This document shows, one piece after another, positions 1-64,000 of a DNA stretch of 64,000 nt. The stretch is taken from NCBI GenBank assembly GCA_026003235.1, contig BPGW01000001.1:88224-152223 (forward strand). Direction: 5' to 3'. Position numbers and translations under genes: made by a program. This stretch comes from Bacteroidia bacterium. GTDB taxonomy: Bacteria; Bacteroidota; Bacteroidia; SpSt-205. Position 1 is the first letter of the stretch, and each line of letters begins with the position of its first letter. The notes under the pieces are model-generated. The model searched no databases. It saw nothing but the letters and a program-made list of their open reading frames with translations, and was not told the DNA's origin.

Positions 1-351
1 AGGATAGTTCGCCCTCAGGCCAAGTACGAGCGGAGCTTGGAGCAAATCCGCCGTACCAAGGAGGCAGGCTTTCGCACGAAATCCGGCGCCATGCTGGGCT
101 TGGGTGAGACACGAGAAGAGCTTCTCCAGCTTATGGAGGACCTTTTGGCGCATGGGTGCGATGTGCTGACCCTTGGGCAGTACTTACAGCCCACACCTGC
201 CCACTTACCGGTGCAGCGTTTTGTGCCTCCGGAGGAGTTTGAGGAGTACGCTCGTATAGGCTACGAAATGGGCTTTGACTATGTGGAAAGTGGGCCGCTT
301 GTGCGCTCCTCTTACCATTCCGAGCGCCATGTAAAGCCCAGAACCGCATGA
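1..351 (+). CDS. lipA: Lipoyl synthase, C-terminal part (5' truncated by window edge)
   Basis: Radical SAM enzyme that inserts two sulfur atoms into octanoylated carrier domains to make lipoyl cofactor. The frame is open from base 1. Visible are the family's GLGETREE segment, the [10 protein letters not shown] segment and the terminal [12 protein letters not shown] motif, whose serine ligates the auxiliary cluster. The cysteine motifs that bind the iron-sulfur clusters lie upstream of the window. The stop overlaps the next gene's ATG by four bases, so the two are probably cotranscribed. Identification is by strongly conserved motifs. Confidence 0.95.
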
Positions 352-2264
352 CCTTTCTACACCCCGAACTTTTGTGGGGGCTTGTAGCCCTGGCGGTGCC
401 CATTATTGTGCATTTTTTTTACCTCAGGCGGTCCCGGCGGTATGTCTTTTCTCGGGCAGATATTGTAGAGCGGTTGCGCCAGGCAAGTCGGCCTTATCTG
501 CGTGTGCGGCATCTGCTTTTGCTTCTTATCCGGCTGGCGCTGGTGGCGGTGCTGGTCCTTCTCTTTGCTCGGCCAGTGGGGGGGTCTCAAGGCCTCCTCT
601 CTCCAGCTAAAGGCACTTCTGCGCTGATAGTGTGGGATGTTTCCCCTTCTATGAAGCCGGTCTTTGAGACCAGTCGGGCCCTGGTGCAAGCTATTCTCCG
701 GGAAGGAGCCGAAGACGAATACCGGCTTCTTTGCACCGACAGCTACCTACCCCGAGGGGGATTTGTAGGGGCTCGGGTGCTGCAAGAGCGAGTCCAGGAC
801 ATTCAACCCGCAGACATGGGGTACCCGCTGGCGACCCTCCTGGAAAGGGCCGATTTTTTGTTCCAGGGGGCCTCTTATCCCAATAGACGGGTGTATGTGG
901 TCTCGGACTTTCAGCGCAGTTCGGAGGGGGACCTGACTCGGCTGGGCGGGAAGCCCCTCGGGGAAATCGTTCTTGTGCCCGTGGAACATACCCTGAAGGG
1001 CAACGCCTACATAGACTCCGTAAGCTTGAAACAAATAGGAGCCAGGTACCAGGTAGCCTTTCGCTTGCAGGGAACCGCTGGGTACCCTTATTCGGTGCAG
1101 GTGGGAAAAAACCCACGCAAGCTTACGCCAGGCCTTTACGAGGAAGGGCTAAGTGACACCGCGGGTTATGTGGCTTTCCAGATAGAGGGGGACGGCAGTG
1201 ACTTTGACAACACGCTGTATGTAGGGGTAGAGGGGGAAGGGTCTTCCCTTCGTGTAGGCTGGCAGGTTCCTCAGGAAGCCCAACAGGCCTTTCTTCGCCT
1301 GCATCGGGTTTTGGGCATAGAGACCCCGCCGGAGAAAGCGCTTACTTCTTCTACGATATGGATAGCTGAGGCCAGGAATCTTCCCAGCGAAGCCTCTCGG
1401 TGGGTTTCTCAGGGCGGGAGGCTGATCTTGTTTCCTCCAGCCGACCTTAGCTCTGGGACCTGGCAGAAGTTATTCTTAAGCGAGGGTGTGGAGTTTTCGG
1501 GGCGTCGAGTCTCCTACACGCAGCCGCTTTCTTTGCGTTTGCCGGAAGCTTCTTTCTGGGAGCCTGTGTTTCTGCGATTTCCTGCAGGTTCGGCCTCTTT
1601 GGCTGAGCCGCTTCAGGTAGGGTACGCTTACCTCTTCAGACCTCAGGCTGGGCGGGTACTTATAGAAGGGGAGGACGGCACGCCTCTTTTGTGGGAAATT
1701 CCCTGGGGGAGGGGGCGAGTCTATCTCTTTGCCTTCCCGTGGCAAGTGGCGAACTTAGGGGCCCACAGCCTCTTTGTACCGCTTTTTGCCAGGCTTTATG
1801 AGAGCCAGGAAGCGGGGGGTAAAGCTTGGGTGGCATGGTTAGGGGTCCGAAAAGGTTTTGTTTTGCCTGCGCTGCCGGAGGATCGCCCCCTTTTACGGCG
1901 TGTGTCCAGCGGCCAGATTTTGGTGCCATCCTTTGAGTACAAAGGCGGAAAAGTTGAGTTCTTTTTAGGTGAGGAGCCTATTCCCGCAGGTCTCTACGAA
2001 GTAAAAGTAGGTAATCGGCGTGCTTACTTGGGTGTTCAGGTTCCCTTATCGGAGTCGGCGGATACGGTTTTTTTCCGGCAGGACTGGGCCCGCACGGGGG
2101 TCCCGATCACAGTAAAGCGCTGGGAGGAGGGGTCGCTTGTGTCGGAAAAGGCCTGGCGCTGGGGCGGTTGGGCTGGTTGGGTTTTGCTGGCCCTTCTTCT
2201 AGTGGGGATGGAAACCTACTGGGCCCGACGACTCTTGCGGCCGGCTACTGTACCTTCACCTTGA
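348..2264 (+). CDS. BatA-type double-transmembrane protein with VWA-like domain
   Basis: 638-residue inner-membrane protein. The first 77 residues match the N-terminal double-transmembrane domain of Bacteroidota BatA proteins: a hydrophobic stretch at about 10-25, a basic linker, and a second helix at about 54-75. A VWA-like region follows, with a MIDAS-type DxSxS at residues 97-101 (DVSPS). One more transmembrane helix lies near the C-terminus, before a short basic tail. Family function is poorly defined (historically 'aerotolerance'). It overlaps lipA by four bases and its 3' end overlaps the convergent gene at 2245 by 20 bases. Confidence 0.8.
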
Positions 2265-2673
2265 AGCGCCGGCGAATCTCCTTTCCTCTGGCAGGGTAGT
2301 AGATCACTTCTGCGGTGCCTTGGAAGCGTCGCTTATCCAGCGTAGCTTCCAATTCCAGCTCGCCGACCTCGTTTGCGTCAAAGTGGGTCGCGCCCGCACT
2401 TTGGCCTGCCTTGAAGAGGCGAATGATGAATTTGGAACGGGGTTTTAGGCCGGTGATGTGGATGGTGTAAGTTTTACCGCCGCCGATGACCAAGGGGTCC
2501 GTCCAGTCAAAAGGCTGACCATTGACACGAACACTTATGTCTTCTCCTCGGGCTGTGACAGCAGCCGGAGCGGGAGCCTCGGTTCCATCTTCTTCACCAA
2601 TGACTTCGTTGGGGTTGTATCCGCCGCTTTGGGCATACAAGAGAACCCCCAGAAGGAGGAATGCCCCTTTCAT
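2245..2673 (-). CDS. Small secreted protein, unknown function
   Basis: 142 residues with a signal peptide (MKGAFLLLGVLLYAQS), an acidic/Ala-Pro linker at about 25-40, and a beta-rich remainder carrying alternating hydrophobic strands that resembles a small immunoglobulin-like domain. No family recognised. The ATG is chosen because a TAATTTAG element, a one-mismatch -7 box, lies five bases upstream. Single-gene unit, convergent with and overlapping the BatA-like gene. Function cannot be given. Confidence 0.6.
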   Translation of the reverse strand: MKGAFLLLGVLLYAQSGGYNPNEVIGEEDGTEAPAPAAVTARGEDISVRVNGQPFDWTDPLVIGGGKTYTIHITGLKPRSKFIIRLFKAGQSAGATHFDANEVGELELEATLDKRRFQGTAEVIYYPARGKEIRRRFKVKVQ

Positions 2674-2678
2674 CTCTG

Positions 2679-2686
2679 CTAAATTA
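2679..2686 (-). promoter_or_regulatory. Putative -7 element for the small secreted protein
   Basis: Minus-strand TAATTTAG, one mismatch to TAnnTTTG, ends five bases before the ATG at 2673. It abuts the plus-strand element at 2688 with one base between. Confidence 0.4.
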
Positions 2687-2687
2687 C

Positions 2688-2695
2688 TACTTTTG
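2688..2695 (+). promoter_or_regulatory. Putative -7 element for the SUKH-pabB unit
   Basis: TACTTTTG matches TAnnTTTG exactly and ends four bases before the ATG at 2700, predicting a leaderless transcript. Confidence 0.65.
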
Positions 2696-2699
2696 AGGG

Positions 2700-3062
2700 A
2701 TGGCGGAAGTAGATACCCCGACGCTGCCGCCGGAGTATTATCGGTGGCTGGAGACGGCCCGCCGTTTCCCTATGCTCAACGTGTGGCGGGAAGGGGTACT
2801 CTGCTCTGTCAAGCTGTCTTACCTCCTTGAGCCGCAAAAAGGGGATAGGGATCTGTTTGCGCACCTTGAGAGGGTACAGCGGCTTTTTCCTGAAGGATGC
2901 CTACCGCTGGCGTATGATGTTTTTGGCAATCTGCTCTTGTGGGATATGCGAGATGGGGCGGTGTACCTGCACTGGCAAGGAACGCCACCTTCCAGGAGGG
3001 TGAAAGTCGCTCCTTCGCTGGAGGACCTCTGCGAGAAACTCTACTACAGACCGATACACTGA
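2700..3062 (+). CDS. SMI1/KNR4 (SUKH)-like protein
   Basis: 120 residues without signal or membrane segment. An N-terminal LPPEYYRWLE segment, then FPEGCLPLAYDVFGNLLLWDM and a GAVYLHW strand, resemble the SUKH fold, whose core is a phe-pro-glu-gly turn followed by 'DxxGN'. SUKH proteins include toxin immunity proteins and housekeeping members. No toxin gene is adjacent, so an immunity role is not supported. Its stop TGA overlaps the ATG of pabB by one base (TGATG), which implies translational coupling. Confidence 0.55.
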   Translation: MAEVDTPTLPPEYYRWLETARRFPMLNVWREGVLCSVKLSYLLEPQKGDRDLFAHLERVQRLFPEGCLPLAYDVFGNLLLWDMRDGAVYLHWQGTPPSRRVKVAPSLEDLCEKLYYRPIH

Positions 3063-4219
3063 TGAAGCTTTCTGCGCTCCTCAAATGGGCTGACAAGCAT
3101 CCTTTCTTCTTCTTCCTCTTGCAGAATGACCCTTACGACGACCTCTGGCATTACCGGTGGGTGATGGGGGTAGGAAAGTCTCCGCATAGAGATCCCCTTT
3201 GGGAGGGTCACTGGTACATGGGCGGATGGACTTATGAGTGGCAGGCTCCCTATAAGAGGCCCCTCATAGAGTTTCCCAAGGCGGCTTTTTTCGTGCCCCA
3301 GCTTGTGATCGCTCAGGAGGAAGCCCCTTCGTGGGAAGAGGAAGAGGTGGCATCTCCCACTCGGCGGCTCGGACCTTTCCAAACCACGCTAACAAAAGCG
3401 CAGTTTTTGGAGCGCGTGGAGCGCATTCGGGAGCACATTTACCACGGAGAGGTATACCAGGTGAACTTGTCCTTTGGGCTGTGGTGGGAGCACGCTACGC
3501 TGGACCCTCTTTCGGCGTACCAGCAGCTCCTGGCGGCTTTCCCGGCTGGTTACAATTATCTCTTCAAGTACCAGCAGAAATACATCATTGGAGCTTCCCC
3601 GGAGCGGTTTTTCTGGCAATGGCGAAACCTTGTGGCCCAGCAACCCATCAAGGGCACCATTCGGCGGGGGGCTACTTGGGAAGAAGACCTTCAGCAGGTA
3701 GAAAGGCTCCGCCGCAGCTCAAAAGAACTGGCCGAAAACACCATGATCGTGGACCTGGTACGCAATGATCTGTCTCGCGTATGCGTGCCTGGAACCGTCC
3801 AAGTAGCAGGGTTGGCTTTTGTCCGCAGTTATGCCAACCTTCACCATCTGGTCTCTACGGTGTACGGGGAGCGGGAGAAAGACGTATCCTGGGTGAAAGC
3901 CGCAGCGAGTTTATTTCCGGCGGGTTCCATGACAGGCGCGCCGAAGCAGGCCGCCATGCACTACATCCATGAGTACGAACCGGTAGGGCGGGGATTCTAC
4001 GCTGGCGCCGTGGGCTATATGTCTCCCGAAGGAAGGGCTGATTTCGCCGTGGGAATTCGGAGTTGGATTTATGACAGTGCAGCCCGAAGGCTTCTGCTGC
4101 AGGTGGGAAGTGGCATTACCTACGATTCAGAACCGTCGCTGGAGTGGGAGGAGAGCTGGGTAAAAGCTGAAAAGCTCCTGGAGGCGCTTCAGGTTTCCAG
4201 CCGAGTCTTGAAGTCTTGA
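3062..4219 (+). CDS. pabB: Aminodeoxychorismate synthase component I
   Basis: 385 residues. Converts chorismate with ammonia to 4-amino-4-deoxychorismate for folate synthesis. The chorismate-binding domain fills the C-terminal two thirds, with [26 protein letters not shown] and FYAGAVGYM motifs. The PIKGT motif near residue 195 carries the lysine typical of PabB; anthranilate synthase has alanine there, which argues against TrpE. A longer open frame begins at 2939, but it overlaps the upstream gene; the ATG at 3062 couples to that gene's stop. No pabA or pabC is nearby. The 3' end overlaps nuoB by 31 bases tail to tail. Confidence 0.9.
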
Positions 4220-4692
4220 GCGAGGGAGTGCTCGCGCCGGATTTTTTCCTGCAGCTCCATGAGGGCATGAAGGAGCACTTCCGGGCGGGGAGGGCAGCCC
4301 GGCACATACACATCTACGGGAAGGAACTGGTCTATCCCTTGCACTACCCCATAGACCCGGTGCATGCCGCCAGTAGAGGCGCAGGCCCCCATCGCAATGC
4401 ACCATTTGGGTTCGGCCATCTGGTCCCAAATGCGCTTGATCGCATGGGCCATTTTGTAAGTGCACCAGCCGGCGACGATCATGACGTCGGCTTGTCGGGG
4501 CGAAAACGAAAAGCGCTCCATACCGAAGCGGGCAATATCATATTTCGGTGACGCCGCGGCCATCATTTCAATGGCGCAGCAGGCTAAGCCCATCGGCATA
4601 GGCCAGAGAGAACCCGCACGAGCCCATCCTACCAGATCATCCAATTTCGCCAGCAAGAAGCCTTGCTGGCTGAGAGCCTTTTCCAGATCCAT
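4189..4692 (-). CDS. nuoB: NADH-quinone oxidoreductase subunit B
   Basis: 167 residues. Peripheral-arm subunit of complex I that holds the N2 [4Fe-4S] cluster. Cluster ligands are visible as C38 and C39 ([10 protein letters not shown]), C104 (MGACAST) and C133 (PGCPPRPE). The segment after DVMIVAG reads WCTYKMA where most homologues have a GT(L/V)T-like sequence, so there is an extra cysteine at 77. The gene stands alone: no other nuo gene is adjacent, and nuoD is about 38 kb away. A TACCTTTG element six bases upstream fixes the start. Confidence 0.95.
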
Positions 4693-4698
4693 TCTCTA

Positions 4699-4706
4699 CA
4701 AAGGTA
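4699..4706 (-). promoter_or_regulatory. Putative -7 element for nuoB
   Basis: Minus-strand TACCTTTG, exact match, six bases before the nuoB ATG. Confidence 0.65.
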
Positions 4707-4711
4707 AAGGG

Positions 4712-4915
4712 TCAGGGCTTTGGTTGGGTGCGGCAGGTGTTGATGCCCAGCAGGTAGTACAGGCCGCAGCGTCCCACCAGGCCCGTCAGCGCCAAAAGCG
4801 CTCCTGCAGCAGCAAGCCACCACATCCCCAAATACACGGCTGCTCCTACCAAGGCAAGGCCCCCTACAATTCGGGCGATTTTGTCTATGCCGCCGACATT
4901 TTGGGTCAGTCGCAT
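4712..4915 (-). CDS. Small membrane protein, DUF2892 (YgaP-like)
   Basis: 67 residues. An N-terminal NVGGIDKIARIVGG segment and two hydrophobic helices with a GRCGLYYLLGINTC ending match the DUF2892 family of two-helix inner-membrane proteins, related to the membrane part of YgaP. The two cysteines near the end are typical of the family. It lies 13 bases downstream of the proline dehydrogenase stop on the same strand and is probably cotranscribed. Function is not established. Confidence 0.75.
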   Translation of the reverse strand: MRLTQNVGGIDKIARIVGGLALVGAAVYLGMWWLAAAGALLALTGLVGRCGLYYLLGINTCRTQPKP

Positions 4916-4928
4916 AATAAGTAAAACA

Positions 4929-6125
4929 TTAGCCGGGTTGGAAAAGTTTCCTGCGGCGAGCCAGCTCTTCGGCGATCCAAGCCAGCTCTCGGCCGCTTTG
5001 GTCAGAGAGGCTGGAGTTTTCCTCTGCTCGGCGGGCCAGGTAAGGAAAAGCCTTCTCTATCGGCCCATATGGCACATACTTAGCCACCCGGAAACCCGCT
5101 CGAGCCAGACCGAAGCTGAGCGGGTCTGCCATCCCATACAACTGCGAAAACCACAGGTGGGGGTGATCGTGCGGTAGATTTTTCAGGATCATGAACTGGG
5201 CGGCTTTCATGCAGCTGTTGCGGTTATGGCTGGCCACGCAAAGGGCCACCTGGTCCAGGCGCTCCAGACACTGCATAAGGGCGGCATCGTAGGCTATATC
5301 GGTGGCGGCTTTGGTAGGGTGGATGGGGTCGGCATAACCCTGGTTTCGGGCCCTTTTGCGCTCCTTTTCCACGTAGGCACCGCGAACAAGCTTGATCCCC
5401 AGCCGGTAAGAAGAAGCCCGCCTAAGTAACCCCTCAAGATACTCTAGCCGATCCTGGCGGTACATCTGGACGGTGGTGTACAGCACCACCCGCTCTTGGT
5501 TGAAGCGCTGCATGTACTCCTCTACCACGAGGTCTATTCCTGCCTGGAGCCAGCTCTCTTCCGCATCCACCATGAGGGGGATAGAAGCCTCCTGCGCGGC
5601 GGCAAGCAGCTGCTCAAACTTTTCCCGAAAGCGCTCCTCTTCTCGCCTCAAAGAAGGAGGTAGGGGAGGGGAAGCTATCTTTTCCCACAGAAGGGGGTGG
5701 GCCAGAGCGGTTAGTTTTACAGCCACGAAGCCGACGAGCTCAGGATGCGCCCTGGCGAAGGCTATCATGTGCAGGTATTCCTGCAGGGTCTTTTCCTGGT
5801 CGGCGGGGTCTGTGGAGGCTTCTACGGCGTAGTCTAACATACTCGTAACGCCGTACGCGTGAAGTTTTTTCAGGAGGGGCAGGGTGTCCGGAAGCGATTC
5901 TCCGCCGAGAAAGAGACGGCCTAACGTAGCCCGAAGGAGGGGTTTCACGGGCAGACCCCATCGTAGGGCCACTCCCCCCAGGGTGTTAGACACCCTGACC
6001 AGGGGCCCCCACCGAAGGAGCTTAAACAGCGCGTAAGCCACTTCAAGGTCGCGGGTGCTGCGGTAAGCAAACCCCACCTGCGTGTCGTCCAAGTCTAAGC
6101 CCGTATGGGCATGTAGGATGCTCAT
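4929..6125 (-). CDS. Proline dehydrogenase
   Basis: 398-residue monofunctional flavoenzyme oxidising L-proline to pyrroline-5-carboxylate. The TIM-barrel motifs are clear: GIKLVRGAYVEKER, the SQLYGMAD segment, and the C-terminal YVPYGP...YLARRAEENSS substrate/FAD signature. Length matches the Bacteroidota single-domain form; no aldehyde dehydrogenase domain is fused and none is nearby. The ATG overlaps the valS stop by four bases, so proline catabolism is transcriptionally tied here to valyl-tRNA synthetase. Confidence 0.93.
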   Translation of the reverse strand: MSILHAHTGLDLDDTQVGFAYRSTRDLEVAYALFKLLRWGPLVRVSNTLGGVALRWGLPVKPLLRATLGRLFLGGESLPDTLPLLKKLHAYGVTSMLDYAVEASTDPADQEKTLQEYLHMIAFARAHPELVGFVAVKLTALAHPLLWEKIASPPLPPSLRREEERFREKFEQLLAAAQEASIPLMVDAEESWLQAGIDLVVEEYMQRFNQERVVLYTTVQMYRQDRLEYLEGLLRRASSYRLGIKLVRGAYVEKERKRARNQGYADPIHPTKAATDIAYDAALMQCLERLDQVALCVASHNRNSCMKAAQFMILKNLPHDHPHLWFSQLYGMADPLSFGLARAGFRVAKYVPYGPIEKAFPYLARRAEENSSLSDQSGRELAWIAEELARRRKLFQPG

Positions 6126-8734
6126 AAGCTACCCAGCGCTTCTAACTGCTCTAACAAAAGGGTGCGGCGGGCTTGGTTGTCGGCTAGCTTTTTCTCTTCG
6201 CGGGCGATCACTTCTGGGGCGGCCCGGGTGCGAAACTGAGGGTTATGGAGTTTGGCCTCAAGCTGCCGTAGGAAGCTTTCCACATGGGCCAGCTCTTTCT
6301 GGAGTTTTTCGCGCAGGGTTTGCCAGGCGGTTTCTGGCAAGTCCGCTGCTACGAAATACATGTCAGTCTCCACCAGCACGCGCAGGGCAGGGCCGGTAAA
6401 GGGTTTCTCACTAAGGGTGAGCTCCTCAAGGGGTAGGAAATGGTGGAGCCAACCTTGAAGGTCTGAGAAGCGCTCAGGACGCTCGGTCTGGATATGCAGC
6501 CTTAAAGGGCCTTGCAAAGAGAAGCTGTGCACGAGCCCTCGGATGCGCGAAATGGCTTGCTGGATGTAGCGCACCGCTTGCAGATAGGTCTTTTCAGAAG
6601 GGGAGAGGGAGGTAGGTTCGGGTAGCGAGGTGAAACTTAGGCTTTTTTCTGGGGGAGCGCCCGTGCGCACATGCCATAGCTCTTCGGTGAGAAAAGGCGC
6701 AAAGGGATGTAAAAGCTGCAGGAGGTGTAAGGCTTGGGCGGCCACCTCTTGCAAGAGAGGCTGAGAGGGACCAGGCTTGAGCGCTTCTAAATACCAGCTG
6801 CAAAAATCTTCCCAGATCCCCCGGTACAGGGTGTGCATGGCTTCATAGAACCGGTATTGACCAAGGAGGGACTCTACCTCGGTGTGGAGCTCTCGGAGCC
6901 GCAAGGTAAACCACCGGTAGGCGGCTTGATGGAAAGGATCCGGTTCGCCGGGGGTGGAACGCTCTTCCCACAAGCTGAGCAGACGGAAGCTATTCCAGAC
7001 TTTATTGCAAAAGTTTTTTCCTTGTTCGCAGAGAGCTTCGTCAAAAAGGAGGTCATTGCCTGCGGGGGCGCTTAGGACGATGCCTATCCGTACCGCGTCT
7101 GCTCCGTAGCGCGCAATGAGGTCCAGGGGGTCTGGCGAGTTGCCCAGAGACTTGCTCATTTTGCGGCGCAGTTTATCCCGCACAATGCCATGCAGGTACA
7201 CGACGGAAAAGGGCTTTTTCCCTGTAAAGTGGTACCCTGCCATAATCATGCGCGCTACCCAGAAAAAGAGAATCTCAGGAGCCGTAACCAGGACTTGGGT
7301 GGGATAGTAGTAGCGGAAATCTGGGTTTTCTGGGGCTTCAAAGTAGTCAAACACCGATAAGGGCCATAACCAGGACGAGAACCAGGTGTCTAACACGTCT
7401 TCATCTTGGCGCAGGGAAGAGGGGTCATACCCTGCTTGGAGGGCTTGAGTTTGGGCCTCTTCGGCGGTGAGGGCGACAAAGACCTGGCCATCGGGTGCGT
7501 ACCAAGCTGGGATGCGGTGCCCCCACCACAGCTGCCGAGAGATGCACCAATCGCGTACATTCTCCAGCCAGTGGCGGTATATCCCCTCAAACCGGTCCGG
7601 GACGAGGCGCACGTCGCCTTTTTCAACGGCTTGGAGGGCCAGTTCAGCCAGGGGCTTCATTCGCACAAACCACTGTTCGGAGAGGCGGGGCTCTACGACG
7701 GCATCGGTGCGTTCGGAGTGGCCCACGGTGTGGGTGTAAGGTTCGGTTTTGGCTAAGAGGCCTGCCGCTGCCAGGTCAGCTAAGATTCGGTGGCGGGCTT
7801 CTTCTCGGCTAAGGCCGGCATAAGGGCCGGCGTTTTCGTTGAGGTGGGCCTCAGGTGTGAAGATATCTATGATAGGCAGGCCGTGTCGGAGGCCGATTTC
7901 GTAGTCTTTGGGGTCGTGTGCGGGGGTCACTTTGAGGCAGCCGGTGCCAAATGAAGGGTCTACGGCTTCATCGGCGATGACAGGCACCCACCGGTCGGTG
8001 AGGGGCACCCGGACCTGCCGGCCAATCCAGCTTCGGTACCGTTCGTCGGAGGGATGAACGGCAACCGCCACATCCGCTAAAATGGTCTCCGGCCGTACCG
8101 TGGCGATAGTCAAGTACTCCCCGTTTTCTGCGGGATACCGTACATAACAGAGGAGGGATTCCCGCTCTTTGTAGAGGACCTCTTCGTCAGAGAGGGCAGT
8201 GAGGGCTACGGGGTCCCAATGGATCATTCGTTTACCCCGGTAAATAAGCCCCTGGCGGTAAAGCTCTACAAAAACTTTTTCCACGGCGCGGTAGAGGGGG
8301 GGATCCAGGGTAAAGCGATACCGCTTCCAATCTGCGCTTACGCCGAGCTGTTTAAGCTGTTGGACGATGATGCCGCCATGCTTGTGGGTCCACTCCCAGG
8401 CCTTTTGGAGGAAGGTCTCTCGGCCAAGGGTGCGTTTGTCCAGCCCTTCCTCCCGCAAGCGGGCTACGACCTTGGCTTCTGTGGCGATGGAAGCGTGATC
8501 GGTACCTGGCACCCAGCAGACGTTGTAGCCTTTCATGCGGTGGAAGCGGGCTAAGATGTCCTGGATCGTGTTGTTGAGCACGTGCCCCATGTGGAGAACG
8601 CCGGTGACGTTGGGTGGGGGCATCACCAAGGTATAGGAGACACGCTCATCCGGCTCGCTATGGTAAGTGGCGTGCTCTTCCCACAGGGAGCGCCATCGGG
8701 CTTCTATAGGGCCCGGTGTATAGGCCTTTTCCAT
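6122..8734 (-). CDS. valS: Valyl-tRNA synthetase
   Basis: 870-residue class I synthetase that charges tRNA-Val. The HIGH motif appears as HMGH (48-51) after PPPNVTG, and KMSKS at 525-529. Between them lies the CP1 editing domain (about 195-340), including the TVRPETILADVAVAV segment. The C-terminal 65 residues form the usual ValS coiled coil. Start is supported by a TAACTTTG element five bases upstream. First gene of valS-putA-DUF2892. Confidence 0.97.
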   Translation of the reverse strand: MEKAYTPGPIEARWRSLWEEHATYHSEPDERVSYTLVMPPPNVTGVLHMGHVLNNTIQDILARFHRMKGYNVCWVPGTDHASIATEAKVVARLREEGLDKRTLGRETFLQKAWEWTHKHGGIIVQQLKQLGVSADWKRYRFTLDPPLYRAVEKVFVELYRQGLIYRGKRMIHWDPVALTALSDEEVLYKERESLLCYVRYPAENGEYLTIATVRPETILADVAVAVHPSDERYRSWIGRQVRVPLTDRWVPVIADEAVDPSFGTGCLKVTPAHDPKDYEIGLRHGLPIIDIFTPEAHLNENAGPYAGLSREEARHRILADLAAAGLLAKTEPYTHTVGHSERTDAVVEPRLSEQWFVRMKPLAELALQAVEKGDVRLVPDRFEGIYRHWLENVRDWCISRQLWWGHRIPAWYAPDGQVFVALTAEEAQTQALQAGYDPSSLRQDEDVLDTWFSSWLWPLSVFDYFEAPENPDFRYYYPTQVLVTAPEILFFWVARMIMAGYHFTGKKPFSVVYLHGIVRDKLRRKMSKSLGNSPDPLDLIARYGADAVRIGIVLSAPAGNDLLFDEALCEQGKNFCNKVWNSFRLLSLWEERSTPGEPDPFHQAAYRWFTLRLRELHTEVESLLGQYRFYEAMHTLYRGIWEDFCSWYLEALKPGPSQPLLQEVAAQALHLLQLLHPFAPFLTEELWHVRTGAPPEKSLSFTSLPEPTSLSPSEKTYLQAVRYIQQAISRIRGLVHSFSLQGPLRLHIQTERPERFSDLQGWLHHFLPLEELTLSEKPFTGPALRVLVETDMYFVAADLPETAWQTLREKLQKELAHVESFLRQLEAKLHNPQFRTRAAPEVIAREEKKLADNQARRTLLLEQLEALGSL

Positions 8735-8739
8735 CCAAG

Positions 8740-8747
8740 CAAAGTTA
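8740..8747 (-). promoter_or_regulatory. Putative -7 element for valS
   Basis: Minus-strand TAACTTTG, exact match, five bases before the valS ATG. Confidence 0.65.
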
Positions 8748-8753
8748 CCAAGC

Positions 8754-9968
8754 TCATGTGCGTGAGAAGGGGTTGGAAGGGGTGCCTACCTGCGTTTCCC
8801 ACCACAGAAGGGCCTCTTCGGCAGCTTGGTGGGGGTCTAAGGTGTGCAGGCAGAAGAAGGGCTGATCAGGCCGTAGGGGATGTATGCACTGCCATCCGCA
8901 TCCATAGCAAGGAAGCGGATGGTGAAGCACCTTAAGGAGAAAGGGGGCCTCTGGAGGGTAGGGTACGAACCGCCCCCAATGGCCTCCTCCCGCCACCAGG
9001 AGCGTCGGTATGCCCAAGGTAGCGGCCACATGGGCTAAACCGGTTTCAGGCGCAATGACCACTTGAGCCGAAAGCAGCTCTTTGACCACGCGGCGCAGCG
9101 ACAAGGAGCCAGCGTCCACGCTTTGTATGTAGGCAGAAGGGAGAAGCTGGGCGAGGGCTTCCAGGTAGGGGCGGTCACTGGCCCCGCCAAAAAGCCGGAG
9201 GGGGCTGCCCAAGCGCGCCGCAAGAGCTTGAGCAAGGTGGGCAAAGAAAGGGAGAGGGGGGCGCCTTTTTGGAGAACCTGACCCTCCTATTACCGCAACA
9301 AAGGGGGTTCCGTTGGGAGCTCGCCACCGCTCTCGCAGGCGCAGGTAGATCCGGAAATCCAAAGGGGGCAGTACGGCGGCGCGCACCTGCTGCGCCGCAT
9401 GAAGCCACTCATGAGCAGCAAAGGGTAGAGGGTCTGGGTAGATGTGGGTGTAGGTTTTTTTGTCTATGGTTTGAGCCAGCCAGCTAACTTCTTCTGCGGA
9501 GGGGTCGCGGCTCCAAGCGTGCTTGCGCTGGGCGGGGAGGGCGTGAGCTATAAGGTCTTCTACGGCGATGCGGCGGCGCAGGGCCAGGCTCCATAGCTCG
9601 GCAAAGGGCTCTCTTTCCCGCAGTTTCCTAAGCACTTTGTACCGGTAGGCAGGCTTTCGCAGGAAAGCAGGCACAGCGATGGGCACGACCTCTTGAAAAA
9701 GGCCCACTTCCTGCGCCAGGTCCGCCCATAGGGCGTTAGCGAGGAGGGTCAGCCGCTGCCCTGCGTAAGCTTGCCGAAGCGAAGCTAAAAGCGGCAATCC
9801 CAACCAAAAATCGCCGATTCCATCTAACCGCAGTAGGACAACCCCTTCCCCTGCTTGGGGTTGGGCGGCTTGAAAGAAAGGCCTTTCCAGAAGGCTCCAG
9901 CTGCTGCGCAAAAAAACACGGCTCCTCCAACGGGCCTGTCGGAGGAGCCGGCGCCAAGAAAAGGGCAT
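8754..9968 (-). CDS. Glycosyltransferase family 9 (heptosyltransferase-like)
   Basis: 404 residues. The GT9 N-terminal signature LLRLDGIGDFWLGLPLL starts near residue 45, after a basic amphipathic leader. The nucleotide-sugar domain shows VIGGSGSPKRRPPLPFF and the PETGLAHVAATLGIPT motif typical of ADP-heptose transferases. A cysteine-containing CYGCGWQC loop near the end resembles the C-rich insert of many GT9 proteins. Likely acts in cell-envelope glycan assembly, acceptor unknown. It starts seven bases after the hppD stop and is probably cotranscribed with hmgA-hppD. Confidence 0.85.
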   Translation of the reverse strand: MPFSWRRLLRQARWRSRVFLRSSWSLLERPFFQAAQPQAGEGVVLLRLDGIGDFWLGLPLLASLRQAYAGQRLTLLANALWADLAQEVGLFQEVVPIAVPAFLRKPAYRYKVLRKLREREPFAELWSLALRRRIAVEDLIAHALPAQRKHAWSRDPSAEEVSWLAQTIDKKTYTHIYPDPLPFAAHEWLHAAQQVRAAVLPPLDFRIYLRLRERWRAPNGTPFVAVIGGSGSPKRRPPLPFFAHLAQALAARLGSPLRLFGGASDRPYLEALAQLLPSAYIQSVDAGSLSLRRVVKELLSAQVVIAPETGLAHVAATLGIPTLLVAGGGHWGRFVPYPPEAPFLLKVLHHPLPCYGCGWQCIHPLRPDQPFFCLHTLDPHQAAEEALLWWETQVGTPSNPFSRT

Positions 9969-9975
9969 GCAGGAA

Positions 9976-11106
9976 TCAGAGGTTGCCCCGGCGGGCCTGC
10001 TCGCGCTCTATGGCTTCAAAGAGCGCTTTGAAGTTGCCTTTCCCGAAGGAGCGGGCGCCTTTCCGCTGGATGATCTCGTAAAACACGGTAGGTCGGTCCT
10101 GCACCGGACGGGTGAAAATTTGGAGCAGGTACCCTTCGTCGTCTCGGTCTACCAGGATGCCCAGCTCGGCCAGCACCTCCAGAGGCTCGTCTATCTTTCC
10201 TACCCTGTCCAGGAGGGTTTCGTAATAGGCTCGGGGGGTCTCAAGAAACTCCACACCCCGGCGACGCAGCTCGCGTACCGTGGTAATGATGTCGTCGGTG
10301 GCCAGGGCAATATGCTGAACCCCTTGCCCATGGTAGTACTCCAAGTACTCCTCGATCTGAGATTTGCGACGCCCCTGGGCTGGTTCGTTGATGGGAAACT
10401 TGATGTAGCCGTTGCCGTTGGCCATCACTTTGCTCATGAGGGCGGAGTACTCCGTAGAGATGTCTTTGTCGTCAAAGGAGATAAGCTGCTTGAAGCCCAT
10501 GACGTCGCGGTAGAAGGCAACGAACTGGTTCATTTCTCCCAAATAGACGTTGCCTACGCAGTGGTCTACGTATTTAAAGCCCACGGGTTCGCTTTTTCCG
10601 AAGCCGCTCCAGGGCACAAAGCCGGGCAGGAAAGGTCCCTGGTAGCGTTTTCGCTCCACGAAGAGGTGTACGGTATCGCCGTAAGTATGGATGCCGGAGA
10701 GGACCACTTCGCCGTGTTCGTCCGCAAGGCGGGTAGGGCTCAAGAACGGGCGGCCTCCCCGCTTGGTGGTCTCTTCAAAGGCCTTGGAGGCGTCTTCTAC
10801 GGTGAGGGCTAATACCCGTACACCATCCCCATGCCGGTAGATGTGGTCAGCGATGAAGTTGCCCGGATGGTAGGGGGTAGTCAATACCAGGGTGACTTTA
10901 CCCTGCCGCAAAACATAGCTGGCGGCTTCGCGGTAGCCGGTTTCAAGCCCCCGATAGGCCAGAGGCTGAAACCCAAACGCATGCTGGTAGAAGTAAGCCG
11001 ACTGCTTGGCGTTGCCGACGTAGAATTCAATGTAATCTGTGCCCAGAATCGGAAGAAAATCTTCTGTCTGGGTAGGGGTGGAAAGGATTTCTGCTGTCGT
11101 GCTCAT
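9976..11106 (-). CDS. hppD: 4-hydroxyphenylpyruvate dioxygenase
   Basis: 376 residues. Fe(II) enzyme converting 4-hydroxyphenylpyruvate to homogentisate in tyrosine breakdown. Two VOC domains are visible: N-terminal DYIEFYVGNAKQSAYFY and C-terminal KYVDHCVGNV. The iron triad is the histidine of VDHCVG, the histidine of GVQHIAL and the glutamate of VFYEIIQR near the C-terminus, preceded by LLQIFT. The C-terminal helix segment KGNFKALFEAIEREQ is also characteristic. Follows hmgA by four bases, giving the two consecutive steps of the homogentisate pathway in one operon. Confidence 0.96.
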   Translation of the reverse strand: MSTTAEILSTPTQTEDFLPILGTDYIEFYVGNAKQSAYFYQHAFGFQPLAYRGLETGYREAASYVLRQGKVTLVLTTPYHPGNFIADHIYRHGDGVRVLALTVEDASKAFEETTKRGGRPFLSPTRLADEHGEVVLSGIHTYGDTVHLFVERKRYQGPFLPGFVPWSGFGKSEPVGFKYVDHCVGNVYLGEMNQFVAFYRDVMGFKQLISFDDKDISTEYSALMSKVMANGNGYIKFPINEPAQGRRKSQIEEYLEYYHGQGVQHIALATDDIITTVRELRRRGVEFLETPRAYYETLLDRVGKIDEPLEVLAELGILVDRDDEGYLLQIFTRPVQDRPTVFYEIIQRKGARSFGKGNFKALFEAIEREQARRGNL

Positions 11107-11110
11107 AGGG

Positions 11111-12295
11111 TTATTGTGTTTGGGTTTTTTCGGTTTCAGGAAGCCAGCTCAGGTAGTACTCTTTTATCTCAATGTCCAGCGCTTCAGGGGTCAGCGAGAG
11201 GGGACGGAAGGTATCCACCATCACCGCCAGCTCTCGGGTTTCCTTTGCGCCGAGGCTCTTTTCTACGGCCCCGGGGTGAGGCCCGTGCGGGATACCCATC
11301 GGGTGTAAGGTGATCATGCCCCGTTCCACATGCTTGCGGCTCATGAACTCTCCTTCTACGTAGTAGAGGACTTCGTCTGAGTCTACATTGCTGTGGTTGT
11401 AGGGGGCAGGGATCGCAAGGGGGTGGTAATCGTAGAGCCGTGGCACGAAAGAGCATACCACGAACTGCCGGGCCTCAAAAGTTTGGTGCACCGGCGGCGG
11501 CTGGTGAATGCGCCCCGTTATCGGCTCAAAGTCGTGGATAGAGAAAGCGTAAGGATACAAGCACCCGTCCCAACCCACAAAGTCAAAGGGATGCGAAGCC
11601 AAAATGTAAGTGAAAAGCTCGCCCCGTTTCTTGATTTTGACTACGAATTCTCCCTCCATGTCGTAGGTCTCCAGGTCGGTGGGAGGCCGAATGTCCCGCT
11701 CGCAGAAGGGCGCGTGTTCCATAAGCTGCCCGTACTCGTTCATGTAGCGCTTGGGGAAGCGAAGGGCACCGCAGTAAGACTCCAGAATGAAAAGGCGGTT
11801 CTGCGGGGTGTCAAAGTGAAGTTGGTAAATAGTGCCTCTCGGGATGTGGAGGTAATCCCCTGGTGCGAAGCGGATTTTTCCGTAGCCGGTGCGCAGCTCA
11901 CCGGTGCCTTCGTGCACAAAAATAAGCTCATCCGCCGAGGCGTTTTTGTAGAAGTAGTCAGAAAAGCCCTGGGTAGGGGCTGCCAAAGAGAGGTGCACAT
12001 CATCGTTGAAGAGCACCACGACTCGGCTTTCCAAGTAGTCGTCCTTAGGCGCAATCTGGAATCCCCGAAAAGCCCGATGCTTCATGTTGTTGGGCACGGC
12101 GGCTTTGGGGCGCAGGTCCCGTGTGGCCTCTTCCACGGCTTTGACCAAGGTAGGGGGCCGCACATGGTACACGAGGCTATAGAGGTCGGAAAACCCTTCC
12201 GTGCTAATAAGCTCCTCCGCATACAAAGCGCCATTGCGCCGGAACTGGGTATGTCTTTTGTGGGGCACTTGCCCCAGACGCACATAGTAGGGCAT
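11111..12295 (-). CDS. hmgA: Homogentisate 1,2-dioxygenase
   Basis: 394 residues. Ring-cleaving Fe(II) enzyme forming maleylacetoacetate. The cupin core shows DELIFVHEGTGEL, FAPGDYLHIPRGT and a later HPMGIPHGPHPG metal-binding region. Length suits the shorter bacterial form. Leads the hmgA-hppD-GT9 unit. The start is fixed by a TATTTTTG element four bases upstream. Fumarylacetoacetase and maleylacetoacetate isomerase are not in the window. Confidence 0.95.
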   Translation of the reverse strand: MPYYVRLGQVPHKRHTQFRRNGALYAEELISTEGFSDLYSLVYHVRPPTLVKAVEEATRDLRPKAAVPNNMKHRAFRGFQIAPKDDYLESRVVVLFNDDVHLSLAAPTQGFSDYFYKNASADELIFVHEGTGELRTGYGKIRFAPGDYLHIPRGTIYQLHFDTPQNRLFILESYCGALRFPKRYMNEYGQLMEHAPFCERDIRPPTDLETYDMEGEFVVKIKKRGELFTYILASHPFDFVGWDGCLYPYAFSIHDFEPITGRIHQPPPVHQTFEARQFVVCSFVPRLYDYHPLAIPAPYNHSNVDSDEVLYYVEGEFMSRKHVERGMITLHPMGIPHGPHPGAVEKSLGAKETRELAVMVDTFRPLSLTPEALDIEIKEYYLSWLPETEKTQTQ

Positions 12296-12299
12296 GCGG

Positions 12300-12307
12300 C
12301 AAAAATA
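12300..12307 (-). promoter_or_regulatory. Putative -7 element for hmgA-hppD
   Basis: Minus-strand TATTTTTG, exact match, four bases before the hmgA ATG. Confidence 0.65.
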
Positions 12308-12348
12308 CGAAAAAGGTTTCAGGCTCTGAAAATACTTTGTTGCATGCG

Positions 12349-12356
12349 TACCTTTG
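12349..12356 (+). promoter_or_regulatory. Putative -7 element for FkbM methyltransferase 1
   Basis: TACCTTTG, exact match, four bases before an in-frame GTG at 12361. It would remove any start upstream of 12361. Confidence 0.55.
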
Positions 12357-12360
12357 CTGG

Positions 12361-13350
12361 GTGAGTCCTGAGTCCCTTTCCTGGCGAATGCGACTTTTCA
12401 TCCAACTGAATCGGTGGGGCATATTACCGGTCGCAAGCGAAAGAAGTATAGGCCTTCGGCTGCTTCGGATGAATGACCTATTACGGCATACCGACAAAGC
12501 CCGTCAGATCTTGCCTTCTGTGCGGGGCGCTGCTTTCCGGGTACTTCTGGGGAAAACCACGCATACGCTCCACTTGCCTCAACCCGTGCGGATGGAGGTA
12601 TCCCCTACAGCGCTTTCGGCGCTTGTCAAACTGTGGGGGCGCTTCCCTGTGAAGGAAGTCCGGCCTGCAGAAAACCTCCTGGTCTGGGAAGTGACTGAGG
12701 GGGTGTTTTTTCCCACTCGCACAGACCGGAGGAGCGACTTAGAAACTCTCTATGAAGTTTTCGTCAAAAACATCTATGGGGACCACTTCGAAGGTAAGCG
12801 GATTCTGGATATAGGCGCTTTTCGTGGCGAAAGTACCTTGTTTTTCCTTTTGGAAGGTGCGGCAGAAGTGGCTGCTTTAGAACCCTCTCCTGAAGGCTTC
12901 AGGACCATACAAGAGGTAATTCGTCATGCTCCTCACCTGAAAGAGCGTTTGCGGCTTTATCCGGTGGCCATAGGAGCTACAGAAGGAGAGCAAATCCTAC
13001 TTGTGTCTCAAGACCATCCAGCGGGTTCTCAAATCGGCAACTTGGGCGAAAAGGCAGAGAAAAACACAAAAGGTTTTGAACCAGCATCTGTTCCCGTATG
13101 GACCTTTGAACGCCTGCTAAAGGAGCTTGGCTGGGAAACGATAGACTTGGCCAAGGTAGACTGTGAAGGGTGCGAGTACGCCATCTTTTCCACCACACCC
13201 GATTCGGTGCTGCGACGAGTCAAACGATGGGTGATGGAGTTTCATGGAGGAGGAGAACCTATAGCCCAGCGGCTTCGTGGACTGGGATACGAGGTGGAGT
13301 ACCAGGAGAGGCCCGATAAGATGGGGAACCTTCGGGCTTGGCTGCCGTAA
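12361..13350 (+). CDS. FkbM-family methyltransferase, paralogue 1
   Basis: About 329 residues from GTG 12361; ATG 12388 is the alternative start. A SAM-binding Rossmann core is visible: ILDIGAFRGESTLFFLLEGA (motif I) and AALEPSPEGF, then the FkbM signature IDLAKVDCEGCEYAIF. The N-terminal 120 residues are an extension shared with the paralogue at 19181, including a DLETLYEVFVK segment. The family O-methylates sugars, polyketides or lipids; the substrate here is unknown. The GTG is preferred because a -7 element ends four bases before it, as for neighbouring genes. Ends one base before the convergent subtilase. Confidence 0.8.
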   Translation: MSPESLSWRMRLFIQLNRWGILPVASERSIGLRLLRMNDLLRHTDKARQILPSVRGAAFRVLLGKTTHTLHLPQPVRMEVSPTALSALVKLWGRFPVKEVRPAENLLVWEVTEGVFFPTRTDRRSDLETLYEVFVKNIYGDHFEGKRILDIGAFRGESTLFFLLEGAAEVAALEPSPEGFRTIQEVIRHAPHLKERLRLYPVAIGATEGEQILLVSQDHPAGSQIGNLGEKAEKNTKGFEPASVPVWTFERLLKELGWETIDLAKVDCEGCEYAIFSTTPDSVLRRVKRWVMEFHGGGEPIAQRLRGLGYEVEYQERPDKMGNLRAWLP

Positions 13351-13351
13351 G

Positions 13352-16300
13352 TTACTCTACGACCAGCTTTTCTACGGCTTTCCAGCGTTCGTTTTCTACA
13401 AAGAGCAGGTAAATGCCAGGGGCTAACTTAGTTCCGCTAAGGGTCTGAAGGGGCCAGGTTGCGGGACTCTCGGTGTCAGGCACTTCCCACTGGGCGCACA
13501 GCTGACCATCCGGCGTAAGCACACGAAGCCGGGTTCCTGCGGGCAAGCCCCAGAAGTACACGCTGCGATGACTGGCTTTGACAGGATTGGGGTAGAAGCC
13601 CCACTTGCTGGAAGCCACTTCCCGGGGTGAGAAGGCCACCTGGCGAACGCAGGGAGGGGACGCCCAATCCCAACTTAGCGTTATGGGCTGGATGGTGAGC
13701 GGGAGCGAAAAGTGCACTTCAATGCCCTGGGGCAGAGGCTGTATAGCGGTTACTTGACCCGAAGGAAAGACTCGGTAAGACCCGGGGTCGTAGGCGCGTG
13801 GGGGCAGGGGGTCGGCAAAGCGGACTTCAGCGGTGTGATCGCCGGTGATACGCCAATCCAGCGGGGTCGGACACGCCTGCGAAGGAGAGCTCTGTACAGT
13901 CAAGAGTGTACAGGCAGGGGAAAGAAAACGCCCCCAAGCATCAAGCAGCACGGTATCTATGCGCACCTGGAGGAGGGTATCTGTCCCAGAAGGCGCAAGG
14001 ACCCAGGTGTTTCCGCTGGCCAGGGCAAAAAGGGGGGCTTCGTTGCTGGGTAGCAGGGTAAAGGCCGCAGGGTTTTCTTCCAACCAGAGGCCGTTCCCGC
14101 GCAGCTCTATGAGGCCATTGGGGAGCCTCACCGCCGACACGAGGCACGGACGAGGCCCAGGCCGCACGAAAAAAGGCTCTGAGAAAGCACCACCTGCCCC
14201 TCGCACGACGTAGAAGTAGGCTGCTTCCGGGGTGAGGCCCCTGTCGGTATAGCTGGTATCGGGGCCGCTGTAGACTAAGACAGGCGCGCCCCAAAAGGAG
14301 AAGCGATAAAGCTGGTAGGTGAGGCCGGGTTGGAGGGGGTGCCAGCGCAAGAGCACCTCCGTAGGGCTAAGCCCGCCTGGTCGGTCCCAGGCCGGTCCTG
14401 CATACACCGGCGGCTGTAACCGGTAAAACCGCCCTACGCTGTCGCGGCCTAAAAGCAAAAGTGGGTCTCCACCCCAGGCCCACAAGCCAAAAGCTCCCCA
14501 CACTTCTGCATCAAAAGCCTGGACGCGCCAGCCCGTGGGGGCAAGCGTGCCGACATACAAGTGGGGGGGCAGCCATAAAGCCGCCAGGCCGGCCCCTACC
14601 CAAAACCGCCCTCCCGTCGGAACACGTTGCCAAAAACGCTTTCGGTCTATCTCCTGACCCGTCAAGGGGTATACTATGCCTACTTCCCACCACTCGTGGG
14701 TGGGGCTTTGGCCAGCATAGAGCAGTTCATCTTGTCCGTCGCCGTCTATGTCTGCTTTCCCCAAGTGGCTACCCACATCAAGAAGGCCTGTGTGGGAAGC
14801 CCGAAGGAGCCGGCCTTGTTCGTCGTAAAGGAAGATGCTTCCCCGATAGTTGCCAAAAACCCACACGCGTCCTGAAGCGGTGGTCAGCTCCAGCAGGCGA
14901 GGGACGGAAGTACTGCCTTCAGGGGGCAGCGTGTCTCTCAGAAGCAGAGCAGTGTCTCCCTGGGCTGAAACAAAGGCGTAATGACCTGCCGGCGTGCGCA
15001 GGGCCACTTGCCTGGTGGGTGCGAGGCGAGCGGCTCGTCCCTGGCCTTTCCAGAGAAGGGTTTTCGGGGGAGCTCCGCCAAACACATAAAAGCTGTCTAG
15101 CCATACGCATAGCAGTTCGGGCATGCCGTCGCCGTCCCAGTCTGCCAAATGGCGAGGCAAAAGCCCCCCAGGATAGGGGATGCTGTCGTAAGGCTTCAGG
15201 CGGTTGCCTTGCAGGGCGCAGAAGTATAGGCGGCCTATAGGGCCGGTTTGGGGTGAAGGCCCGCTGACCAGGAAGTCAGGCTGCCCATCGCCATTCCAGT
15301 CTGGGGCCGTATCTGGGTAGTAAAACCCTGCTGGCGCCTGGAAGGGTGTGGCGGCGAAAGGCGCATAAGGCAAGGCTCCTGGGGCTACAGGGGGGAAACC
15401 TGCCCGCAAGCGAAAGGTATCCGGCTGGCCATGCAGGACAAGCGTGAAAGAATCAGGCAGGGGCGCAGGGAGCCACACACCGCCAAGCGAGTCTACTTTG
15501 TCGGCGCAGAAGGTGGCGCGAGAGGTAGCTACACAGCCGGGAAGGAAAGCGCCGCTTTGCCAGGAGACGATAGCTCCGTTCAGGCCGTCTTTCCACCCCG
15601 GTAGCGCTTGGACCGTAGCGGGCAGCTGCTGGGCAGAAAGGCGGTAGAGCGTGCGGGTGAAAGTTTGTTGGTTGCCGTTGCGCAGGTGAAGCACCAGCCG
15701 GAGGAAGACCCTGTCCGCAGGAAGGCTCCAGTTGGGCAGGGTGTCTGAAAGGTGGGGTTCGTGGCCTGAGGCCAGCCGGGCAGGCGGCACATCAAGTTCG
15801 GGTCGCCATTCTACCTCCCAGTGGTCCAGGAGGCTGTGGTAGGTGGCGAAGACCAGGGGCACTGGCCCTGTGCAGACGGCTCCTTCTGGGGGGAAAAGCC
15901 ATCCTGCACGGCTGTTCTGGGGCTGGTCTAACGCCGGAGGTAGGTAGAGGTATCCACTGCCGGCGTAAGGAGTAAGGCGACTTCCCAGGGGGATAGCCCG
16001 GGCGGCGAAGGTGGCTCGCACATCGGCGGCGGTGAGGGAAGGGTGCTGGCTCAGCAGGAGGGCCGCACTGGCTGAGGAGAGCGCGGCGGCCAGGCTGGTG
16101 CCGCTGAGCCAGCTCACCTCGCCTCCGGGCAAGAGGACCGGCACGCGATCCGCCGGAGCCAGCCAGTCTACGCGATAGTACCCTGAGAAGGGCCAGAGGT
16201 AGTAGCTCCCAGAAGCCTCATTGTACGCGAGGCCGCCTGCCGCTATCACTTCCGGGAAGCCCGAAGGGAAGTGGGGTTGGCGTCCCGTGCCATTGCCGGA

Positions 16301-17197
16301 GGCGGCTACTACGATAGCACCCTGTTCGGTCGCGTACCGGATCGCTGCCCACAGAAGCTGGGAAGGCTTTTCCTCGCCGAAGCTGCAATTGATAATCCGG
16401 GCTCCCTGTCGTACGGCATACAGGAGGGCGCGGGCGATGTCATCGTCTTCGCCGTATCCTTCGGCGTTGAAGCAGCGCAGCACCATTAGGCGGCAGCCTG
16501 GCGCAAGGCCTACCACAGGACTTCGGTCGGGACGGGCCACCATCAAGCTGGCCATGGCGGTGCCGTGGCCGTTTTGGTCGGCCGGCCAAGGATCCGCACC
16601 TAAAAAGTCCCCTAATCCCACTCCTCCGGGTTGGTCTGTAAAGTCGTAGCCCATCACATCGTCCACGAAGCCGTTGCCATCATCGTCCCGGCCATTTAGG
16701 TCGAGGGAATCCAGCGTTCCATTGTGGTTGAGGTCTTCGGGGGGGTTGATCCAGAGTTGCCGGTGGAAGGCTGGCAGGGTCCAGTCCGTGCCGCTATCCA
16801 GGAGAGCTATGACGATGGAAGGGCTCCCTTGGGTACGGGTCCAGGCGGTTTCTGTGCCGAGAGCGCGATGATGCCAGCCGGGAAGGCCTTCGGGAGCGGC
16901 ACAGAGCCGGCGAAACCGAGCCTCTTCCACGAGCTGGAGCTCCGGCAGTCGCCGCAAGGTGTCCAATAGGCCCCTACTGTCTCGCCCTGTGAAGCGAAGC
17001 ACATACCACCCAGGCAGCTCTGGAGCCAGGGCCTCTACTTGCGTAAGGCTTCTCCAGAGAGGGCTTTGTCGGGCCAGGGCGTTTTGTCCCTGCGCCGCCT
17101 GCTCAAACTCACGCCGAAGGCTTTGAGCCTCGGGCCGCAGGCACACATAGGCGACCTGACTCCAGCCCAGCGCTATGCCGAGCCAGCCCCACCGCAT
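13352..17197 (-). CDS. Secreted subtilase with FG-GAP-like repeats and T9SS sorting domain
   Basis: 1281 residues from ATG 17197. After a signal-like start comes an S8 peptidase domain with the complete triad: D134 (LLDSGTD), H211 (NGHGTAMASL) and S368 (SGTSLAAA), plus oxyanion N302. An aspartate-rich insert at about 155-180 resembles calcium-binding loops. Next come FG-GAP/VCBS-like repeats (DWNGDGQPDF, DWDGDGMPEL, DIDGDGQDEL), a fibronectin-III-like stretch with TYQLYRF, and a C-terminal sorting domain beginning GFYPNPVKAS and ending with APGIYLL...EKLVV. Expected to be exported by Sec then type IX secretion and act at the cell surface. The upstream in-frame start at 17224 overlaps the predicted promoter and is not preferred. 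Confidence 0.9.
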   Translation of the reverse strand: MRWGWLGIALGWSQVAYVCLRPEAQSLRREFEQAAQGQNALARQSPLWRSLTQVEALAPELPGWYVLRFTGRDSRGLLDTLRRLPELQLVEEARFRRLCAAPEGLPGWHHRALGTETAWTRTQGSPSIVIALLDSGTDWTLPAFHRQLWINPPEDLNHNGTLDSLDLNGRDDDGNGFVDDVMGYDFTDQPGGVGLGDFLGADPWPADQNGHGTAMASLMVARPDRSPVVGLAPGCRLMVLRCFNAEGYGEDDDIARALLYAVRQGARIINCSFGEEKPSQLLWAAIRYATEQGAIVVAASGNGTGRQPHFPSGFPEVIAAGGLAYNEASGSYYLWPFSGYYRVDWLAPADRVPVLLPGGEVSWLSGTSLAAALSSASAALLLSQHPSLTAADVRATFAARAIPLGSRLTPYAGSGYLYLPPALDQPQNSRAGWLFPPEGAVCTGPVPLVFATYHSLLDHWEVEWRPELDVPPARLASGHEPHLSDTLPNWSLPADRVFLRLVLHLRNGNQQTFTRTLYRLSAQQLPATVQALPGWKDGLNGAIVSWQSGAFLPGCVATSRATFCADKVDSLGGVWLPAPLPDSFTLVLHGQPDTFRLRAGFPPVAPGALPYAPFAATPFQAPAGFYYPDTAPDWNGDGQPDFLVSGPSPQTGPIGRLYFCALQGNRLKPYDSIPYPGGLLPRHLADWDGDGMPELLCVWLDSFYVFGGAPPKTLLWKGQGRAARLAPTRQVALRTPAGHYAFVSAQGDTALLLRDTLPPEGSTSVPRLLELTTASGRVWVFGNYRGSIFLYDEQGRLLRASHTGLLDVGSHLGKADIDGDGQDELLYAGQSPTHEWWEVGIVYPLTGQEIDRKRFWQRVPTGGRFWVGAGLAALWLPPHLYVGTLAPTGWRVQAFDAEVWGAFGLWAWGGDPLLLLGRDSVGRFYRLQPPVYAGPAWDRPGGLSPTEVLLRWHPLQPGLTYQLYRFSFWGAPVLVYSGPDTSYTDRGLTPEAAYFYVVRGAGGAFSEPFFVRPGPRPCLVSAVRLPNGLIELRGNGLWLEENPAAFTLLPSNEAPLFALASGNTWVLAPSGTDTLLQVRIDTVLLDAWGRFLSPACTLLTVQSSPSQACPTPLDWRITGDHTAEVRFADPLPPRAYDPGSYRVFPSGQVTAIQPLPQGIEVHFSLPLTIQPITLSWDWASPPCVRQVAFSPREVASSKWGFYPNPVKASHRSVYFWGLPAGTRLRVLTPDGQLCAQWEVPDTESPATWPLQTLSGTKLAPGIYLLFVENERWKAVEKLVVE

Positions 17198-17202
17198 CCC
17201 TC

Positions 17203-17210
17203 CCAAGGTA
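17203..17210 (-). promoter_or_regulatory. Putative -7 element for the subtilase
   Basis: Minus-strand TACCTTGG, one mismatch to TAnnTTTG, five bases before ATG 17197. Confidence 0.5.
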
Positions 17211-17249
17211 CAGCTTTCTTGCAACCTACTCCCACCCCTCTTCCGTATA

Positions 17250-17257
17250 TGCTTTTG
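17250..17257 (+). promoter_or_regulatory. Possible -7 element for the candidate small RNA
   Basis: TGCTTTTG has one mismatch to TAnnTTTG. By the spacing seen at neighbouring genes it would start a plus-strand transcript near 17262. Weak on its own. Confidence 0.3.
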
Positions 17258-17261
17258 GAAG

Positions 17262-17442
17262 GCGGTTCTTGAGAAAGCAGCGGTTCTTAGGTTCTTTGAG
17301 AACGCGCTCGGTCTTCTATCCGGTCTTTTCGGGAGAAAAGGTTCTTTCCCTACGCAATAGGGTTGTTCTTCGTCGGGTCTTTTGAAGGTGTTCTTTCCTG
17401 ATCCCAGCCAGGGGCCCTCCGTCGGGAGGGCCTTTTCGTTTT
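17262..17442 (+). ncRNA. Candidate structured small RNA with reiterated GGTTCTT motif
   Basis: No open frame occupies this stretch between two minus-strand genes, yet it ends in a plus-strand intrinsic terminator. Nine copies of G(G/T)T(T)CTT occur in 132 bases, beginning at 17264, 17282, 17290, 17310, 17322, 17340, 17364, 17376 and 17389. Short perfect hairpins involve several copies: GTTCT/AGAAC at 17291-17303, CTTTTC/GAAAAG with a GGGA loop at 17325-17340, and CCCTA/TAGGG at 17348-17362. Predicted length is about 180 nt. A repeat-bearing sponge-like RNA is one reading and 6S RNA another, but I could not pair the ends as 6S requires. Transcription is inferred. Confidence 0.4.
17413..17442 (+). 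terminator. Rho-independent terminator, plus strand
   Basis: Perfect 8-bp stem GGCCCTCC / GGAGGGCC around a GTCG loop (17413-17432), followed by TTTTCGTTTT. The T-tract is only on the plus strand, so it does not serve the flanking minus-strand genes. Its last two bases overlap the stop of the DMT gene. Confidence 0.75.
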
Positions 17443-18286
17443 AAGCCATGAGTACAAGCCCCAGGCCGCCCAGCGCGTAACCCAGCCCCACTTCCCAGGA
17501 GAGGCGCTCTTTATAAAAGGCTATACCCACCAGGCCGGCCAGAAGGACGATGCCCAGGTTGTTCCAGAGGAAAAACTGCGCAGCGGGCAAAGCGTTCAGG
17601 GCTTGCAGGTAAGCGTAGATGGAGAGGAGGTTGGTAAGGCCCAGCAGGAGAGCACCTCGCCATATGGAACCCTGACGGAGGAGAGACAAGCGATTATTTC
17701 GCAGGTGGGCTCCCAGGCCTATGGAACCCGCTACGCTCATAATGAAAAGAGGCACCTGCAGGGGGGAAAGTGGATGCAAGAGGGGCTGACCTGCTTTGAA
17801 GAGGATGTCAATGACGCCGTTTCCGAGCCAGAGGAGGAGGCCGGTGCGGCCATGCCGAAGGAGCGTCTGCCAAGCCCCTTTTTGGAGGTAGGGCCGATGC
17901 ACCAGCACGATCGCAGCAAGGCCAGCGAGGATGCCCAGCACCTGCTTTAGGTTCAAGCTTTCGCCCAGGAAAAGCGAGACAAAAGCCACAGGAAGGATCA
18001 CAGAAAGCTTGGCCAGCATGCCCGTCAGGCCTACGCCTATTTCGCGGGAGGCCTGGCCGGTCAGAGCAAAGACCCCAATGAAAAGCCCTCCCAGGACGGC
18101 TATTAGCGCCCACGTCGCCAAGGGCAAGCTTGCTAGCAGGTCAGGTTGAGGGGTATCCAGCGCCAGCGCCACCCCCACACATACCCAGTAGTTCAGCGTG
18201 ACCAGCGAAAACACCGGCACCTGGAGGCTGCGCAGCCACACCAGCAGAAGCACATTCGTCAGGATGGAGAGGACCAGGTACAGCAC
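17441..18286 (-). CDS. DMT-superfamily (EamA-like) transporter
   Basis: 281 residues, almost wholly hydrophobic, with about ten membrane helices in two halves, as in EamA permeases. The first repeat ends in VSLFLGESLNLKQVLGILAGLAAIVLV, and the second ends with FYKERLSWEVGLGYALGGLGLVLM; these are the conserved 'E-L' endings of each half. Substrate unknown. Start is GTG 18286, chosen because a CATTTTTG element lies five bases before it. Divergent from the Xer recombinase with start codons 37 bases apart. Confidence 0.82.
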   Translation of the reverse strand: MLYLVLSILTNVLLLVWLRSLQVPVFSLVTLNYWVCVGVALALDTPQPDLLASLPLATWALIAVLGGLFIGVFALTGQASREIGVGLTGMLAKLSVILPVAFVSLFLGESLNLKQVLGILAGLAAIVLVHRPYLQKGAWQTLLRHGRTGLLLWLGNGVIDILFKAGQPLLHPLSPLQVPLFIMSVAGSIGLGAHLRNNRLSLLRQGSIWRGALLLGLTNLLSIYAYLQALNALPAAQFFLWNNLGIVLLAGLVGIAFYKERLSWEVGLGYALGGLGLVLMA

Positions 18287-18291
18287 GGCTA

Positions 18292-18299
18292 CAAAAATG
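18292..18299 (-). promoter_or_regulatory. Putative -7 element for the DMT transporter
   Basis: Minus-strand CATTTTTG, one mismatch, five bases before the GTG start. Confidence 0.45.
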
Positions 18300-18311
18300 C
18301 TGCGAAGAGGC

Positions 18312-18319
18312 TACCTTTA
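18312..18319 (+). promoter_or_regulatory. Putative -7 element for the Xer recombinase
   Basis: TACCTTTA, one mismatch to TAnnTTTG, four bases before the GTG at 18324. Confidence 0.5.
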
Positions 18320-18323
18320 GGGG

Positions 18324-19184
18324 GTGGTAGAAGCCTTTGTGGCTTACTTGGCGGGTTTGCGCAAAGCCAGCCCCCACACGATAGAAGCTTACCGGCGTGA
18401 CCTGGAAGGCCTGCAGGCTTTTTGCCGGGCGCAGTACGGTTTTGATCCCTTTGCGGGGCCGGAAGCATGGGCCCAGCTGGGCCGGCCTGCCCTTTGGGCT
18501 TGGCTGAGCGCGTTTCCTCGGGCCTCTACCCGTGCTCGGAAGGTCGCAGCGGTCCGACGCTTTGATGCTTACGTGCGTCAAGTTTTGCGCAAGCCGGGCC
18601 TCTCTTGGCGTCCTGCTACGCCTCGTCTGCCTCGGGGGCTACCCCGAGCCCTCCCCGAAAAACACCTCCTGGCTACCCTTGAGAGGCTATCTGAGCAGCC
18701 TCAGGACTTTGTTACCCTGCGCGATCGGCTGGCCCTGGAACTGCTGTATGGATGTGGGCTGCGGCGGAGTGAGGTCGCTTCCCTCAAGGTAGAACAGGTG
18801 CATTTTTCTCTGCGGCAGCTCCACATTCTCGGCAAGGGCAGTAAGTGGCGAGTGATTCCCCTCTACGATGAGGTGGAAGCGCTTCTCAAGGCGTACCTTG
18901 CCCATCGTACCAAGCTGGGGGTGCAGCATAGCTTTTTACTGTGCACGGAAAAGGGTGCCCCCCTCTATCCGAAGGCGCTCTACCGGCTGGTGCGCAGGTA
19001 CTTGGGTACGCATCCGCATGCGCTTCGGCACAGCATAGCTACGCATCTGCTTGGGCGGGGTGCCAGCGTACAGGCCGTCAAAGAACTCTTAGGCCATAGC
19101 AGCCTGGCCACCACCCAAAAGTACCTCGCCATTACCCCGCAGGCCCTCAAAGAAGCTTACCTTCGCCTGCACCCTCGGGCATGA
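18324..19184 (+). CDS. XerC/XerD-type tyrosine recombinase
   Basis: 286 residues, the usual length of chromosomal Xer proteins. The N-terminal SAM-like core-binding domain spans about 1-85. In the catalytic domain the first arginine is in LYGCGLRRSEVASL, the lysine in LGKGSKWR, HxxR in HALRHSIATHLL, the second histidine in LLGHSSLATTQKY and the tyrosine nucleophile in the same motif. Expected to resolve chromosome dimers at dif; no dif-like site was recognised here. Start is GTG. Its stop overlaps the ATG of the next gene. No mobile element surrounds it, so a housekeeping role is more likely than a phage or transposon integrase. Confidence 0.88.
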   Translation: MVEAFVAYLAGLRKASPHTIEAYRRDLEGLQAFCRAQYGFDPFAGPEAWAQLGRPALWAWLSAFPRASTRARKVAAVRRFDAYVRQVLRKPGLSWRPATPRLPRGLPRALPEKHLLATLERLSEQPQDFVTLRDRLALELLYGCGLRRSEVASLKVEQVHFSLRQLHILGKGSKWRVIPLYDEVEALLKAYLAHRTKLGVQHSFLLCTEKGAPLYPKALYRLVRRYLGTHPHALRHSIATHLLGRGASVQAVKELLGHSSLATTQKYLAITPQALKEAYLRLHPRA

Positions 19185-20086
19185 TGCACTGGCTTTACTT
19201 CTTGAAGCTTCTGCGGGCCTTTCCCCGCCTAAGCCGGATTTCGCCCTCGCCGTGGAGCTTGCTGTGGCGGGTTTTGCGTGGGCAAACGGCTCACATCCTC
19301 CTCCTGCCTGACGGGAAGCCCCTGCAGAGGCGGATCACCCCTCCTAACCTGTACGGATTTTTGCGCCTGAGAGAAGCCGGAATAGCCTTGGCGGCCGAGC
19401 AGCCCGCCTCGGCAGACCAGCTTTTGTGGGAACTGGCCCCAGGGCGTACCTTCCTCACGCGGCTCACGGTGGGGATGGACCTGATGACCCTCTATGAGGT
19501 CTTTGGACGCAAGGACTATGGAAGCGATTTCTCGGGGCAGGTGGTCGTGGATGTAGGGGCCTACAATGGAGACTCTGCGGTGTTTTTTGCGCTGGCAGGG
19601 GCCCGCCGTGTGATAGCTTTTGAACCCTATCCGCCTAATTTTGAACTGGCTGCAGAGAATGTCCGCAGGATGGGACTCTCCGATCGGGTGACGCTTCTGC
19701 CGGTGGCGCTGGGGGCCCAGCGGGGTAAAGCCCAACTCCAAGTGGCCGCTCAAGAGCCCGACGCCAACACCCTTACCCTTGCCGGATCTCCCCTGCAAAA
19801 GCTCATCGCCTTTACCCAGACTGTGGAAGTAGAGGTGTGGTCATTTGAAGACCTTCTGGCTCAGGTCGGCCAGGAAGAGATAGACTTTCTCAAGCTGGAC
19901 TGCGAGGGATGCGAGTTTGCTCTCATAGAGACCTTACCTGTGGAAGCGCTCCGGCGGGTAAAAGTCTGGCATATTGAGTACCATGCGGCCCCTCACCCTC
20001 TCGTGCATAAGCTTGAGGCTGCCGGTTTTTCTGTAGAGAGGCAGTTAGACCGGCGGTTTTTAGGCTATCTCGTGGCGCGGCGGTAG
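19181..20086 (+). CDS. FkbM-family methyltransferase, paralogue 2
   Basis: 301 residues. Motif I is VVVDVGAYNGDSAVFFALAGA, followed by AFEPYPPNF and the signature IDFLKLDCEGCEFALI. It aligns along its length with the gene at 12361, including the N-terminal DLMTLYEVFGRKDYG segment, so the two are close paralogues sharing a special N-terminal extension. Begins inside the recombinase stop (ATGA overlap). The last 27 bases overlap the convergent phosphatase gene. Substrate unknown. Confidence 0.82.
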   Translation: MMHWLYFLKLLRAFPRLSRISPSPWSLLWRVLRGQTAHILLLPDGKPLQRRITPPNLYGFLRLREAGIALAAEQPASADQLLWELAPGRTFLTRLTVGMDLMTLYEVFGRKDYGSDFSGQVVVDVGAYNGDSAVFFALAGARRVIAFEPYPPNFELAAENVRRMGLSDRVTLLPVALGAQRGKAQLQVAAQEPDANTLTLAGSPLQKLIAFTQTVEVEVWSFEDLLAQVGQEEIDFLKLDCEGCEFALIETLPVEALRRVKVWHIEYHAAPHPLVHKLEAAGFSVERQLDRRFLGYLVARR

Positions 20087-22288
20087 GTCTATGATCCACA
20101 CGGCGATGTCGTCTATTTGAGGGCTTCCCTGGCGGAAGGCTTCCCAGGCTTCTCGTATAGCTTGGAGGGCCTGGTCGGGAGGCAAGGCGGCGGTGCTTAG
20201 CAAAGCCTCTTCCCATTTTTTGCGCCCCCACTTGCGGTACGAAGGCCCAAGTTGATCGCGCGCCCCATCCGTAGCCAATACCAATCGCCCGCCGCCTGCG
20301 AAAGAGATTTTCCTTGTGGCCCAGCTGGGGAGGGTCTCTCGGAGGCCTTGCCCCATGCCAGGACCCGTAGGAGGTATCGTATGCAGGGAGCCCCGCTGGA
20401 GCCACCAGGCATAATGGCCAGCCGTCACGATTACAAGCTCTTGCTGAGCCAGGTCTATCTGGGCGAAGGAGGCTTCCATGCCGTCCTGAACGCTGTCCTG
20501 CCTCTCTGCATGCAGAATATGGAGGAATCCTGCTTGAAGAGCCTGGAGGCGTTGGGGCAGATCGAAAGGGCCTTCGGTTTCAAGCATGCGCTCCAGCAGA
20601 CTAATAGCTAAGACGGTCATGAACCCTCCTGGTACGCCGTGGCCGGTGCAGTCCCCCAAAACCACCAGGACTTCGGTCTCGCGCAGGCGGCGCACATAGT
20701 AAAAATCACCGCCCACCTCGGTCAGCGGCTGAAACCACAGGGCATGAGAAAAAGGCAGAAGGTCCAACGTGGTTTTGTCCGGCAGGAGGGCTTGCTGGAT
20801 TCGGCGGGCATAGCGAAGGCTCTGCATGAGCTCGGTGTGCTGCTCAGAAATGCGGGCGTGGGATTTTTCCAGCTCGGCTTTCTGGTAAGTGATCAGGTCA
20901 CGCTGTTGGCGCGTCTTCTGATAAAGCCCCCAAAGCACGAGCCCTCCTCCGGCCAGCAGAAGCGAAAGCGTGGCCAGAAACCCCACCCACAGGCGCTGGC
21001 GCTTTTGCTTTTCCTCGGCTTGGATCTGCTGGCGCAGCATTTCGGCCTGTAGGGCCTGTTCGTGCTTTTGCCACTCGTACTGGTAGCGTGTTTCAAGGGC
21101 TTTGCGCAGGGTTCGCTGGTTCGTCAGGCTGTCTCGGTAGAGGTAGTATCGGTTTTGAGCCTCGTAAGCTTTGTCCCAGAGACCTAAAGTGGCGTACAGA
21201 GAATGAGCCTTTTCGTAAAAGATCTGGATGGCGTCCAGATCATACACCTGCTTAGAGGTGGCCAGGAGGGATTCTGCTTTCTGGGCCCAGAAGTAAGCTT
21301 GGTGGAGAAACTCCTTGCGGTGAGGGTTTTTTCGGGCCAGGAGGGCATAGAGTTCTACTTGGCTTTTGTAGGCTTTGAATCGTTCGTTGGGGGTGCTCTT
21401 TTCGCGCAAGGCCAGGGCCAGGTTCAAGTAGTGAGCTGCGCTATCGGGCTGCGCTAACTGAATGAAGAAAGAGCCCAAATTGGTGGCGGCGGTGGCGAGG
21501 GCACCCACATTGTTGACGGCGCGAGCCACTTCAAAAGCCCGCCGGTAATAGAAGTAAGCGGAATCCAAATGCCCTTCATGGTGATGAAGACGCCCGAGGC
21601 CGGAGAGGGTGTTGGGAAGGTTTGCAGAGTCGCCCAGCGCAAGCCTGAGCTGGAGCGCTTCCAGAGCGTACTTCCTAGCATACGCATACAGGTTCTGGGT
21701 CTCATAGAGGACAGCCAGGTTATTGAGGGTGATGGCTTTCTGGCGGGGGGCTTTCAGGGAGTCTGCCACGAGGAGCGCTTGCCGGTAAAGTTCAGCGGCC
21801 GAGTCCTGCAGACCAATCTCGGAGAAAAGCCCACCGAGGTTATTCAGGGTGTAATAAAGAAGGTTCAGGTCCCCTTGCCCGGAGGCCAAGGCGATAATTT
21901 CCCTGTGAGCCTGGATAGCGTCTATGATCCGGCCTTTTTGGTGGTAATAGTAGGCGAGGTTAGCTTTTACCGAGGCGGCCTTTTTGTGGTGGCCGAAGCG
22001 GGAAAGGAGCTTGTAGGCCGAGTCGCACCAGAAAAGGGCGGAGTCTACCTGGCCGCGGTGGGCCAACCCGTAGGCTAATAGGTCCAGGGCGCTGCCTGCG
22101 TGCAGAGCTACGAGAGAGTCGCTAATGGGGAAGACCTGCGCAGGGAAAAGGGCAAGAGCCTGATGGGCCAGGGCTTCCACTTGATGATCAGGAGCTTCTT
22201 CGGCGGCGGCCAAAAGACGCTCTACCCGCTGTAGCCAGGTCTCCTGGGCGGGCAGCAGGCCTACCAGCAGCAGGAAGAGCCTCCTCAA
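20060..22288 (-). CDS. Membrane-bound TPR protein with SpoIIE-type PP2C phosphatase domain
   Basis: 742 residues. Signal-like segment 1-14, then TPR repeats covering about 60-380, a coiled region at about 390-432, a transmembrane helix at 433-455, a second coiled segment, and a SpoIIE/RsbU-type serine phosphatase domain from about 495. Metal-binding aspartates are visible in VGGDFYY (D528) and GDCTGHGVPGGF (D546), with QIDDIAVWII near the end. Topology predicts an external TPR sensor and a cytosolic phosphatase, possibly acting on an anti-sigma-factor antagonist. Start is TTG 22288, overlapping the stop of the upstream lipoprotein gene; the signal peptide begins immediately. Confidence 0.88.
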   Translation of the reverse strand: MRRLFLLLVGLLPAQETWLQRVERLLAAAEEAPDHQVEALAHQALALFPAQVFPISDSLVALHAGSALDLLAYGLAHRGQVDSALFWCDSAYKLLSRFGHHKKAASVKANLAYYYHQKGRIIDAIQAHREIIALASGQGDLNLLYYTLNNLGGLFSEIGLQDSAAELYRQALLVADSLKAPRQKAITLNNLAVLYETQNLYAYARKYALEALQLRLALGDSANLPNTLSGLGRLHHHEGHLDSAYFYYRRAFEVARAVNNVGALATAATNLGSFFIQLAQPDSAAHYLNLALALREKSTPNERFKAYKSQVELYALLARKNPHRKEFLHQAYFWAQKAESLLATSKQVYDLDAIQIFYEKAHSLYATLGLWDKAYEAQNRYYLYRDSLTNQRTLRKALETRYQYEWQKHEQALQAEMLRQQIQAEEKQKRQRLWVGFLATLSLLLAGGGLVLWGLYQKTRQQRDLITYQKAELEKSHARISEQHTELMQSLRYARRIQQALLPDKTTLDLLPFSHALWFQPLTEVGGDFYYVRRLRETEVLVVLGDCTGHGVPGGFMTVLAISLLERMLETEGPFDLPQRLQALQAGFLHILHAERQDSVQDGMEASFAQIDLAQQELVIVTAGHYAWWLQRGSLHTIPPTGPGMGQGLRETLPSWATRKISFAGGGRLVLATDGARDQLGPSYRKWGRKKWEEALLSTAALPPDQALQAIREAWEAFRQGSPQIDDIAVWIIDLPPRHEIA

Positions 22289-22494
22289 GGGTTAGGGCAG
22301 CTTTTCTGGACTCGGCCGGGTTTCTTGCCAGGTTTGGTGTAGTGGCGGGTTTGCTTGGCCAGGCGCGCCTCTTGCTGCTGGCGCACGTACTCTTCGTGCC
22401 GGGGATGGTTGCAATTGGCTCGCGGATCACGGAAAAGCCCACACCCCCCAACCAGCCCCAGCAAAATACCTCCAAGGATGACGGACTTATTCAT
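22285..22494 (-). CDS. Small lipoprotein, unknown function
   Basis: 69 residues from ATG 22494; ATG 22503 is an alternative. The first residues form a lipoprotein signal with a VGGC lipobox, so C18 is the predicted lipidated residue. The remainder is short, basic and histidine/lysine-rich, without a recognisable family. The start codon sits within the last codons of the upstream gene, and its stop overlaps the TTG of the phosphatase gene, giving a three-gene coupled unit. The open frame extends upstream to 22566, but that part is a shadow of the neighbouring gene. Confidence 0.6.
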   Translation of the reverse strand: MNKSVILGGILLGLVGGCGLFRDPRANCNHPRHEEYVRQQQEARLAKQTRHYTKPGKKPGRVQKSCPNP

Positions 22495-23002
22495 CTCCTT
22501 CATGTTTTTCTTCCTCGCCAGGGCCTTTTTCCATTTGAAAGGAACCCTTTTCCACGAGAAGTTCACGAAGCTTTTCTATTTTCTCAGGCAGCTCTGGGGG
22601 ACAGCCTGTTCGGCAGGTGATTTGTTTTTCCTGGCCGTCCAAGCGGTATGCCAAGATCAAAGAGGGCAGGTCCGAAATGCCTGGGTTGTCATACAAGTCG
22701 GCGTACGCTTCAAAGTGGGCTTCTCGGAGGGTTTTTTCTACCTGGGCCTGTTCTTGGGGGGAAAGTTGGCGGGTGTAGACGCCTAAGCGAGGCACAAACC
22801 GCTGCCCTTCGTAGCGCACCTTCCCGTCAGGAAAAAGCTCCACCTTGTCTATGGGGCATCGTCCATAACAGGGGGTTCTTTCAATGCGCAGGTAAAGGTT
22901 AGCGGGTCTGGGGGCTTCTTTTGAGGAGGCGGCCTTGTGCCCGCTACACTCCCGTAAAGAGAGGCTGCTTAGCAGGGCTAAGCCCCAAAACATCCTGTCC
23001 AT
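22487..23002 (-). CDS. DUF6438 domain protein, secreted or lipoprotein
   Basis: 171 residues. Hydrophobic N-terminus, then a domain with IERTPCYGRCPIDKVELFPDGKV, the hallmark of DUF6438: a CYGRCP loop followed by a beta strand and DG turn. A second cysteine pair (TCRTGCP) lies near residue 130. The C-terminal 30 residues are charged. Possibly a lipoprotein through C19, but the preceding residues (LREC) are a poor lipobox. A TACTTTTG element four bases upstream fixes the ATG. First gene of a coupled operon with the small lipoprotein and the TPR-phosphatase. Confidence 0.75.
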   Translation of the reverse strand: MDRMFWGLALLSSLSLRECSGHKAASSKEAPRPANLYLRIERTPCYGRCPIDKVELFPDGKVRYEGQRFVPRLGVYTRQLSPQEQAQVEKTLREAHFEAYADLYDNPGISDLPSLILAYRLDGQEKQITCRTGCPPELPEKIEKLRELLVEKGSFQMEKGPGEEEKHEGDE

Positions 23003-23006
23003 CCCG

Positions 23007-23014
23007 CAAAAGTA
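23007..23014 (-). promoter_or_regulatory. Putative -7 element for the DUF6438 operon
   Basis: Minus-strand TACTTTTG, exact match, four bases before the ATG. Confidence 0.65.
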
Positions 23015-23080
23015 TAAAAAGCCCCGCTATTAGGAGGGGGGATGCGGTTCGCCGTCGCTGGGGAGAGGGAACTTATTTTG

Positions 23081-23088
23081 TTATTTTG
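23081..23088 (+). promoter_or_regulatory. Putative -7 element for the TonB receptor
   Basis: TTATTTTG, one mismatch to TAnnTTTG, four bases before ATG 23093. Confidence 0.45.
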
Positions 23089-23092
23089 CGGC

Positions 23093-25402
23093 ATGAAGTG
23101 GTGGATGGGGGTGTGGGGTGTTTTGGCGGCTCAGCCTCTTTTTACCTTGAGCGGGTATGTGCGAGACCAAGCCAACCGCGAGCCTCTGCCAGGTGCCAGC
23201 GTCCTCGTTAAGGAACGCGGTACGGGCAGTTACACCAATGCTTATGGCTATTATGCCCTGCGGTTGCCGGCTGGCCAGTATACGGTCGTGGCGCAGTTCG
23301 TGGGGTACCGAAGTGAAACCTTGCGGGTGGCTTTGCGGGCAGACCTAAAGCACGACTTCTGGCTGCGAGAGGAAGCCGTAGAAGTAGCGGCGGTAGAAAT
23401 CGTGGAGACCTACGAGCAGCGGCGCTTTAGCGGTGCAGCCACCAGCCAGAACCGCCTGGAAGTACAACGGCTGAAAAAACTGCCCGCTCTGCTGGGAGAG
23501 GTAGATGTGCTTCGATCGTTGAGCCTGCTGCCGGGGGTGGCTACGGCCGGCGACGGAAGCGCCGCCTTTTTCGTGCGAGGGGGGTCTTTTGATCAAAATC
23601 TGGTGCTCTTAGACGAAGCCGTCGTATATAACCCTGGCCATATTGGAGGTATTTTCTCGGCTTTCAACGCGGATGCGGTCCAGGAAGCTCAGCTCTACAA
23701 AGGGTACATGCCTCCCGAGTATGGTGGACGCTTGGCCTCGGCCCTGGATGTGCGCCTGCGTGAGGGCAATAGCCCTCGCTGGCAAGCCGCCGGCGGAATC
23801 GGCCTCATCTCTTCCCGTCTCAACGTAGAAGGCCCCCTCTGGAAAGACCGCGCAGGCCTCTTACTTACTGGCCGGCGCAGCTACGCCGACCTCTTCCTCC
23901 TCTTGGCTCAGGACCCTGAGCTGCGAAAAACAGCTCTCTACTTTTATGACCTCACCGCTAAGGTCAACTACCGAGCCGGCGAAAAGCACCGCTTCTACCT
24001 CTCGGGGTACTTCGGGCGGGATGTGTTTCGCACCTCCTTCTTGGACTTCAACTGGGGCAACGCCACCACCACCCTTCGCTGGAACTTCATCCCTTCCCCC
24101 CGACTTTTTCTCAATACGATCGCCTACTACAGCAAATATGACTACGCCTTTCTCGTTGAGCAAGGCAACAATCGGGCTCGTTTCAGCTCGGGCATAGAAG
24201 ACTGGGCTTGGCGCACGGATGGAGAGTACTTTTTGTCGGAGCGAGTCAAGCTTCGGTTTGGGGCTGGGCTTTGCCGGCATACGTTTTTGCCGGGGATTTT
24301 GGAGCCTACCGGTGACAGTTCTAATGTGCGTCCTTATCGGGTTCCTTCTTTGAGGGGGGTGGAGGCGGCGGCGTATGTGCAGACGGGGTACAAATTGGGG
24401 GCGCGGTGGCTGGTGGAGGGGGGCCTGCGGTGGGCAGGCTTCGGGTTGTGGGGGCCGGCTACGCTGTATACCTTCACGCCGGAAGGGCAAGTGCAGGATA
24501 CGCTGACTTATAGCCAGGGCCGTCTTATTCGGGGATGGGGGGGGCTGGAACCGCGCTTGAGTCTGCGCTATGGTCTCTCTGACCGGTGGGCCCTCAAAGC
24601 CTCCTCAGGGCGCGTACAGCAGTTTTTGCATGTAGCCACCCTTTCCCCTGTGGGGCTGCCTACCGACATCTGGTGGCCTACCACCCCCAACGTGCGCCGC
24701 CAAGACGGCTACCAAGTGGCCCTGGCCCTCCAAGGCACACCCCGCTGGAAAGGCATAGGATGGGACGTCTCCTGGGAACTCTTTTACCGGTGGATGCTCA
24801 ATGTGCTGGACTTTCGTTCCGGGGCAGATATTTTTCTCAACCCGCAGCTGGAGCGGGATATGGTACAGGGCCGGGGCTGGGCTTACGGCAGCGAGTGGAT
24901 GGTCCAAAAGCTTACCGGCAAGCTCACCGGCTGGCTAAGCTACACCTACAGCCGGAGCTTTCGGTACATTCCGGCTATTGCGCCTAATCCTTTTCCCAGT
25001 TATGTGGATCGGCCCCACCAGGCCACCCTGGTGCTCAACTACACGCTAAACAGCCAGTGGGAGCTGGGCTTCACGGCGATTTACGGGACGGGGCGGCCTA
25101 TCACCTTGCCTGTGGCTAAGTATGTATACGACGGCCAAGTCGTAGGCGTGTACACCGAGCGCAACAACCGCCGGATGCCTGACTACCACCGAGCGGACCT
25201 TTCCCTCACTTGGAAACCCCGCCCTAAGGAAGGACGCCGCTGGCAGTCAAGCTGGAACTTTTCCGTGTATAACCTCTACGGTCGGCGCAACATGTGGGCT
25301 TTGCGCTTACGCACCGATGAAAACAACCCTAACCTTCAGCGGGCCTATAACTTATACCTTTTCCGGTGGGTGCCTTCCATCACTTATAATTTCCGGTTTT
25401 AG
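23093..25402 (+). CDS. TonB-dependent outer-membrane receptor with CarboxypepD-like N-terminal domain
   Basis: 769 residues from ATG 23093. Signal peptide, then a carboxypeptidase-regulatory-like beta domain (about 15-90: GYVRDQANREPLPGASV and NAYGYYALRLPAGQY), a plug domain with LSLLPGVATAGDG and FFVRGGSFDQNLVLLDEAVVYNPGH, and a C-terminal beta-barrel rich in aromatic-ending strands, terminating in ITYNFRF. No SusD partner is adjacent, so this is not a typical polysaccharide locus; the substrate is unknown. The reading frame begins upstream at 23042, but the signal peptide and -7 element support 23093. Confidence 0.92.
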   Translation: MKWWMGVWGVLAAQPLFTLSGYVRDQANREPLPGASVLVKERGTGSYTNAYGYYALRLPAGQYTVVAQFVGYRSETLRVALRADLKHDFWLREEAVEVAAVEIVETYEQRRFSGAATSQNRLEVQRLKKLPALLGEVDVLRSLSLLPGVATAGDGSAAFFVRGGSFDQNLVLLDEAVVYNPGHIGGIFSAFNADAVQEAQLYKGYMPPEYGGRLASALDVRLREGNSPRWQAAGGIGLISSRLNVEGPLWKDRAGLLLTGRRSYADLFLLLAQDPELRKTALYFYDLTAKVNYRAGEKHRFYLSGYFGRDVFRTSFLDFNWGNATTTLRWNFIPSPRLFLNTIAYYSKYDYAFLVEQGNNRARFSSGIEDWAWRTDGEYFLSERVKLRFGAGLCRHTFLPGILEPTGDSSNVRPYRVPSLRGVEAAAYVQTGYKLGARWLVEGGLRWAGFGLWGPATLYTFTPEGQVQDTLTYSQGRLIRGWGGLEPRLSLRYGLSDRWALKASSGRVQQFLHVATLSPVGLPTDIWWPTTPNVRRQDGYQVALALQGTPRWKGIGWDVSWELFYRWMLNVLDFRSGADIFLNPQLERDMVQGRGWAYGSEWMVQKLTGKLTGWLSYTYSRSFRYIPAIAPNPFPSYVDRPHQATLVLNYTLNSQWELGFTAIYGTGRPITLPVAKYVYDGQVVGVYTERNNRRMPDYHRADLSLTWKPRPKEGRRWQSSWNFSVYNLYGRRNMWALRLRTDENNPNLQRAYNLYLFRWVPSITYNFRF

Positions 25403-25413
25403 GCGGCTTGCCT

Positions 25414-26412
25414 TTAGGTTGAAGGGCCTTTTTGCGATGCTAGCAAGGCGGCGGCACCTCCTTGAAGGCTATAGATATCGGTGCGGCCGGTTTTTTTGCG
25501 CAGGGCGAAGGCAATCTGACGGCTTTGGCGGCCCTGCTGGCACACCAGGAGAAGAGGGCGATCCGGAAGCCGCCAGCTATCCCACTGATACCAAGGCCAG
25601 CGATGAGCCGGGTAAGGCAGGGGAGGGCCTTCTTCTCGCAGGTCTATCCATTCCAGGGAGGGGATTTGCTGGGCGGCTTGCAAGCTCAGCTCAAGGGGAG
25701 GCCCCACTGGAGGAGGGGCGGCAGCCAAAAGAGAAGAAGCAAGCGTGTAGCTTTCCCACAAGCCCGTAGCCAAGTCTATCCGGAAGAGGCGGTTTTTGGG
25801 GGCGTGGGCTGGATCAGTGAGGTAGCGTGCCGCTAAGGCGGCTTGGAGGCTACCTATTATGCCTGGCACGGCGCCGGCAACCCCCGCCTCAGAACAGGAA
25901 GGGCCGGTGGTGCCCTCCCCAAAAAAGGCCCGGTAGCTGACCCCTTCCAGCAGAGCGGCTTGCCCTTCCCATTGGAAAATAGCGCCGTACACCCAGGGCT
26001 TGCCTAACGCTTGAGCGGCGGCATCTATAGCCAGGCGGCTGGGAGCGTTGTCGGTGCCGTCCAGCCAGATGTCGGCGCCCTGGCCTGTCTCCCGAAGGAA
26101 GGTTTCATCTGCCCAGCGGGCATGCAGCGTAAGGCGCAGGTCGGGCCGAAAGCGCTGTAGGTAGCGGGCCAGCACCTCTACCTTGGGCTGACCAACGTCT
26201 GGAGGGGTGTAGAGAGGCTGGCGGTGAAGGTTCTCCTCTGCAACGGTGTCGGGGTCTACCAGCACCAGATGTCCTAACCCCATTGCGGCCAAGTAAAGGG
26301 CGGCCGGCACGCCCAACCCCCCTACGCCTACCACCAGCGCGGTGCTTTGCAGAAGGCGCTCTTGATCCCAGGCAGGAAGCAGCCATTGGGCTCTGTAGCG
26401 GGCTAGGCTCAT
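25414..26412 (-). CDS. MoeB/ThiF-type adenylyltransferase fused to a rhodanese domain
   Basis: 332 residues. The E1-like domain shows the nucleotide loop GVGGLGVPAALYL, LVDPDTVAEENLHRQPLY, DGTDN and GPSCSEAGVAGAVPGIIGSLQA, the last carrying a conserved cysteine. A C-terminal rhodanese domain of about 80 residues begins at LEWIDLREE and holds an active-site-like CQQGRQS loop. The usual pair of zinc CxxC motifs of MoeB is not seen. Such fusions activate small sulfur carriers (MoaD or ThiS) and load sulfur; none is in the window, so the target pathway is undecided. The start overlaps the preceding gene's stop. Confidence 0.82.
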   Translation of the reverse strand: MSLARYRAQWLLPAWDQERLLQSTALVVGVGGLGVPAALYLAAMGLGHLVLVDPDTVAEENLHRQPLYTPPDVGQPKVEVLARYLQRFRPDLRLTLHARWADETFLRETGQGADIWLDGTDNAPSRLAIDAAAQALGKPWVYGAIFQWEGQAALLEGVSYRAFFGEGTTGPSCSEAGVAGAVPGIIGSLQAALAARYLTDPAHAPKNRLFRIDLATGLWESYTLASSLLAAAPPPVGPPLELSLQAAQQIPSLEWIDLREEGPPLPYPAHRWPWYQWDSWRLPDRPLLLVCQQGRQSRQIAFALRKKTGRTDIYSLQGGAAALLASQKGPST

Positions 26413-28088
26413 GGGCTCTCCCAGACAATGTAACGCTCCCCCTTTTCGTAAGCCCAGATCCGCAGACGATAGCGCTCACAAACAGGGGGAACGGTGTAGC
26501 GGTTCAGAAGACCTTCGTAAGAGCCACCAGGGGCCCTCTCTCGGCTATAGGAAGCAGACAAGGCCGCCAAAAACCGAGCCGCATCGTAGCCTTGAGCATG
26601 GAAGAAAGTGGGAGGCTGGTAGTAAGTGCGGAGCACCTTTTGAGCGAAGGCCCCCCAGCTGCCGCTGTCAGGCAGAAGGGTTTGGGGAACCCACAGGCGT
26701 AGCCGGCGGTAGTCTCGCAGTTGGGTGTGCGCAAGGTTATGCCAAGCTTCCATGCCCACCACAAGAGGGGGCAAGGTATCGCGTCCCAGCTTGTGGAGAA
26801 GGAAGGCCAAGGGCTCTTCCCGCGCCAGGGCTAAAATCAAGGTGTCCACTTGCTTGAGGGAGTCCCGCAGGGTGCTCCAGCGGTGGGTCAGGGCGCTCAG
26901 CTGGGTGGGAATAGGGTAGGTAGGGAGGTAACCGGCCCGTTGGATCCCTTTGGCGAAAGCGGCGGCTTGCGGATCGTCGGCATCGTACAGGCATACCCAC
27001 TGCCCTCTGTAGCGGGAGTCGGAGGAGAACAGGAGTTTACCCAGTTGGACGCCTTGGCATTCGGCGGGAACGGCAAGGGGAAAAGAAAAAGCCCCTTCCG
27101 GATAAGCGGGGTTGATAGGGATGGCGTGCCAGATGCCTTTTCTTGCGCAGAAGTCGGCAATCGGCCGGTTGAGGGACCACGACACTTCCCCTACCACGGC
27201 GTGGGGAGGGGCTGCCTCACATTGGGTTAGAAGCTCCTGTATGCGGAAGGCGCTGCGCTCGCTGTCTTCAACGCGCACTTGCCAGACAGGGTAAGGAGAA
27301 ACGCTCTCCTGCAAGCCCAGTTCAAGGCCCTGCCAAAACTCAAAAAAAGGCGAGGAGCGTTCCTGCGTGGCCATGAGAGGCAGGAGGAGCAAGACTCGGA
27401 AGGTGTCTACCGGCAGCGAATCGGTGAGAGCTTGCCACGTGAGGGAGTCGGGGGGGGGCGTGGTGCAGAGGGTGGCATGCAGGTTCTCTGCCAGCCGCCA
27501 GGCTGGCCACAAGCAGGCTTGCCGGAGGTGGTAGCGCAGCGCAGCCCAGACGTGGGGGTAGAGGATGCCTATGGCGGGGTTTTGCAGGTACTCCCAGAGG
27601 AAGCCGGCCGTAGCTTGCCGGTAGAGAAAGTAAAGGAGGCGCTTTTCGGCCTCGCGGCGAAGGCTCGGGTCGGTGGTGGGGGCTTCCAGTAGGCTGCGCA
27701 GCAGATACAGGCCCTGGGTCCACCTGTCGTGCCGACGCAGCAGCAGGTCGGCGCGTAGGTAAGTGGCCTCCTGTCCGAACGGGGAAAGGGGCGCTCGCTG
27801 CGAGAGAAAATACCAGTGGCGGAGGGCTTCTTCTTCCTGGCCGCTGCGCGCCGCCAGGTGCCCCAGCATCAGGAGGGCTTCGTGCCGGACAGCGCTGTCA
27901 GGGTGTTCGCGAGCCTCCTGCAGGAGCCGCTTGGCGTTGAGGGTGAGGTTTTTTTGGAGGGCCTCGTAGGCCTCGGGCAAAGGAGAGGGCCTTTGCGCCC
28001 AAAGGAAAAGACCCGCTATCCATCCCCAGGCTACCGGTCTCAGGCTACTCCCACTCAATCGTAGCGGGCGGCTTGGTGGAAATATCAT
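26409..28088 (-). CDS. TPR plus periplasmic-binding-protein-like protein
   Basis: About 559 residues. A hydrophobic segment near residues 20-32 ending in Ala-Gln suggests export. Residues about 35-220 hold helical TPR-like repeats. From about 228 a type I periplasmic-binding fold begins (FRVLLLLPLMA), with VVGEVSWSLNRPIADFCA, AIPINPAYPEGAFSFPLAV and a late FHAQGYDAARFLAAL segment, similar to branched-chain amino-acid receptor and LppC-like proteins. The frame overlaps guaA by 44 bases if ATG 28088 is used; TTG 28058 would place the signal sequence at the very N-terminus and may be the true start. Ligand unknown. Confidence 0.7.
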   Translation of the reverse strand: MIFPPSRPLRLSGSSLRPVAWGWIAGLFLWAQRPSPLPEAYEALQKNLTLNAKRLLQEAREHPDSAVRHEALLMLGHLAARSGQEEEALRHWYFLSQRAPLSPFGQEATYLRADLLLRRHDRWTQGLYLLRSLLEAPTTDPSLRREAEKRLLYFLYRQATAGFLWEYLQNPAIGILYPHVWAALRYHLRQACLWPAWRLAENLHATLCTTPPPDSLTWQALTDSLPVDTFRVLLLLPLMATQERSSPFFEFWQGLELGLQESVSPYPVWQVRVEDSERSAFRIQELLTQCEAAPPHAVVGEVSWSLNRPIADFCARKGIWHAIPINPAYPEGAFSFPLAVPAECQGVQLGKLLFSSDSRYRGQWVCLYDADDPQAAAFAKGIQRAGYLPTYPIPTQLSALTHRWSTLRDSLKQVDTLILALAREEPLAFLLHKLGRDTLPPLVVGMEAWHNLAHTQLRDYRRLRLWVPQTLLPDSGSWGAFAQKVLRTYYQPPTFFHAQGYDAARFLAALSASYSRERAPGGSYEGLLNRYTVPPVCERYRLRIWAYEKGERYIVWESP

Positions 28089-29559
28089 ACACGACGCGAG
28101 TGATGTCGGGCACTTCGGCTAAGATGCGGCGGGCGGCTTCGGTAAGGACCTCGTAAGGTAGGAAAGTAGGAGCGGCCGTCATGCCGTCGGTGCTGTCTAC
28201 AGCCCGCAGCGCAATGATTTCGCCATACGATCGGTTGTCTCCGCTGACCCCTACGGTGCGTTGGGGCACCAGTACGGCGAAGGCCTGCCAGGTGCGGGTG
28301 TACCACCCGGCCCTCTGGAGGGTCTCTAAAAAAAGCTGATCGGCCTTTTGCAGTCGGACCACGCGCTCGGGGGTCACTTCGCCCAGAATACGCACCGCCA
28401 ACCCCGGCCCAGGAAAAGGATGCCGTTCTAAAAAAGAAGTGGGCAGTCCCAACCGCGCACCCAGCGCCCGCACTTCATCCTTGAAAAACCGGCGCAAAGG
28501 CTCTACCAGCTGCAGCGAGAGCTTGTCTGGAAGACCCCCTACATTGTGGTGAGACTTGATTTTTGCGGAAACGCCTGCCCCACTTTCTACCACATCAGGG
28601 TAAATGGTACCCTGCACCAGATAACGCACATCAGGGCGTTGGCGAGCTTCCTCCTCAAAAATCTCTATAAAGATGCGGCCTATAATTTGTCTTTTTTTTT
28701 CGGGTTCGGTTACGCCTTTCAACGCCGAAAAAAAGCGGTCCTGGGCCTCTATGACGGTCACAGGCAAGTCTACGCTTTTGTAGGCAGCGAGCACTTGGTT
28801 TTTTTCCTCGGCGCGCAAAAGGCCCGTATCTACAAAGAGCCCATGGAACCGCTCGCCTATGGCGCGATGAACCAAAAGCGCTGCCACCGTGGAATCAATC
28901 CCTCCCGAAAGGGCGCAGAGGGCCTGCCCCGTAGGCATGGCCTGGCGCAGCTCCGCAACTAAGGTCTCTATTTCATCTTCGGGCCGCCAGGACCCAGAAA
29001 AGCCGCATAGGTGATAGAGAAAATTTTGTAGGAGGGCCTTCCCGTAGGTGGTGTGGGCTACCTCGGGGTGAAACTGAACCGCGTAGAGCTGGCGGGCTGG
29101 GTCTTCGTACGCTGCGAAGGGGATCTTATCGGTGCGGGCGGTGGGCAAGGCCCCCTTAGGAAGGGCTGTGATGGTGTCGCTGTGGCTCATCCAGACCTGA
29201 GAGCGAGAGGGAATGCCCTTCCAGAGGGGAGAGTCGGGTTCCAACACCGTTACTTCGGCGGGGCCGAACTCCCGGGCGTGGCTTTCGGCCACCGCGCCCC
29301 CACCGTGGGCAGCCAGCCACTGGGCACTGTAGCAGATAGCCAGCGCCGGCCTCTGCCCTATCCACGACGCAGGCAAAGGCGGCCCTTCCGAGACCGAAGC
29401 GTAACTGCCCGAAAAAATAACCCCCCTCACCTCGGGGGGGACCTCAGGAGGGCAGCTATGCCAAGGCAGAAGCTCCGCATACACGCCCAGCTCTCGCGCC
29501 CGTCGCACGAGAAGCAGGCTATACTGGGACCCAAAGTCTACGACCCAGAGTTTCTCCAC
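28045..29559 (-). CDS. guaA: GMP synthase (glutamine-hydrolysing)
   Basis: 504 residues. Makes GMP from XMP. The class I amidotransferase domain has the nucleophile in AICYSAQWLAAHGG and a later QFHPEVAHT motif; the synthetase domain has the PP-loop ALSGGIDSTVAALLV and ends in the canonical PPATIEWE. The sequence around the catalytic cysteine, CYSAQ, differs from the usual CYGMQ. Starts three bases after the SOD stop, making it the second gene of sod-guaA-PBP-thiF. Confidence 0.97.
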   Translation of the reverse strand: MEKLWVVDFGSQYSLLLVRRARELGVYAELLPWHSCPPEVPPEVRGVIFSGSYASVSEGPPLPASWIGQRPALAICYSAQWLAAHGGGAVAESHAREFGPAEVTVLEPDSPLWKGIPSRSQVWMSHSDTITALPKGALPTARTDKIPFAAYEDPARQLYAVQFHPEVAHTTYGKALLQNFLYHLCGFSGSWRPEDEIETLVAELRQAMPTGQALCALSGGIDSTVAALLVHRAIGERFHGLFVDTGLLRAEEKNQVLAAYKSVDLPVTVIEAQDRFFSALKGVTEPEKKRQIIGRIFIEIFEEEARQRPDVRYLVQGTIYPDVVESGAGVSAKIKSHHNVGGLPDKLSLQLVEPLRRFFKDEVRALGARLGLPTSFLERHPFPGPGLAVRILGEVTPERVVRLQKADQLFLETLQRAGWYTRTWQAFAVLVPQRTVGVSGDNRSYGEIIALRAVDSTDGMTAAPTFLPYEVLTEAARRILAEVPDITRVVYDISTKPPATIEWE

Positions 29560-29562
29560 GAT

Positions 29563-30186
29563 TTACGACTGCGCAGCCTGGAAGTGTTCTTCGGCTTTTT
29601 CCCAGTTCACCACGTTCCACCAGGCTTTGATGTAGTCGCCGCGGCGGTTCTGGTAGCGCAAGTAGTAAGCGTGCTCCCACACATCCAGGCCGAGGATAGG
29701 CTTGCCGCGAAATTCGCTGATGTCCATGAGGGGGTTATCTTGGTTGGGGGTGGAGCCGATGGCGAGCTGGCCGTTTTGCCAGACCAGCCAAGCCCACCCC
29801 GAGCCAAAGCGGCCCAACGCCGCCGCCGTGAACTTTTCCTGGAAAGCCTCAAAGCTGCCAAACGCCGCTTTTATGGCCTCAGCCAGTCGGCCTACCGGTT
29901 TGCCGGGACTTTTAGCCGTGAGAAGCGGCCAGAAAAAGCTGTGGTTCCAATGCCCGCCCCCATTGTTGCGTACGGCGGTGCGAATGTCCTCCGGAAGCTT
30001 GGAAAGGCTGCCTAAAATCTCCTCCAAGGGTTTGGCGGCCCAGTCGGGGTACTTCTCCAGCGCAGCCTTGAGGTTATTGAGGTAGGTGCCGTGGTGTTTC
30101 TGGTGGTGGATCTCCATGGTTTGGGCGTCTATGTGCGGTTCCAGCGCGTCGTACGGGTAAGGCAGGTTTGGCAGGACAAACTCCAT
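29563..30186 (-). CDS. Superoxide dismutase, Mn/Fe family
   Basis: 207 residues. Metal ligands are H27 (MEIHHQKHH), H82 (WNHSFFW), D168 and H172 (DVWEHAYYL). Gly-rich GGGHWNH and the Q149 context NQDNPL favour manganese or cambialistic use over strict iron. No signal peptide, so cytoplasmic. The open frame can start at TTG 30201, but those codons are the TATCTTTG promoter element; ATG 30186, four bases after it, is the real start and gives the standard N-terminus. Heads the operon with guaA. Confidence 0.95.
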
Positions 30187-30190
30187 GCCG

Positions 30191-30198
30191 CAAAGATA
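30191..30198 (-). promoter_or_regulatory. Putative -7 element for sod-guaA operon
   Basis: Minus-strand TATCTTTG, exact match, four bases before ATG 30186. Confidence 0.65.
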
Positions 30199-30223
30199 CA
30201 ACCTTTAGGCGATAGGGTTTTTT

Positions 30224-30231
30224 TTGTTTTG
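30224..30231 (+). promoter_or_regulatory. Possible -7 element for the photolyase gene
   Basis: TTGTTTTG, one mismatch to TAnnTTTG, six bases before the GTG at 30238. Confidence 0.4.
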
Positions 30232-30237
30232 CAGGTA

Positions 30238-31719
30238 GTGGCTGCTCGCGTAGCTATCTGGCTGTTGAACGACCTACGGCTGCACGACCATCCCGCTCTC
30301 CATGCGGCGCTGCGTACCCAGCCTGAAGAGGTAGACTTTGTGTATGTGTGGGGCCCGCCCAGTGTAGCGTGGGGGGAGCGGTCGTATAAGCCCCTTCTGC
30401 CGGAGTCTCGCCCCCGCATCAGCCCTGCCCGGGAACGTTTCCTGGTGGAGTCGCTTTTAGACTTGGCGCAGCGGGTTCGGCTCACCATCTTGGAGGGGGA
30501 GCCGCATCGGGTCTTGCCCGAATGGGCCCAGCACAAGGGGGTGGTGGCCCTCTACGCCCACCGCGAAGGGGCCCCCGAAGAAGAAGCGTACCAACAGGCC
30601 GTAGCCCAAGCCCTGGCCAGGCGAGGCATCGCCTTTCACCTCTTGGAGGCCAATGCCCTTTACGAGCAGGCCCAGCTGCCGTTTCCCCTGGAAGGGCTGC
30701 CGTTGCTTTTCACGCGGTTTCGGCAGCTGGTGGAGCGCAGCGTAGAGGTCAAGTGGCCGTTGCCGGCGCCGGCCAGCCTCCCTTCTCCCCCAGAACCCCA
30801 AACCATAGCGTGGCTGCGCCATCGGCTCCAACAGCTCCCTACCCCTTCCCCTCAGAGCTTTCCTTTTCAGGGAGGGGAAACCGCCGGCCAAAAGTGGGTC
30901 AAAACCTACTTTGACGGGCCGGTTTTCACCTACCAGCAGACCCGCAATGGCTTTGTAGGCCCGACTTTTAGCAGCCACTTCTCGCCTTGGCTGGCGTTGG
31001 GCTGCGTTTCTCCCCGGTGGGTGTATGCAGCCCTTCGTCAGGCCGAAAAGACCCACGGCGCCAACGACTCTACCTATGCCCTCTTCTTAGAACTCCTTTG
31101 GAGGGAGTATTTCCGCTGGCTTGGGGCTCGGTTCGGCGCGAAGGTTTTCTTGCCAGGCGGCATTCGGGGCTATAAGCTGCCCTGGAAGCAAGAAGAGCGC
31201 CTCTACCGCGCCTGGACCGAAGGACGCACCGGCTACCCCATCGTAGATGCAGCCATGCGCGAACTGGCCACCACCGGCTGGACTTCCAACCGCGCCCGCC
31301 AAATCGTCGCCAGCTTCTTCACCAAAAACCTCTTCCTGGACTGGCGCTGGGGAGCCTCCTACTTTGAGACCCAGCTCATAGACTACGATGTGTACAGCAA
31401 CTGGGGCAATTGGCTTTATCAAGCGGGGGTGGGAACCGATGGGCGGGGGTTTCGGTGGTTTGACCCGGTGCGGCAGGCCAAACTTTACGATCCTCGGGGC
31501 GAGTTTATTCGGTTGTGGGTGCCGGAGCTGCGCCCGCTTTCGGTGCCGCGGATTTTCATGCCGGAAGCGGCTGTGCGGGGAGCTTTGGGCTACCCGGAGC
31601 CCATTGTAGACTGGAAGCAGAGCCTGGCTTACGCCAAAGACACCTACTGGCGCACGGCGAAGGGCCCGCCCACCGGCACCCGCCGCTTGGCTCTTTTTGA
31701 AGAGGAAAACGAGCCATAG
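30238..31719 (+). CDS. Cryptochrome/photolyase, CRY-DASH-like
   Basis: 493 residues from GTG 30238. The N-terminal photolyase domain begins VAIWLLNDLRLHDHPAL. The FAD domain is strongly conserved: LLWREYFRWLGARFG, GRTGYPIVDAAMREL, TGWTSNRARQIVASFFTKNL, IDYDVYSNWGNWLYQAG and YDPRGEFIRLWVPEL. This pattern, with no long C-terminal extension, suits the CRY-DASH/photolyase group and a light-driven DNA-repair or blue-light-sensing role. The open frame extends back to 30091 across the sod gene, which is spurious. The start assignment rests on N-terminal homology and the weak -7 element. Confidence 0.85.
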   Translation: MAARVAIWLLNDLRLHDHPALHAALRTQPEEVDFVYVWGPPSVAWGERSYKPLLPESRPRISPARERFLVESLLDLAQRVRLTILEGEPHRVLPEWAQHKGVVALYAHREGAPEEEAYQQAVAQALARRGIAFHLLEANALYEQAQLPFPLEGLPLLFTRFRQLVERSVEVKWPLPAPASLPSPPEPQTIAWLRHRLQQLPTPSPQSFPFQGGETAGQKWVKTYFDGPVFTYQQTRNGFVGPTFSSHFSPWLALGCVSPRWVYAALRQAEKTHGANDSTYALFLELLWREYFRWLGARFGAKVFLPGGIRGYKLPWKQEERLYRAWTEGRTGYPIVDAAMRELATTGWTSNRARQIVASFFTKNLFLDWRWGASYFETQLIDYDVYSNWGNWLYQAGVGTDGRGFRWFDPVRQAKLYDPRGEFIRLWVPELRPLSVPRIFMPEAAVRGALGYPEPIVDWKQSLAYAKDTYWRTAKGPPTGTRRLALFEEENEP

Positions 31720-31742
31720 AGCAGGAGCAGAGGATTTTTCTT

Positions 31743-31750
31743 TACTTTTG
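31743..31750 (+). promoter_or_regulatory. Putative -7 element for the SDGG-repeat gene
   Basis: TACTTTTG, exact match, four bases before ATG 31755. Confidence 0.6.
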
Positions 31751-31754
31751 CGGC

Positions 31755-32931
31755 ATGCGAGTGGTTGTAGCTTTGGCGGTCGTGGGCTGCACCATGGCAC
31801 AGCCTATAACCTTCCAGCGGACCTTCGGGGGGGGGGAGCTGATGAGGGCTACTCCATTATACACACTTCGGATGGGGGGTATGCGATTGTGGGGACCACG
31901 GGGTCGTTTGGGACTGGAGAGGAGGATACGGATGTGTATGTGCTCAAGCTGGATCAAGCTGGGGAGGTTCAGTGGGAGCGCGTGTTCGGTGGGAGCAAGT
32001 GGGATGTAGGCTCCTCCATTATACAGACTTCGGATGGGGGGTATGCGATTGTGGGGAGCTACGGCTTCGTTTGGGTCTGGCGAGATGGACGGGTTCAGGA
32101 CAGATGTGTATGTGCTTAAGTTGGATGGGTCTGGGAATCTTCAGTGGATGCGTACCATACCCGCAGAGGGTAAGATGGGAGCTGTGGGTCACTCCATTGT
32201 TCAGACTTCGGATGGGGGCTATGCGATTGCGGGCACGGCATATGGAGTAGGAGACTATATGGAACGATGTCCATGTAATCAAGCTGGGGGCAGGTGGCAA
32301 TATTCAGTGGCAGCGTATGCTTGATTGGGGTGGGGATGATAGGGGCCATTCTATTATTCAGACTTCAGATGGAGGGTATGTGGTTGTGGGTGAACCATAC
32401 TGGGCTGCCCCACGGGTATGTGGCCAAGCTGGATAGGGCTGGGAATGTCCAGTGGGAGCACTCCATTGGAGAGCCTGGGTCAGAGATTTTCTCCCATGCT
32501 TATTCCATTACTCCGGTTTCGGATGGAGGTTATGTGGTTTTGGGGGACATAATCCACTTTGGGGCCGGGGAAGGCGGTGTGTATGTAATCAAGTTGAGTA
32601 ACGAGGGGAAAGTCCAGTGGGAGCGGACGTTGGGGGGAGAGGATGCAGGGGCTACTCCATTATACAGACTTCGGATGGGGGCTATGCGGTTGCGGGGATG
32701 ACGGAGTCGTCTGAGGATAGGGACACAGACGTGTGTGTGCTCAAGTTGGATCAAGCTGGGCGGGTTCAGTGGGAGCGCACGTTTGGCGGGAGCAAGAATG
32801 ATGAAGGCTGCTCCATTGTACAGACTTCGGATGGGGGCTATGCGATTGTGGGGACGACGGAGTCGTTTGGGTCTGGAGGGAAGGACATCTATGTGCTCAA
32901 GCTGGATGCGGACGGGCAGCTGAGGAAGTAA
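31755..32931 (+). pseudogene. Secreted SDGG-repeat (beta-propeller-like) protein, multiply frameshifted
   Basis: A signal peptide (MRVVVALAVVGCTMAQP) is followed by about six repeats of roughly 50-55 residues with the core S-I-I-Q-T-S-D-G-G-Y-A-I-V-G, then DVYVLKLD and G-x-x-QWER. The repeats are spread over all three plus-strand frames, so at least five shifts are needed to read through. The first falls in a run of ten G at 31827-31836, where eleven G would restore the frame with standard repeat length. Others are near 32052, 32265, 32395 and 32640. It ends in DGQLRK, with no C-terminal sorting domain visible. Promoter and signal peptide are intact. Confidence 0.75.
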
Positions 32932-33170
32932 AGCGTCAGGGCGTGGTGGGGGATGAGCTTGGAAGGGGGCGGCCAGTATTTGTTTAGGTAGGATCGTGGG
33001 CGTTTTGGTTTTCAGAAAGAAGCGATCGGGGAGCTTGCGGCAGCGGCGGGTTGGGCTCCTCCTGACGTGGGGGAGGCCGAGCCCCTCCCTGAGGTTACCG
33101 TTAGGCGTCAGCTGGTGCTTGGTAAGAGTCAGTCCTTCAGACCCTCCTCTTCTCAAGCTCTCGCGGGGCG
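32932..33170. other. Intergenic stretch before the carotenoid operon, nothing recognised
   Basis: About 240 bases. No convincing coding frame, hairpin terminator or TAnnTTTG element adjacent to the next start was found. It may hold a promoter of another type for the carotenoid operon or remnants of the repeat gene. Confidence 0.4.
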
Positions 33171-34841
33171 ATGATCAGGCTTTCTAAAGGAGTGCCCTTC
33201 ACCTCCGAGGCTTTGCCCTTTCCTTCGCAGGCGCTGAGGGCGTCGTACGCTGAGGCGCGTCGCCTGACTCGGCGCTATGCCCGAACTTTTTACTTTGCCT
33301 CGCATGGGCTGGATGCTGGGCGCCGATGGGCCTCGTATGCGGTGTACGCCTTTTGTCGGGCGGCGGATCAGGTGGCGGATGAGCCGGGTCCTGACCCCCA
33401 GGGAGAGCTCCTTCGGCTGCGAGCCCTCCTAACCCAGCCCGAAGCGCACCTGGCGCTTTACCCCTGGGCGCTCGCCTGGTGGGATACGGTCCAACGGTAT
33501 GGGATCCCCCTGCAGCTCTTTGAGGAACTCTTGCGGGGGGTAGAGATGGATTTCACCCAAACCCGTTACGAAACTTTTGAGGAGCTTCGCCTGTATTGTT
33601 ACCGGGTGGCGTCGGTGGTTGGGCTGATGATGGTCTACATTTTGGGGTTTGAGGACGAGAAGGCCTTTTACTATGCGGAGCGGTTGGGTCTGGCGATGCA
33701 GCTCACCAATATTGTGCGGGATGTGGGCGAAGACTGGGAGCGAGGTCGGGTATACCTCCCGCAGGAGGAGCTTCGGCGTTTTGGTTGCGACGAAGCGGAC
33801 CTGGCGCAGAAAACCTACACGCCCGCTTACCGGGCGTTGATGGCGTTCCAGGTGGAACGCGCCCGGGCCTTCTACCGGGAAGGGCTGGAAGGGCTGAAGT
33901 ACCTCCCTTCTTTGCCTGCGCGTCTTACGGTTCGGAGCATGGCTTCGCTGTATGCAGGCATCCTTGACCGGCTGGAAGCGGAGGGGTTCCCCAACCTGCA
34001 TAAGCGGGTGTATGTGCCCCTTTGGCGCAAAGTCTTTTTGGCTGCCCAGCAAGGGGCCTTGGAACTGCGAGAAGTGGCTCAGCGGGTAAGCATGCGGTAT
34101 GCGAGGTGGGGGTTGGTAGGGCTGCTGGGCTTGACGGCTTCGGCCCTTGTGTCGCTATATACGGGGCTCTTTGCGGAATGGCGCTGGATGGATAGCCTTT
34201 ATCTCTTTGTGTGGGAGGCCGTGGTGCTGGGGTTAGCGCTGCAGGCCAGAGGGAGCCTGCGCTCTTTTTTGGTGGGGGCGTTGGCCGGCGGCGCCGCAGA
34301 AGTCATCGGGGTTCACACGGGCTGGCCTTTCGGCCTGTACCACTACACCGCTGTGCTGCAGCCGCAGTGGGCTGGGGTGCCGGTGGTGATACCGCTGGCG
34401 TGGGGCGCGCTCATTCTGTATGCGGCAGGGATGGGCCCCGGAAAGACTCGTCTGGGACGCGCGGGCTGGGCAGCCCTGCTGGTTACGGGCATAGATGTGC
34501 TGCTGGAGCCTTTTGCCACGGCGGGGCGAGGCTACTGGGTCTGGGCAAACGGCGTCATCCCTTGGAGCAATTACCTCAGTTGGGCCTTTCTCAGCGGAGG
34601 GATAGTCGCCTTGCTGCCCTACCCGCTTCGGTTTTCTCCTGCGGTGGCCCGTGGACTGAGCGCTGCCGTGGGCTGTCTGGTTCTTCTTGTGGGGTCTTTT
34701 GCGTGGAGGCAGGGACCCTTAGAGAGCGCCGCGGCGGGGAGCCTCCTGGTTGGCTTAAGCCTTTTGTGGGGCTTCTTGGCCAGCTGGCGAGGCCGGCTAA
34801 ACTCCTCTTTTTGGCCATGGCGGTTTCGGTGGCCGTCGTAG
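33171..34841 (+). CDS. Phytoene synthase fused to CruF-like (DUF422) carotenoid hydratase
   Basis: 556 residues in one uninterrupted frame. Residues about 20-300 are a squalene/phytoene synthase with both aspartate motifs, D66-x3-D70 (AADQVADEP) and D184-x3-D188 (RDVGEDWERGRVYLP), joining two geranylgeranyl diphosphates into phytoene. From about 308 the protein becomes a multi-helix membrane domain with EVIGVHTGWPFGLYHY and GVPVVIPLAWGALI, the signature of the DUF422/CruF family that hydrates the terminal double bond of acyclic carotenoids. It heads the carotenoid operon and overlaps the next gene by 25 bases. No -7 element was seen at its start. Confidence 0.85.
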   Translation: MIRLSKGVPFTSEALPFPSQALRASYAEARRLTRRYARTFYFASHGLDAGRRWASYAVYAFCRAADQVADEPGPDPQGELLRLRALLTQPEAHLALYPWALAWWDTVQRYGIPLQLFEELLRGVEMDFTQTRYETFEELRLYCYRVASVVGLMMVYILGFEDEKAFYYAERLGLAMQLTNIVRDVGEDWERGRVYLPQEELRRFGCDEADLAQKTYTPAYRALMAFQVERARAFYREGLEGLKYLPSLPARLTVRSMASLYAGILDRLEAEGFPNLHKRVYVPLWRKVFLAAQQGALELREVAQRVSMRYARWGLVGLLGLTASALVSLYTGLFAEWRWMDSLYLFVWEAVVLGLALQARGSLRSFLVGALAGGAAEVIGVHTGWPFGLYHYTAVLQPQWAGVPVVIPLAWGALILYAAGMGPGKTRLGRAGWAALLVTGIDVLLEPFATAGRGYWVWANGVIPWSNYLSWAFLSGGIVALLPYPLRFSPAVARGLSAAVGCLVLLVGSFAWRQGPLESAAAGSLLVGLSLLWGFLASWRGRLNSSFWPWRFRWPS

Positions 34842-36304
34842 GCGGGGGGCTGGCTGGCCTCAGCGCCGCCATCCATCTGGCCCATCGGGGGGCTCAGGTC
34901 GTTCTCTTTGAGAAAGAAGCCGCGCTCGGGGGCAAGGCCCAGGAGGTTCGCCTTGGAGGGTATCGGTTTGATACGGGGCCTTCCGTCGTGACGCTGCCCT
35001 GGGTGATAGAGGGGCTCTTTCGTGAGGTAGGGGAAGACCCTTCGGCGTGGTTGCGGCTGGTGCCTGTGGAACCCGTCACGAGCTATGTGTTCCCCGACGG
35101 TCGCCGGCTTGAGGTGTGGCGGGATGGGGAGCGGATGGAGGGCGCCTTACGGGCTTGGGGTTCGGAGGCGGCCCAGCGCTGGCGGCGGTTTTTGGACTAC
35201 AGCCGGCGCCTGTACGAAAACGCCGCCCCCCTCTTCCTGGAAGTGCCTATCCATGAGGTTCGGCGCCTGCTTCGCAGTCGGGCTTTCTGGCGCTGGCGAA
35301 ACCTGCTCTTGCCCATAGACCCGTTTCGCTCTATGCACCGAGCGGCGCAGGCCCTCTTACGAGACCCCCACCTGGTTCAGATAGCGGACCGGTACGCCAC
35401 GTACAACGGCTCGGATTCCTTTCAGGCTCCCGCTACGCTCAACCTTATCTTTTGGGTGGAGAACGGCTTGGGGGTGTTTTACCCGGCGGGGGGGGTGTAT
35501 CGGCTGGTGGAGGCGCTGGGTCGGCTGGCAGCCCGGAAGGGGGTAGAGCTTCGGTTGCAGACCCCTGTCCGGCGCATCGTGGTAAAGAGCGGCCGGGTGG
35601 TGGGCGTGGAGACAGAAGCCGGCTTTTTTCCCGCCCAGGTGGTGGTGAGTGGGGTGGATGTGCGCACCACGTACCGGCAGCTTCTCGGGCTCAGCGAGCC
35701 CTTAGGGGTTCGGCTCAGCGAGCCTTCCCTGTCGGGGCTGGTTTTTCTCTGGGGTCTGAGAAGCCAGACGCCCCTGGGGCACCACTCGGTGTTTTTCAGC
35801 CCTGACTATGAGCAAGAATTCCGGGAACTTTTCCGGCTGAGGCGTCCCCCCAGCCAGCCTACGCTTTATGTGGCGATCACCGCGCGGCAAGACCCCGACC
35901 ATGCCCCCCCTGGTGGCGAAAACTGGTTTGTCCTACTGAATATGCCGGCGTGGGAAGGGGCTTGGCCTGCTGAGGAAACGGATCGGCTCAGGGCTTACGC
36001 TTGGCAGGTGTTTCGGCGGCAGGTGCCAGGCTTTTCAGAGAAGCTGATAGAGGTAGAGGCGGTGCTTTCTCCTTCGTACTGGGCGGGGTTAGGGAGCGCC
36101 TTTGGGAGCCTGTACGGCACTGCCTCCAATCGTCCTTGGTCTGCGTTTTTGCGGCCTCCCAACCGCAGCCGCAGGATACAAGGGCTTTACTTCGTGGGGG
36201 GCTCTGCTCATCCAGGCGGGGGCATTCCGCTGGTGCTTTTGTCAGGGCGGCATGCCGCCGACTTGATTGCAGAAGCGTACTTAAGGCCGTCTAAAAATGT
36301 TTAG
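34817..36304 (+). CDS. Carotenoid desaturase, CrtD-like (CrtI family)
   Basis: 495 residues from ATG 34817. The N-terminal FAD-binding VAVVGGGLAGLSAAIHLA and an early GGYRFDTGPSVVTLP segment mark the CrtI/CrtD family; the C-terminal FAD signature is GLYFVGGSAHPGGGIPLVLLSGRHAADLI. Since a second family member follows, this one is more likely the 1-hydroxycarotenoid 3,4-desaturase (CrtD), acting after the CruF-like hydratase; this is inference from context. Start lies 25 bases inside the upstream fusion gene, and the frame extends back to 34211 as a shadow. Eight bases separate it from the next gene. Confidence 0.82.
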   Translation: MAVSVAVVGGGLAGLSAAIHLAHRGAQVVLFEKEAALGGKAQEVRLGGYRFDTGPSVVTLPWVIEGLFREVGEDPSAWLRLVPVEPVTSYVFPDGRRLEVWRDGERMEGALRAWGSEAAQRWRRFLDYSRRLYENAAPLFLEVPIHEVRRLLRSRAFWRWRNLLLPIDPFRSMHRAAQALLRDPHLVQIADRYATYNGSDSFQAPATLNLIFWVENGLGVFYPAGGVYRLVEALGRLAARKGVELRLQTPVRRIVVKSGRVVGVETEAGFFPAQVVVSGVDVRTTYRQLLGLSEPLGVRLSEPSLSGLVFLWGLRSQTPLGHHSVFFSPDYEQEFRELFRLRRPPSQPTLYVAITARQDPDHAPPGGENWFVLLNMPAWEGAWPAEETDRLRAYAWQVFRRQVPGFSEKLIEVEAVLSPSYWAGLGSAFGSLYGTASNRPWSAFLRPPNRSRRIQGLYFVGGSAHPGGGIPLVLLSGRHAADLIAEAYLRPSKNV

Positions 36305-36312
36305 TCTCCCAC

Positions 36313-37821
36313 ATGGCCAAAGTCGTAGTTATCGGCGCGGGTTTTGGGGGGCTAAGCCTGGGGGTTCGTCTGCAGGCGCGGGGTTACCAGGTAACCCTCT
36401 TAGATAAGCAAGCTCAACCGGGCGGGCATGCCCTTCGCCTGGAAATGGGAGGCTACAGGTTTGACATGGGCCCTTCGCTGATCACGGCTCCGTACCTGCT
36501 TGAGGAGCTCTTTCAGCTGGCGGGCCGTTCCCTGAGCGCGTACCTTGAGCTTATCCCGTTGGACCCTTACTACCGCATTTACTTCTGGGACGGAAGCTAC
36601 CTGGACTACACAGGGGACGCAGAACGGATGAAGGCCCAACTGGCTCAGCTTAGCCCCGGCGAGGAGAAAGCCTACGACGGGTTCATGGCGCACGCCAAAG
36701 CCTTTTACCAAGCCGTCATAGAGGAAGGGCTGGGGGCTCGGCCCTTTGGATGGAAGGAGCTTTGGTCTTTTTTGCCGGCGGCGTTGCGGCTGGGGGCGCT
36801 TCGTTCGGCCTACAGCTTGGCAGCTCAATACTTTCGGGATGAGCGGTTGCGGTTCACTTTTTCTTTTCATCCGCTTTTTATTGGGGGGGATCCTTTTCTG
36901 GCGCCGGCGGTGTACCAGATGATCCCCTACCTTGAGAAGGTGGGAGGGGTTTGGTATGCCAAGGGCGGTATGCATGCCGTGGCTCAGGCGTTGGCTCGTC
37001 TCTTTCAGGAGCTGGGAGGCACCCTTCTGCTTTCCACCGAAGCGCAGGAAATCGTCGTAAGGAACGGGCAAGCGGTGGCGGTACGCACCTCGGCGGGCGA
37101 AATACCCGCTGACATCGTGGTATCCAATGCCGATTATCTCCACACCGTGACCCGCTTGTACCCCGAGCCTTATCGGCTAAGCCGGCTTCGGGAACGGCTC
37201 GTGCAGTACTCCATGAGCGCTTTTTTGGTGTATCTGGGCCTAAAGCGCACTTATCCTGAGCGGCTGCCGCACCATACGATTGCGTTGGGGCCTCGGTATC
37301 GGGGGTTGGTCAAAGACATCTTTCGGCGCAAGGTGCTGGCCCCAGACTTTTCCCTCTACCTTCATGCCCCCACCCGCACAGAACCCGCCATGGCCCCACC
37401 TGGCGGAGAAAGCCTATATATCCTCTCCCCTGTGCCCAACCTGCAAGCCAGCGTGAACTGGGAAAAGGAAAAGTACCCCTACGCCGAACGCATCCTGACT
37501 TTTCTGGAGGAGAAGGTGGGCTTGGAGGGGCTCAGGCAGCAGGTGGCGGTGCAGGCGTTTTACACGCCCTTGGACTTTGCCGAGCAGCGGAACTGCACCT
37601 ATGGGGCGGCGTGGGGACCGGAGCCTCTTCTTTGGCAGACGGCGGTCTTGCGGCCCTCTAATCGCAGCCGGCGTTTGCCCAATGTCTTTCTGGTGGGGGC
37701 TGGCACGCATCCAGGGGCAGGGGTGCCGGGTGTACTGCTCTCTGCCTGTGCCACCGAAAAAGCCCTCACCGAAGCGTATCCCCTTTCCCTTGCAACGGCG
37801 GTTACATCGGGCAGGTCATGA
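36313..37821 (+). CDS. crtI: Phytoene desaturase, CrtI-like
   Basis: 502 residues. FAD-binding VVVIGAGFGGLSLGVRL, GGYRFDMGPSLITAPYLLEELF, YAKGGMHAVAQAL and the C-terminal NVFLVGAGTHPGAGVPGVLLSACATEKAL are typical of bacterial CrtI, which converts phytoene to lycopene in up to four steps. Order in the operon (phytoene synthase-hydratase, CrtD-like, CrtI-like) completes a route to hydroxylated, further desaturated acyclic carotenoids. Which of the two paralogues does which step is inferred. Its stop overlaps the next ATG by four bases. Confidence 0.87.
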   Translation: MAKVVVIGAGFGGLSLGVRLQARGYQVTLLDKQAQPGGHALRLEMGGYRFDMGPSLITAPYLLEELFQLAGRSLSAYLELIPLDPYYRIYFWDGSYLDYTGDAERMKAQLAQLSPGEEKAYDGFMAHAKAFYQAVIEEGLGARPFGWKELWSFLPAALRLGALRSAYSLAAQYFRDERLRFTFSFHPLFIGGDPFLAPAVYQMIPYLEKVGGVWYAKGGMHAVAQALARLFQELGGTLLLSTEAQEIVVRNGQAVAVRTSAGEIPADIVVSNADYLHTVTRLYPEPYRLSRLRERLVQYSMSAFLVYLGLKRTYPERLPHHTIALGPRYRGLVKDIFRRKVLAPDFSLYLHAPTRTEPAMAPPGGESLYILSPVPNLQASVNWEKEKYPYAERILTFLEEKVGLEGLRQQVAVQAFYTPLDFAEQRNCTYGAAWGPEPLLWQTAVLRPSNRSRRLPNVFLVGAGTHPGAGVPGVLLSACATEKALTEAYPLSLATAVTSGRS

Positions 37822-38486
37822 AAGTGCTTCTCTTCTGGAGCTCGGGCAAAGACAGCGCTTGGGCCCTTTACCGCCTCAGGCGGGCCCGTATGCCGGTAGG
37901 TGCGCTCCTCACGGTGACCACCCCTGGCCAGCGGGTTCCGTACCACGATGTGCCCGTCAGTTGGGTGCGTCGCCAGGCCATCGCCGCTAACTTGCCCCTC
38001 TGGGTGGTGCCGTTGCCATTCCCTTCCTCCAACGCCCTCTATGAAGCTGTAGTAGGCACGGCGCTCCTCCAGGCTCGTCAGCAGGGTTTTACCCATGTGG
38101 CTTTTGGGGACTTGTACCTGGAGGACCTTCGGGCCTATAGGGAGAAGCTGGTTCGGGCGGCGGGGCTGGAGCCTCTTTTTCCCCTTTGGCTGGGGGATCG
38201 GCGGGCTTCGGCGAGGCTGGCCCGCACTCTGCTGAGGCGTGGACTGCGCGCCGTTGTGACGGCGGTAGACTCTGAGCGCCTCCCCGGCATCAAAGTGCCT
38301 GCGGCCTACGACTACGTCTGGCTCCGTTCGCTGCCGAAAGAGGTAGATCCCTGCGGCGAACAGGGCGAGTTTCACACTTTTTGCTATGCTGGGCCTATGT
38401 TTCAGCAGCCTGTGACCCTTCCTGAGGAGATGCATGTTCCTTTCCGGCGAGTGGCTTCGGCCTGCACCCGAAGGCATCTACTGTGA
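37818..38486 (+). CDS. PP-loop ATPase, diphthine-ammonia ligase-like (DUF71)
   Basis: 222 residues. The PP-loop is FWSSGKDSAWAL at about 7-18. HVAFGDLYLEDLRAYREKL and the conserved GEFHTF near residue 185 mark the diphthamide-synthase-like ATP pyrophosphatase family. Bacteria lack diphthamide, so the substrate is unknown. It overlaps crtI at its start and, unusually, overlaps the following gene by 53 bases. Cotranscription with carotenoid genes may be incidental. Confidence 0.82.
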   Translation: MKVLLFWSSGKDSAWALYRLRRARMPVGALLTVTTPGQRVPYHDVPVSWVRRQAIAANLPLWVVPLPFPSSNALYEAVVGTALLQARQQGFTHVAFGDLYLEDLRAYREKLVRAAGLEPLFPLWLGDRRASARLARTLLRRGLRAVVTAVDSERLPGIKVPAAYDYVWLRSLPKEVDPCGEQGEFHTFCYAGPMFQQPVTLPEEMHVPFRRVASACTRRHLL

Positions 38487-39501
38487 GCCGGGTGACTTCT
38501 ATATTGACCCTTGGCGGCCGGTTCCCCGGGCGCTCATCACCCATGCGCACAGCGATCATGCGCGGGCCGGCTGTGGAGCTTACCTAACCAGCGCAGAAAA
38601 TGCCCCGCTTTTGCGGCACCGCGTGGGTTCGGCTTCCATTGAGGCGCTCCCGTGGGGCAAGCCTCTGCGGATCGGGCCCGTGGAAGTGAGCTTTCATCCG
38701 GCGGGGCATATTCGGGGCTCGGCGCAGATCCGGTTGGCCTACCGAGGCGAGGTGTGGGTGATTACCGGCGATTACAAGCGGCAGGCGGACCCTACGACGG
38801 CTTTGTTTGAACCTCTACGCGCCGACGTAATCGTGTCAGAATGCACTTTTGGGCTGCCCATTTACCGCTGGCCTCCTGCCGAAGGGGTAATCCAGGAGCT
38901 TCTGGCGTGGTGGCAGGCTTGTGCCGCCGAAGGCAAAAACGCTGTGCTGTATGTGTATGCGCTGGGCAAGGCGCAGCGGGTTTTGGCTAGCCTCCCTTCT
39001 GACGCCGGCCCTCTTTATGTGCATGCGAGCATAGCCGCCATCAATGCGTTATACGAGGCCGAAGGGGTAAAGTTGGCCTCCTGGCGGCCTGCGACCGAAT
39101 GGGTCAAAGGCACCGCCGGAGCCCTTATTCTGGCTCCGCCCCAGGTGCAGGGTTCCCGATGGGTGGAACGGTTCGCCCCCTACGAAGAAGGTCAAGCCTC
39201 GGGTTGGATGGCCATACGGGGCCGGCGACGCCAGCGAGCTCTCGATCGCGGGTTCGTGCTTTCGGATCATGCGGACTTTCCCGCGCTGGAAGAGACGATA
39301 CGCGAGTCGGGTGCTCAGCGGGTGTTTCTCACGCATGGCTACCGGGCGGAGATGGCCCAGTACCTTCGTACTCGGGGCTGGGAGGCGTACCTTTGGGAAA
39401 CCGCCTATGCCGGAGAGGTGGATAGTGAGCCGGACGGATCGCTTGGGGGACCTGTTGCTGACGCTTCCTCTGGGGAACTTCCTCCGGAGGCACCTGCCTG
39501 A
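38434..39501 (+). CDS. Ligase-associated-type DNA exonuclease (MBL/beta-CASP)
   Basis: 355 residues. Metallo-beta-lactamase motif THAHSDHARAG, GHIRGSAQI, the TGDYKR aspartate and the beta-CASP region ending with LSDHADFPAL and VFLTHG match the bacterial exonuclease normally found beside an ATP-dependent DNA ligase and helicase. Neither partner is present here. The start overlaps the PP-loop gene by 53 bases; N-terminal GIYCEPGDFYIDPWRPV fits the family start. The last 30 residues have no family counterpart and lie in a 95-base overlap with the next gene. Confidence 0.82.
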   Translation: MFLSGEWLRPAPEGIYCEPGDFYIDPWRPVPRALITHAHSDHARAGCGAYLTSAENAPLLRHRVGSASIEALPWGKPLRIGPVEVSFHPAGHIRGSAQIRLAYRGEVWVITGDYKRQADPTTALFEPLRADVIVSECTFGLPIYRWPPAEGVIQELLAWWQACAAEGKNAVLYVYALGKAQRVLASLPSDAGPLYVHASIAAINALYEAEGVKLASWRPATEWVKGTAGALILAPPQVQGSRWVERFAPYEEGQASGWMAIRGRRRQRALDRGFVLSDHADFPALEETIRESGAQRVFLTHGYRAEMAQYLRTRGWEAYLWETAYAGEVDSEPDGSLGGPVADASSGELPPEAPA

Positions 39502-40430
39502 AGTCCAGCCGGTTTTTTTTGGTAAGTCGGTATACAGCTCCCCTGCTTCAGGCGCACGATCCGCCTGCGTCGTACTTGGTGTGGGAAGAGAAGCCTTCGC
39601 TGCGCGGCTATCAGGCGATAGTGCATGTGTTTCCCCGGTTTGCCTTGGCTTGGTGGGCTTTAGGGAGTGGGATTCCCCGGCGGGTGGGCACTTCGCGGCG
39701 ATGGTACCACTGGCTTACGTGCACCGACCTTCCTCGCGTGGCCCGGCGCCATAGCGGCCTGCATGAGGCCCTCTTGAACTTTCGTCTGATGGCTCCTCTT
39801 TTGCCGCGGCCTTTGCGGGAAAAGGCTCAGAACTTCTCTTGGGAGGAGCTCCTGGCGTACCGGGCGCGGCTACGGCCGGTCGCACCGCTTCCTGGGCCGG
39901 TGGAGGAAGCCCTGGCGCCGTTTTCTTTTCTTATCGGGTTGCATGTAGGAGGAGCAGGGGGGGCACCGCGGTGGCCTCTTTCCTCTTGGAAGGTCCTGGC
40001 AGAAGCCCTTGCTGAGCGCTTCCCTCAGGCAGGCCTGGTGCTCACGGGTAGCTACCCAGAAAGGCCCCTCGTGGAAGGGTTGATTCGCCTTGCCTCTGGG
40101 CTGCCATGGGTGATGCTGGCAGGGCAGCTTTCTTTGGCCGACCTGGTGGGGGTGCTGGCTCGCCTTAGGGTGCTGGTCGCAGGCAGTACCGGCCCTCTAC
40201 ACATAGGAGCGGCTGTGGGCGTGCCCGTGGTGGGGCTCTTTCCCTCAGGACCCAGTACGGGGCCTTGGCGGTGGAGGCCCCTTTCACCCCTCAGCCAGGT
40301 GTTAGGGGGAAGTGCGCTGTGTCTGCGCTGCCCAGGAGAAGGATGCCCTTGCTTGCAAGCCATTTCGCCTGGGGACGTTGTGGCGGCTGTGGAGAAAGCC
40401 CTGGTTATGCGTACAGGCCCAACTGAATGA
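39407..40430 (+). CDS. Glycosyltransferase family 9, frameshifted at a T run
   Basis: The N-terminus RWIVSRTDRLGDLLLTLPLGNFL starts at ATG 39407 in one frame and continues to a run of eight T at 39513-39520. Everything after it (SRYTAPLLQAHDPPASYLVW through GSTGPLHIGAAVGVPVVGLFPSGPS) is in the next frame. Removing one T joins them into an intact GT9 protein of about 340 residues. Either an assembly error, a real mutation, or slippage at the T run. An ORF caller will report only 39519-40430. It overlaps the exonuclease by 95 bases and asnB by 26 bases tail to tail. Confidence 0.75.
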
Positions 40431-42217
40431 GAAGCCAAAGCCGCTTGGCCAGGTAGCTCTCTCCCTGAAGGAACCGTTTCCAGAGGCGATCTACGGGCTG
40501 GGGGGCCAGACCGTACGCTTTGGCAAGCCGGTCCGGATGAGCGTATTCCCGAGCCCACTCATGCAAGGGACCCCCGTAGCCACCCCGCCATAGGCACGGT
40601 AAAGCCCCACTTTTTCCGTTCTACCAAAGGGGCCGGGAGGTATTTTTTCAGTAAGGCCCGCAAAAGGGGCTTATACTGGGGCGGACGACCCGGAAGGGGG
40701 CGCTTTAGAGAGGGGGGCATTTGCCAGGCCAGTTCGGCGACCGCTTTGTCTAAGAGAGGTACACGCACCTCAAGGCTGTGCTGCATAGAGGCGCGATCTA
40801 CTTTGGTCAGCAGGTCATCAGGCAGGTAGTGGAGGAAGTCCCATGCTGCTTGGGCGGCGAGAGGGTCTTCTGGCAGCGGGAAGGGACTCTGCCAGGGCTG
40901 CTCCGGCGCCAAAGGATACAGCGCTCTTACTTCCCGCCAGGCGAAAAGGTGCTCTTCTTGCGAAAAGGTGTGTTCGGTGGTAGCGATGGGGGGCTGGTTC
41001 AGGAGGTGGGCTACTCGGCGCATTCGGGAGGCGGGCCAAGCCGAGAGCAGGGGCGCCCCCATTCGGAGCCATGGGCCGTAGCGGCGTAGCCGTTCAGCCC
41101 AGCGATAGCGGCCATAGCCGCCAAAAAGTTCGTCGCCTCCGTCTCCTGCCAGAACTACCTTTACCCGACTTGCGGCCAAGCGAGACACCAAATAGGTAGG
41201 CAGGGCGGAGTAGTCCCCGAAAGGCTCGTCGTACCAGGCTGGCCATTGAGGCACCAGCTGTAGGGCCAGGTCGGGGGAAAGGAGGGCACTTTCCAGCGGT
41301 AGGCCCAGATGCGCGGCTACGGCCTTGGCATAAGGGAGCTCGTTGTAGGCCCCCTCCGTGAAGCCTATACTGAAAGCCTGGAGGGCCACACCCTGGTGGG
41401 CGGCGACGGCTGCTACCAGAGAGGAGTCCGTGCCCCCGCTGAGAAAAAGCCCCACAGGCACGTCGCTCACAAGGTGCGACCGAACAGCCTGCTTCAGCGC
41501 CGCTTCCAGCTGTTCTATAAGCTCGGTAGGGGAGGAGGAGAGGGGTGCAGCGGCCCACAAGCGAGGCCGCTCGTAGTAAAAGAACCGTTCCAGCCGGCCT
41601 TCTGCAAGGTACCAAGCTTCCCCGGGCTGGACTTTGTAGATGCCCTCGTACCAGCTATGAGGGGCTGGAACGAAGCCCAGATGCAAAAATTCCGCCACGG
41701 AGGCAGGACGGACCTGGGTAGCCAGTCCCCAGGCCTTTAGGACTTTGAGCTCTGAGGCGAAAAAGACGCCTTCAGGACGCACGGCCACCCAGAGAGGCTT
41801 GATGCCGTAGGGATCGCGGGCCAGAAGCAGGGCGTGGTGCGCTTCGTCGTAGAGGGCAAACGCAAACATTCCTGAGAGGCGGGGCAGCGCAGCCAAGCCC
41901 CAGCGAAGCCAGGCATGCAAGAGCACTTCCGTATCGCTGGAGGTGCGACACACGAAGCCGCCTTCCTGGGCAAGCTCCCGGAAATTGTACAGCTCTCCGT
42001 TGTAGACGAGGTAGGTGCGGTGAAGGGAGAAGGGCTGGTTAGCGGCTTCGGATAAGTCAAGGATGCTGAGGCGGGTGTGGGCTAACCCGGCTTTTTGCTG
42101 GGGATGTTTCCAGTGGCCGGCTGCGTCAGGGCCGCGATGGCGCAATAGCCCCAGCGCTAAGCCCAAGTCAGGGGGCGACCCCTCCCGCCAGAAGTAATAG
42201 CCTGCCAGCCCGCACAC
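40405..42217 (-). CDS. asnB: Asparagine synthase (glutamine-hydrolysing), frameshifted near the C-terminus
   Basis: Start is GTG 42217, so cysteine 2 becomes the N-terminal nucleophile (MCGLAGYY). Glutaminase motifs RHRGPDA and YNGELYNF and the synthetase PP-loop SGGTDSSLVAAV are present. The continuous frame stops at 40559 after GWLRGSLA. Removing one base from the run of five at 40571-40575 continues as GPLHEWAREYAHPDRLAKAYGL and on to LWLLIQLGLYA, stopping at 40405. That restores a normal protein of about 603 residues. The gene lies four bases after nuoD. The product could serve asparagine synthesis or amidation of another substrate. Confidence 0.88.
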
Positions 42218-42220
42218 CGC

Positions 42221-43510
42221 TCATTTGTCGGCTTCGCCCAGCACCGGATCCACCGAGCCAATTAGCAAGACCGCATCCGACACCATCGCTCCTTCAAGGA
42301 GCTTTTCCAGGACCTGAATGTTGGCGAAGGAAGGGGACTTGATCTTGACGCGCCAGGGGATGCCCGTGCCGTCCGAGTAGAGGTAAAAGCCCAGTTCCCC
42401 TTTGGGGGCTTCAATGGCGTGGTACACTTCCGTGCCGGCCGGCGCTAAAGGCCCCACATCGGTCATCATAAAGTCGTGGATCATCCCCTCCATGGAGAAG
42501 TAGACTTCGTTTTTGGAGGGGTAAGCGTATTTGGCGTTGTCCAGTCGGATTTCGCCTTTGGGGAGGCGGGCCAGGCACTGCTCAATCAGGTAAGCGCTTT
42601 GCTCCATTTCCGCCATTCGGACGAAGTAGCGGGCTAAGAGGTCACCTTCCTCGCGTACAGGCACCTCAAAGTCCAGCTCCTCGTAAACCAAGTAAGGCTC
42701 ATATAACCGGATGTCGTAGGGCACCCCACAAGCCCGCAGGTTAGGGCCGGTGAAGCCGTAGGCGATGGCGTCCTCTTTGGAGATGGCGCCGATGCCTTCG
42801 GTGCGGCCTCGGAAGATGGGGTTTTTGTCCAGGAGTTTGCGCCAACTGCGCAGCTCAGGGTAGAATCCCTTGAGGAAGGCCCGAATCATGTCTATCGTTT
42901 CTTCGGTCAGGTCGTACTGCACGCCGCCGATGCGGCAGTGGCTGACCGTGAAACGCACCCCTGCCAGCTTGTCAAAGATGGCGTAGATTTTCTCCCGTTC
43001 CCGGAAGGTCCACAGGAACATAGAGACGGCGCCGGCATCCATGGTAAGCGTGCCCAGCCACAGAAGGTGGGAGGAGATGCGGGCCAGTTCGCAGGCGATC
43101 GTGCGAATATACTGGGCCCGAGGGGGGGCGGTGATGCCCAGAAGCTTTTCCACCGCCAAGCAGAAGGCTACATTGTTGGAATAGGGGGAGAGGTAATCCA
43201 TCCGGTCGGTGTAAGGCATGAACTCCTGGGGGGTTTTGTATTCAGCGATTTTTTCAATGCCGCGGTGCAGGTAACCGATGTCTATCACCGCTTTGACGAT
43301 GCGTTCCCCGTCCAAGAGGAGCACCGCTCGGAGCACGCCATGGGTAGCGGGATGCTGAGGCCCCATATTGAGCACCACTTGGGTGCGCAAGGGGTCGGAG
43401 GTGTCCACTTCCACCAGCGTGTGCTTATCTTCCAGCCGGCGGTAAAGGGCCTGCTGGTGCTTAGGGAAGAAAGTAGGTTGGACTTGTTCAGAGAGGCGGA
43501 GCTGCGACAT
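42221..43510 (-). CDS. nuoD: NADH-quinone oxidoreductase subunit D
   Basis: 429 residues. Complex I peripheral-arm subunit lining the quinone site. The family motif NMGPQHPATHGVLR, then IGYLHRGIEKIAE, YTDRMDYLSPYSNN and the C-terminal FANIQVLEKL...DPVLGEADK are all present. It has an N-terminal extension of about 40 residues and is not fused to NuoC. No other nuo gene adjoins; nuoB is 38 kb away. Start is fixed by TAGCTTTG four bases upstream, which lies in the 3' end of the radical SAM gene, so nuoD-asnB can be transcribed independently. Confidence 0.96.
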   Translation of the reverse strand: MSQLRLSEQVQPTFFPKHQQALYRRLEDKHTLVEVDTSDPLRTQVVLNMGPQHPATHGVLRAVLLLDGERIVKAVIDIGYLHRGIEKIAEYKTPQEFMPYTDRMDYLSPYSNNVAFCLAVEKLLGITAPPRAQYIRTIACELARISSHLLWLGTLTMDAGAVSMFLWTFREREKIYAIFDKLAGVRFTVSHCRIGGVQYDLTEETIDMIRAFLKGFYPELRSWRKLLDKNPIFRGRTEGIGAISKEDAIAYGFTGPNLRACGVPYDIRLYEPYLVYEELDFEVPVREEGDLLARYFVRMAEMEQSAYLIEQCLARLPKGEIRLDNAKYAYPSKNEVYFSMEGMIHDFMMTDVGPLAPAGTEVYHAIEAPKGELGFYLYSDGTGIPWRVKIKSPSFANIQVLEKLLEGAMVSDAVLLIGSVDPVLGEADK

Positions 43511-43514
43511 CAGA

Positions 43515-43522
43515 CAAAGCTA
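43515..43522 (-). promoter_or_regulatory. Putative -7 element for nuoD-asnB
   Basis: Minus-strand TAGCTTTG, exact match, four bases before the nuoD ATG and overlapping the stop region of the upstream gene. Confidence 0.6.
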
Positions 43523-44569
43523 AACAAAAGCGGGGGCTGGCTGAGGTTCTTCAGGGCTTGGGGCTTGCCAGCGACGCCGCAAGAGCGCCCATACCCCTCG
43601 CAGGCCCCACTTCTTGCGTAGGTAGCGCCAGGTGCTGGGCAAGGAAGCCCAAAAGTAGCGAGACACTTCCACCGCAAAGCTGGGCTCCATGTAGCAGTTG
43701 ATCACGCACCCCGAGCAGAAGGAAAACCTTCCTTCCAGGGCCCGTAGGTGGGCTACCGCTGGGCTATGGTAAAGCTGGTAAAGGTTACCTTGAATAGGGA
43801 AGCGATACCCTGCTTCGTGAGCATGATAGCAGGGCAAGAGCAGGTGGTTATCGGGCGAAATGACGACGGTGGTAGAGGCGGCTCTACAAACGGGTTTTTC
43901 GGGGTGGTTGCCGCCTTGCTCGCGCAGGCGCAGGAAAGCCTCATTAAGGTACACATCGGGTCGTCGGCCCCACTGGCGTAGGGCCCGCATCGCCTCAGGG
44001 GGAAGTCCAGCCGTACCTACCTTGTTGTAGGCAAAAACCGGGTTAAGTATCAGGATAAGCCGGTAGGGTCGTACGAAGCGTTCGTACACGGCTTCAATCT
44101 CCTGCCAGTTATCGGGGGTTACCGTGAAGAGGATATCGGGCTTTTCGCCAAGCTGCTGTGCTACCTTCAGGCTTTCCATCACAAACTCAAAGCAGGGCAC
44201 ACCTCCTCGCAGGGCGTTGTGTTGGGGGGCGTTGGCGGCGTCCAGGGAAAAGTGCAGCATGTCCACCTTCCCTGCCAGTTCTTTTGCGCGTTTGGGGTAT
44301 AAGAGGCCGTTGGTGGTGACGGTGGTGAGGAAGCCCAGCCGCTGGGCCATTTCCAGGAACTGAGGGAGGTGGCGATGCAAAAGGGGTTCTCCGCCTGTAA
44401 AGTCAATGATCCGCACGCCCAGGCGGCGTAGGTCCCGCAGGTTTTGGGCTACGGTCTGGAGCGAAGCGTAAGGAGAGGGCTTTTCCCAGATGTCGCAGAA
44501 GTGGCAGGCTGCGTTGCAGCGGTAGGTAAGGTAGTAGTTGCAGAGGACAGGGCGGTGGACCAAGCGCAT
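43520..44569 (-). CDS. Radical SAM protein with SPASM-like C-terminus
   Basis: 349 residues. The cluster motif CNAACHFC near residues 18-25 follows YYLTYR; then DFTGGEPLLH and TTVTTNGLLYP are typical radical SAM strands. In the C-terminal part CYHAHEAGY and CSGCVINCYMEPSF supply cysteines for a possible auxiliary iron-sulfur cluster. A basic amphipathic tail follows. The specific reaction cannot be read from sequence. It follows the ABM protein by two bases and is presumably cotranscribed. Confidence 0.82.
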   Translation of the reverse strand: MRLVHRPVLCNYYLTYRCNAACHFCDIWEKPSPYASLQTVAQNLRDLRRLGVRIIDFTGGEPLLHRHLPQFLEMAQRLGFLTTVTTNGLLYPKRAKELAGKVDMLHFSLDAANAPQHNALRGGVPCFEFVMESLKVAQQLGEKPDILFTVTPDNWQEIEAVYERFVRPYRLILILNPVFAYNKVGTAGLPPEAMRALRQWGRRPDVYLNEAFLRLREQGGNHPEKPVCRAASTTVVISPDNHLLLPCYHAHEAGYRFPIQGNLYQLYHSPAVAHLRALEGRFSFCSGCVINCYMEPSFAVEVSRYFWASLPSTWRYLRKKWGLRGVWALLRRRWQAPSPEEPQPAPAFV

Positions 44570-44571
44570 AA

Positions 44572-44856
44572 TCAGCTCAAGGGTTGGAGGGTCTGGGCAC
44601 GGGGCTTAGCCCGAAAGTAAGGGCGAATTTCCCCCCAAAAAGTCCGAAACAAGGTGCTGGCCCGGTAGCGCTCCAGCGCTTCAAGGCTTTCCCATTGGCT
44701 GAGGGAGTAAAAGGTAGGGCCTTCGGGCTGGTAGAAGAGCTGAAGGTGGAGGCACCCGGGGAAGTTGCGGGTATGGGGGGCTTGAGCGAGAAGCTTTTCC
44801 CGTAAGAGGGGTACTTTTTCGGCCTGCGCAGGCATTTCCACCCATCGCCATACCAT
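44572..44856 (-). CDS. Antibiotic biosynthesis monooxygenase (ABM)-like small protein
   Basis: 94 residues. The ferredoxin-like ABM fold is suggested by LLREKLLAQAPHTRNFPGCLHLQLF, YSLSQWESLEALERYRAS and FRTFWGEIRPYF. Such proteins act as small oxygenases or simple sensors; function here is unknown. A TACCTTTG element five bases upstream fixes the start. Pairs with the radical SAM gene directly downstream. Confidence 0.72.
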   Translation of the reverse strand: MVWRWVEMPAQAEKVPLLREKLLAQAPHTRNFPGCLHLQLFYQPEGPTFYSLSQWESLEALERYRASTLFRTFWGEIRPYFRAKPRAQTLQPLS

Positions 44857-44861
44857 CCCTG

Positions 44862-44869
44862 CAAAGGTA
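44862..44869 (-). promoter_or_regulatory. Putative -7 element for ABM-radical SAM unit
   Basis: Minus-strand TACCTTTG, exact match, five bases before the ATG. Confidence 0.65.
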
Positions 44870-44910
44870 ACCTGGAAGGGCGCCGGTCCAAGCTGGAAAA
44901 GCCCCTTTCT

Positions 44911-45609
44911 CTAATAGCCCCAGTGCGCTTTTAGGGTGGCTAAGAAGAAGATAGCGGCGGTTTCGGCGCGCAGGCGCAGCCGTCCCAGGCTCACGCCAAG
45001 GCAAAACTTCCGCAAGAAGGCCAGCTCTTCAGGGGTGAAGTCTCCTTCAGGTCCTACCAGTATGAGGGTGCCGACAGGGGGGTAAGGCAGCGCCTCTCGC
45101 AAAGGAAGGGACGCCCCAATTTCGCCCATCAGGCGGTGGGGGAAACGCTCCCAAGGCAGACTTTCCCAGCTTGTGTGCCAGTGGAGGGCAGGCAAGACAC
45201 TGCGCAGGTTTTGCTTGAGGGCGGCCATAGCTACCCTCTGGAGCCTCTCCTGGGGGAGGGTGGTCTTGGTGGCCCGAGCCATGCGTACGAAGTGCAGCTC
45301 GGTAGCTCCCAGCTCTACGGCTTTTTCCACGAGCCACTCCAAGCGGGCTGGCTGTTTGAGGGGCGGAGCCACCACGGCCAGCGGCGCAGGCGGTTCGCCA
45401 GGACGCTCGTGCCGAACCAAGATTTGCACACTCGCCCAGTGCGGCCCCACCTGCTGAAGAAGGCCTTCGGCTAAGTGCCCTTGCCCATCGGTCAGCCAAA
45501 CCCGCTCTCCAGGCCGATAGCGCAGGCTCTTGATCCCATGCCGGAACGCTTCCCCTTCAATGCGCACCTCGCCAGCTGGCGGCAAGGCCTCTACGTACAA
45601 AGCGCTCAT
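44911..45609 (-). CDS. rsmE: 16S rRNA m3U1498 methyltransferase
   Basis: 232 residues from ATG 45609. SPOUT-class enzyme that methylates N3 of U1498 in 16S rRNA. The knotted C-terminal domain shows LILVGPEGDFTPEEL and SLGRLRLRAETAAIFFLATL; EWLVEKAVELGATEL is also characteristic. The frame extends to 45669 but that part overlaps the lat promoter; the ATG at 45609 begins the normal N-terminal PUA-like domain. Divergent from lat with start codons 30 bases apart. Confidence 0.92.
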   Translation of the reverse strand: MSALYVEALPPAGEVRIEGEAFRHGIKSLRYRPGERVWLTDGQGHLAEGLLQQVGPHWASVQILVRHERPGEPPAPLAVVAPPLKQPARLEWLVEKAVELGATELHFVRMARATKTTLPQERLQRVAMAALKQNLRSVLPALHWHTSWESLPWERFPHRLMGEIGASLPLREALPYPPVGTLILVGPEGDFTPEELAFLRKFCLGVSLGRLRLRAETAAIFFLATLKAHWGY

Positions 45610-45615
45610 ACCCCG

Positions 45616-45623
45616 CAAGTTTA
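45616..45623 (-). promoter_or_regulatory. Putative -7 element for rsmE
   Basis: Minus-strand TAAACTTG, one mismatch, six bases before ATG 45609; four bases from the opposing lat element. Confidence 0.45.
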
Positions 45624-45627
45624 TTGT

Positions 45628-45635
45628 TACCTTTG
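45628..45635 (+). promoter_or_regulatory. Putative -7 element for lat-his operon
   Basis: TACCTTTG, exact match, four bases before ATG 45640. It is the only clear promoter before the long his operon. Confidence 0.65.
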
Positions 45636-45639
45636 CCGT

Positions 45640-47010
45640 ATGGCTTATCGCATGGACATTGCCCCGCAAGAGGTGGATAAAATCCTGCAGCGCCGAATCT
45701 TACGGGATGGGCTGGACCTCGTGATGGACCTCAAAAAAAGCCACGGGGTATGGCTTTACGATAGCAAGCACAACCGAGAACTGCTGGACTTTTTTGGGTG
45801 TTACGCCACGATCCCCCTGGGGTACAACCACCCTAAGATGGTGGGCGACGAAGCTTTCCTGGAACACCTCCTTCAGGCTGCCCTTATCAACCCCACCAAC
45901 GCCGACATCTATACGCAGGAGTATGCCCACTTTATGCAGACTTTTGAACGGGTGGCTATTCCTCCGTATCTCAAGTATGCCTTCTTTATCGCAGGGGGGG
46001 CGTTGGCCGTAGAAAACGCCCTCAAAGTCGCCATGGACTGGAAGGTCCAGAAAAACTTCCAGAAAGGCTATCGGCGGGAGGTGGGTACGAAGGTCATTCA
46101 CTTTGAGCAGGCTTTTCATGGTCGGTCGGGCTATACGCTGAGCCTCACCAACACCGACCCTGCTAAGACCCGTTACTTTGCCAAGTTCTCCGACTGGCCC
46201 CGTATCGTCAACCCCAAACTGCATTTCCCCCTCAATGAAGAAAATCTGGCCCGCACGATAGAATTGGAAGAGCTGGCGGTGCGCCAGATCAAGCAAGCTT
46301 TTGTGGAGCACCGCGACGATATATGCGCCATCCTTATTGAGCCTATCCAGTCAGAGGGGGGGGATAACCATTTTCGGCCTGAGTTTATGCGCCGGCTTCG
46401 GGAGCTGGCCGACGAAAACGATGTCCTGCTGATCTACGACGAAGTGCAGACGGGCGTCGGAGCTACGGGGCGCTTCTGGGCGCACGAACACTTCGGGCCG
46501 GACGCGCTTCCGGACATCCTTGCCTTCGGTAAGAAAATGCAGGTGTGCGGCATTTTAGCCGGACCGAAGGTGGATGAAGTGCCTACCAACGTCTTTCGCG
46601 TCCCCTCTCGCATCAACTCTACTTGGGGTGGCACCCTCGTGGACATGGTGCGGGCGGACAAAATCCTGGAAATCATAGAGCAAGACCACATCGTGGCCCA
46701 TGCCGCCGAAGTAGGCGCTTACTTGCAAAAACGCCTTGAAGAGCTTGCAGGCCTCTATCCTGAGCTAATCCATAATGTCCGCGGGCGTGGTCTTCTGGTG
46801 GCCTTTGACTTGCCCACTTCCGAGCTGCGGGACCGCCTCGTCAGAGATGCTCTCGATCAAGAAAACCTCCTTCTGCTGCGGGCAGGCGCGCACTCTATTC
46901 GCTCGCGGTCGGCCCTCACCATCACCAAGGAAGAAATAGACGAAGGAATAGAGCGGCTCAGCCGCGTCCTAAGCCGGTATCGCGTAAGCCCGACGCTGTC
47001 CGTGTCGTGA
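45640..47010 (+). CDS. lat: L-lysine 6-aminotransferase
   Basis: 456 residues from ATG 45640. Class III PLP aminotransferase that moves the epsilon-amino group of lysine to 2-oxoglutarate. LDFFGCYATIPLGYNHP, IEPIQSEGGDNHFRPEF, IYDEVQTGVGATG, K298 in ILAFGKKMQVCG (PLP lysine) and NSTWGGTLVDMVR match the lysine-epsilon family rather than ornithine aminotransferases. Its stop overlaps the hisG GTG, so it is the first gene of the his operon, an unusual partner. The frame upstream of 45640 is a shadow of rsmE. Confidence 0.9.
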   Translation: MAYRMDIAPQEVDKILQRRILRDGLDLVMDLKKSHGVWLYDSKHNRELLDFFGCYATIPLGYNHPKMVGDEAFLEHLLQAALINPTNADIYTQEYAHFMQTFERVAIPPYLKYAFFIAGGALAVENALKVAMDWKVQKNFQKGYRREVGTKVIHFEQAFHGRSGYTLSLTNTDPAKTRYFAKFSDWPRIVNPKLHFPLNEENLARTIELEELAVRQIKQAFVEHRDDICAILIEPIQSEGGDNHFRPEFMRRLRELADENDVLLIYDEVQTGVGATGRFWAHEHFGPDALPDILAFGKKMQVCGILAGPKVDEVPTNVFRVPSRINSTWGGTLVDMVRADKILEIIEQDHIVAHAAEVGAYLQKRLEELAGLYPELIHNVRGRGLLVAFDLPTSELRDRLVRDALDQENLLLLRAGAHSIRSRSALTITKEEIDEGIERLSRVLSRYRVSPTLSVS

Positions 47011-47855
47011 GCCTTCTGCGCATAGCCCTGCAGAAAAAGGGGCGCCTGGCCGAAGAGTCCCTTCGGCTGCTCGGCGAAGCAGGTATCGCCATTCCCCAAG
47101 GGGGAGAGCGTCTCCGCTTGCCTGCGCAAAACTACCCGCTGGAGGTTTTTCTGCTTCGCGACGATGACATTCCGGCGTATGTGGCAGATGGGGTGGCGGA
47201 TGTGGGGATCGTGGGCCAAAATGTGGTGGCCGAGGCAGACCTTCCCCTTCAGATTGTGCGCGAGCTGGGGTTTGGGCGGTGTCGGCTTTCGCTGGCGGTG
47301 CCTAAAGAAAGCCCCATTCAGCGGCTGGAAGACATAGCGGGGCGCCGCATTGCCACGGGCTATCCCACTTTGACTCGGCGGCTCCTGGCAGAAAGAGGGC
47401 TTTCGGCCACCATCTTGCCCTTGCACGGTTCTACCGAGATAGCGCCCAGCCTGGGCCTGTGCGAGGGCATCGTGGATATCGTAGCGACGGGCAGTACCCT
47501 CCTGCTGCACGGCCTGCGAGAAGTGCAAGCCCTCTTTCACAGCCAGGCCGTCCTGGTAAGCCGGCCCCACCCCACCAACCCCCTCCTGGAAGATTTTCTC
47601 TTTCGTCTGGACGCCGTACTGGCAGCCCGCCAGCAGAAGTACCTCCTCTTCAACCTCCCCAAAGAAGCTCTGCCTGCTGTGGTGGAGCTTTTGCCCGGCC
47701 TAAAAAGCCCTACCGTACTGCCCCTCGTTGAAGAAGGTTGGATCTCCGTCCACACGGTGGTTGAAGAAAAACGCTTCTGGGAAGTGACCCAGCGGCTTCA
47801 GGCCCTGGGTGCCCAGGGCATTCTCGTCATAGACATTGAAAAGCTCATCCGATGA
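47007..47855 (+). CDS. hisG: ATP phosphoribosyltransferase, long form
   Basis: 282 residues. First step of histidine synthesis. N-terminal LRIALQKKGRLAEESLRLL, YVADGVADVGIVGQNVV and the phosphate-binding IVDIVATGSTLLLHGL are present. The C-terminal 75 residues form the regulatory ACT-like domain of the long form (GWISVHTVVEEKRFWEV), so HisZ is not needed. GTG start overlaps the lat stop; its own stop overlaps hisD by four bases. Confidence 0.96.
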   Translation: MSLLRIALQKKGRLAEESLRLLGEAGIAIPQGGERLRLPAQNYPLEVFLLRDDDIPAYVADGVADVGIVGQNVVAEADLPLQIVRELGFGRCRLSLAVPKESPIQRLEDIAGRRIATGYPTLTRRLLAERGLSATILPLHGSTEIAPSLGLCEGIVDIVATGSTLLLHGLREVQALFHSQAVLVSRPHPTNPLLEDFLFRLDAVLAARQQKYLLFNLPKEALPAVVELLPGLKSPTVLPLVEEGWISVHTVVEEKRFWEVTQRLQALGAQGILVIDIEKLIR

Positions 47856-49117
47856 ACTGGACCTTGTACGAGTGGAGCCCCGACTTTTCTTATGCCCAGT
47901 TGCGATCCCGGCAACCGCCCCTCCCTGATGTGCAGGCTGTATTCAAGCGGGTAGAAGACGAAGGAGACGCCGCTCTGTACGCGCTTACCCGCCAGTGGGA
48001 TGGGGTGGAACTACCTTCGCTTCGGGTTCCACCGGAGGCGATCGCCCGCGCTTCGGTAGAACCCGCGCTGGCCAAGGCTATCCAACAGGCTTACGAAAAC
48101 CTCTACGCTTTTCACTTGGCTCAGCGTCCCAGCGAAGTCGTCTATGAGACGCAGCCAGGTGTGGTGTGCGGCCTTCGGTATGTGCCCTACGAACGAGTAG
48201 GGCTTTATGTGCCGGGAGGGACGGCTCCGCTCTTTTCTACGGTGCTGATGCTGGGGGTGCCTGCGCAGATTGCCCGGGTGCCCTCGGTAGCACTGGCTAC
48301 GCCTCCTGGGCCTCATGCCGAAGTGCACCCAGCTATCCTGTACGCAGCCCGCCTGTGCGGCATCCAAGAAGTGTACCGAATAGGGGGGGCTCAAGCGATA
48401 GCGGCCATGGGCCTGGGGACCCCCACCATAGCCCAGGTAAGGAAGGTCTTCGGTCCAGGTAATCGGTATGTGCAGGCAGCTAAACTGGAGCTAGCGCGTC
48501 GGGGTATCGCTATAGACATGCCCGCAGGCCCTTCTGAGGTGGTGGTTATAGCGGATTCTACGGCGCCGCCTCACTGGGTGGCCGCCGATCTTTTGGCCCA
48601 AGCTGAACACGGCCCCGATAGCCTCGTGGGGCTTATTACCTCGGACAAGGACCTTATTTTCCAAGTGCAGGAGGAAATCGTCCATCTGCTGGCCCAGCAT
48701 CCTCGTCGCTCGCTTATTGAGTCTACGCTGAGCCATAGCTGGGCTCTCTGGGTGCCGGATAAGAAGACGGCCCTCCAAGCGGCCAACGCCATCGCCCCTG
48801 AGCACCTTATCCTGGCCTGCGAAGACCCTTCCCCATGGCTGGAAGGCGTCCAAACAGCCGGTTCGGTTTTTCTGGGGGTCTGGACGCCTGAGAGCGCAGG
48901 TGATTACGCTTCGGGCACCAACCATGTGCTGCCCACGGGCGGTATGGCCCGCAGCTACGGTAGCCTCACCGTGATGAGCTTCCTCCGTACTATGACCTAC
49001 CAGCAGCTTTCTCAGGAGGGGGTTCGGTCGCTGGCGCCCACTGTGATAACGCTGGCCCACGCCGAAGGTCTCCCCGCCCACGCTTACGCCATGGAGCTGC
49101 GCTATGCCGCGCTTTAG
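47852..49117 (+). CDS. hisD: Histidinol dehydrogenase
   Basis: 421 residues. Zinc enzyme for the last two oxidations to histidine. VGLYVPGGTAPLFSTVLM, YRIGGAQAIAAMGLGT, DMPAGPSEVVVIAD, the LLAQAEHGPDS metal-site segment and NHVLPTGGMARSYGSLTV are canonical. Its last 14 bases overlap hisC. Confidence 0.97.
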   Translation: MNWTLYEWSPDFSYAQLRSRQPPLPDVQAVFKRVEDEGDAALYALTRQWDGVELPSLRVPPEAIARASVEPALAKAIQQAYENLYAFHLAQRPSEVVYETQPGVVCGLRYVPYERVGLYVPGGTAPLFSTVLMLGVPAQIARVPSVALATPPGPHAEVHPAILYAARLCGIQEVYRIGGAQAIAAMGLGTPTIAQVRKVFGPGNRYVQAAKLELARRGIAIDMPAGPSEVVVIADSTAPPHWVAADLLAQAEHGPDSLVGLITSDKDLIFQVQEEIVHLLAQHPRRSLIESTLSHSWALWVPDKKTALQAANAIAPEHLILACEDPSPWLEGVQTAGSVFLGVWTPESAGDYASGTNHVLPTGGMARSYGSLTVMSFLRTMTYQQLSQEGVRSLAPTVITLAHAEGLPAHAYAMELRYAAL

Positions 49118-50138
49118 ACCTCACCTACAGGCCATTCCCCCGTATTCCAGCGCTCGGGAGGAGTTTTCTGGCTCCGCTCGTCTCTTCCTGGACGCCAACG
49201 AAAACCCCTACGCCGAAACCTGGGAACCTGAGGCTTATCGGTATCCCGATCCTTATCATACGGCTCTACGGGAAGCGATTGCGGCGCACTGGGGCGTTTC
49301 CCCTCAAGAAGTAGCTTGCGGTGCCGGCAGCGACGAACTGATAGATTGGCTTCTGCGAGCCGTAGCCGAACCAGGCCAAGATGCCCTTCTCACGGTCACC
49401 CCTTCGTACGGGGTTTATGCGACCTACGCCCGCATCCATGGCTTGGGGGTTCGGGAGGTGAGGTTGGAGCCGGACTTCTCGCTGCCGGTGGACTCGCTTC
49501 TTGCGGCGGCAGGGGCTAATACGCCCTTGGCTATCCTCTGCCGCCCTAATAACCCCACCGGTACCCTCTGGCCAGCAGAAACCATAGAGGCCTTTGTGCA
49601 AAAGTTTGATGGGTGGGTAGTGCTGGATGAAGCTTACATAGAGTTCTCTTCTGAACCGCGAGGATGGCTTGAGAAGCGCACCTCCCAGTGTATTCTCTTG
49701 CGCACTTTTTCCAAGGCCTGGGGCATGGCTGGCTGGCGGGTGGGGTACATGATTGCGGACCCGGAGGTGGTCTCGCTCTACTACCGCACCAAGCTGCCGT
49801 ATAACCTGAGTCAGCCGGCCCAGGCGCGTGCCCTTTCAGTGCTGAAGCGGTGGCCCCTCGTTCAAGAGAGCATCCAGCGCTTGCAAGCGGAGCGTACTCG
49901 CCTCGCCCAAGCCCTGGCCGCTTTGCCGGGGGTGCGCGTCTACCCCTCCGAAGCCAATTTCCTCCTGATCCGGGTGCCGGATGCCCTCGCGGTGTATAAA
50001 CGACTCTTGGAGCAAGGCATAGTCGTGCGCTACCGAGGCACCCTCCCACTGTGCGAGGATACCCTTCGCCTTACCGTAGGCCGCCCTGAAGAAAACGACA
50101 CCCTCCTTGAAGCGTTATGCCGTATTATCTCTTCGTAG
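49104..50138 (+). CDS. hisC: Histidinol-phosphate aminotransferase
   Basis: 344 residues. Class I/II PLP enzyme. DANENPY, GAGSDELIDWLLRA, CRPNNPTG, VLDEAYIEF, K204 in RTFSKAWGMAGWRVGY (PLP lysine) and VRYRGTLPLCEDTLRLTVG are visible. Overlaps hisD upstream and hisB by 22 bases downstream. Confidence 0.95.
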   Translation: MPRFRPHLQAIPPYSSAREEFSGSARLFLDANENPYAETWEPEAYRYPDPYHTALREAIAAHWGVSPQEVACGAGSDELIDWLLRAVAEPGQDALLTVTPSYGVYATYARIHGLGVREVRLEPDFSLPVDSLLAAAGANTPLAILCRPNNPTGTLWPAETIEAFVQKFDGWVVLDEAYIEFSSEPRGWLEKRTSQCILLRTFSKAWGMAGWRVGYMIADPEVVSLYYRTKLPYNLSQPAQARALSVLKRWPLVQESIQRLQAERTRLAQALAALPGVRVYPSEANFLLIRVPDALAVYKRLLEQGIVVRYRGTLPLCEDTLRLTVGRPEENDTLLEALCRIISS

Positions 50139-51256
50139 ATCGGGATGGCACGCTCCTTGAAGAGCCTCCCGATACGCAGCAAATAGACAGCTATGAGCGG
50201 TTTCGGTTGCTTGCTGGGGTGCTTTCCACCCTTCGCTGGGCCGTGCAGATGGGCTATCGCCTGGTGATGATCACCAACCAGGACGGCTTGGGGACCCCGG
50301 CTTTCCCAGAAGAGCGATTCTGGGGCCCGCAAAGGCTCCTGCTGGATATTTGCGAATCCGAGGGCATTCGCTGGACAGGTATTCACATCGATCGCAGCCG
50401 CAGCGACCAGCCCTCCCCCTATCGCAAGCCCTCTCCTCTCCTGCTTTTGCCTTATCTTGAAGGGTCCATAGATCGCCAGCGCAGTTTCGTAATCGGAGAC
50501 CGGTATACGGATATGCGCCTGGCGGAGCGGATCGGGGTGCGAGGCCTCTGGCTTGAGAATCCCCTGCATCCCCTGCCCCAGGGCTGGCCCGCTTCTACCG
50601 ACACCTATCAGCGCGTGGCAAACTGGGCCGAAATCCAGCGTCTATTGCAAGAGCGGTTTTTCTTTACAGAACTCCACCGAACCACCACCGAAACCCAAGT
50701 GCACCTTCAGCTGGCTGTCTACGGTCAGGGCGAAGCCCAAGTCTGCACCGGCATAGGCTTTCTGGACCACATGTTTACCCTTTTGGCGCACCATGCGGGT
50801 TGGACGCTGACGCTCCAAGCCCAAGGCGACCTTGAAGTGGACCTTCACCACACGCTGGAGGATGTGGGAATAGCTTTGGGGCAGGCTCTGGCGCGCCTAC
50901 TGGAAGATAAGCGGGGCCTGGCTCGGTATGGACAGTCAGGCGTGCCGCCCATTTGCCGTGCCCTCCCCATGGACGAAGCCTTAGCTCTCGTAGCCGTGGA
51001 CCTGAGCGGACGGGGAGGCCTGCGGTGGGAAGTGGCCCTCTCTGAAGCGGTAGGAGGGGCTTCCCCCACCTTATGGCGGCACTTCTTTGAGACGCTGGCC
51101 CGAGAAGGACGCTTTACCCTCCACCTGTGGGCGCAGGGCCTGGACAGCCACCACCTTCTGGAAGCGGTATTCAAAGGCCTCGGGAGAGCCCTCCGGCAGG
51201 CCTTCCAGCGGGACTATAGCCAGCCGAAAATACCCTCCACCAAAGGCAGCTTATGA
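50117..51256 (+). CDS. hisB: Bifunctional histidinol-phosphatase / imidazoleglycerol-phosphate dehydratase
   Basis: 379 residues. N-terminal HAD phosphatase with FVDRDGTLLEEP (catalytic aspartates 8 and 10), MITNQDGLG and VIGDRYTDMRLAE. The zinc-loop cysteines of the E. coli enzyme are absent: the region before RKPSP reads DRSRSDQPSPY, as in other Bacteroidota. The C-terminal dehydratase (from about 185) has GIGFLDHMFTLLAHHAGW, DLHHTLEDVGIALGQAL and SHHLLEAVFKGLGRAL, whose histidines bind manganese. Fused arrangement matches the operon order G-D-C-B. Confidence 0.95.
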   Translation: MPYYLFVDRDGTLLEEPPDTQQIDSYERFRLLAGVLSTLRWAVQMGYRLVMITNQDGLGTPAFPEERFWGPQRLLLDICESEGIRWTGIHIDRSRSDQPSPYRKPSPLLLLPYLEGSIDRQRSFVIGDRYTDMRLAERIGVRGLWLENPLHPLPQGWPASTDTYQRVANWAEIQRLLQERFFFTELHRTTTETQVHLQLAVYGQGEAQVCTGIGFLDHMFTLLAHHAGWTLTLQAQGDLEVDLHHTLEDVGIALGQALARLLEDKRGLARYGQSGVPPICRALPMDEALALVAVDLSGRGGLRWEVALSEAVGGASPTLWRHFFETLAREGRFTLHLWAQGLDSHHLLEAVFKGLGRALRQAFQRDYSQPKIPSTKGSL

Positions 51257-51855
51257 AGATAGGCCTCATCGCTTATCGGGGAGGTAATGTCCGTTCTATT
51301 CGCAGCGCCCTTGAGGCGCTCGGTGCCGAAGTGGTGTATTCGGCGGATCCCTTTGCGCTGAGCGTTTGCAGCGGCTTGGTTTTCCCGGGGGTCGGGGCGG
51401 CCCTCCCCGCCGTGGAGGACCTTCAAGCTCGAGGGCTATGGGACTGGCTTCCCCGCTGGGAAAAGCCTTTCCTGGGCATCTGCTTAGGAATGCAGCTTAT
51501 GGGTCGCTACCTTGAAGAAGGAAATGTGCCTGGGTTGGGTATCTTTCCCTTTGAGGTGATCGCTTTCCAACAGGCCCCACGGACTCTCCACATTGGCTGG
51601 AATCTCGTTTCGCCTTCTCAGCCTGACCCCTTATGGGAAGGGCTCAAACCGCCTTTCTACGCCTACTTCGTGCATGGATACCGGGCCTCTGTGGGCCCCT
51701 ACTCCTTGGCTGAAACCACCTACGGCGAGACTTTCTCTGCGGCCGTGCGAAAAGCCCTTTTCTGGGGGGTGCAGTTCCACCCGGAAAAAAGCGGCCGCGT
51801 GGGCCTGATGATCCTGGCTAACTTCCTTCGCTTGTGCGCCTCATACCAGGCATAG
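51253..51855 (+). CDS. hisH: Imidazole glycerol phosphate synthase, glutaminase subunit
   Basis: 200 residues. Class I amidotransferase supplying ammonia to HisF. The nucleophile is in FLGICLGMQLMG; VFPGVGAALPA and the catalytic histidine-glutamate GVQFHPEKSG are present. ATGA overlap with hisB; the 3' end overlaps hisA by 22 bases. Confidence 0.95.
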   Translation: MKIGLIAYRGGNVRSIRSALEALGAEVVYSADPFALSVCSGLVFPGVGAALPAVEDLQARGLWDWLPRWEKPFLGICLGMQLMGRYLEEGNVPGLGIFPFEVIAFQQAPRTLHIGWNLVSPSQPDPLWEGLKPPFYAYFVHGYRASVGPYSLAETTYGETFSAAVRKALFWGVQFHPEKSGRVGLMILANFLRLCASYQA

Positions 51856-52556
51856 ACCTGTGGGCTGGCCAGGTCGTGCGGCTGTGGCAGGGGGACTTTG
51901 TGCAGCGCCAGGTGGTGGGCGAGTCCCCGACCGAAACAGGCCAACGGTTTCTCCAATGGGGGCTTCGTCGGTGGCATGTGGTGGACCTTGAAGGGGCCCG
52001 ACAAGGTGCTCTCCAGCAGAAAGAGGTACTCCTCCGGCTGCGTCAAACCTTTCCTCAGGTGCAGATGAGCCTGGGGGGAGGTCTGCGTTCGCAGGCTGAG
52101 GTGGCTTGGGCCCTGGAAGCAGGGTTTGACTGGGTGGTGATCGGCAGCGCCGCCGTCCTGGACCCTCCCAAAGTCCAGCGTTGGATGGACCGATGGGGAC
52201 CTCATCGTTTCATCTTGGCCAGCGATATCCGCGAAGGGCAGGTGGCCGTGCATGGCTGGCAGCAGCGCACGCCCCTTTCAGTAGAAGCCTTCCTGACCGC
52301 TTGGCGGCCCATGGCCCCCGCAGCTTTCCTATGCACCCAGGTGGAGCGGGATGGAACCCTCGCAGGCCCCGATGTGGAGCTGTATCGTTTTTTACAGCAG
52401 GTGGCTGGGTCCGTGCCTGTGATAGCTTCGGGAGGCATTCGGGGGCCAGAAGACCTCCAAGCCCTCGCGCAGGTCGGCCTGCCTGCCGCCATCGTGGGCA
52501 AAGCCCTTTATACCGACCCCCACGCTTCCCAATGGGCCTCTCAATATGCTGGCTAA
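51834..52556 (+). CDS. hisA: ProFAR isomerase
   Basis: 240 residues from GTG 51834. TIM-barrel isomerase. RLIPGIDLWAGQVVRLWQGDF, SLGGGLRSQAEVAWAL and VIASGGIRGPEDLQAL are the expected phosphate-binding and catalytic segments. The usual Asp at position 8 is seen in PGIDL. Overlaps hisH and hisF. Confidence 0.94.
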   Translation: MRLIPGIDLWAGQVVRLWQGDFVQRQVVGESPTETGQRFLQWGLRRWHVVDLEGARQGALQQKEVLLRLRQTFPQVQMSLGGGLRSQAEVAWALEAGFDWVVIGSAAVLDPPKVQRWMDRWGPHRFILASDIREGQVAVHGWQQRTPLSVEAFLTAWRPMAPAAFLCTQVERDGTLAGPDVELYRFLQQVAGSVPVIASGGIRGPEDLQALAQVGLPAAIVGKALYTDPHASQWASQYAG

Positions 52557-53301
52557 GCGCATCATCCCCTGCCTGGATGTACACGACGGACGCGTCGTAA
52601 AGGGCGTCCAGTTCTTAGGCCTGCGCGACATGGGAGACCCCGTAAAGCTCGGCCTCTACTACCAAGAAGCGGGCGCAGATGAACTGGTGTACTTGGACAT
52701 ATCGGCCAGCGTAGAGGGCCGCCGTACTTTTCTCGCTGCGGTAGAACGGATCGCCGCCCAGTTGCGGATTCCTTTTACGGTGGGAGGCGGGGTAAGCACC
52801 ATAGAAGACATTCGGCGTCTCCTTGAGGCTGGTGCCGACAAAGTGTCTCTCAACACCGCGGCGCTGCAGCGGCCTTCGCTCCTTGCAGAGGCGGCTGCGG
52901 TTTTTGGGCGGCAGTGTATTGTACTGGCCATAGATGCCCAGGTTGAAGGAGAGACTTATCGGGTCTACTCGCATGGCGGCCGAAAACCCACGCTCTGGGA
53001 AGCGGTCGCTTGGGCCCAAGAGGGAGAGCGGCAGGGCGCCGGCGAGATCCTGCTCACCGCCATAGGCCGGGACGGCACACGAGCAGGGTACGACCTTCGC
53101 CTCACCCGTCAAGTGGCTCAGGCGGTCCGCGTGCCTGTCATCGCTTCCGGCGGAGCAGGCAAGCTGGAGCACTTCCTTGAAGTGCTGACGGAAGGAGCAG
53201 CCGAAGCGGCGCTGGCAGCCGGGCTTTTTCACGAAGGCTTGCTCACACCTTGGCAGGTTAAGGCCTACCTTCATGCCCAAGGGGTTCCTGTACGCCTATA
53301 A
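52546..53301 (+). CDS. hisF: Imidazole glycerol phosphate synthase, cyclase subunit
   Basis: 251 residues. [61 protein letters not shown] and [16 protein letters not shown] give a complete cyclase with both catalytic aspartates. Works with HisH. Overlaps hisA by 11 bases. Confidence 0.96.
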
Positions 53302-53306
53302 TCGCC

Positions 53307-53313
53307 TACTTTG
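53307..53313 (+). promoter_or_regulatory. Possible weak internal -7 element before hisIE
   Basis: TACTTTG has only one spacer base where TAnnTTTG has two; it ends eight bases before ATG 53322. The form recurs at 58728. Weak. Confidence 0.25.
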
Positions 53314-53321
53314 TGGTCAGG

Positions 53322-53918
53322 ATGTCCTCCCCTCTGCCTGAAGGCCTTTTTCCGGCCATTGTGCAGGATGCCGACACGCATGCGGTGCTCATGCTGGGTT
53401 ATATGAACGCCGAAGCTTTTCGGCTCACGCAGGAGACGGGCTGGGTGACTTTCTGGAGCCGCAGCCGGCAGCGTCTCTGGACTAAGGGAGAAACCTCGGG
53501 AAACAGGCTGGCGGTGGTGGCGCTGCGGTGGGATTGCGATGGCGATGCGCTCCTCGTGCTGGCTCGTCCGCAAGGCCCTACCTGCCATCGGGGCACTTAC
53601 TCCTGCTTTTCGGAAGCGGGCGAATGGCCCGGCAGCTTCTTGGGGCACCTCCAGCGGATCGTGACCGAGCGAGCGCAAGCCGACCCACAAACTTCCTACA
53701 CGGCGCAGCTCCTGCAGGCCGGCCTGCCCCGCTTGGCTCAAAAAGCAGGCGAAGAAGCCGTAGAAGTGGCTATCGCAGCTCTTACCGAACCGCCGGAACG
53801 CCTCCTTGAAGAGACGGCCGACCTTATATACCACCTGGCCGTGCTACTTTATGCTTGTGGGCTCTCTTTCGCTGAGGTAGAAGCCCTCTTGCGCAAGCGA
53901 CATGAGCGGCGCGCCTGA
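53322..53918 (+). CDS. hisIE: Phosphoribosyl-AMP cyclohydrolase / phosphoribosyl-ATP pyrophosphatase
   Basis: 198 residues from ATG 53322; GTG 53313 is an alternative. The HisI domain has [38 protein letters not shown] and metal-site cysteines in DCDGDALL and [12 protein letters not shown]. The HisE domain (from about 105) has [14 protein letters not shown] and [16 protein letters not shown]. This is the last his gene in the operon. There is a 20-base gap after hisF, the longest in the unit. Confidence 0.94.
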
Positions 53919-54216
53919 GTATCAGCTTGTAGGTCTGTTACATGCCTTGCTGCCGGTCGTGCCGCTGGGAAGGGATCGGAAAAAACAACCTTTTGTCGTC
54001 CTTACCGATACCCCCCGGCCCCAGTATATTCTGTTAGAGGCCCACGGTCCGCTTGTGGAAAGGGTGCAAAAAGTGCCTCTCCACGCGAAGGTCGCCGTGC
54101 GGTTTGCGTTGGAAGGCTGGCTTTGGCATCCCCCTCAAGGAGCGGCCCGCTATGTGGTGCGCCTTCTGGCTCTTGAGATTACCCGGCTGGAGGAAAACAT
54201 GCCGACGGGCTCGTAA
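53902..54216 (+). CDS. DUF3127-like protein
   Basis: 104 residues. [20 protein letters not shown], and a later [12 protein letters not shown] with a final strand-rich region resemble DUF3127, a small beta-barrel family common in Bacteroidota and possibly OB-like. The GREW-type motif of the family is degenerate here (LEGWLW). Overlaps hisIE by 17 bases. Its TAA stop is the first part of the -7 element for the next gene. Confidence 0.6.
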
Positions 54217-54221
54217 CTTTG
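54214..54221 (+). promoter_or_regulatory. Putative -7 element for the SPT-like gene
   Basis: TAACTTTG, exact match, six bases before ATG 54228. Its TAA is the stop codon of the upstream gene. Confidence 0.6.
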
Positions 54222-54227
54222 TGGGGT

Positions 54228-55466
54228 ATGGACTTATTTGAGAAAGTCCGGGCTCGCATGGGGGCCGACCTCGGCAAATATGCAGAAATCGGACATCACT
54301 ATTTGGCTTTTCCCAAACTCACCGGTCCGCTGGGTCCTCACATGTACTTCCAGGGCAAGCCTGTCTTGGTGTGGTCCCTCAACGACTATCTGGGCCTGGG
54401 CAGTGACCCCGCCGTAAAAGAAGCCGATGCCCAAGCCGCCCAAGAATACGGCTTGGCTTATCCCATGGGTTCCCGCATGCTGACCGGCAACACCGACCAG
54501 CACGAGGCTTTGGAGCGCGAACTGGCCGATTTCCTGGGCAAGCCCGATGTTTTTCTCTTGAACTATGGGTACCAGGGCTTTCTTTCAGTGATAGATGCGC
54601 TCACAGACCGGCACGATGTGGTGATCTACGACAGCCTGTCTCACGCTTGTCTGATAGATGGGGTACGGCTCAGCCCTGCCCTGCGCATGAGCTTTCGCCA
54701 CAACGACATCGCCCACCTGGAGTCCCGCCTTCAAAGGGCGTTAGCTCACATAGAGAAGACCGGCGGGGGCATTCTTGTCATCACCGAAGGGGTTTTCGGC
54801 ATGCGGGGCGATACCGGTGCGCTGGACCGGATCGCGGCCCTCAAAGCCCGCTATCCCTTCCGCCTTCTTGTAGACGATGCGCATGGCTTTGGCGTACTGG
54901 GTGCCACAGGCCGGGGTACCCCTGAGCACTACGGCGTGGAAGAGGCCGTGGACATCTGGCTGGGCACCTTCGCTAAAACCATGGCCCTCATCGGAGCCTT
55001 CGTGGCCGGCGAAAAGGAAGTCATTCAATACCTACGCTACCACCTGCGCAGCCAGATTTACGCCAAGTCCTTACCCATCGCCGTGGTGATAGGGGCTCGC
55101 AAGCGGCTTGAACTTTTGCGCACGCAGCCTGAGCGCCGAGAAAAGCTCTGGCACATCACCCGTCGCCTCCAAGAAGGGCTCAAAAAGGCAGGCTTTTCCC
55201 TTGGGGTGACCGAAACACCCGTCACGCCCGTCTACCTTTCCGGCAGCGAGACCGAAGCTATCGCCCTGGTGAAGGACCTGCGGGAAAACTTCGGGATTTT
55301 CTGCTCCGCCGTAACGTACCCTGTCATTGAAAAAGGCCACATCATCTTGCGGCTCATTCCTACGGCGGCCCATACCGAAGCGGATGTCGATCGCACCATA
55401 GCCGCTTTCTGCGAAGTAGCCGCCCGGCTACAAGCAGGCGCCTACGCCCAACCGGTCTCTCTATGA
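54228..55466 (+). CDS. Alpha-oxoamine synthase, serine palmitoyltransferase-like
   Basis: 412 residues from ATG 54228. PLP enzyme condensing an amino acid with an acyl thioester. WSLNDYLGLGSDPAVKEA, MGSRMLTGNTDQHEALE, YDSLSHACLIDG, ITEGVFGMRGDTG, VDDAHGFGVLGATGRG and K250 in LGTFAKTMALIG (PLP lysine) place it in the family of serine palmitoyltransferase, AONS and KBL. In Bacteroidota this branch is often sphingolipid-forming; which substrate it uses cannot be read here. A lyase of sphingoid-base phosphates is encoded 3 kb downstream, favouring sphingolipid metabolism. Confidence 0.82.
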   Translation: MDLFEKVRARMGADLGKYAEIGHHYLAFPKLTGPLGPHMYFQGKPVLVWSLNDYLGLGSDPAVKEADAQAAQEYGLAYPMGSRMLTGNTDQHEALERELADFLGKPDVFLLNYGYQGFLSVIDALTDRHDVVIYDSLSHACLIDGVRLSPALRMSFRHNDIAHLESRLQRALAHIEKTGGGILVITEGVFGMRGDTGALDRIAALKARYPFRLLVDDAHGFGVLGATGRGTPEHYGVEEAVDIWLGTFAKTMALIGAFVAGEKEVIQYLRYHLRSQIYAKSLPIAVVIGARKRLELLRTQPERREKLWHITRRLQEGLKKAGFSLGVTETPVTPVYLSGSETEAIALVKDLRENFGIFCSAVTYPVIEKGHIILRLIPTAAHTEADVDRTIAAFCEVAARLQAGAYAQPVSL

Positions 55467-57313
55467 GTGGGCCTTCCTTGCCCGATGTTGAGCGCCAGCG
55501 TAAGCTCGTAGACGAACTCAACGCGCAGGCTTACGACGAGCGGTACAACAACACCCAGCTTACCCTGCAGTTTGCGCGGGATGCGTTGGAAAAAGCCCAG
55601 AAAATCCATTACACCGAGGGGGAAGCCTGGGCCTGGCGAAACCTGGGGATCGGTCACGCTATAAAAGGAGAACTTGAGCAGGCTGAGTCCTGCCTCAAAA
55701 AGGCGATAGCGCTTTTTGAGCAGCTGGAGCACCCCCGAGGCCTCGGCCTCTCGTATTCCAACCTCGGTACCGTGTACCAGCAGATGGGACGCCTGGATAA
55801 GGCTGTAGAGTATCTGGTGCGTTCTCTGCGGTATTTGCAGCTTATTCCGGAATTAGCTTTCTTTTACGCGCAGGCGCTGGCTAACCTCGGTTCTCTTTTT
55901 GGGGAGCTGGAGCAGTACGAGCTGGCCCGGGAATACCATGAAAAGGCTCTCAAGATTCACGAGTCTGTGGGGGCCAAACGCGGTATGTTCTTTTCTCTGG
56001 TGAGCTTAGGGGGGTTTTACGAGGAGACGCAGCAGAAAGAAGCGGCAGAAAACTGCCTGGCGCAGGCTTTGGACATCGCCACGGAGTTGGGGGAAGAGGA
56101 TCTGGTGATCCGGGCGCTGCTGTCACAGGCGCAGCTTTTCCATCGTACAGGCCGCAGCAAAGAAGCGCTTGAACGGCTCCAGCGCGCTGAAGTGCTGGCC
56201 CAGGCCTTGGATAGCCCTTTCCTCCTTTACCAACTGTATGTTCTAATGGCTGACACGTGCCTGGCCCTCCATCTTTTGGACAAAGCCCAAGAAGCGCTTG
56301 AGAAAGTCTATGTGTATCGGGAGAAAGCGCCGGTGGGTTCCCTGGACTACTTTGTGCCCGATATCCAAGCTCGGCTGGCTGAAAAGGCGGGCCGCTTTGA
56401 AGAAGCCTATCGCTACTACAAGCAGTATGTGGAACAGCGTTTTGCCCTCCAGCGGGCTGTGACCCGCAACGTAGTGGGCACGCTGGAGAAAATCTTGCGA
56501 GAAGACCTGTTGGGGGCTGGCCAGGAAGCTTCCCCAGACCTCTTGGTAGCCCGCCGAATCCAGGAAGTCATGCTCCATGGCGAGGCTGAGCTAAAGCAGA
56601 TCTTTCCGGAAAGCGTCCTCTGGAGCGTCCCCAAAGGGGTCGTGAGTGGGGACTTTCTATGGGCAGGCAAGGGAAAGGAAGGCGCTCAGATCTTAGTGAT
56701 AGCCGACGCCTCGGGCGCGGGGGTATCTGCCGCTATGCTTTCTACCGTAGCGCACGTGTTGTTGTATGAAATCATCTCTTTGCGGTCCGTTTCGGATCCA
56801 GGACGCATCCTCAGCCAACTCCATAAAAGCCTCCTGGACATTTTGTACCCCTCGGCCAAGAAGACCGCTCCTGAATTGGAGGCTATCCAAGCCGAAGGGT
56901 TCCAGGTAGGGATCCTGGCTTTTTTCCCTTCCTTAGGGGAAGTCCATTTTGCTGGGGCGCATATACCGCTCTGGATATACAATCCGGCGCTGGGATGGGA
57001 GCAACTCGCCCCAGACAAACGCCTTATCGGCCAGAAAGCTGAAACGGAGGACCGTACCCCTCGCCTGTACACCAGTACGATTGTGCCTGTGGAGAGGGGG
57101 TGGACCCTGCTCTTTTTGACCGATGGGTGGGAGCGCCAGGTGCGGGCCTCCGACGGCAAACGATACGGGCGATCCAGCGTGCGAGACTTTCTGGCTGCCC
57201 ATCCCCCTACCGACCTCAAAGAATGGCTTGATACGGTCCGGCAAGAATGGGACCGCTGGCGAGAAGGAGCTGCCCCCACCGATGATATTCTCCTTGTCGC
57301 TACCCGCACATGA
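55463..57313 (+). CDS. Cytoplasmic TPR protein with SpoIIE-type PP2C phosphatase domain
   Basis: 616 residues with no signal or membrane helix. TPR repeats fill about 20-320 (AWRNLGIGHAIKGELEQAE, GLSYSNLGTVYQQMGRLDKA, ALANLGSLFGELEQYELA). A phosphatase domain starts near 370 with VARRIQEVML, VVSGDFLWAGKG, VIADASGAGVSAAML, LFLTDGWE and PTDDILLVA near the end; these hold the metal aspartates. Same domain order as the protein at 20060 but without the membrane helix. Start overlaps the stop of the preceding gene. Target unknown. Confidence 0.87.
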   Translation: MSGPSLPDVERQRKLVDELNAQAYDERYNNTQLTLQFARDALEKAQKIHYTEGEAWAWRNLGIGHAIKGELEQAESCLKKAIALFEQLEHPRGLGLSYSNLGTVYQQMGRLDKAVEYLVRSLRYLQLIPELAFFYAQALANLGSLFGELEQYELAREYHEKALKIHESVGAKRGMFFSLVSLGGFYEETQQKEAAENCLAQALDIATELGEEDLVIRALLSQAQLFHRTGRSKEALERLQRAEVLAQALDSPFLLYQLYVLMADTCLALHLLDKAQEALEKVYVYREKAPVGSLDYFVPDIQARLAEKAGRFEEAYRYYKQYVEQRFALQRAVTRNVVGTLEKILREDLLGAGQEASPDLLVARRIQEVMLHGEAELKQIFPESVLWSVPKGVVSGDFLWAGKGKEGAQILVIADASGAGVSAAMLSTVAHVLLYEIISLRSVSDPGRILSQLHKSLLDILYPSAKKTAPELEAIQAEGFQVGILAFFPSLGEVHFAGAHIPLWIYNPALGWEQLAPDKRLIGQKAETEDRTPRLYTSTIVPVERGWTLLFLTDGWERQVRASDGKRYGRSSVRDFLAAHPPTDLKEWLDTVRQEWDRWREGAAPTDDILLVATRT

Positions 57314-57963
57314 ACCGCTTCCTTTTCCTGGTGGCGAGCTTGCTGTGGGCGCAGGAGCCTATCGTCTACCAACTCTCCGGCATGGTTCTTAGCGCCACCA
57401 CCGGCGAACCCATCCCTTTTGTTTCGGTGCGGGTGGGGCGTACGCGCCGGGGTACCGTCGCTAACGCAGAGGGCTTCTACAGTTTGCCGGTGGTGCGCAG
57501 CGATACGCTGTATTTCTCTGCCGTAGGCTACAAAAAAGGCCGCTTCATTGTGAGCCCATACCTGGACGCCTACCAAGGCGATACCACCTCCGGCTACCTC
57601 TATGCGGTGCATTACCTGGTTGAAGACACCCTTGAGCTGCCTACCGTCCGCATCTCAGCTATCCGCACCCCCGAAGAGCTCAAAACCGCCTTGCTCAACG
57701 TGCCCCTGGAAACCCAGACCCAGGTCGCACGCGACAATGTTAGCCCTGAACTTATTGCCTACTTCCTGCAGAACCTCCCCGCCGACCCCCAGGAGCGCAT
57801 AAAAGTAGCCGAGCAGCGCTACCGAGACCTCTACTACAACCGAACCTTGCGGCCGGTTTATCCCATCTTAGACCCCATAGCGGCCTATCGGCTCGTGCGC
57901 TACCTGGCCGAGAAGGCCCAAATCAAGCGCGAAAAAATCTACGACTACTGGACCGATGACTGA
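57310..57963 (+). CDS. Secreted protein with carboxypeptidase-regulatory-like domain
   Basis: 217 residues. Signal peptide (MNRFLFLVASLLWAQ), then a beta-sandwich domain with GMVLSATTGEPIPFVSVRVGRTRRGTVANAEGFYSLPV and the SAVGYKKGRF turn, the same type of domain as at the N-terminus of TonB receptors. The C-terminal 100 residues are helical and polar, with no second domain. Likely periplasmic or outer-surface. ATGA overlap with the phosphatase; 3' end overlaps the convergent DUF2520 gene by 19 bases. Confidence 0.75.
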   Translation: MNRFLFLVASLLWAQEPIVYQLSGMVLSATTGEPIPFVSVRVGRTRRGTVANAEGFYSLPVVRSDTLYFSAVGYKKGRFIVSPYLDAYQGDTTSGYLYAVHYLVEDTLELPTVRISAIRTPEELKTALLNVPLETQTQVARDNVSPELIAYFLQNLPADPQERIKVAEQRYRDLYYNRTLRPVYPILDPIAAYRLVRYLAEKAQIKREKIYDYWTDD

Positions 57964-58714
57964 GCTATGTAAGAACGAATGTACTGGCTCATCGCTTGGT
58001 AGATGGGCGCCAGAGGAGGGGCTATTCGCTCAAGCAGGGCCAGGTGCTTGGTGAGGGTCTTTTCGTCGCCTCGGCGAGCCGGACCCGTTTGGGCCTCCTG
58101 GGGTGAGAGCCCTTGCAATTTGGAAAGAACCTCTTTTGTGAGCGGTAGATACACCTCTCGCGAAAAAGGAGCCGGCAAAACCGCTTCCGCCATGTGAAAA
58201 AGCGCATTGACGAAGTTAGCCGTGAACACCGCTCCTACATGGAGGCGCAGGCGGGTTCCGCTATCCGCAAAGTGAACCTTGGAAGCGTCTTGGGTGAGCG
58301 TTTCAGCCCAAGTTTGCGCCGCTGGAGTCCCTTCCCAAAAAACGAAAAATTCCCCCCAGTTTACCCTTCGCCCTGCGCTGAAGCTCTGCAAGGGATACAC
58401 TACACCAGCCTGGGATCCAAAAAAAGGCTCCAGTACGGCCAGTTCTACTGAACCGGCTGTATGAAACACCGGCACTTCCGGGGTGAGGTGCGGCGCAATC
58501 TGCGCAGCTACCGTGGGCAGTTGGGCGTCCCGCACGCATAAGAAAAGCGCCTTCAACGCCGGCCACGGAAAAGCTTCCTCCGCAGAGACCACCAGGAAAG
58601 GGGGTGTCCAGGACCTGATAAGGGCGCTTGAGCAGGGCCACAGCGAAACCCAGCTCATGCAGTCTCCAGGCGAGAGCCTGCCCCACGCCCTCCAGCGCCT
58701 ATGATGCCTACCAT
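57945..58714 (-). CDS. Rossmann-fold plus DUF2520 protein, twice frameshifted near its N-terminus
   Basis: The intended start is ATG 58714 (MVGIIGAG), with a dinucleotide-binding glycine motif. To read the conserved GQALAWRLHELGFAVALLKR one base must be removed at the triplet run 58688-58690; to continue into FLVVSAEEAFPWPALKALF one base must be removed from the five-base run at 58600-58604. The rest is intact to the stop: VPVFHTAGSVELAVLEPFF, GVVYPLQSFS, and the DUF2520 part with NFVNALFHMAEAVL. A dehydrogenase-like protein of unknown substrate. ORF callers will start it in a wrong frame at 58742. Confidence 0.72.
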
Positions 58715-58717
58715 GCT

Positions 58718-58725
58718 CAAAATTG
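58718..58725 (-). promoter_or_regulatory. Putative -7 element for the DUF2520 gene
   Basis: Minus-strand CAATTTTG, one mismatch, three bases before ATG 58714. Confidence 0.4.
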
Positions 58726-58727
58726 TG

Positions 58728-58734
58728 TACTTTG
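58728..58734 (+). promoter_or_regulatory. Putative -7 element for the S1P-lyase-like gene
   Basis: TACTTTG, with one spacer base instead of two, six bases before ATG 58741. Two bases separate it from the opposing element. Confidence 0.45.
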
Positions 58735-58740
58735 ACCGGC

Positions 58741-60171
58741 ATGAGACTACCTTCTCAAGGCCTGTCTAAGGAGTCTATCCTGGCTGAACTGGACGCCCTC
58801 AAAGCCCAGGATACCCAAAGCACGGATGGGCGGTTGTGGAGTCTGGTGTACTACCACAGCCCGGAAGTGCATGAGTTAGCCCAGGCTGCGTATGCCCGCT
58901 ACATAGCCGAGAATGCGCTCAATCCGCTGGCTTTCCCCAGCCTCCGCCGCATGGAGAACGACCTCATCGCCATGGTGAGGCACCTTCTGCACTGCCCGGG
59001 TGTAGGCACGCTGACCAGTGGGGGTACCGAGAGCCTTTTTTTGGCGCTCAAGGCTGCCCGGGATTACGCTCGGGCTCGGCGCCCTCATATCGCCCAGCCG
59101 GAGGTGATCGCGCCTCTTTCGGCGCACCCGGCCCTGGATAAAGCCGCCCAGTACTTGGGCCTGCGCATGGTGCATACGCCCCTCACGACGGAGGGAGCGG
59201 CCGACGTGGCCGCCATGGAAGCCGCCCTTTCTGAGCGCACGATTCTCCTGGTGGGCTCGGCGCCTTCTTACCCCCATGGGGTGATGGACCCTATTCCGGA
59301 GATTGCCGCTTTGGCCGCTTCGCGGGGCCTCTTGTGCCATGTGGACGCCTGCATAGGGGGGTTCATCCTTCCCTTTTTGGAACGAATCGGCGTGCCGGTG
59401 CCGCCCTTTGACTTTCGGGTAGAGGGGGTCACAAGCCTTTCCGTGGACCTGCATAAGTACGGCTATACCCCTAAGGGGGCTTCGGTGCTCTTGTATCGGG
59501 ACCGAGAGGTGCGGCGCCATCAGTTTTTTGTATACGGGGGCTGGCCAGGAGGTATCTACGCCTCGGCTACTTTTGCAGGCACGCGTTCGGGTGGAGCTAT
59601 CGCAGCTGCTTGGGCTGTCTTGCGCTACTTGGGCGAAGCAGGCTACACCGAAGCTGCTCGCAAGACTTGGGAGGCCACCCAACGGCTGCGGGACGGCATT
59701 CAGCAGATTCCAGGTCTCTACTTAGTAGGCAAGCCGGCGGCTACGATCTTGGCTATAGGCGCGCACCCTCCCTTGGATATCTACGCTATCGGCGATGCCC
59801 TGGCTAAGCGAGGGTGGTTTCTAGACCGGCAGCAGAAGCCTCCCAGCTTGCACCTCACCGTCACGGTCGCTCATGCAGCCGTGGTAGAGGCTTTTCTTCG
59901 TGATCTGGAAGCCGTGGTGGCAGAAGAAAAGCACTCTGCCTCCCGGGCTATGTGGCGTCGCCGCTTAGGTCGGACGGTGACGCACACCGCCCTTCGGATC
60001 CTTCCTTCGCGCTGGGTGCGTACTCTGGCCAGATGGGTCAGCGCCACGGCTCGCAATCCGCGCCCTTCACGGCGTACAGCAGCTATTTATGGCATGATGG
60101 CCGCCTTGCCCAGCCAAGACTCGGTAGAGAAGCTCGTAGAGGACTTCTTAGACAAAACGCTGGAAGGGTAG
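58741..60171 (+). CDS. Sphingosine-1-phosphate lyase-like PLP enzyme
   Basis: 476 residues from ATG 58741. Group II decarboxylase fold. GTLTSGGTESLFLALKAARDYAR, CHVDACIGGFILPF, PFDFRVEGVTSLSVDLHKYGYTPKG with K239 as PLP lysine, and WPGGIYASATFAGTRSGG match sphingoid-base-phosphate lyases better than glutamate decarboxylases. These cleave phosphorylated sphingoid bases to an aldehyde and phosphoethanolamine. No N-terminal membrane helix is seen, unlike eukaryotic forms. The C-terminal 90 residues are a basic helical tail. The SPT-like gene lies 3 kb upstream. Confidence 0.85.
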   Translation: MRLPSQGLSKESILAELDALKAQDTQSTDGRLWSLVYYHSPEVHELAQAAYARYIAENALNPLAFPSLRRMENDLIAMVRHLLHCPGVGTLTSGGTESLFLALKAARDYARARRPHIAQPEVIAPLSAHPALDKAAQYLGLRMVHTPLTTEGAADVAAMEAALSERTILLVGSAPSYPHGVMDPIPEIAALAASRGLLCHVDACIGGFILPFLERIGVPVPPFDFRVEGVTSLSVDLHKYGYTPKGASVLLYRDREVRRHQFFVYGGWPGGIYASATFAGTRSGGAIAAAWAVLRYLGEAGYTEAARKTWEATQRLRDGIQQIPGLYLVGKPAATILAIGAHPPLDIYAIGDALAKRGWFLDRQQKPPSLHLTVTVAHAAVVEAFLRDLEAVVAEEKHSASRAMWRRRLGRTVTHTALRILPSRWVRTLARWVSATARNPRPSRRTAAIYGMMAALPSQDSVEKLVEDFLDKTLEG

Positions 60172-60191
60172 TCTACGGGGTGGGGGTTCAG

Positions 60192-61032
60192 CTACTCGGC
60201 GGCGGGCGCCGTCTCCTCCGAAGTCCTCGAAGGCCTGGGAAGAAAGAGCCACCCAGGGCTCCCCAGAAAGGCTTCCGGGGAAAGGGTGCGCATTCCTTCC
60301 AGCGCTTGGGCCGAATCGCTGAAAAGCACAATAAGGTCAGCTTCGTACGTGTGGGCTACATTTAGAATCAGCTGAACAAAGCGAGGGCCGCTCCAAGAAA
60401 CTTTCTCATACGCAGAGGCCTGTACAAGGCGCTGAAGGCGGCTATGCATCTTCTCTATGCGGCCATCTGGGCGCAAGAGAGGAAGGGCCGCAACCTGGGC
60501 ACCTACTTTGCGGGTGAGGGTGCGTAAAAAACGAAACCCCTTCCGGCGAACGGTAATCCGCATCGTACACCACCAGCATCTTCTTCCAGGTTATCCGACT
60601 CTCTGGAAAAACCACCAGGATAGGGATGGAAGCGTGGTGGATGAAGTGGCGAGTATGAAAGCCCAAGGCTCCTTCGGAGTCTTCGCCCTGGCCTTGAGCG
60701 CCCAGTGCCAAGAGGCGGTAGCTTCGGCTTTGGAGGTATCGGTGCAACCCCTCGGTCAAGAAGTCTCGTTGGGAAACCAGGCGGATACTGCGCCGTTCGT
60801 TAGCGGGCACATGGGCAGCCACAAACTCGCGTAGGCGCTGATGGGCAGCTTGCGCCGCCTCTTGTTCCATCTGTTCAATTATGTGAGCTGACAGGAAGGG
60901 CAATCCACGAGGCAGCTGATAAGCATGGTAAAGAACCAGCGAATCCCGCAGCTTCCTTCGCAGGGGAAGGAGCGCTTGCAGCACCGCAGCCGAGGCTGGA
61001 CTATAGTCAATGGCGGCTAAGAGCTTCCCCAT
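60192..61032 (-). CDS. Tandem universal stress protein, frameshifted mid-gene
   Basis: Start ATG 61032 (MGKLLAAIDYSPASAAVLQALLPL). The first UspA domain ends with GFHTRHFIHHASIPILVVF. The second begins KKMLVVYDADYRSPEG and then loses frame at a four-base run at 60537-60540; removing one base continues as FRFLRTLTRKVGAQVAALPLL to the stop at 60192, giving about 279 residues, the usual length of a two-domain Bacteroidota UspA. ORF callers will list 60442-61032 and 60192-60563 separately. The start is supported by TACTTTTG five bases upstream. Confidence 0.8.
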
Positions 61033-61037
61033 CCTTA

Positions 61038-61045
61038 CAAAAGTA
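61038..61045 (-). promoter_or_regulatory. Putative -7 element for the universal stress protein
   Basis: Minus-strand TACTTTTG, exact match, five bases before ATG 61032. Confidence 0.62.
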
Positions 61046-61058
61046 GGCTCTTTTTCCG

Positions 61059-61066
61059 TACCTTTG
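61059..61066 (+). promoter_or_regulatory. Putative -7 element for the DUF349 gene
   Basis: TACCTTTG, exact match, nine bases before ATG 61076, the longest spacer among exact matches here. Confidence 0.55.
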
Positions 61067-61075
61067 CCCAGCCTT

Positions 61076-62971
61076 ATGGTGGAGCCTCACACCCCTGGAC
61101 AATCAGAGCAGGAGGCCACATTTCCCGTCGAGCACCTGCGCAAAACACTGGAGGAACTCTTGGCAGAAACTTCGGAAGGGCTCAAGCGCACCTTGGCCGA
61201 GAAGAAGCCGCATTTGTCGGAGATTACGCTCTTGACCGAGTACCTTGTGCAGCTTCCGTACCAGCGTGCCTTCAACCCCCTCGTACAAGCCTTCAAACGA
61301 TATGTAACCCAGACTTTGCCTGAATGGAGAGCCCACGCAGAAAAAAGAGACCCCGCCACACAGAAAGCAGAAATAGAGCGCTTAGATGCCTTTCAGCGGC
61401 GCTTTGAAGACGCTATCATCCGCTTTGAAGAGGCCCGAAGCGCCTACGAGAAGCGCTGCAAAGAAAACGCCGAAAAAGCCCGCCAGCTTCTGGCAGAACT
61501 CAAAGAAATTGTCCTGCAAGAGCAGATAGACGCTTTCCCGCGCGTGCGTCAGATTACCCGGGAATGGAGCCGGCTCCGGCGAGAACTCTTACCGCATGAT
61601 CGCAAAGAACTCGTTCGGCCTTTCCAGGATTTTCTTGCGCAATTTGACGCGCTGTACGCCCGCTATAAAGATATTTTTGAAGCCGAAAAGCAAGCCCTTC
61701 ACGAGCGCCGTCTGCACATCCTGGAGGAGATAAAAAAGCTTTTTCCTCCCCAGGGCGCGCAAACCAGCCTCGAGTTCTGGCAGCAGCAACGGGATAAGCT
61801 GGCCCTCCTCCAGAGTGAATGGCAGTCCCTCCCTCGCCTCTCCTCCCGAGAAGAACGGGCCCTGGCACTTGAGTATCGGCAGCTCGTGAGCCGCTTTCGG
61901 GAACAGTACGCTCTCTTCCGTTCGCAGGCTTACCAGCGTGTCCAGAAAAACCCTGTTCTCCAGGAGACCTACCGGCGCAAACGGCAAATCATTGAACTTC
62001 TTCGCCCCCTTGTTGAAAAAGCGTATGCTTCGGTGGAGGAGTGGAAAGAAGCTAACAAGCAAGTTCGCGAGTTTGTCAAGGAGTGGCGCACCCTCACGGA
62101 GAGGTCTTTGAAGGAAGACGACTCCCGGGAAGTCAGGCGTTTCTACGCTACGCTCAATCAGCAATTCAGCGAGCTGCTGGATACCTTCAACGAAAAGTCA
62201 GAGGCCTTCAACCAAGCCTACCGCCGCCAGCAAGTCCAGCGCCTTGTGGAAAGCGGTAAAAAGCTTATCCAAGAAGTGGAAAAGCTTCTCAAGAAAGACC
62301 TTGAAGAAGCGGTAAAGCACTATCGCGCCCGGGTAGCCCTGTGGAAGCGCCGAGCCCATCGCTTCCATAAAGAAGAAGCTGCCATCGCGGAGTTGTATAA
62401 CCAGCTAGAGGCGCTGGGCGATCGGCTGCGGGAAGCCCAAAAGGCTTACAGCCAAGAGCTGGCCCGTAACTTGGAAAAGCGGGTGGCTATCCTCAACCAG
62501 TTAGATGAGCTGGGCCAGCAAGCTACCCCTGAAAAATTGGATGCCTTCATCCAGAAACTCCTGGAGTACGAAGATGTGGGCAAAGTGGCTCCCAGCCATC
62601 GGGAGCGGCTCCAGCATCGGCAGCGGCAGGCGATACAGCGGTTTTTGACCACAGCAGGGCTGTCAGAGGAGGCTTTCCAGGAAGCATGGCTGGCAGCTCA
62701 GGTCAGCCGACAATCTCCTCAGCAGATTCGGCGTACGCTGGAGTCGCTCAAAGCCCAACTTGCCCAGTACAAGCAAGATATTCAGGGCTACCAGAACACC
62801 ATGACCCTGCTGGCCCGTGGCAAAGGCAGCGAGCCCCTTCGCCAGGAATTGGAGCAAAAAATCCAGGAAACCCAGGTCCAGCTGGAGCGCACGCAGCAAA
62901 TGATCAAGCGCCTGCAGCAGCGTCTCCAAGCCGCCAGCGCAGCCAATGGCCCGGCTGCCCCATCCGCCTAA
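61076..62971 (+). CDS. DUF349 repeat protein
   Basis: 631 residues, almost entirely charged alpha-helix with heptad-like patterns. Repeated helical units of about 70 residues carry W-x-x-L segments such as REWSRLRRELL, SEWQSLPRL, KEWRTLTER, as in DUF349 proteins. No signal or membrane segment. Function unknown. The frame opens at 61010, but those codons hold the -7 element. The last 26 bases overlap the methyltransferase start. Confidence 0.85.
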   Translation: MVEPHTPGQSEQEATFPVEHLRKTLEELLAETSEGLKRTLAEKKPHLSEITLLTEYLVQLPYQRAFNPLVQAFKRYVTQTLPEWRAHAEKRDPATQKAEIERLDAFQRRFEDAIIRFEEARSAYEKRCKENAEKARQLLAELKEIVLQEQIDAFPRVRQITREWSRLRRELLPHDRKELVRPFQDFLAQFDALYARYKDIFEAEKQALHERRLHILEEIKKLFPPQGAQTSLEFWQQQRDKLALLQSEWQSLPRLSSREERALALEYRQLVSRFREQYALFRSQAYQRVQKNPVLQETYRRKRQIIELLRPLVEKAYASVEEWKEANKQVREFVKEWRTLTERSLKEDDSREVRRFYATLNQQFSELLDTFNEKSEAFNQAYRRQQVQRLVESGKKLIQEVEKLLKKDLEEAVKHYRARVALWKRRAHRFHKEEAAIAELYNQLEALGDRLREAQKAYSQELARNLEKRVAILNQLDELGQQATPEKLDAFIQKLLEYEDVGKVAPSHRERLQHRQRQAIQRFLTTAGLSEEAFQEAWLAAQVSRQSPQQIRRTLESLKAQLAQYKQDIQGYQNTMTLLARGKGSEPLRQELEQKIQETQVQLERTQQMIKRLQQRLQAASAANGPAAPSA

Positions 62972-63710
62972 GTTTTACCAGGCCCTTCACCAAGCGGACC
63001 ATCGTTACACGACAGGCCTGTATATAGCGCCAGGGAAAAAGCTCCTCCAGGAAGCGCTTGATAGCCTTCCTGGGGAGGCTTTTCATGCTATTCTGTACGC
63101 CGAAGGGGCCCAAGAAAAGGCCTGGCCTCCCGCGCTGGAAGCCAAAGCGTTTCCTGTGCCGGCGTGGCAACTGAGGCGCATCGCAGGATTAGAATCGCCC
63201 GAAGGCGTGGTGACGGTGCTTAGGTTGCCGGAGCCTGCTCCCCTGGCCCCGCCTTTTCCTCTCGCCGTATTGGCAGAAGGCCTTCAAGACCCCGGCAACG
63301 TCGGCACCCTCCTCCGAACAATGGAATGGTTCGGCTTCTCCCACCTCTGGCTAAGCGAGGGAAGTGTAGACCCCTATCATCCTCGGGTGGTGCGAGCCAG
63401 CATGGGCAGCTTATTTCGCCTCCAAGTCCAAAAAATAGCCTCCTGGCAAAGCCTGTTAGAAGCTTACGACGGGCGCTGCGTCGTGGCGGATCTAAAGGGT
63501 GAGCCGGCGGACGAGCTGGACTGGCACCTGTACAACGCTGTGTATCTGGGCAGCGAGGCGCACGGTCCGCGTCAGGCGCCCCGACACTGGCCTCGGGTGC
63601 GGGTGCCTTCCGCTCCAACCAACCGAGCCGACTCGCTCAATGTAACGATCGCCGCCGCTATCCTCCTGTATCTTGCTTGCCGGGCTACAACCGGTAAGCT
63701 ACGTACTTAG
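62946..63710 (+). CDS. TrmH/SpoU-family RNA 2'-O-methyltransferase
   Basis: 254 residues. An N-terminal substrate-binding domain precedes the SPOUT knot, whose three motifs are visible: AEGLQDPGNVGTLLRT (motif 1), VYLGSEAHG (motif 2) and VPSAPTNRADSLNVTIAAAILLY (motif 3). RASMGSLFRL is also characteristic. Modifies rRNA or tRNA; the exact site is not predictable. Start overlaps the DUF349 gene by 26 bases; the end overlaps convergent pdhB by 26. Confidence 0.9.
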   Translation: MARLPHPPKFYQALHQADHRYTTGLYIAPGKKLLQEALDSLPGEAFHAILYAEGAQEKAWPPALEAKAFPVPAWQLRRIAGLESPEGVVTVLRLPEPAPLAPPFPLAVLAEGLQDPGNVGTLLRTMEWFGFSHLWLSEGSVDPYHPRVVRASMGSLFRLQVQKIASWQSLLEAYDGRCVVADLKGEPADELDWHLYNAVYLGSEAHGPRQAPRHWPRVRVPSAPTNRADSLNVTIAAAILLYLACRATTGKLRT

Positions 63711-64000
63711 CCGCTTCTATCACCTGCCGGGGAGAAGGGAGGTACGCTTCCACGAGGGTCGGGGCGTAGGCCATAGGCGTGTCTGCGCCTGTAATGCGCA
63801 CGATGGGCGCATCCAGGTAGTCAAAAGCGTGTCGCTGCACCATGAAACCCACTTCTGCGGCGAGGCCCCCCAAGGGCCAAGATTCCTCCACCACCACCAG
63901 CCGGTTCGTCTTCTGCACAGAGCGAATCACCGTCTCGTAATCCAGCGGACGCAAGCTGCGCAGGTCAATCACTTCAAGCGAAAGGCCCTCTTGCGCTAAT
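63685..64000 (-). CDS. pdhB: Pyruvate/2-oxoacid dehydrogenase E1 beta subunit, C-terminal part (truncated by window edge)
   Basis: About 104 codons are open to the window edge. VIDLRSLRPLDYETVIRSVQKTNRLVVVEESWPLGGLAAEV and the closing AYAPTLVEAYLPSPRQVIEAAKYV are the conserved transketolase C-terminal domain of E1 beta. The 5' part lies beyond base 64000. Pairs functionally with lipoyl-bearing E2, for which lipA at the other window end supplies the cofactor. Pyruvate specificity rather than branched-chain is likely but not proven. Confidence 0.9.
   Translation of the reverse strand, partial: LAQEGLSLEVIDLRSLRPLDYETVIRSVQKTNRLVVVEESWPLGGLAAEVGFMVQRHAFDYLDAPIVRITGADTPMAYAPTLVEAYLPSPRQVIEAAKYVAYRL

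Follow-up and report, generated by a model that had tools for sequence, protein, structure and literature searches.

TAnnTTTG boxes beside start codons suggest leaderless or near-leaderless transcripts in a lineage of Bacteroidia

Many genes in the stretch of Bacteroidia DNA analysed here (the window, 64,000 nucleotides) are preceded, at a distance of only a few bases, by TAnnTTTG, a promoter box of the phylum. This placement raises the question of whether their transcripts begin at or next to the start codon and, if so, how widespread such an arrangement is.

Placement of the box in the window and across the genome

A pattern search of both strands finds 24 exact matches to TANNTTTG (TAnnTTTG) in the window. 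This number is unremarkable (shuffles give 18.4, s.d. 3.95, and at least 24 in 10 of 100); the boxes are unusual in their placement. The initial annotation had spoken of eleven boxes next to start codons and listed thirteen; all 13 coordinates are exact, each with an ATG or GTG 4–6 bases 3′ of the box, a distance that we call the gap (Table 1). A fourteenth box, at 61059, has a gap of 9, and the leader of its DUF349 gene would be about 5 bases long if transcription starts 4 bases 3′ of the box. The remaining 10 of the 24 were rejected as gene starts. The box at 19116 was rejected because, despite a GTG at gap 4, no minus-strand open reading frame of at least 90 amino acids begins there. One-mismatch boxes precede 7 starts in the window; sites of this kind had been put at about ten. 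The start codons that had been picked by means of the box hold for the Fe/Mn superoxide dismutase (ATG 30186), the FkbM methyltransferase (GTG 12361) and the Xer-like protein (GTG 18324). Two boxes contain the stop codon of the preceding gene, as TAG in 43515..43522 (−) and as TAA in 54214..54221 (+).

Table 1 Boxes and associated start codons in the window
Feature	Sequence	Position	Strand	Gap	Start codon	Gene product
−7 box	TACTTTTG	2688..2695	+	4	ATG 2700	SUKH/SMI1-like protein (Pfam just under cut-off)
−7 box	TACCTTTG	4699..4706	−	6	ATG 4692	NADH dehydrogenase 20 kDa subunit family
−7 box	TAACTTTG	8740..8747	−	5	ATG 8734	Valyl-tRNA synthetase-like
−7 box	TATTTTTG	12300..12307	−	4	ATG 12295	Homogentisate dioxygenase-like
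−7 box	TACCTTTG	12349..12356	+	4	GTG 12361	FkbM methyltransferase
One-mismatch box	TACCTTTA	18312..18319	+	4	GTG 18324	Xer-like integrase (phage-integrase family)
−7 box	TACTTTTG	23007..23014	−	4	ATG 23002	DUF6438 protein
−7 box	TATCTTTG	30191..30198	−	4	ATG 30186	Fe/Mn superoxide dismutase (box kept in G301 orthologue)
−7 box	TACTTTTG	31743..31750	+	4	ATG 31755	83-codon ORF, apparently broken
−7 box	TAGCTTTG	43515..43522	−	4	ATG 43510	Complex I 49 kDa subunit
−7 box	TACCTTTG	44862..44869	−	5	ATG 44856	ABM domain protein
−7 box	TACCTTTG	45628..45635	+	4	ATG 45640	Class III aminotransferase (conserved in G301)
−7 box	TAACTTTG	54214..54221	+	6	ATG 54228	Class I/II aminotransferase
−7 box	TACTTTTG	61038..61045	−	5	ATG 61032	Universal stress protein
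−7 box, divergent	TACCTTTG	61059..61066	+	9	ATG 61076	DUF349 protein

When 50 starts were called in the window without reference to the motif, a called start followed 8 boxes out of 24 at a distance of 3–8 bases. In a control of 20,000 rotations, 8 was reached three times; the mean, taken over rotations that stayed under the observed value, was ~0.06. For the remaining five listed boxes, the caller either missed the start codon (2700, 31755 and 61032) or misplaced it (12361 and 23002).

Across the whole genome, TANNTTTG-N{3,6}-ATG occurs 361 times, compared with 23 for the reversed pattern. The corresponding counts are 539 and 81 for the box followed by N{0,12}-ATG, 232 and 6 for TAHHTTTG-N{4,5}-ATG, and 91 and 9 for the GTG version of the pattern. 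Gene starts were then obtained with a simple codon-usage caller from two genomes of the family f1, covering 400 kb of 2.06 Mb (G000) and 440 kb of 2.27 Mb (G301). With motif-free starts, gap 4 is found at 35 of 347 and 45 of 370 genes, respectively, with a tail at gaps 5–8 and none at gaps 0–2. When starts were allowed to shift, 182 of the 717 pooled genes carried a box, distributed as 8, 105, 33, 18, 13 and 5 over gaps 3 to 8, again with none at gaps 0–2; of 88 boxed starts, 69 were also the choice of the motif-free caller. The distance histogram that had been proposed as a check, drawn for 400 kb of the 2.06-Mb genome and accompanied by the whole-genome pattern counts, has a sharp peak at gap 4. 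The empty gaps 0–2 form the one-sided edge expected if a start codon cannot precede the transcription start.

The proportion of genes that carry the box was estimated with a cross-validated box model and shifted-window controls. This model replaced a ZOOPS EM search with a free position prior, which had placed a box at gap 3–8 in 62 of 153 (G000) and 87 of 175 (G301) putative transcript starts and is trusted for the peak only, because the free prior overfits elsewhere and the shuffles retained the learned prior; its total hit was 100% in four of seven sets, all four small. Among divergent genes, about half pass the strict cross-validated model and about half fail it; ~40% of putative transcript starts pass, fewer than the 'most transcription units' of the initial annotation, and most genes with a same-strand upstream gap of at least 60 bases fail. 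At a threshold of 5, the box is found at 41 of 88 divergent genes versus 20 of 151 operon-internal genes. The operon-internal boxes, seen at these 20 genes of G000 and likewise at 25 of 147 genes in G301, point to internal promoters or to some other role.

Probable promoter character of the box and signals for translation

Several properties of the box are those of a promoter. When 88 boxes were retrieved with TAnnTTTG, 7% had G at one free position and 5% at the other, which fits TAHHTTTG, and an AT-rich patch lies 5–8 bases 5′ of the box. Promoters of Flavobacterium johnsoniae likewise have TAHHTTTG, are AT-rich at −18 and start transcription 4–5 bases after the box (PMC6847099). Applied here, this spacing, which is borrowed from another family, means that many mRNAs should begin at the start codon. 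The resemblance extends to the σABfr promoters of Bacteroides and Flavobacterium (TTTG or TAnnTTTG) more generally, which share the −7 box, the avoidance of G at its free positions, an AT-rich patch roughly one turn of the helix upstream and a −33 element that is weak or barely visible (PMC6847099, PMC7366714). The initial annotation had seen no consistent −33 element; this holds for 168 of 182 promoters, whereas the other 14, against 2.0 expected, do have TTTG 20–24 bases 5′ of the box. The difference from known σABfr promoters lies in position: there, the box is mostly farther from the gene, whereas here it abuts the start codon.

The absence of a Shine–Dalgarno pattern, already remarked on for the window, is confirmed in both f1 genomes, in which Shine–Dalgarno-like 4-mers at −18 to −4 are below control (8.6% versus 11.8% in G000; 8.1% versus 11.6% in G301). 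Enrichment of A at −3 to −13 was not found in the f1 genomes either (0.50–1.09 of background, save the A of the box at −11), in part because the boxes themselves put TTTG at −8 to −5. At −3, A stands at 0.87 of background in both f1 genomes and at 0.77 in the sister family f52, compared with 1.80 in f5, 1.30 in f3, 1.26 in f7, 1.49 in f60 and 1.19 in f86; the A-rich leader signal is present in three of the comparison genomes (f5, f3 and f7).

The anti-Shine–Dalgarno of Bacteroidia ribosomes is hidden (PMC9976891). The gene for bS21 is present in 11 of 12 genomes of the family, with none found in G304 (99% complete). The f1 genomes resemble the A-rich (Kozak-like) initiation of Bacteroidia with a bS21-masked anti-Shine–Dalgarno in having no Shine–Dalgarno and keeping the bS21 gene, and differ from it in the absence of A-enrichment. 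For 16S rRNA, neither an Rfam model nor a conserved pattern gave a match in 13 genomes of the order, including the single-contig G301; sensitivity of the Rfam search is incomplete (positive in 9 of 14 control genomes), and we suppose that the gene is missing from the genome copies searched rather than from the organisms.

Conservation and spread among families

The box is present in both members of 32 of 164 orthologue pairs, compared with 8.8 expected, and in 27 pairs it precedes the same aligned start. In these 27, nucleotide identity is 0.34 upstream and 0.44 in the spacer, and becomes codon-periodic (0.68/0.79/0.45) directly after the ATG. Box and gap are thus conserved while the remaining upstream DNA has diverged. 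Identity within the box is by construction, because exact boxes were required, so that only co-occurrence, shared start and flanks are informative. At valS, which encodes the 870-residue valyl-tRNA synthetase of the window, the box has a gap of 4–6 in the window and in 7 of 7 named relatives (L021–L027).

Among eight genomes sampled, an exact box at gap 3–8 is found at 63 of 347 and 72 of 370 genes in f1, 24 of 168 in f52 and 17 of 112 in f86, and at 3 of 272 in f3, 0 of 57 in f5, 1 of 63 in f7 and 1 of 97 in f60. In f52, the gap is shifted to 5–7. In a 396-genome sample of the class, more than 80 excess sites per Mb were seen only in this organism's family and one other, the excess being worked by hand from rounded genome sizes and the 396 rows scanned by eye rather than each computed. 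Start-codon placement is a trait of the lineage, not of the phylum, with strong recurrence in one other family. The initial annotation was thus right to ascribe the box to Bacteroidota; its placement at start codons is not a general habit of that phylum. In f3, exact boxes at gap 3–8 are very scarce (3 of 272 versus 0.5), but one-mismatch boxes are in some excess (20 of 272 versus 7.8), making the contrast between families one of degree. Two genomes were dropped on the exact counts given above: G041 (f7), promising by its raw ratio, and G315 (f60), whose ratio (77 versus 5) is as high as that of G000 with few sites. One-mismatch boxes at 11 of 97 genes make a high-GC variant of the box possible in f60. 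In a tree of valS, a single gene (36 of 80 named loci, the window and 11 of 12 further loci, with the 88-residue L220 dropped), f86 and f93 are adjacent and lie apart from f1 and f52.

Probable leaderless initiation, alternatives and wider context

At the level of sequence, these comparisons establish the box, its spacing, its conservation, its restriction to certain lineages, and the absence of both a Shine–Dalgarno and an A-rich leader signal. Very probably, σABfr-type −7 boxes render roughly half of the family's divergent genes, together with ~40% of its putative transcript starts, leaderless or nearly so, which, given the gap-4 peak and the empty gaps 0–2, is also the best supported of the readings, as the initial annotation had proposed. 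A σABfr-type factor would read the box and, to judge from the F. johnsoniae spacing, set the transcription start on, or within ~3 bases before, the start codon. The mRNAs would then lack a ribosome-binding site and open with a 5′-terminal AUG or GUG, and translation, like that of leaderless messages elsewhere, would presumably begin when this terminal codon is recognised with initiator tRNA.

The fixed short distance to the start codon, the lack of a Shine–Dalgarno and the boxes at operon-internal genes could also be accounted for by a translation signal, U-rich and read by S1 or the ribosome, within a leadered mRNA. We consider this very unlikely, as the letters match a known promoter box down to the avoidance of G and the AT-rich patch upstream (PMC6847099), the box is commoner at divergent than at operon-internal genes, and gaps 0–2 are empty. 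Equally improbable is that the boxes are promoters followed by ordinary leaders, the real start codons lying further downstream. In favour of such starts, the distance to the next in-frame ATG or GTG downstream has a median of 23 codons over the 27 orthologue pairs and is no more than 7 codons in 8 of them; yet residue identity is 0.44–0.81 at each of codons 2–11 from the boxed ATG and, together with the codon periodicity of nucleotide identity, indicates that coding constraint starts at that ATG, a start on which the motif-free caller mostly agrees. The box count of the window would, by itself, be compatible with chance, base composition or starts chosen to suit the motif, but the reversed-pattern and shifted-window controls, the motif-free starts and the co-occurrence in orthologues contradict such an origin, to which we attach hardly any probability.

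Leaderless or near-leaderless initiation at the box would resemble that of leaderless Actinobacteria, Deinococcus–Thermus and archaea in having a promoter box fixed a few bases 5′ of the start and no Shine–Dalgarno, and would differ from it in sigma factor and box. In the small number of Bacteroidota in which it has been measured to date, leaderless initiation is rare; in this uncultured Bacteroidia lineage it should be common. Leaders are shorter than 10 nt in ~3.7% of cases in B. thetaiotaomicron (PMC7366714), and 5.5% are leaderless in F. psychrophilum (PMC9723704); in F. johnsoniae, predicted leaders exceed 10 nt in 87% of cases (PMC6847099). One survey (PMC3160421) gives averages of 19.2% leaderless genes for Actinobacteria and 39.4% for Deinococcus–Thermus, and leaderless genes in 1 of 37 Bacteroidetes/Chlorobi genomes, at 2.4% of the genes of that genome. 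By its own statement it sought only Pribnow-like boxes, and it expected a high leaderless fraction with a non-Pribnow box to be unlikely; leaderless genes in f1 would run counter to this. A later statement that Bacteroidetes harbour many leaderless mRNAs (PMC5397173) cites this survey and two papers on ribosome-binding sites, and is not borne out by the survey's table. According to PMC10783764, leaderless mRNA has been reported in some Flavobacteriia, and GeneMarkS-2 (PMC6028130, through PMC9581028) assigns leaderless transcription to 21.6% of bacterial species and, to the FCB group, sites that are non-canonical and AT-rich. Among the openly licensed PMC papers listed in our searches, we found no report of a high measured leaderless fraction in a Bacteroidota.

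For genomes of this family, the box provides a start-codon rule for annotation. How start codons are found despite a masked anti-Shine–Dalgarno is usually explained by A-rich leaders, and a lineage with promoters at its start codons would be a natural experiment, in which the promoter type is the same, bS21 is kept and the leader is gone. We lean, with some reserve, towards a joint reading of these data as a whole. An order-level lineage (f1, and f52 with its shifted gap) would have switched to leaderless or near-leaderless initiation as its main transcript start, losing the A-rich leader signal of the class while keeping bS21; another lineage (f86, next to which f93 falls in the valS tree) would have made the switch independently; and leaderless genes of Bacteroidota would have been missed because surveys sought Pribnow-like boxes and the cultured models are leadered. 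Under the same reading, rpsU of f1 would have lost Shine–Dalgarno control, such that bS21 feedback of the Flavobacteriales type could not operate in this way. At rpsU, no such box is found in G307 of the sister family f52, whereas a box at a gap of 5–7 is present in all 10 f1 genomes examined (9 exact, 1 with one mismatch). To judge from these boxes, rpsU looks leaderless-type in f1 as well, where many Flavobacteriales instead have an extended Shine–Dalgarno (PMC9976891).

Spacing between box and start codon

The genome that holds the window (2.06 Mb in 11 contigs, 82% complete) was scanned for the -7 element TAnnTTTG (hereafter the box), with the reversed pattern as control. TANNTTTG-N{0,12}-ATG occurs 539 times against 81 for the reversed pattern and TANNTTTG-N{3,6}-ATG 361 times against 23; the stricter form TAHHTTTG-N{4,5} precedes ATG 232 times against 6, and GTG 91 times against 9. 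All 13 boxes listed in the initial annotation are exact matches, with the start codon 4–6 bases downstream. A codon-usage caller blind to the box identified 347 genes in 400 kb of this genome, 63 of which have an exact TAHHTTTG at gaps of 3–8 bases (far-window mean 1.0); in G301, a second genome of the same family (f1), the count is 72 of 370 (0.6 in far windows). The preferred box-to-start distance that the initial annotation expected appears in the histogram of these motif-blind starts, which peaks at gap 4 in the 400-kb sample (0, 0, 0, 4, 35, 12, 6, 5 and 1 genes at gaps 0–8).

With both genomes pooled and starts free to move, 182 of 717 genes are boxed, 105 of them at gap 4, the choice among multiple boxes being biased to that gap; none is boxed at gaps 0–2, although those gaps were permitted. 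The 182 genes start with ATG (149) or GTG (33), the two codons allowed, and a separate scan permitting TTG found a box at gap 3–7 for none of 391 TTG candidates. Transcription in Flavobacterium johnsoniae is reported to start 4–5 bases past the box (PMC6847099), and a gap of 4 would therefore put +1 on the A of ATG.

Of the 99 boxed genes that have an upstream neighbour on the same strand in the two genomes, 7 have a box that opens with the stop codon of that neighbour (Table). Behind the box at 31743 (region 31755–33190), an 83-codon ORF ends inside an apparent out-of-frame repeat protein; the gene may be disrupted, or the assembly may contain a frameshift. The codon-usage caller placed no gene between 31720 and 33191.

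Table. Positions of features discussed in the text.
Feature	Position or locus	Strand	Family
Window	G000:C1:88224-152223		
Stop codon TAG of upstream gene forming the opening bases of the next gene's -7 box	43520-43522	-	
Stop codon TAA of upstream gene forming the opening bases of the next gene's -7 box	54214-54216	+	
rpsU copies with leaderless-type box	L221 (G000:C5), L222-L230		f1

Share of genes with a box and promoter anatomy

The share was estimated with a box model (threshold 5) that was always applied to the genome on which it had not been trained. At predicted start codons, 51 of 153 putative transcript starts pass in G000, the window's genome, and 65 of 175 in G301 (control 1.7 each); for divergent genes the counts are 41 of 88 (0.5) and 50 of 114 (0.7). 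When any nearby ATG or GTG is allowed, they rise to 64 (5.7) and 74 (7.0) for the same putative starts, and to 46 (2.7) and 58 (4.2) for divergent genes. Operon-internal genes also pass (20 of 151, control 0.8; 25 of 147, control 1.2). The proposal that most transcription units are leaderless is thus unsupported, since 44–52% of divergent and 33–42% of all putative starts pass before controls are subtracted.

Leaderless mRNA is already known; what is new is a Bacteroidia lineage in which about half of divergent starts are predicted to be leaderless. By contrast, leaderless mRNA is rare in measured Bacteroidota: published figures give leaders under 10 nt in 3.7% for Bacteroides thetaiotaomicron (PMC7366714), 5.5% leaderless for Flavobacterium psychrophilum (PMC9723704), leaders of 10 nt or less in 13% of those F. 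johnsoniae genes for which a probable promoter was assigned (PMC6847099), and leaderless genes in 1 of 37 Bacteroidetes/Chlorobi genomes surveyed (PMC3160421).

The free positions of the box disfavour G, and AT content is 0.58–0.67 at 5–8 bases upstream of it. The claim that a consistent -33 element is lacking needs qualifying, as TTTG is over-represented 20–24 bases upstream of the box (14 versus 2.0 expected). F. johnsoniae promoters are described as having an AT-rich patch at -18 and a barely visible -33 (PMC6847099).

Conservation and distribution

G000 and G301 share 164 reciprocal best pairs; the box is present in both members of 32 (8.8 expected under independence), in G000 alone in 4 and in G301 alone in 8. 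It precedes the same aligned codon in 27 pairs. Identity in these is 0.34 at -30 to -16 and 0.44 across the spacer; downstream of the ATG it is 0.68, 0.79 and 0.45 at the three codon positions. Judged by the valyl-tRNA synthetase (870 aa), the nearest named relatives of the window's genome are Bacteroidia bacterium MAGs, KatS3mg025 and SKY/SKW isolates, which we take to come from hot springs. The valS box lies at gap 4–6 in the window and in seven of eight near relatives (L021–L027; the start is missing in L043), with dissimilar DNA upstream. In G307, of the sister family f52, it lies at gap 8; in G341, of family f86, TATTTTTG stands 5 bases ahead of an ATG that precedes the aligned position by two codons.

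In a phylum sample of 296 genomes, G000 stands 15.7-fold above control; very few others reach 3-fold, and the highest value noted among them is about 5-fold (G136). In 80 relatives, the 12 f1 genomes are 5- to 21-fold above control; G307 has 229 sites versus 167. GTG sites (13 genomes) number 59–93 versus 5–17 in f1 and 38 versus 30 in f52. In a class sample (396 genomes, 203 genera), the excess per Mb, worked by hand, is 82–111 in f1 (11 genomes) and 110–142 in f86 (3 genomes), followed by f93 and f7, which reach about 65 at most. Box–ATG sites per Mb are thus as numerous in f86 (G341, G375, G403) as in f1, the G341 sample having 35% GC. Exact boxes at gaps 3–8 precede 24 of 168 genes in f52, 17 of 112 in f86, 3 of 272 in f3, 0 of 57 in f5, 1 of 63 in f7 and 1 of 97 in f60. 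The peak in G307 (L115–L134) is at gap 5–7 instead of 4, which would fit a preference for leaders one to three bases long. A valS tree (48 rows, one gene) groups f52 with f1 (100/98) and f86 with f93 (96/93), apart from f1 and f52.

The high-GC family f60 (G315 and others) has few but clean box–ATG sites, at ratios of about 10 or more in several genomes; two in the relatives sample reach 15-fold (only 77 sites in 3.7 Mb) and 6-fold (only 75 sites in 4.3 Mb). One-mismatch boxes at gap 3–8 number 11 of 97, perhaps a degenerate-box form of the same habit.

rpsU and translation signals

The bS21 gene, rpsU, was found in 11 of 12 f1 genomes. The ten copies compared carry an exact box (nine) or one with a single mismatch (one) at gaps 5–7, with no Shine-Dalgarno sequence visible by eye, whereas rpsU in many Flavobacteriales is reported to have an extended one (PMC9976891). 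The G307 copy (L115) has no leaderless-type box. More broadly, Shine-Dalgarno-like 4-mers in f1 fall under control level, in agreement with the absence of this pattern in the initial annotation. The A-rich signal at -3 to -13 of f5, f3 and f7 is missing in f1, where the boxes themselves partly reduce A content. A search for the 16S gene gave no match in any of 13 genomes.

Scarcity of four-base overlaps in the FCB group has been tied to AT-rich sites (PMC9581028). In G000 (C1, 400-kb sample), 48 of the 149 closely spaced gene pairs on one strand have an ATGA-type overlap, as do 34 of 147 in G301; the f3 sample has 6 of 42 and the f5 sample 0 of 11. Such overlaps are no mark of f1, because they are also common in f7 (6 of 17) and f60 (5 of 16).
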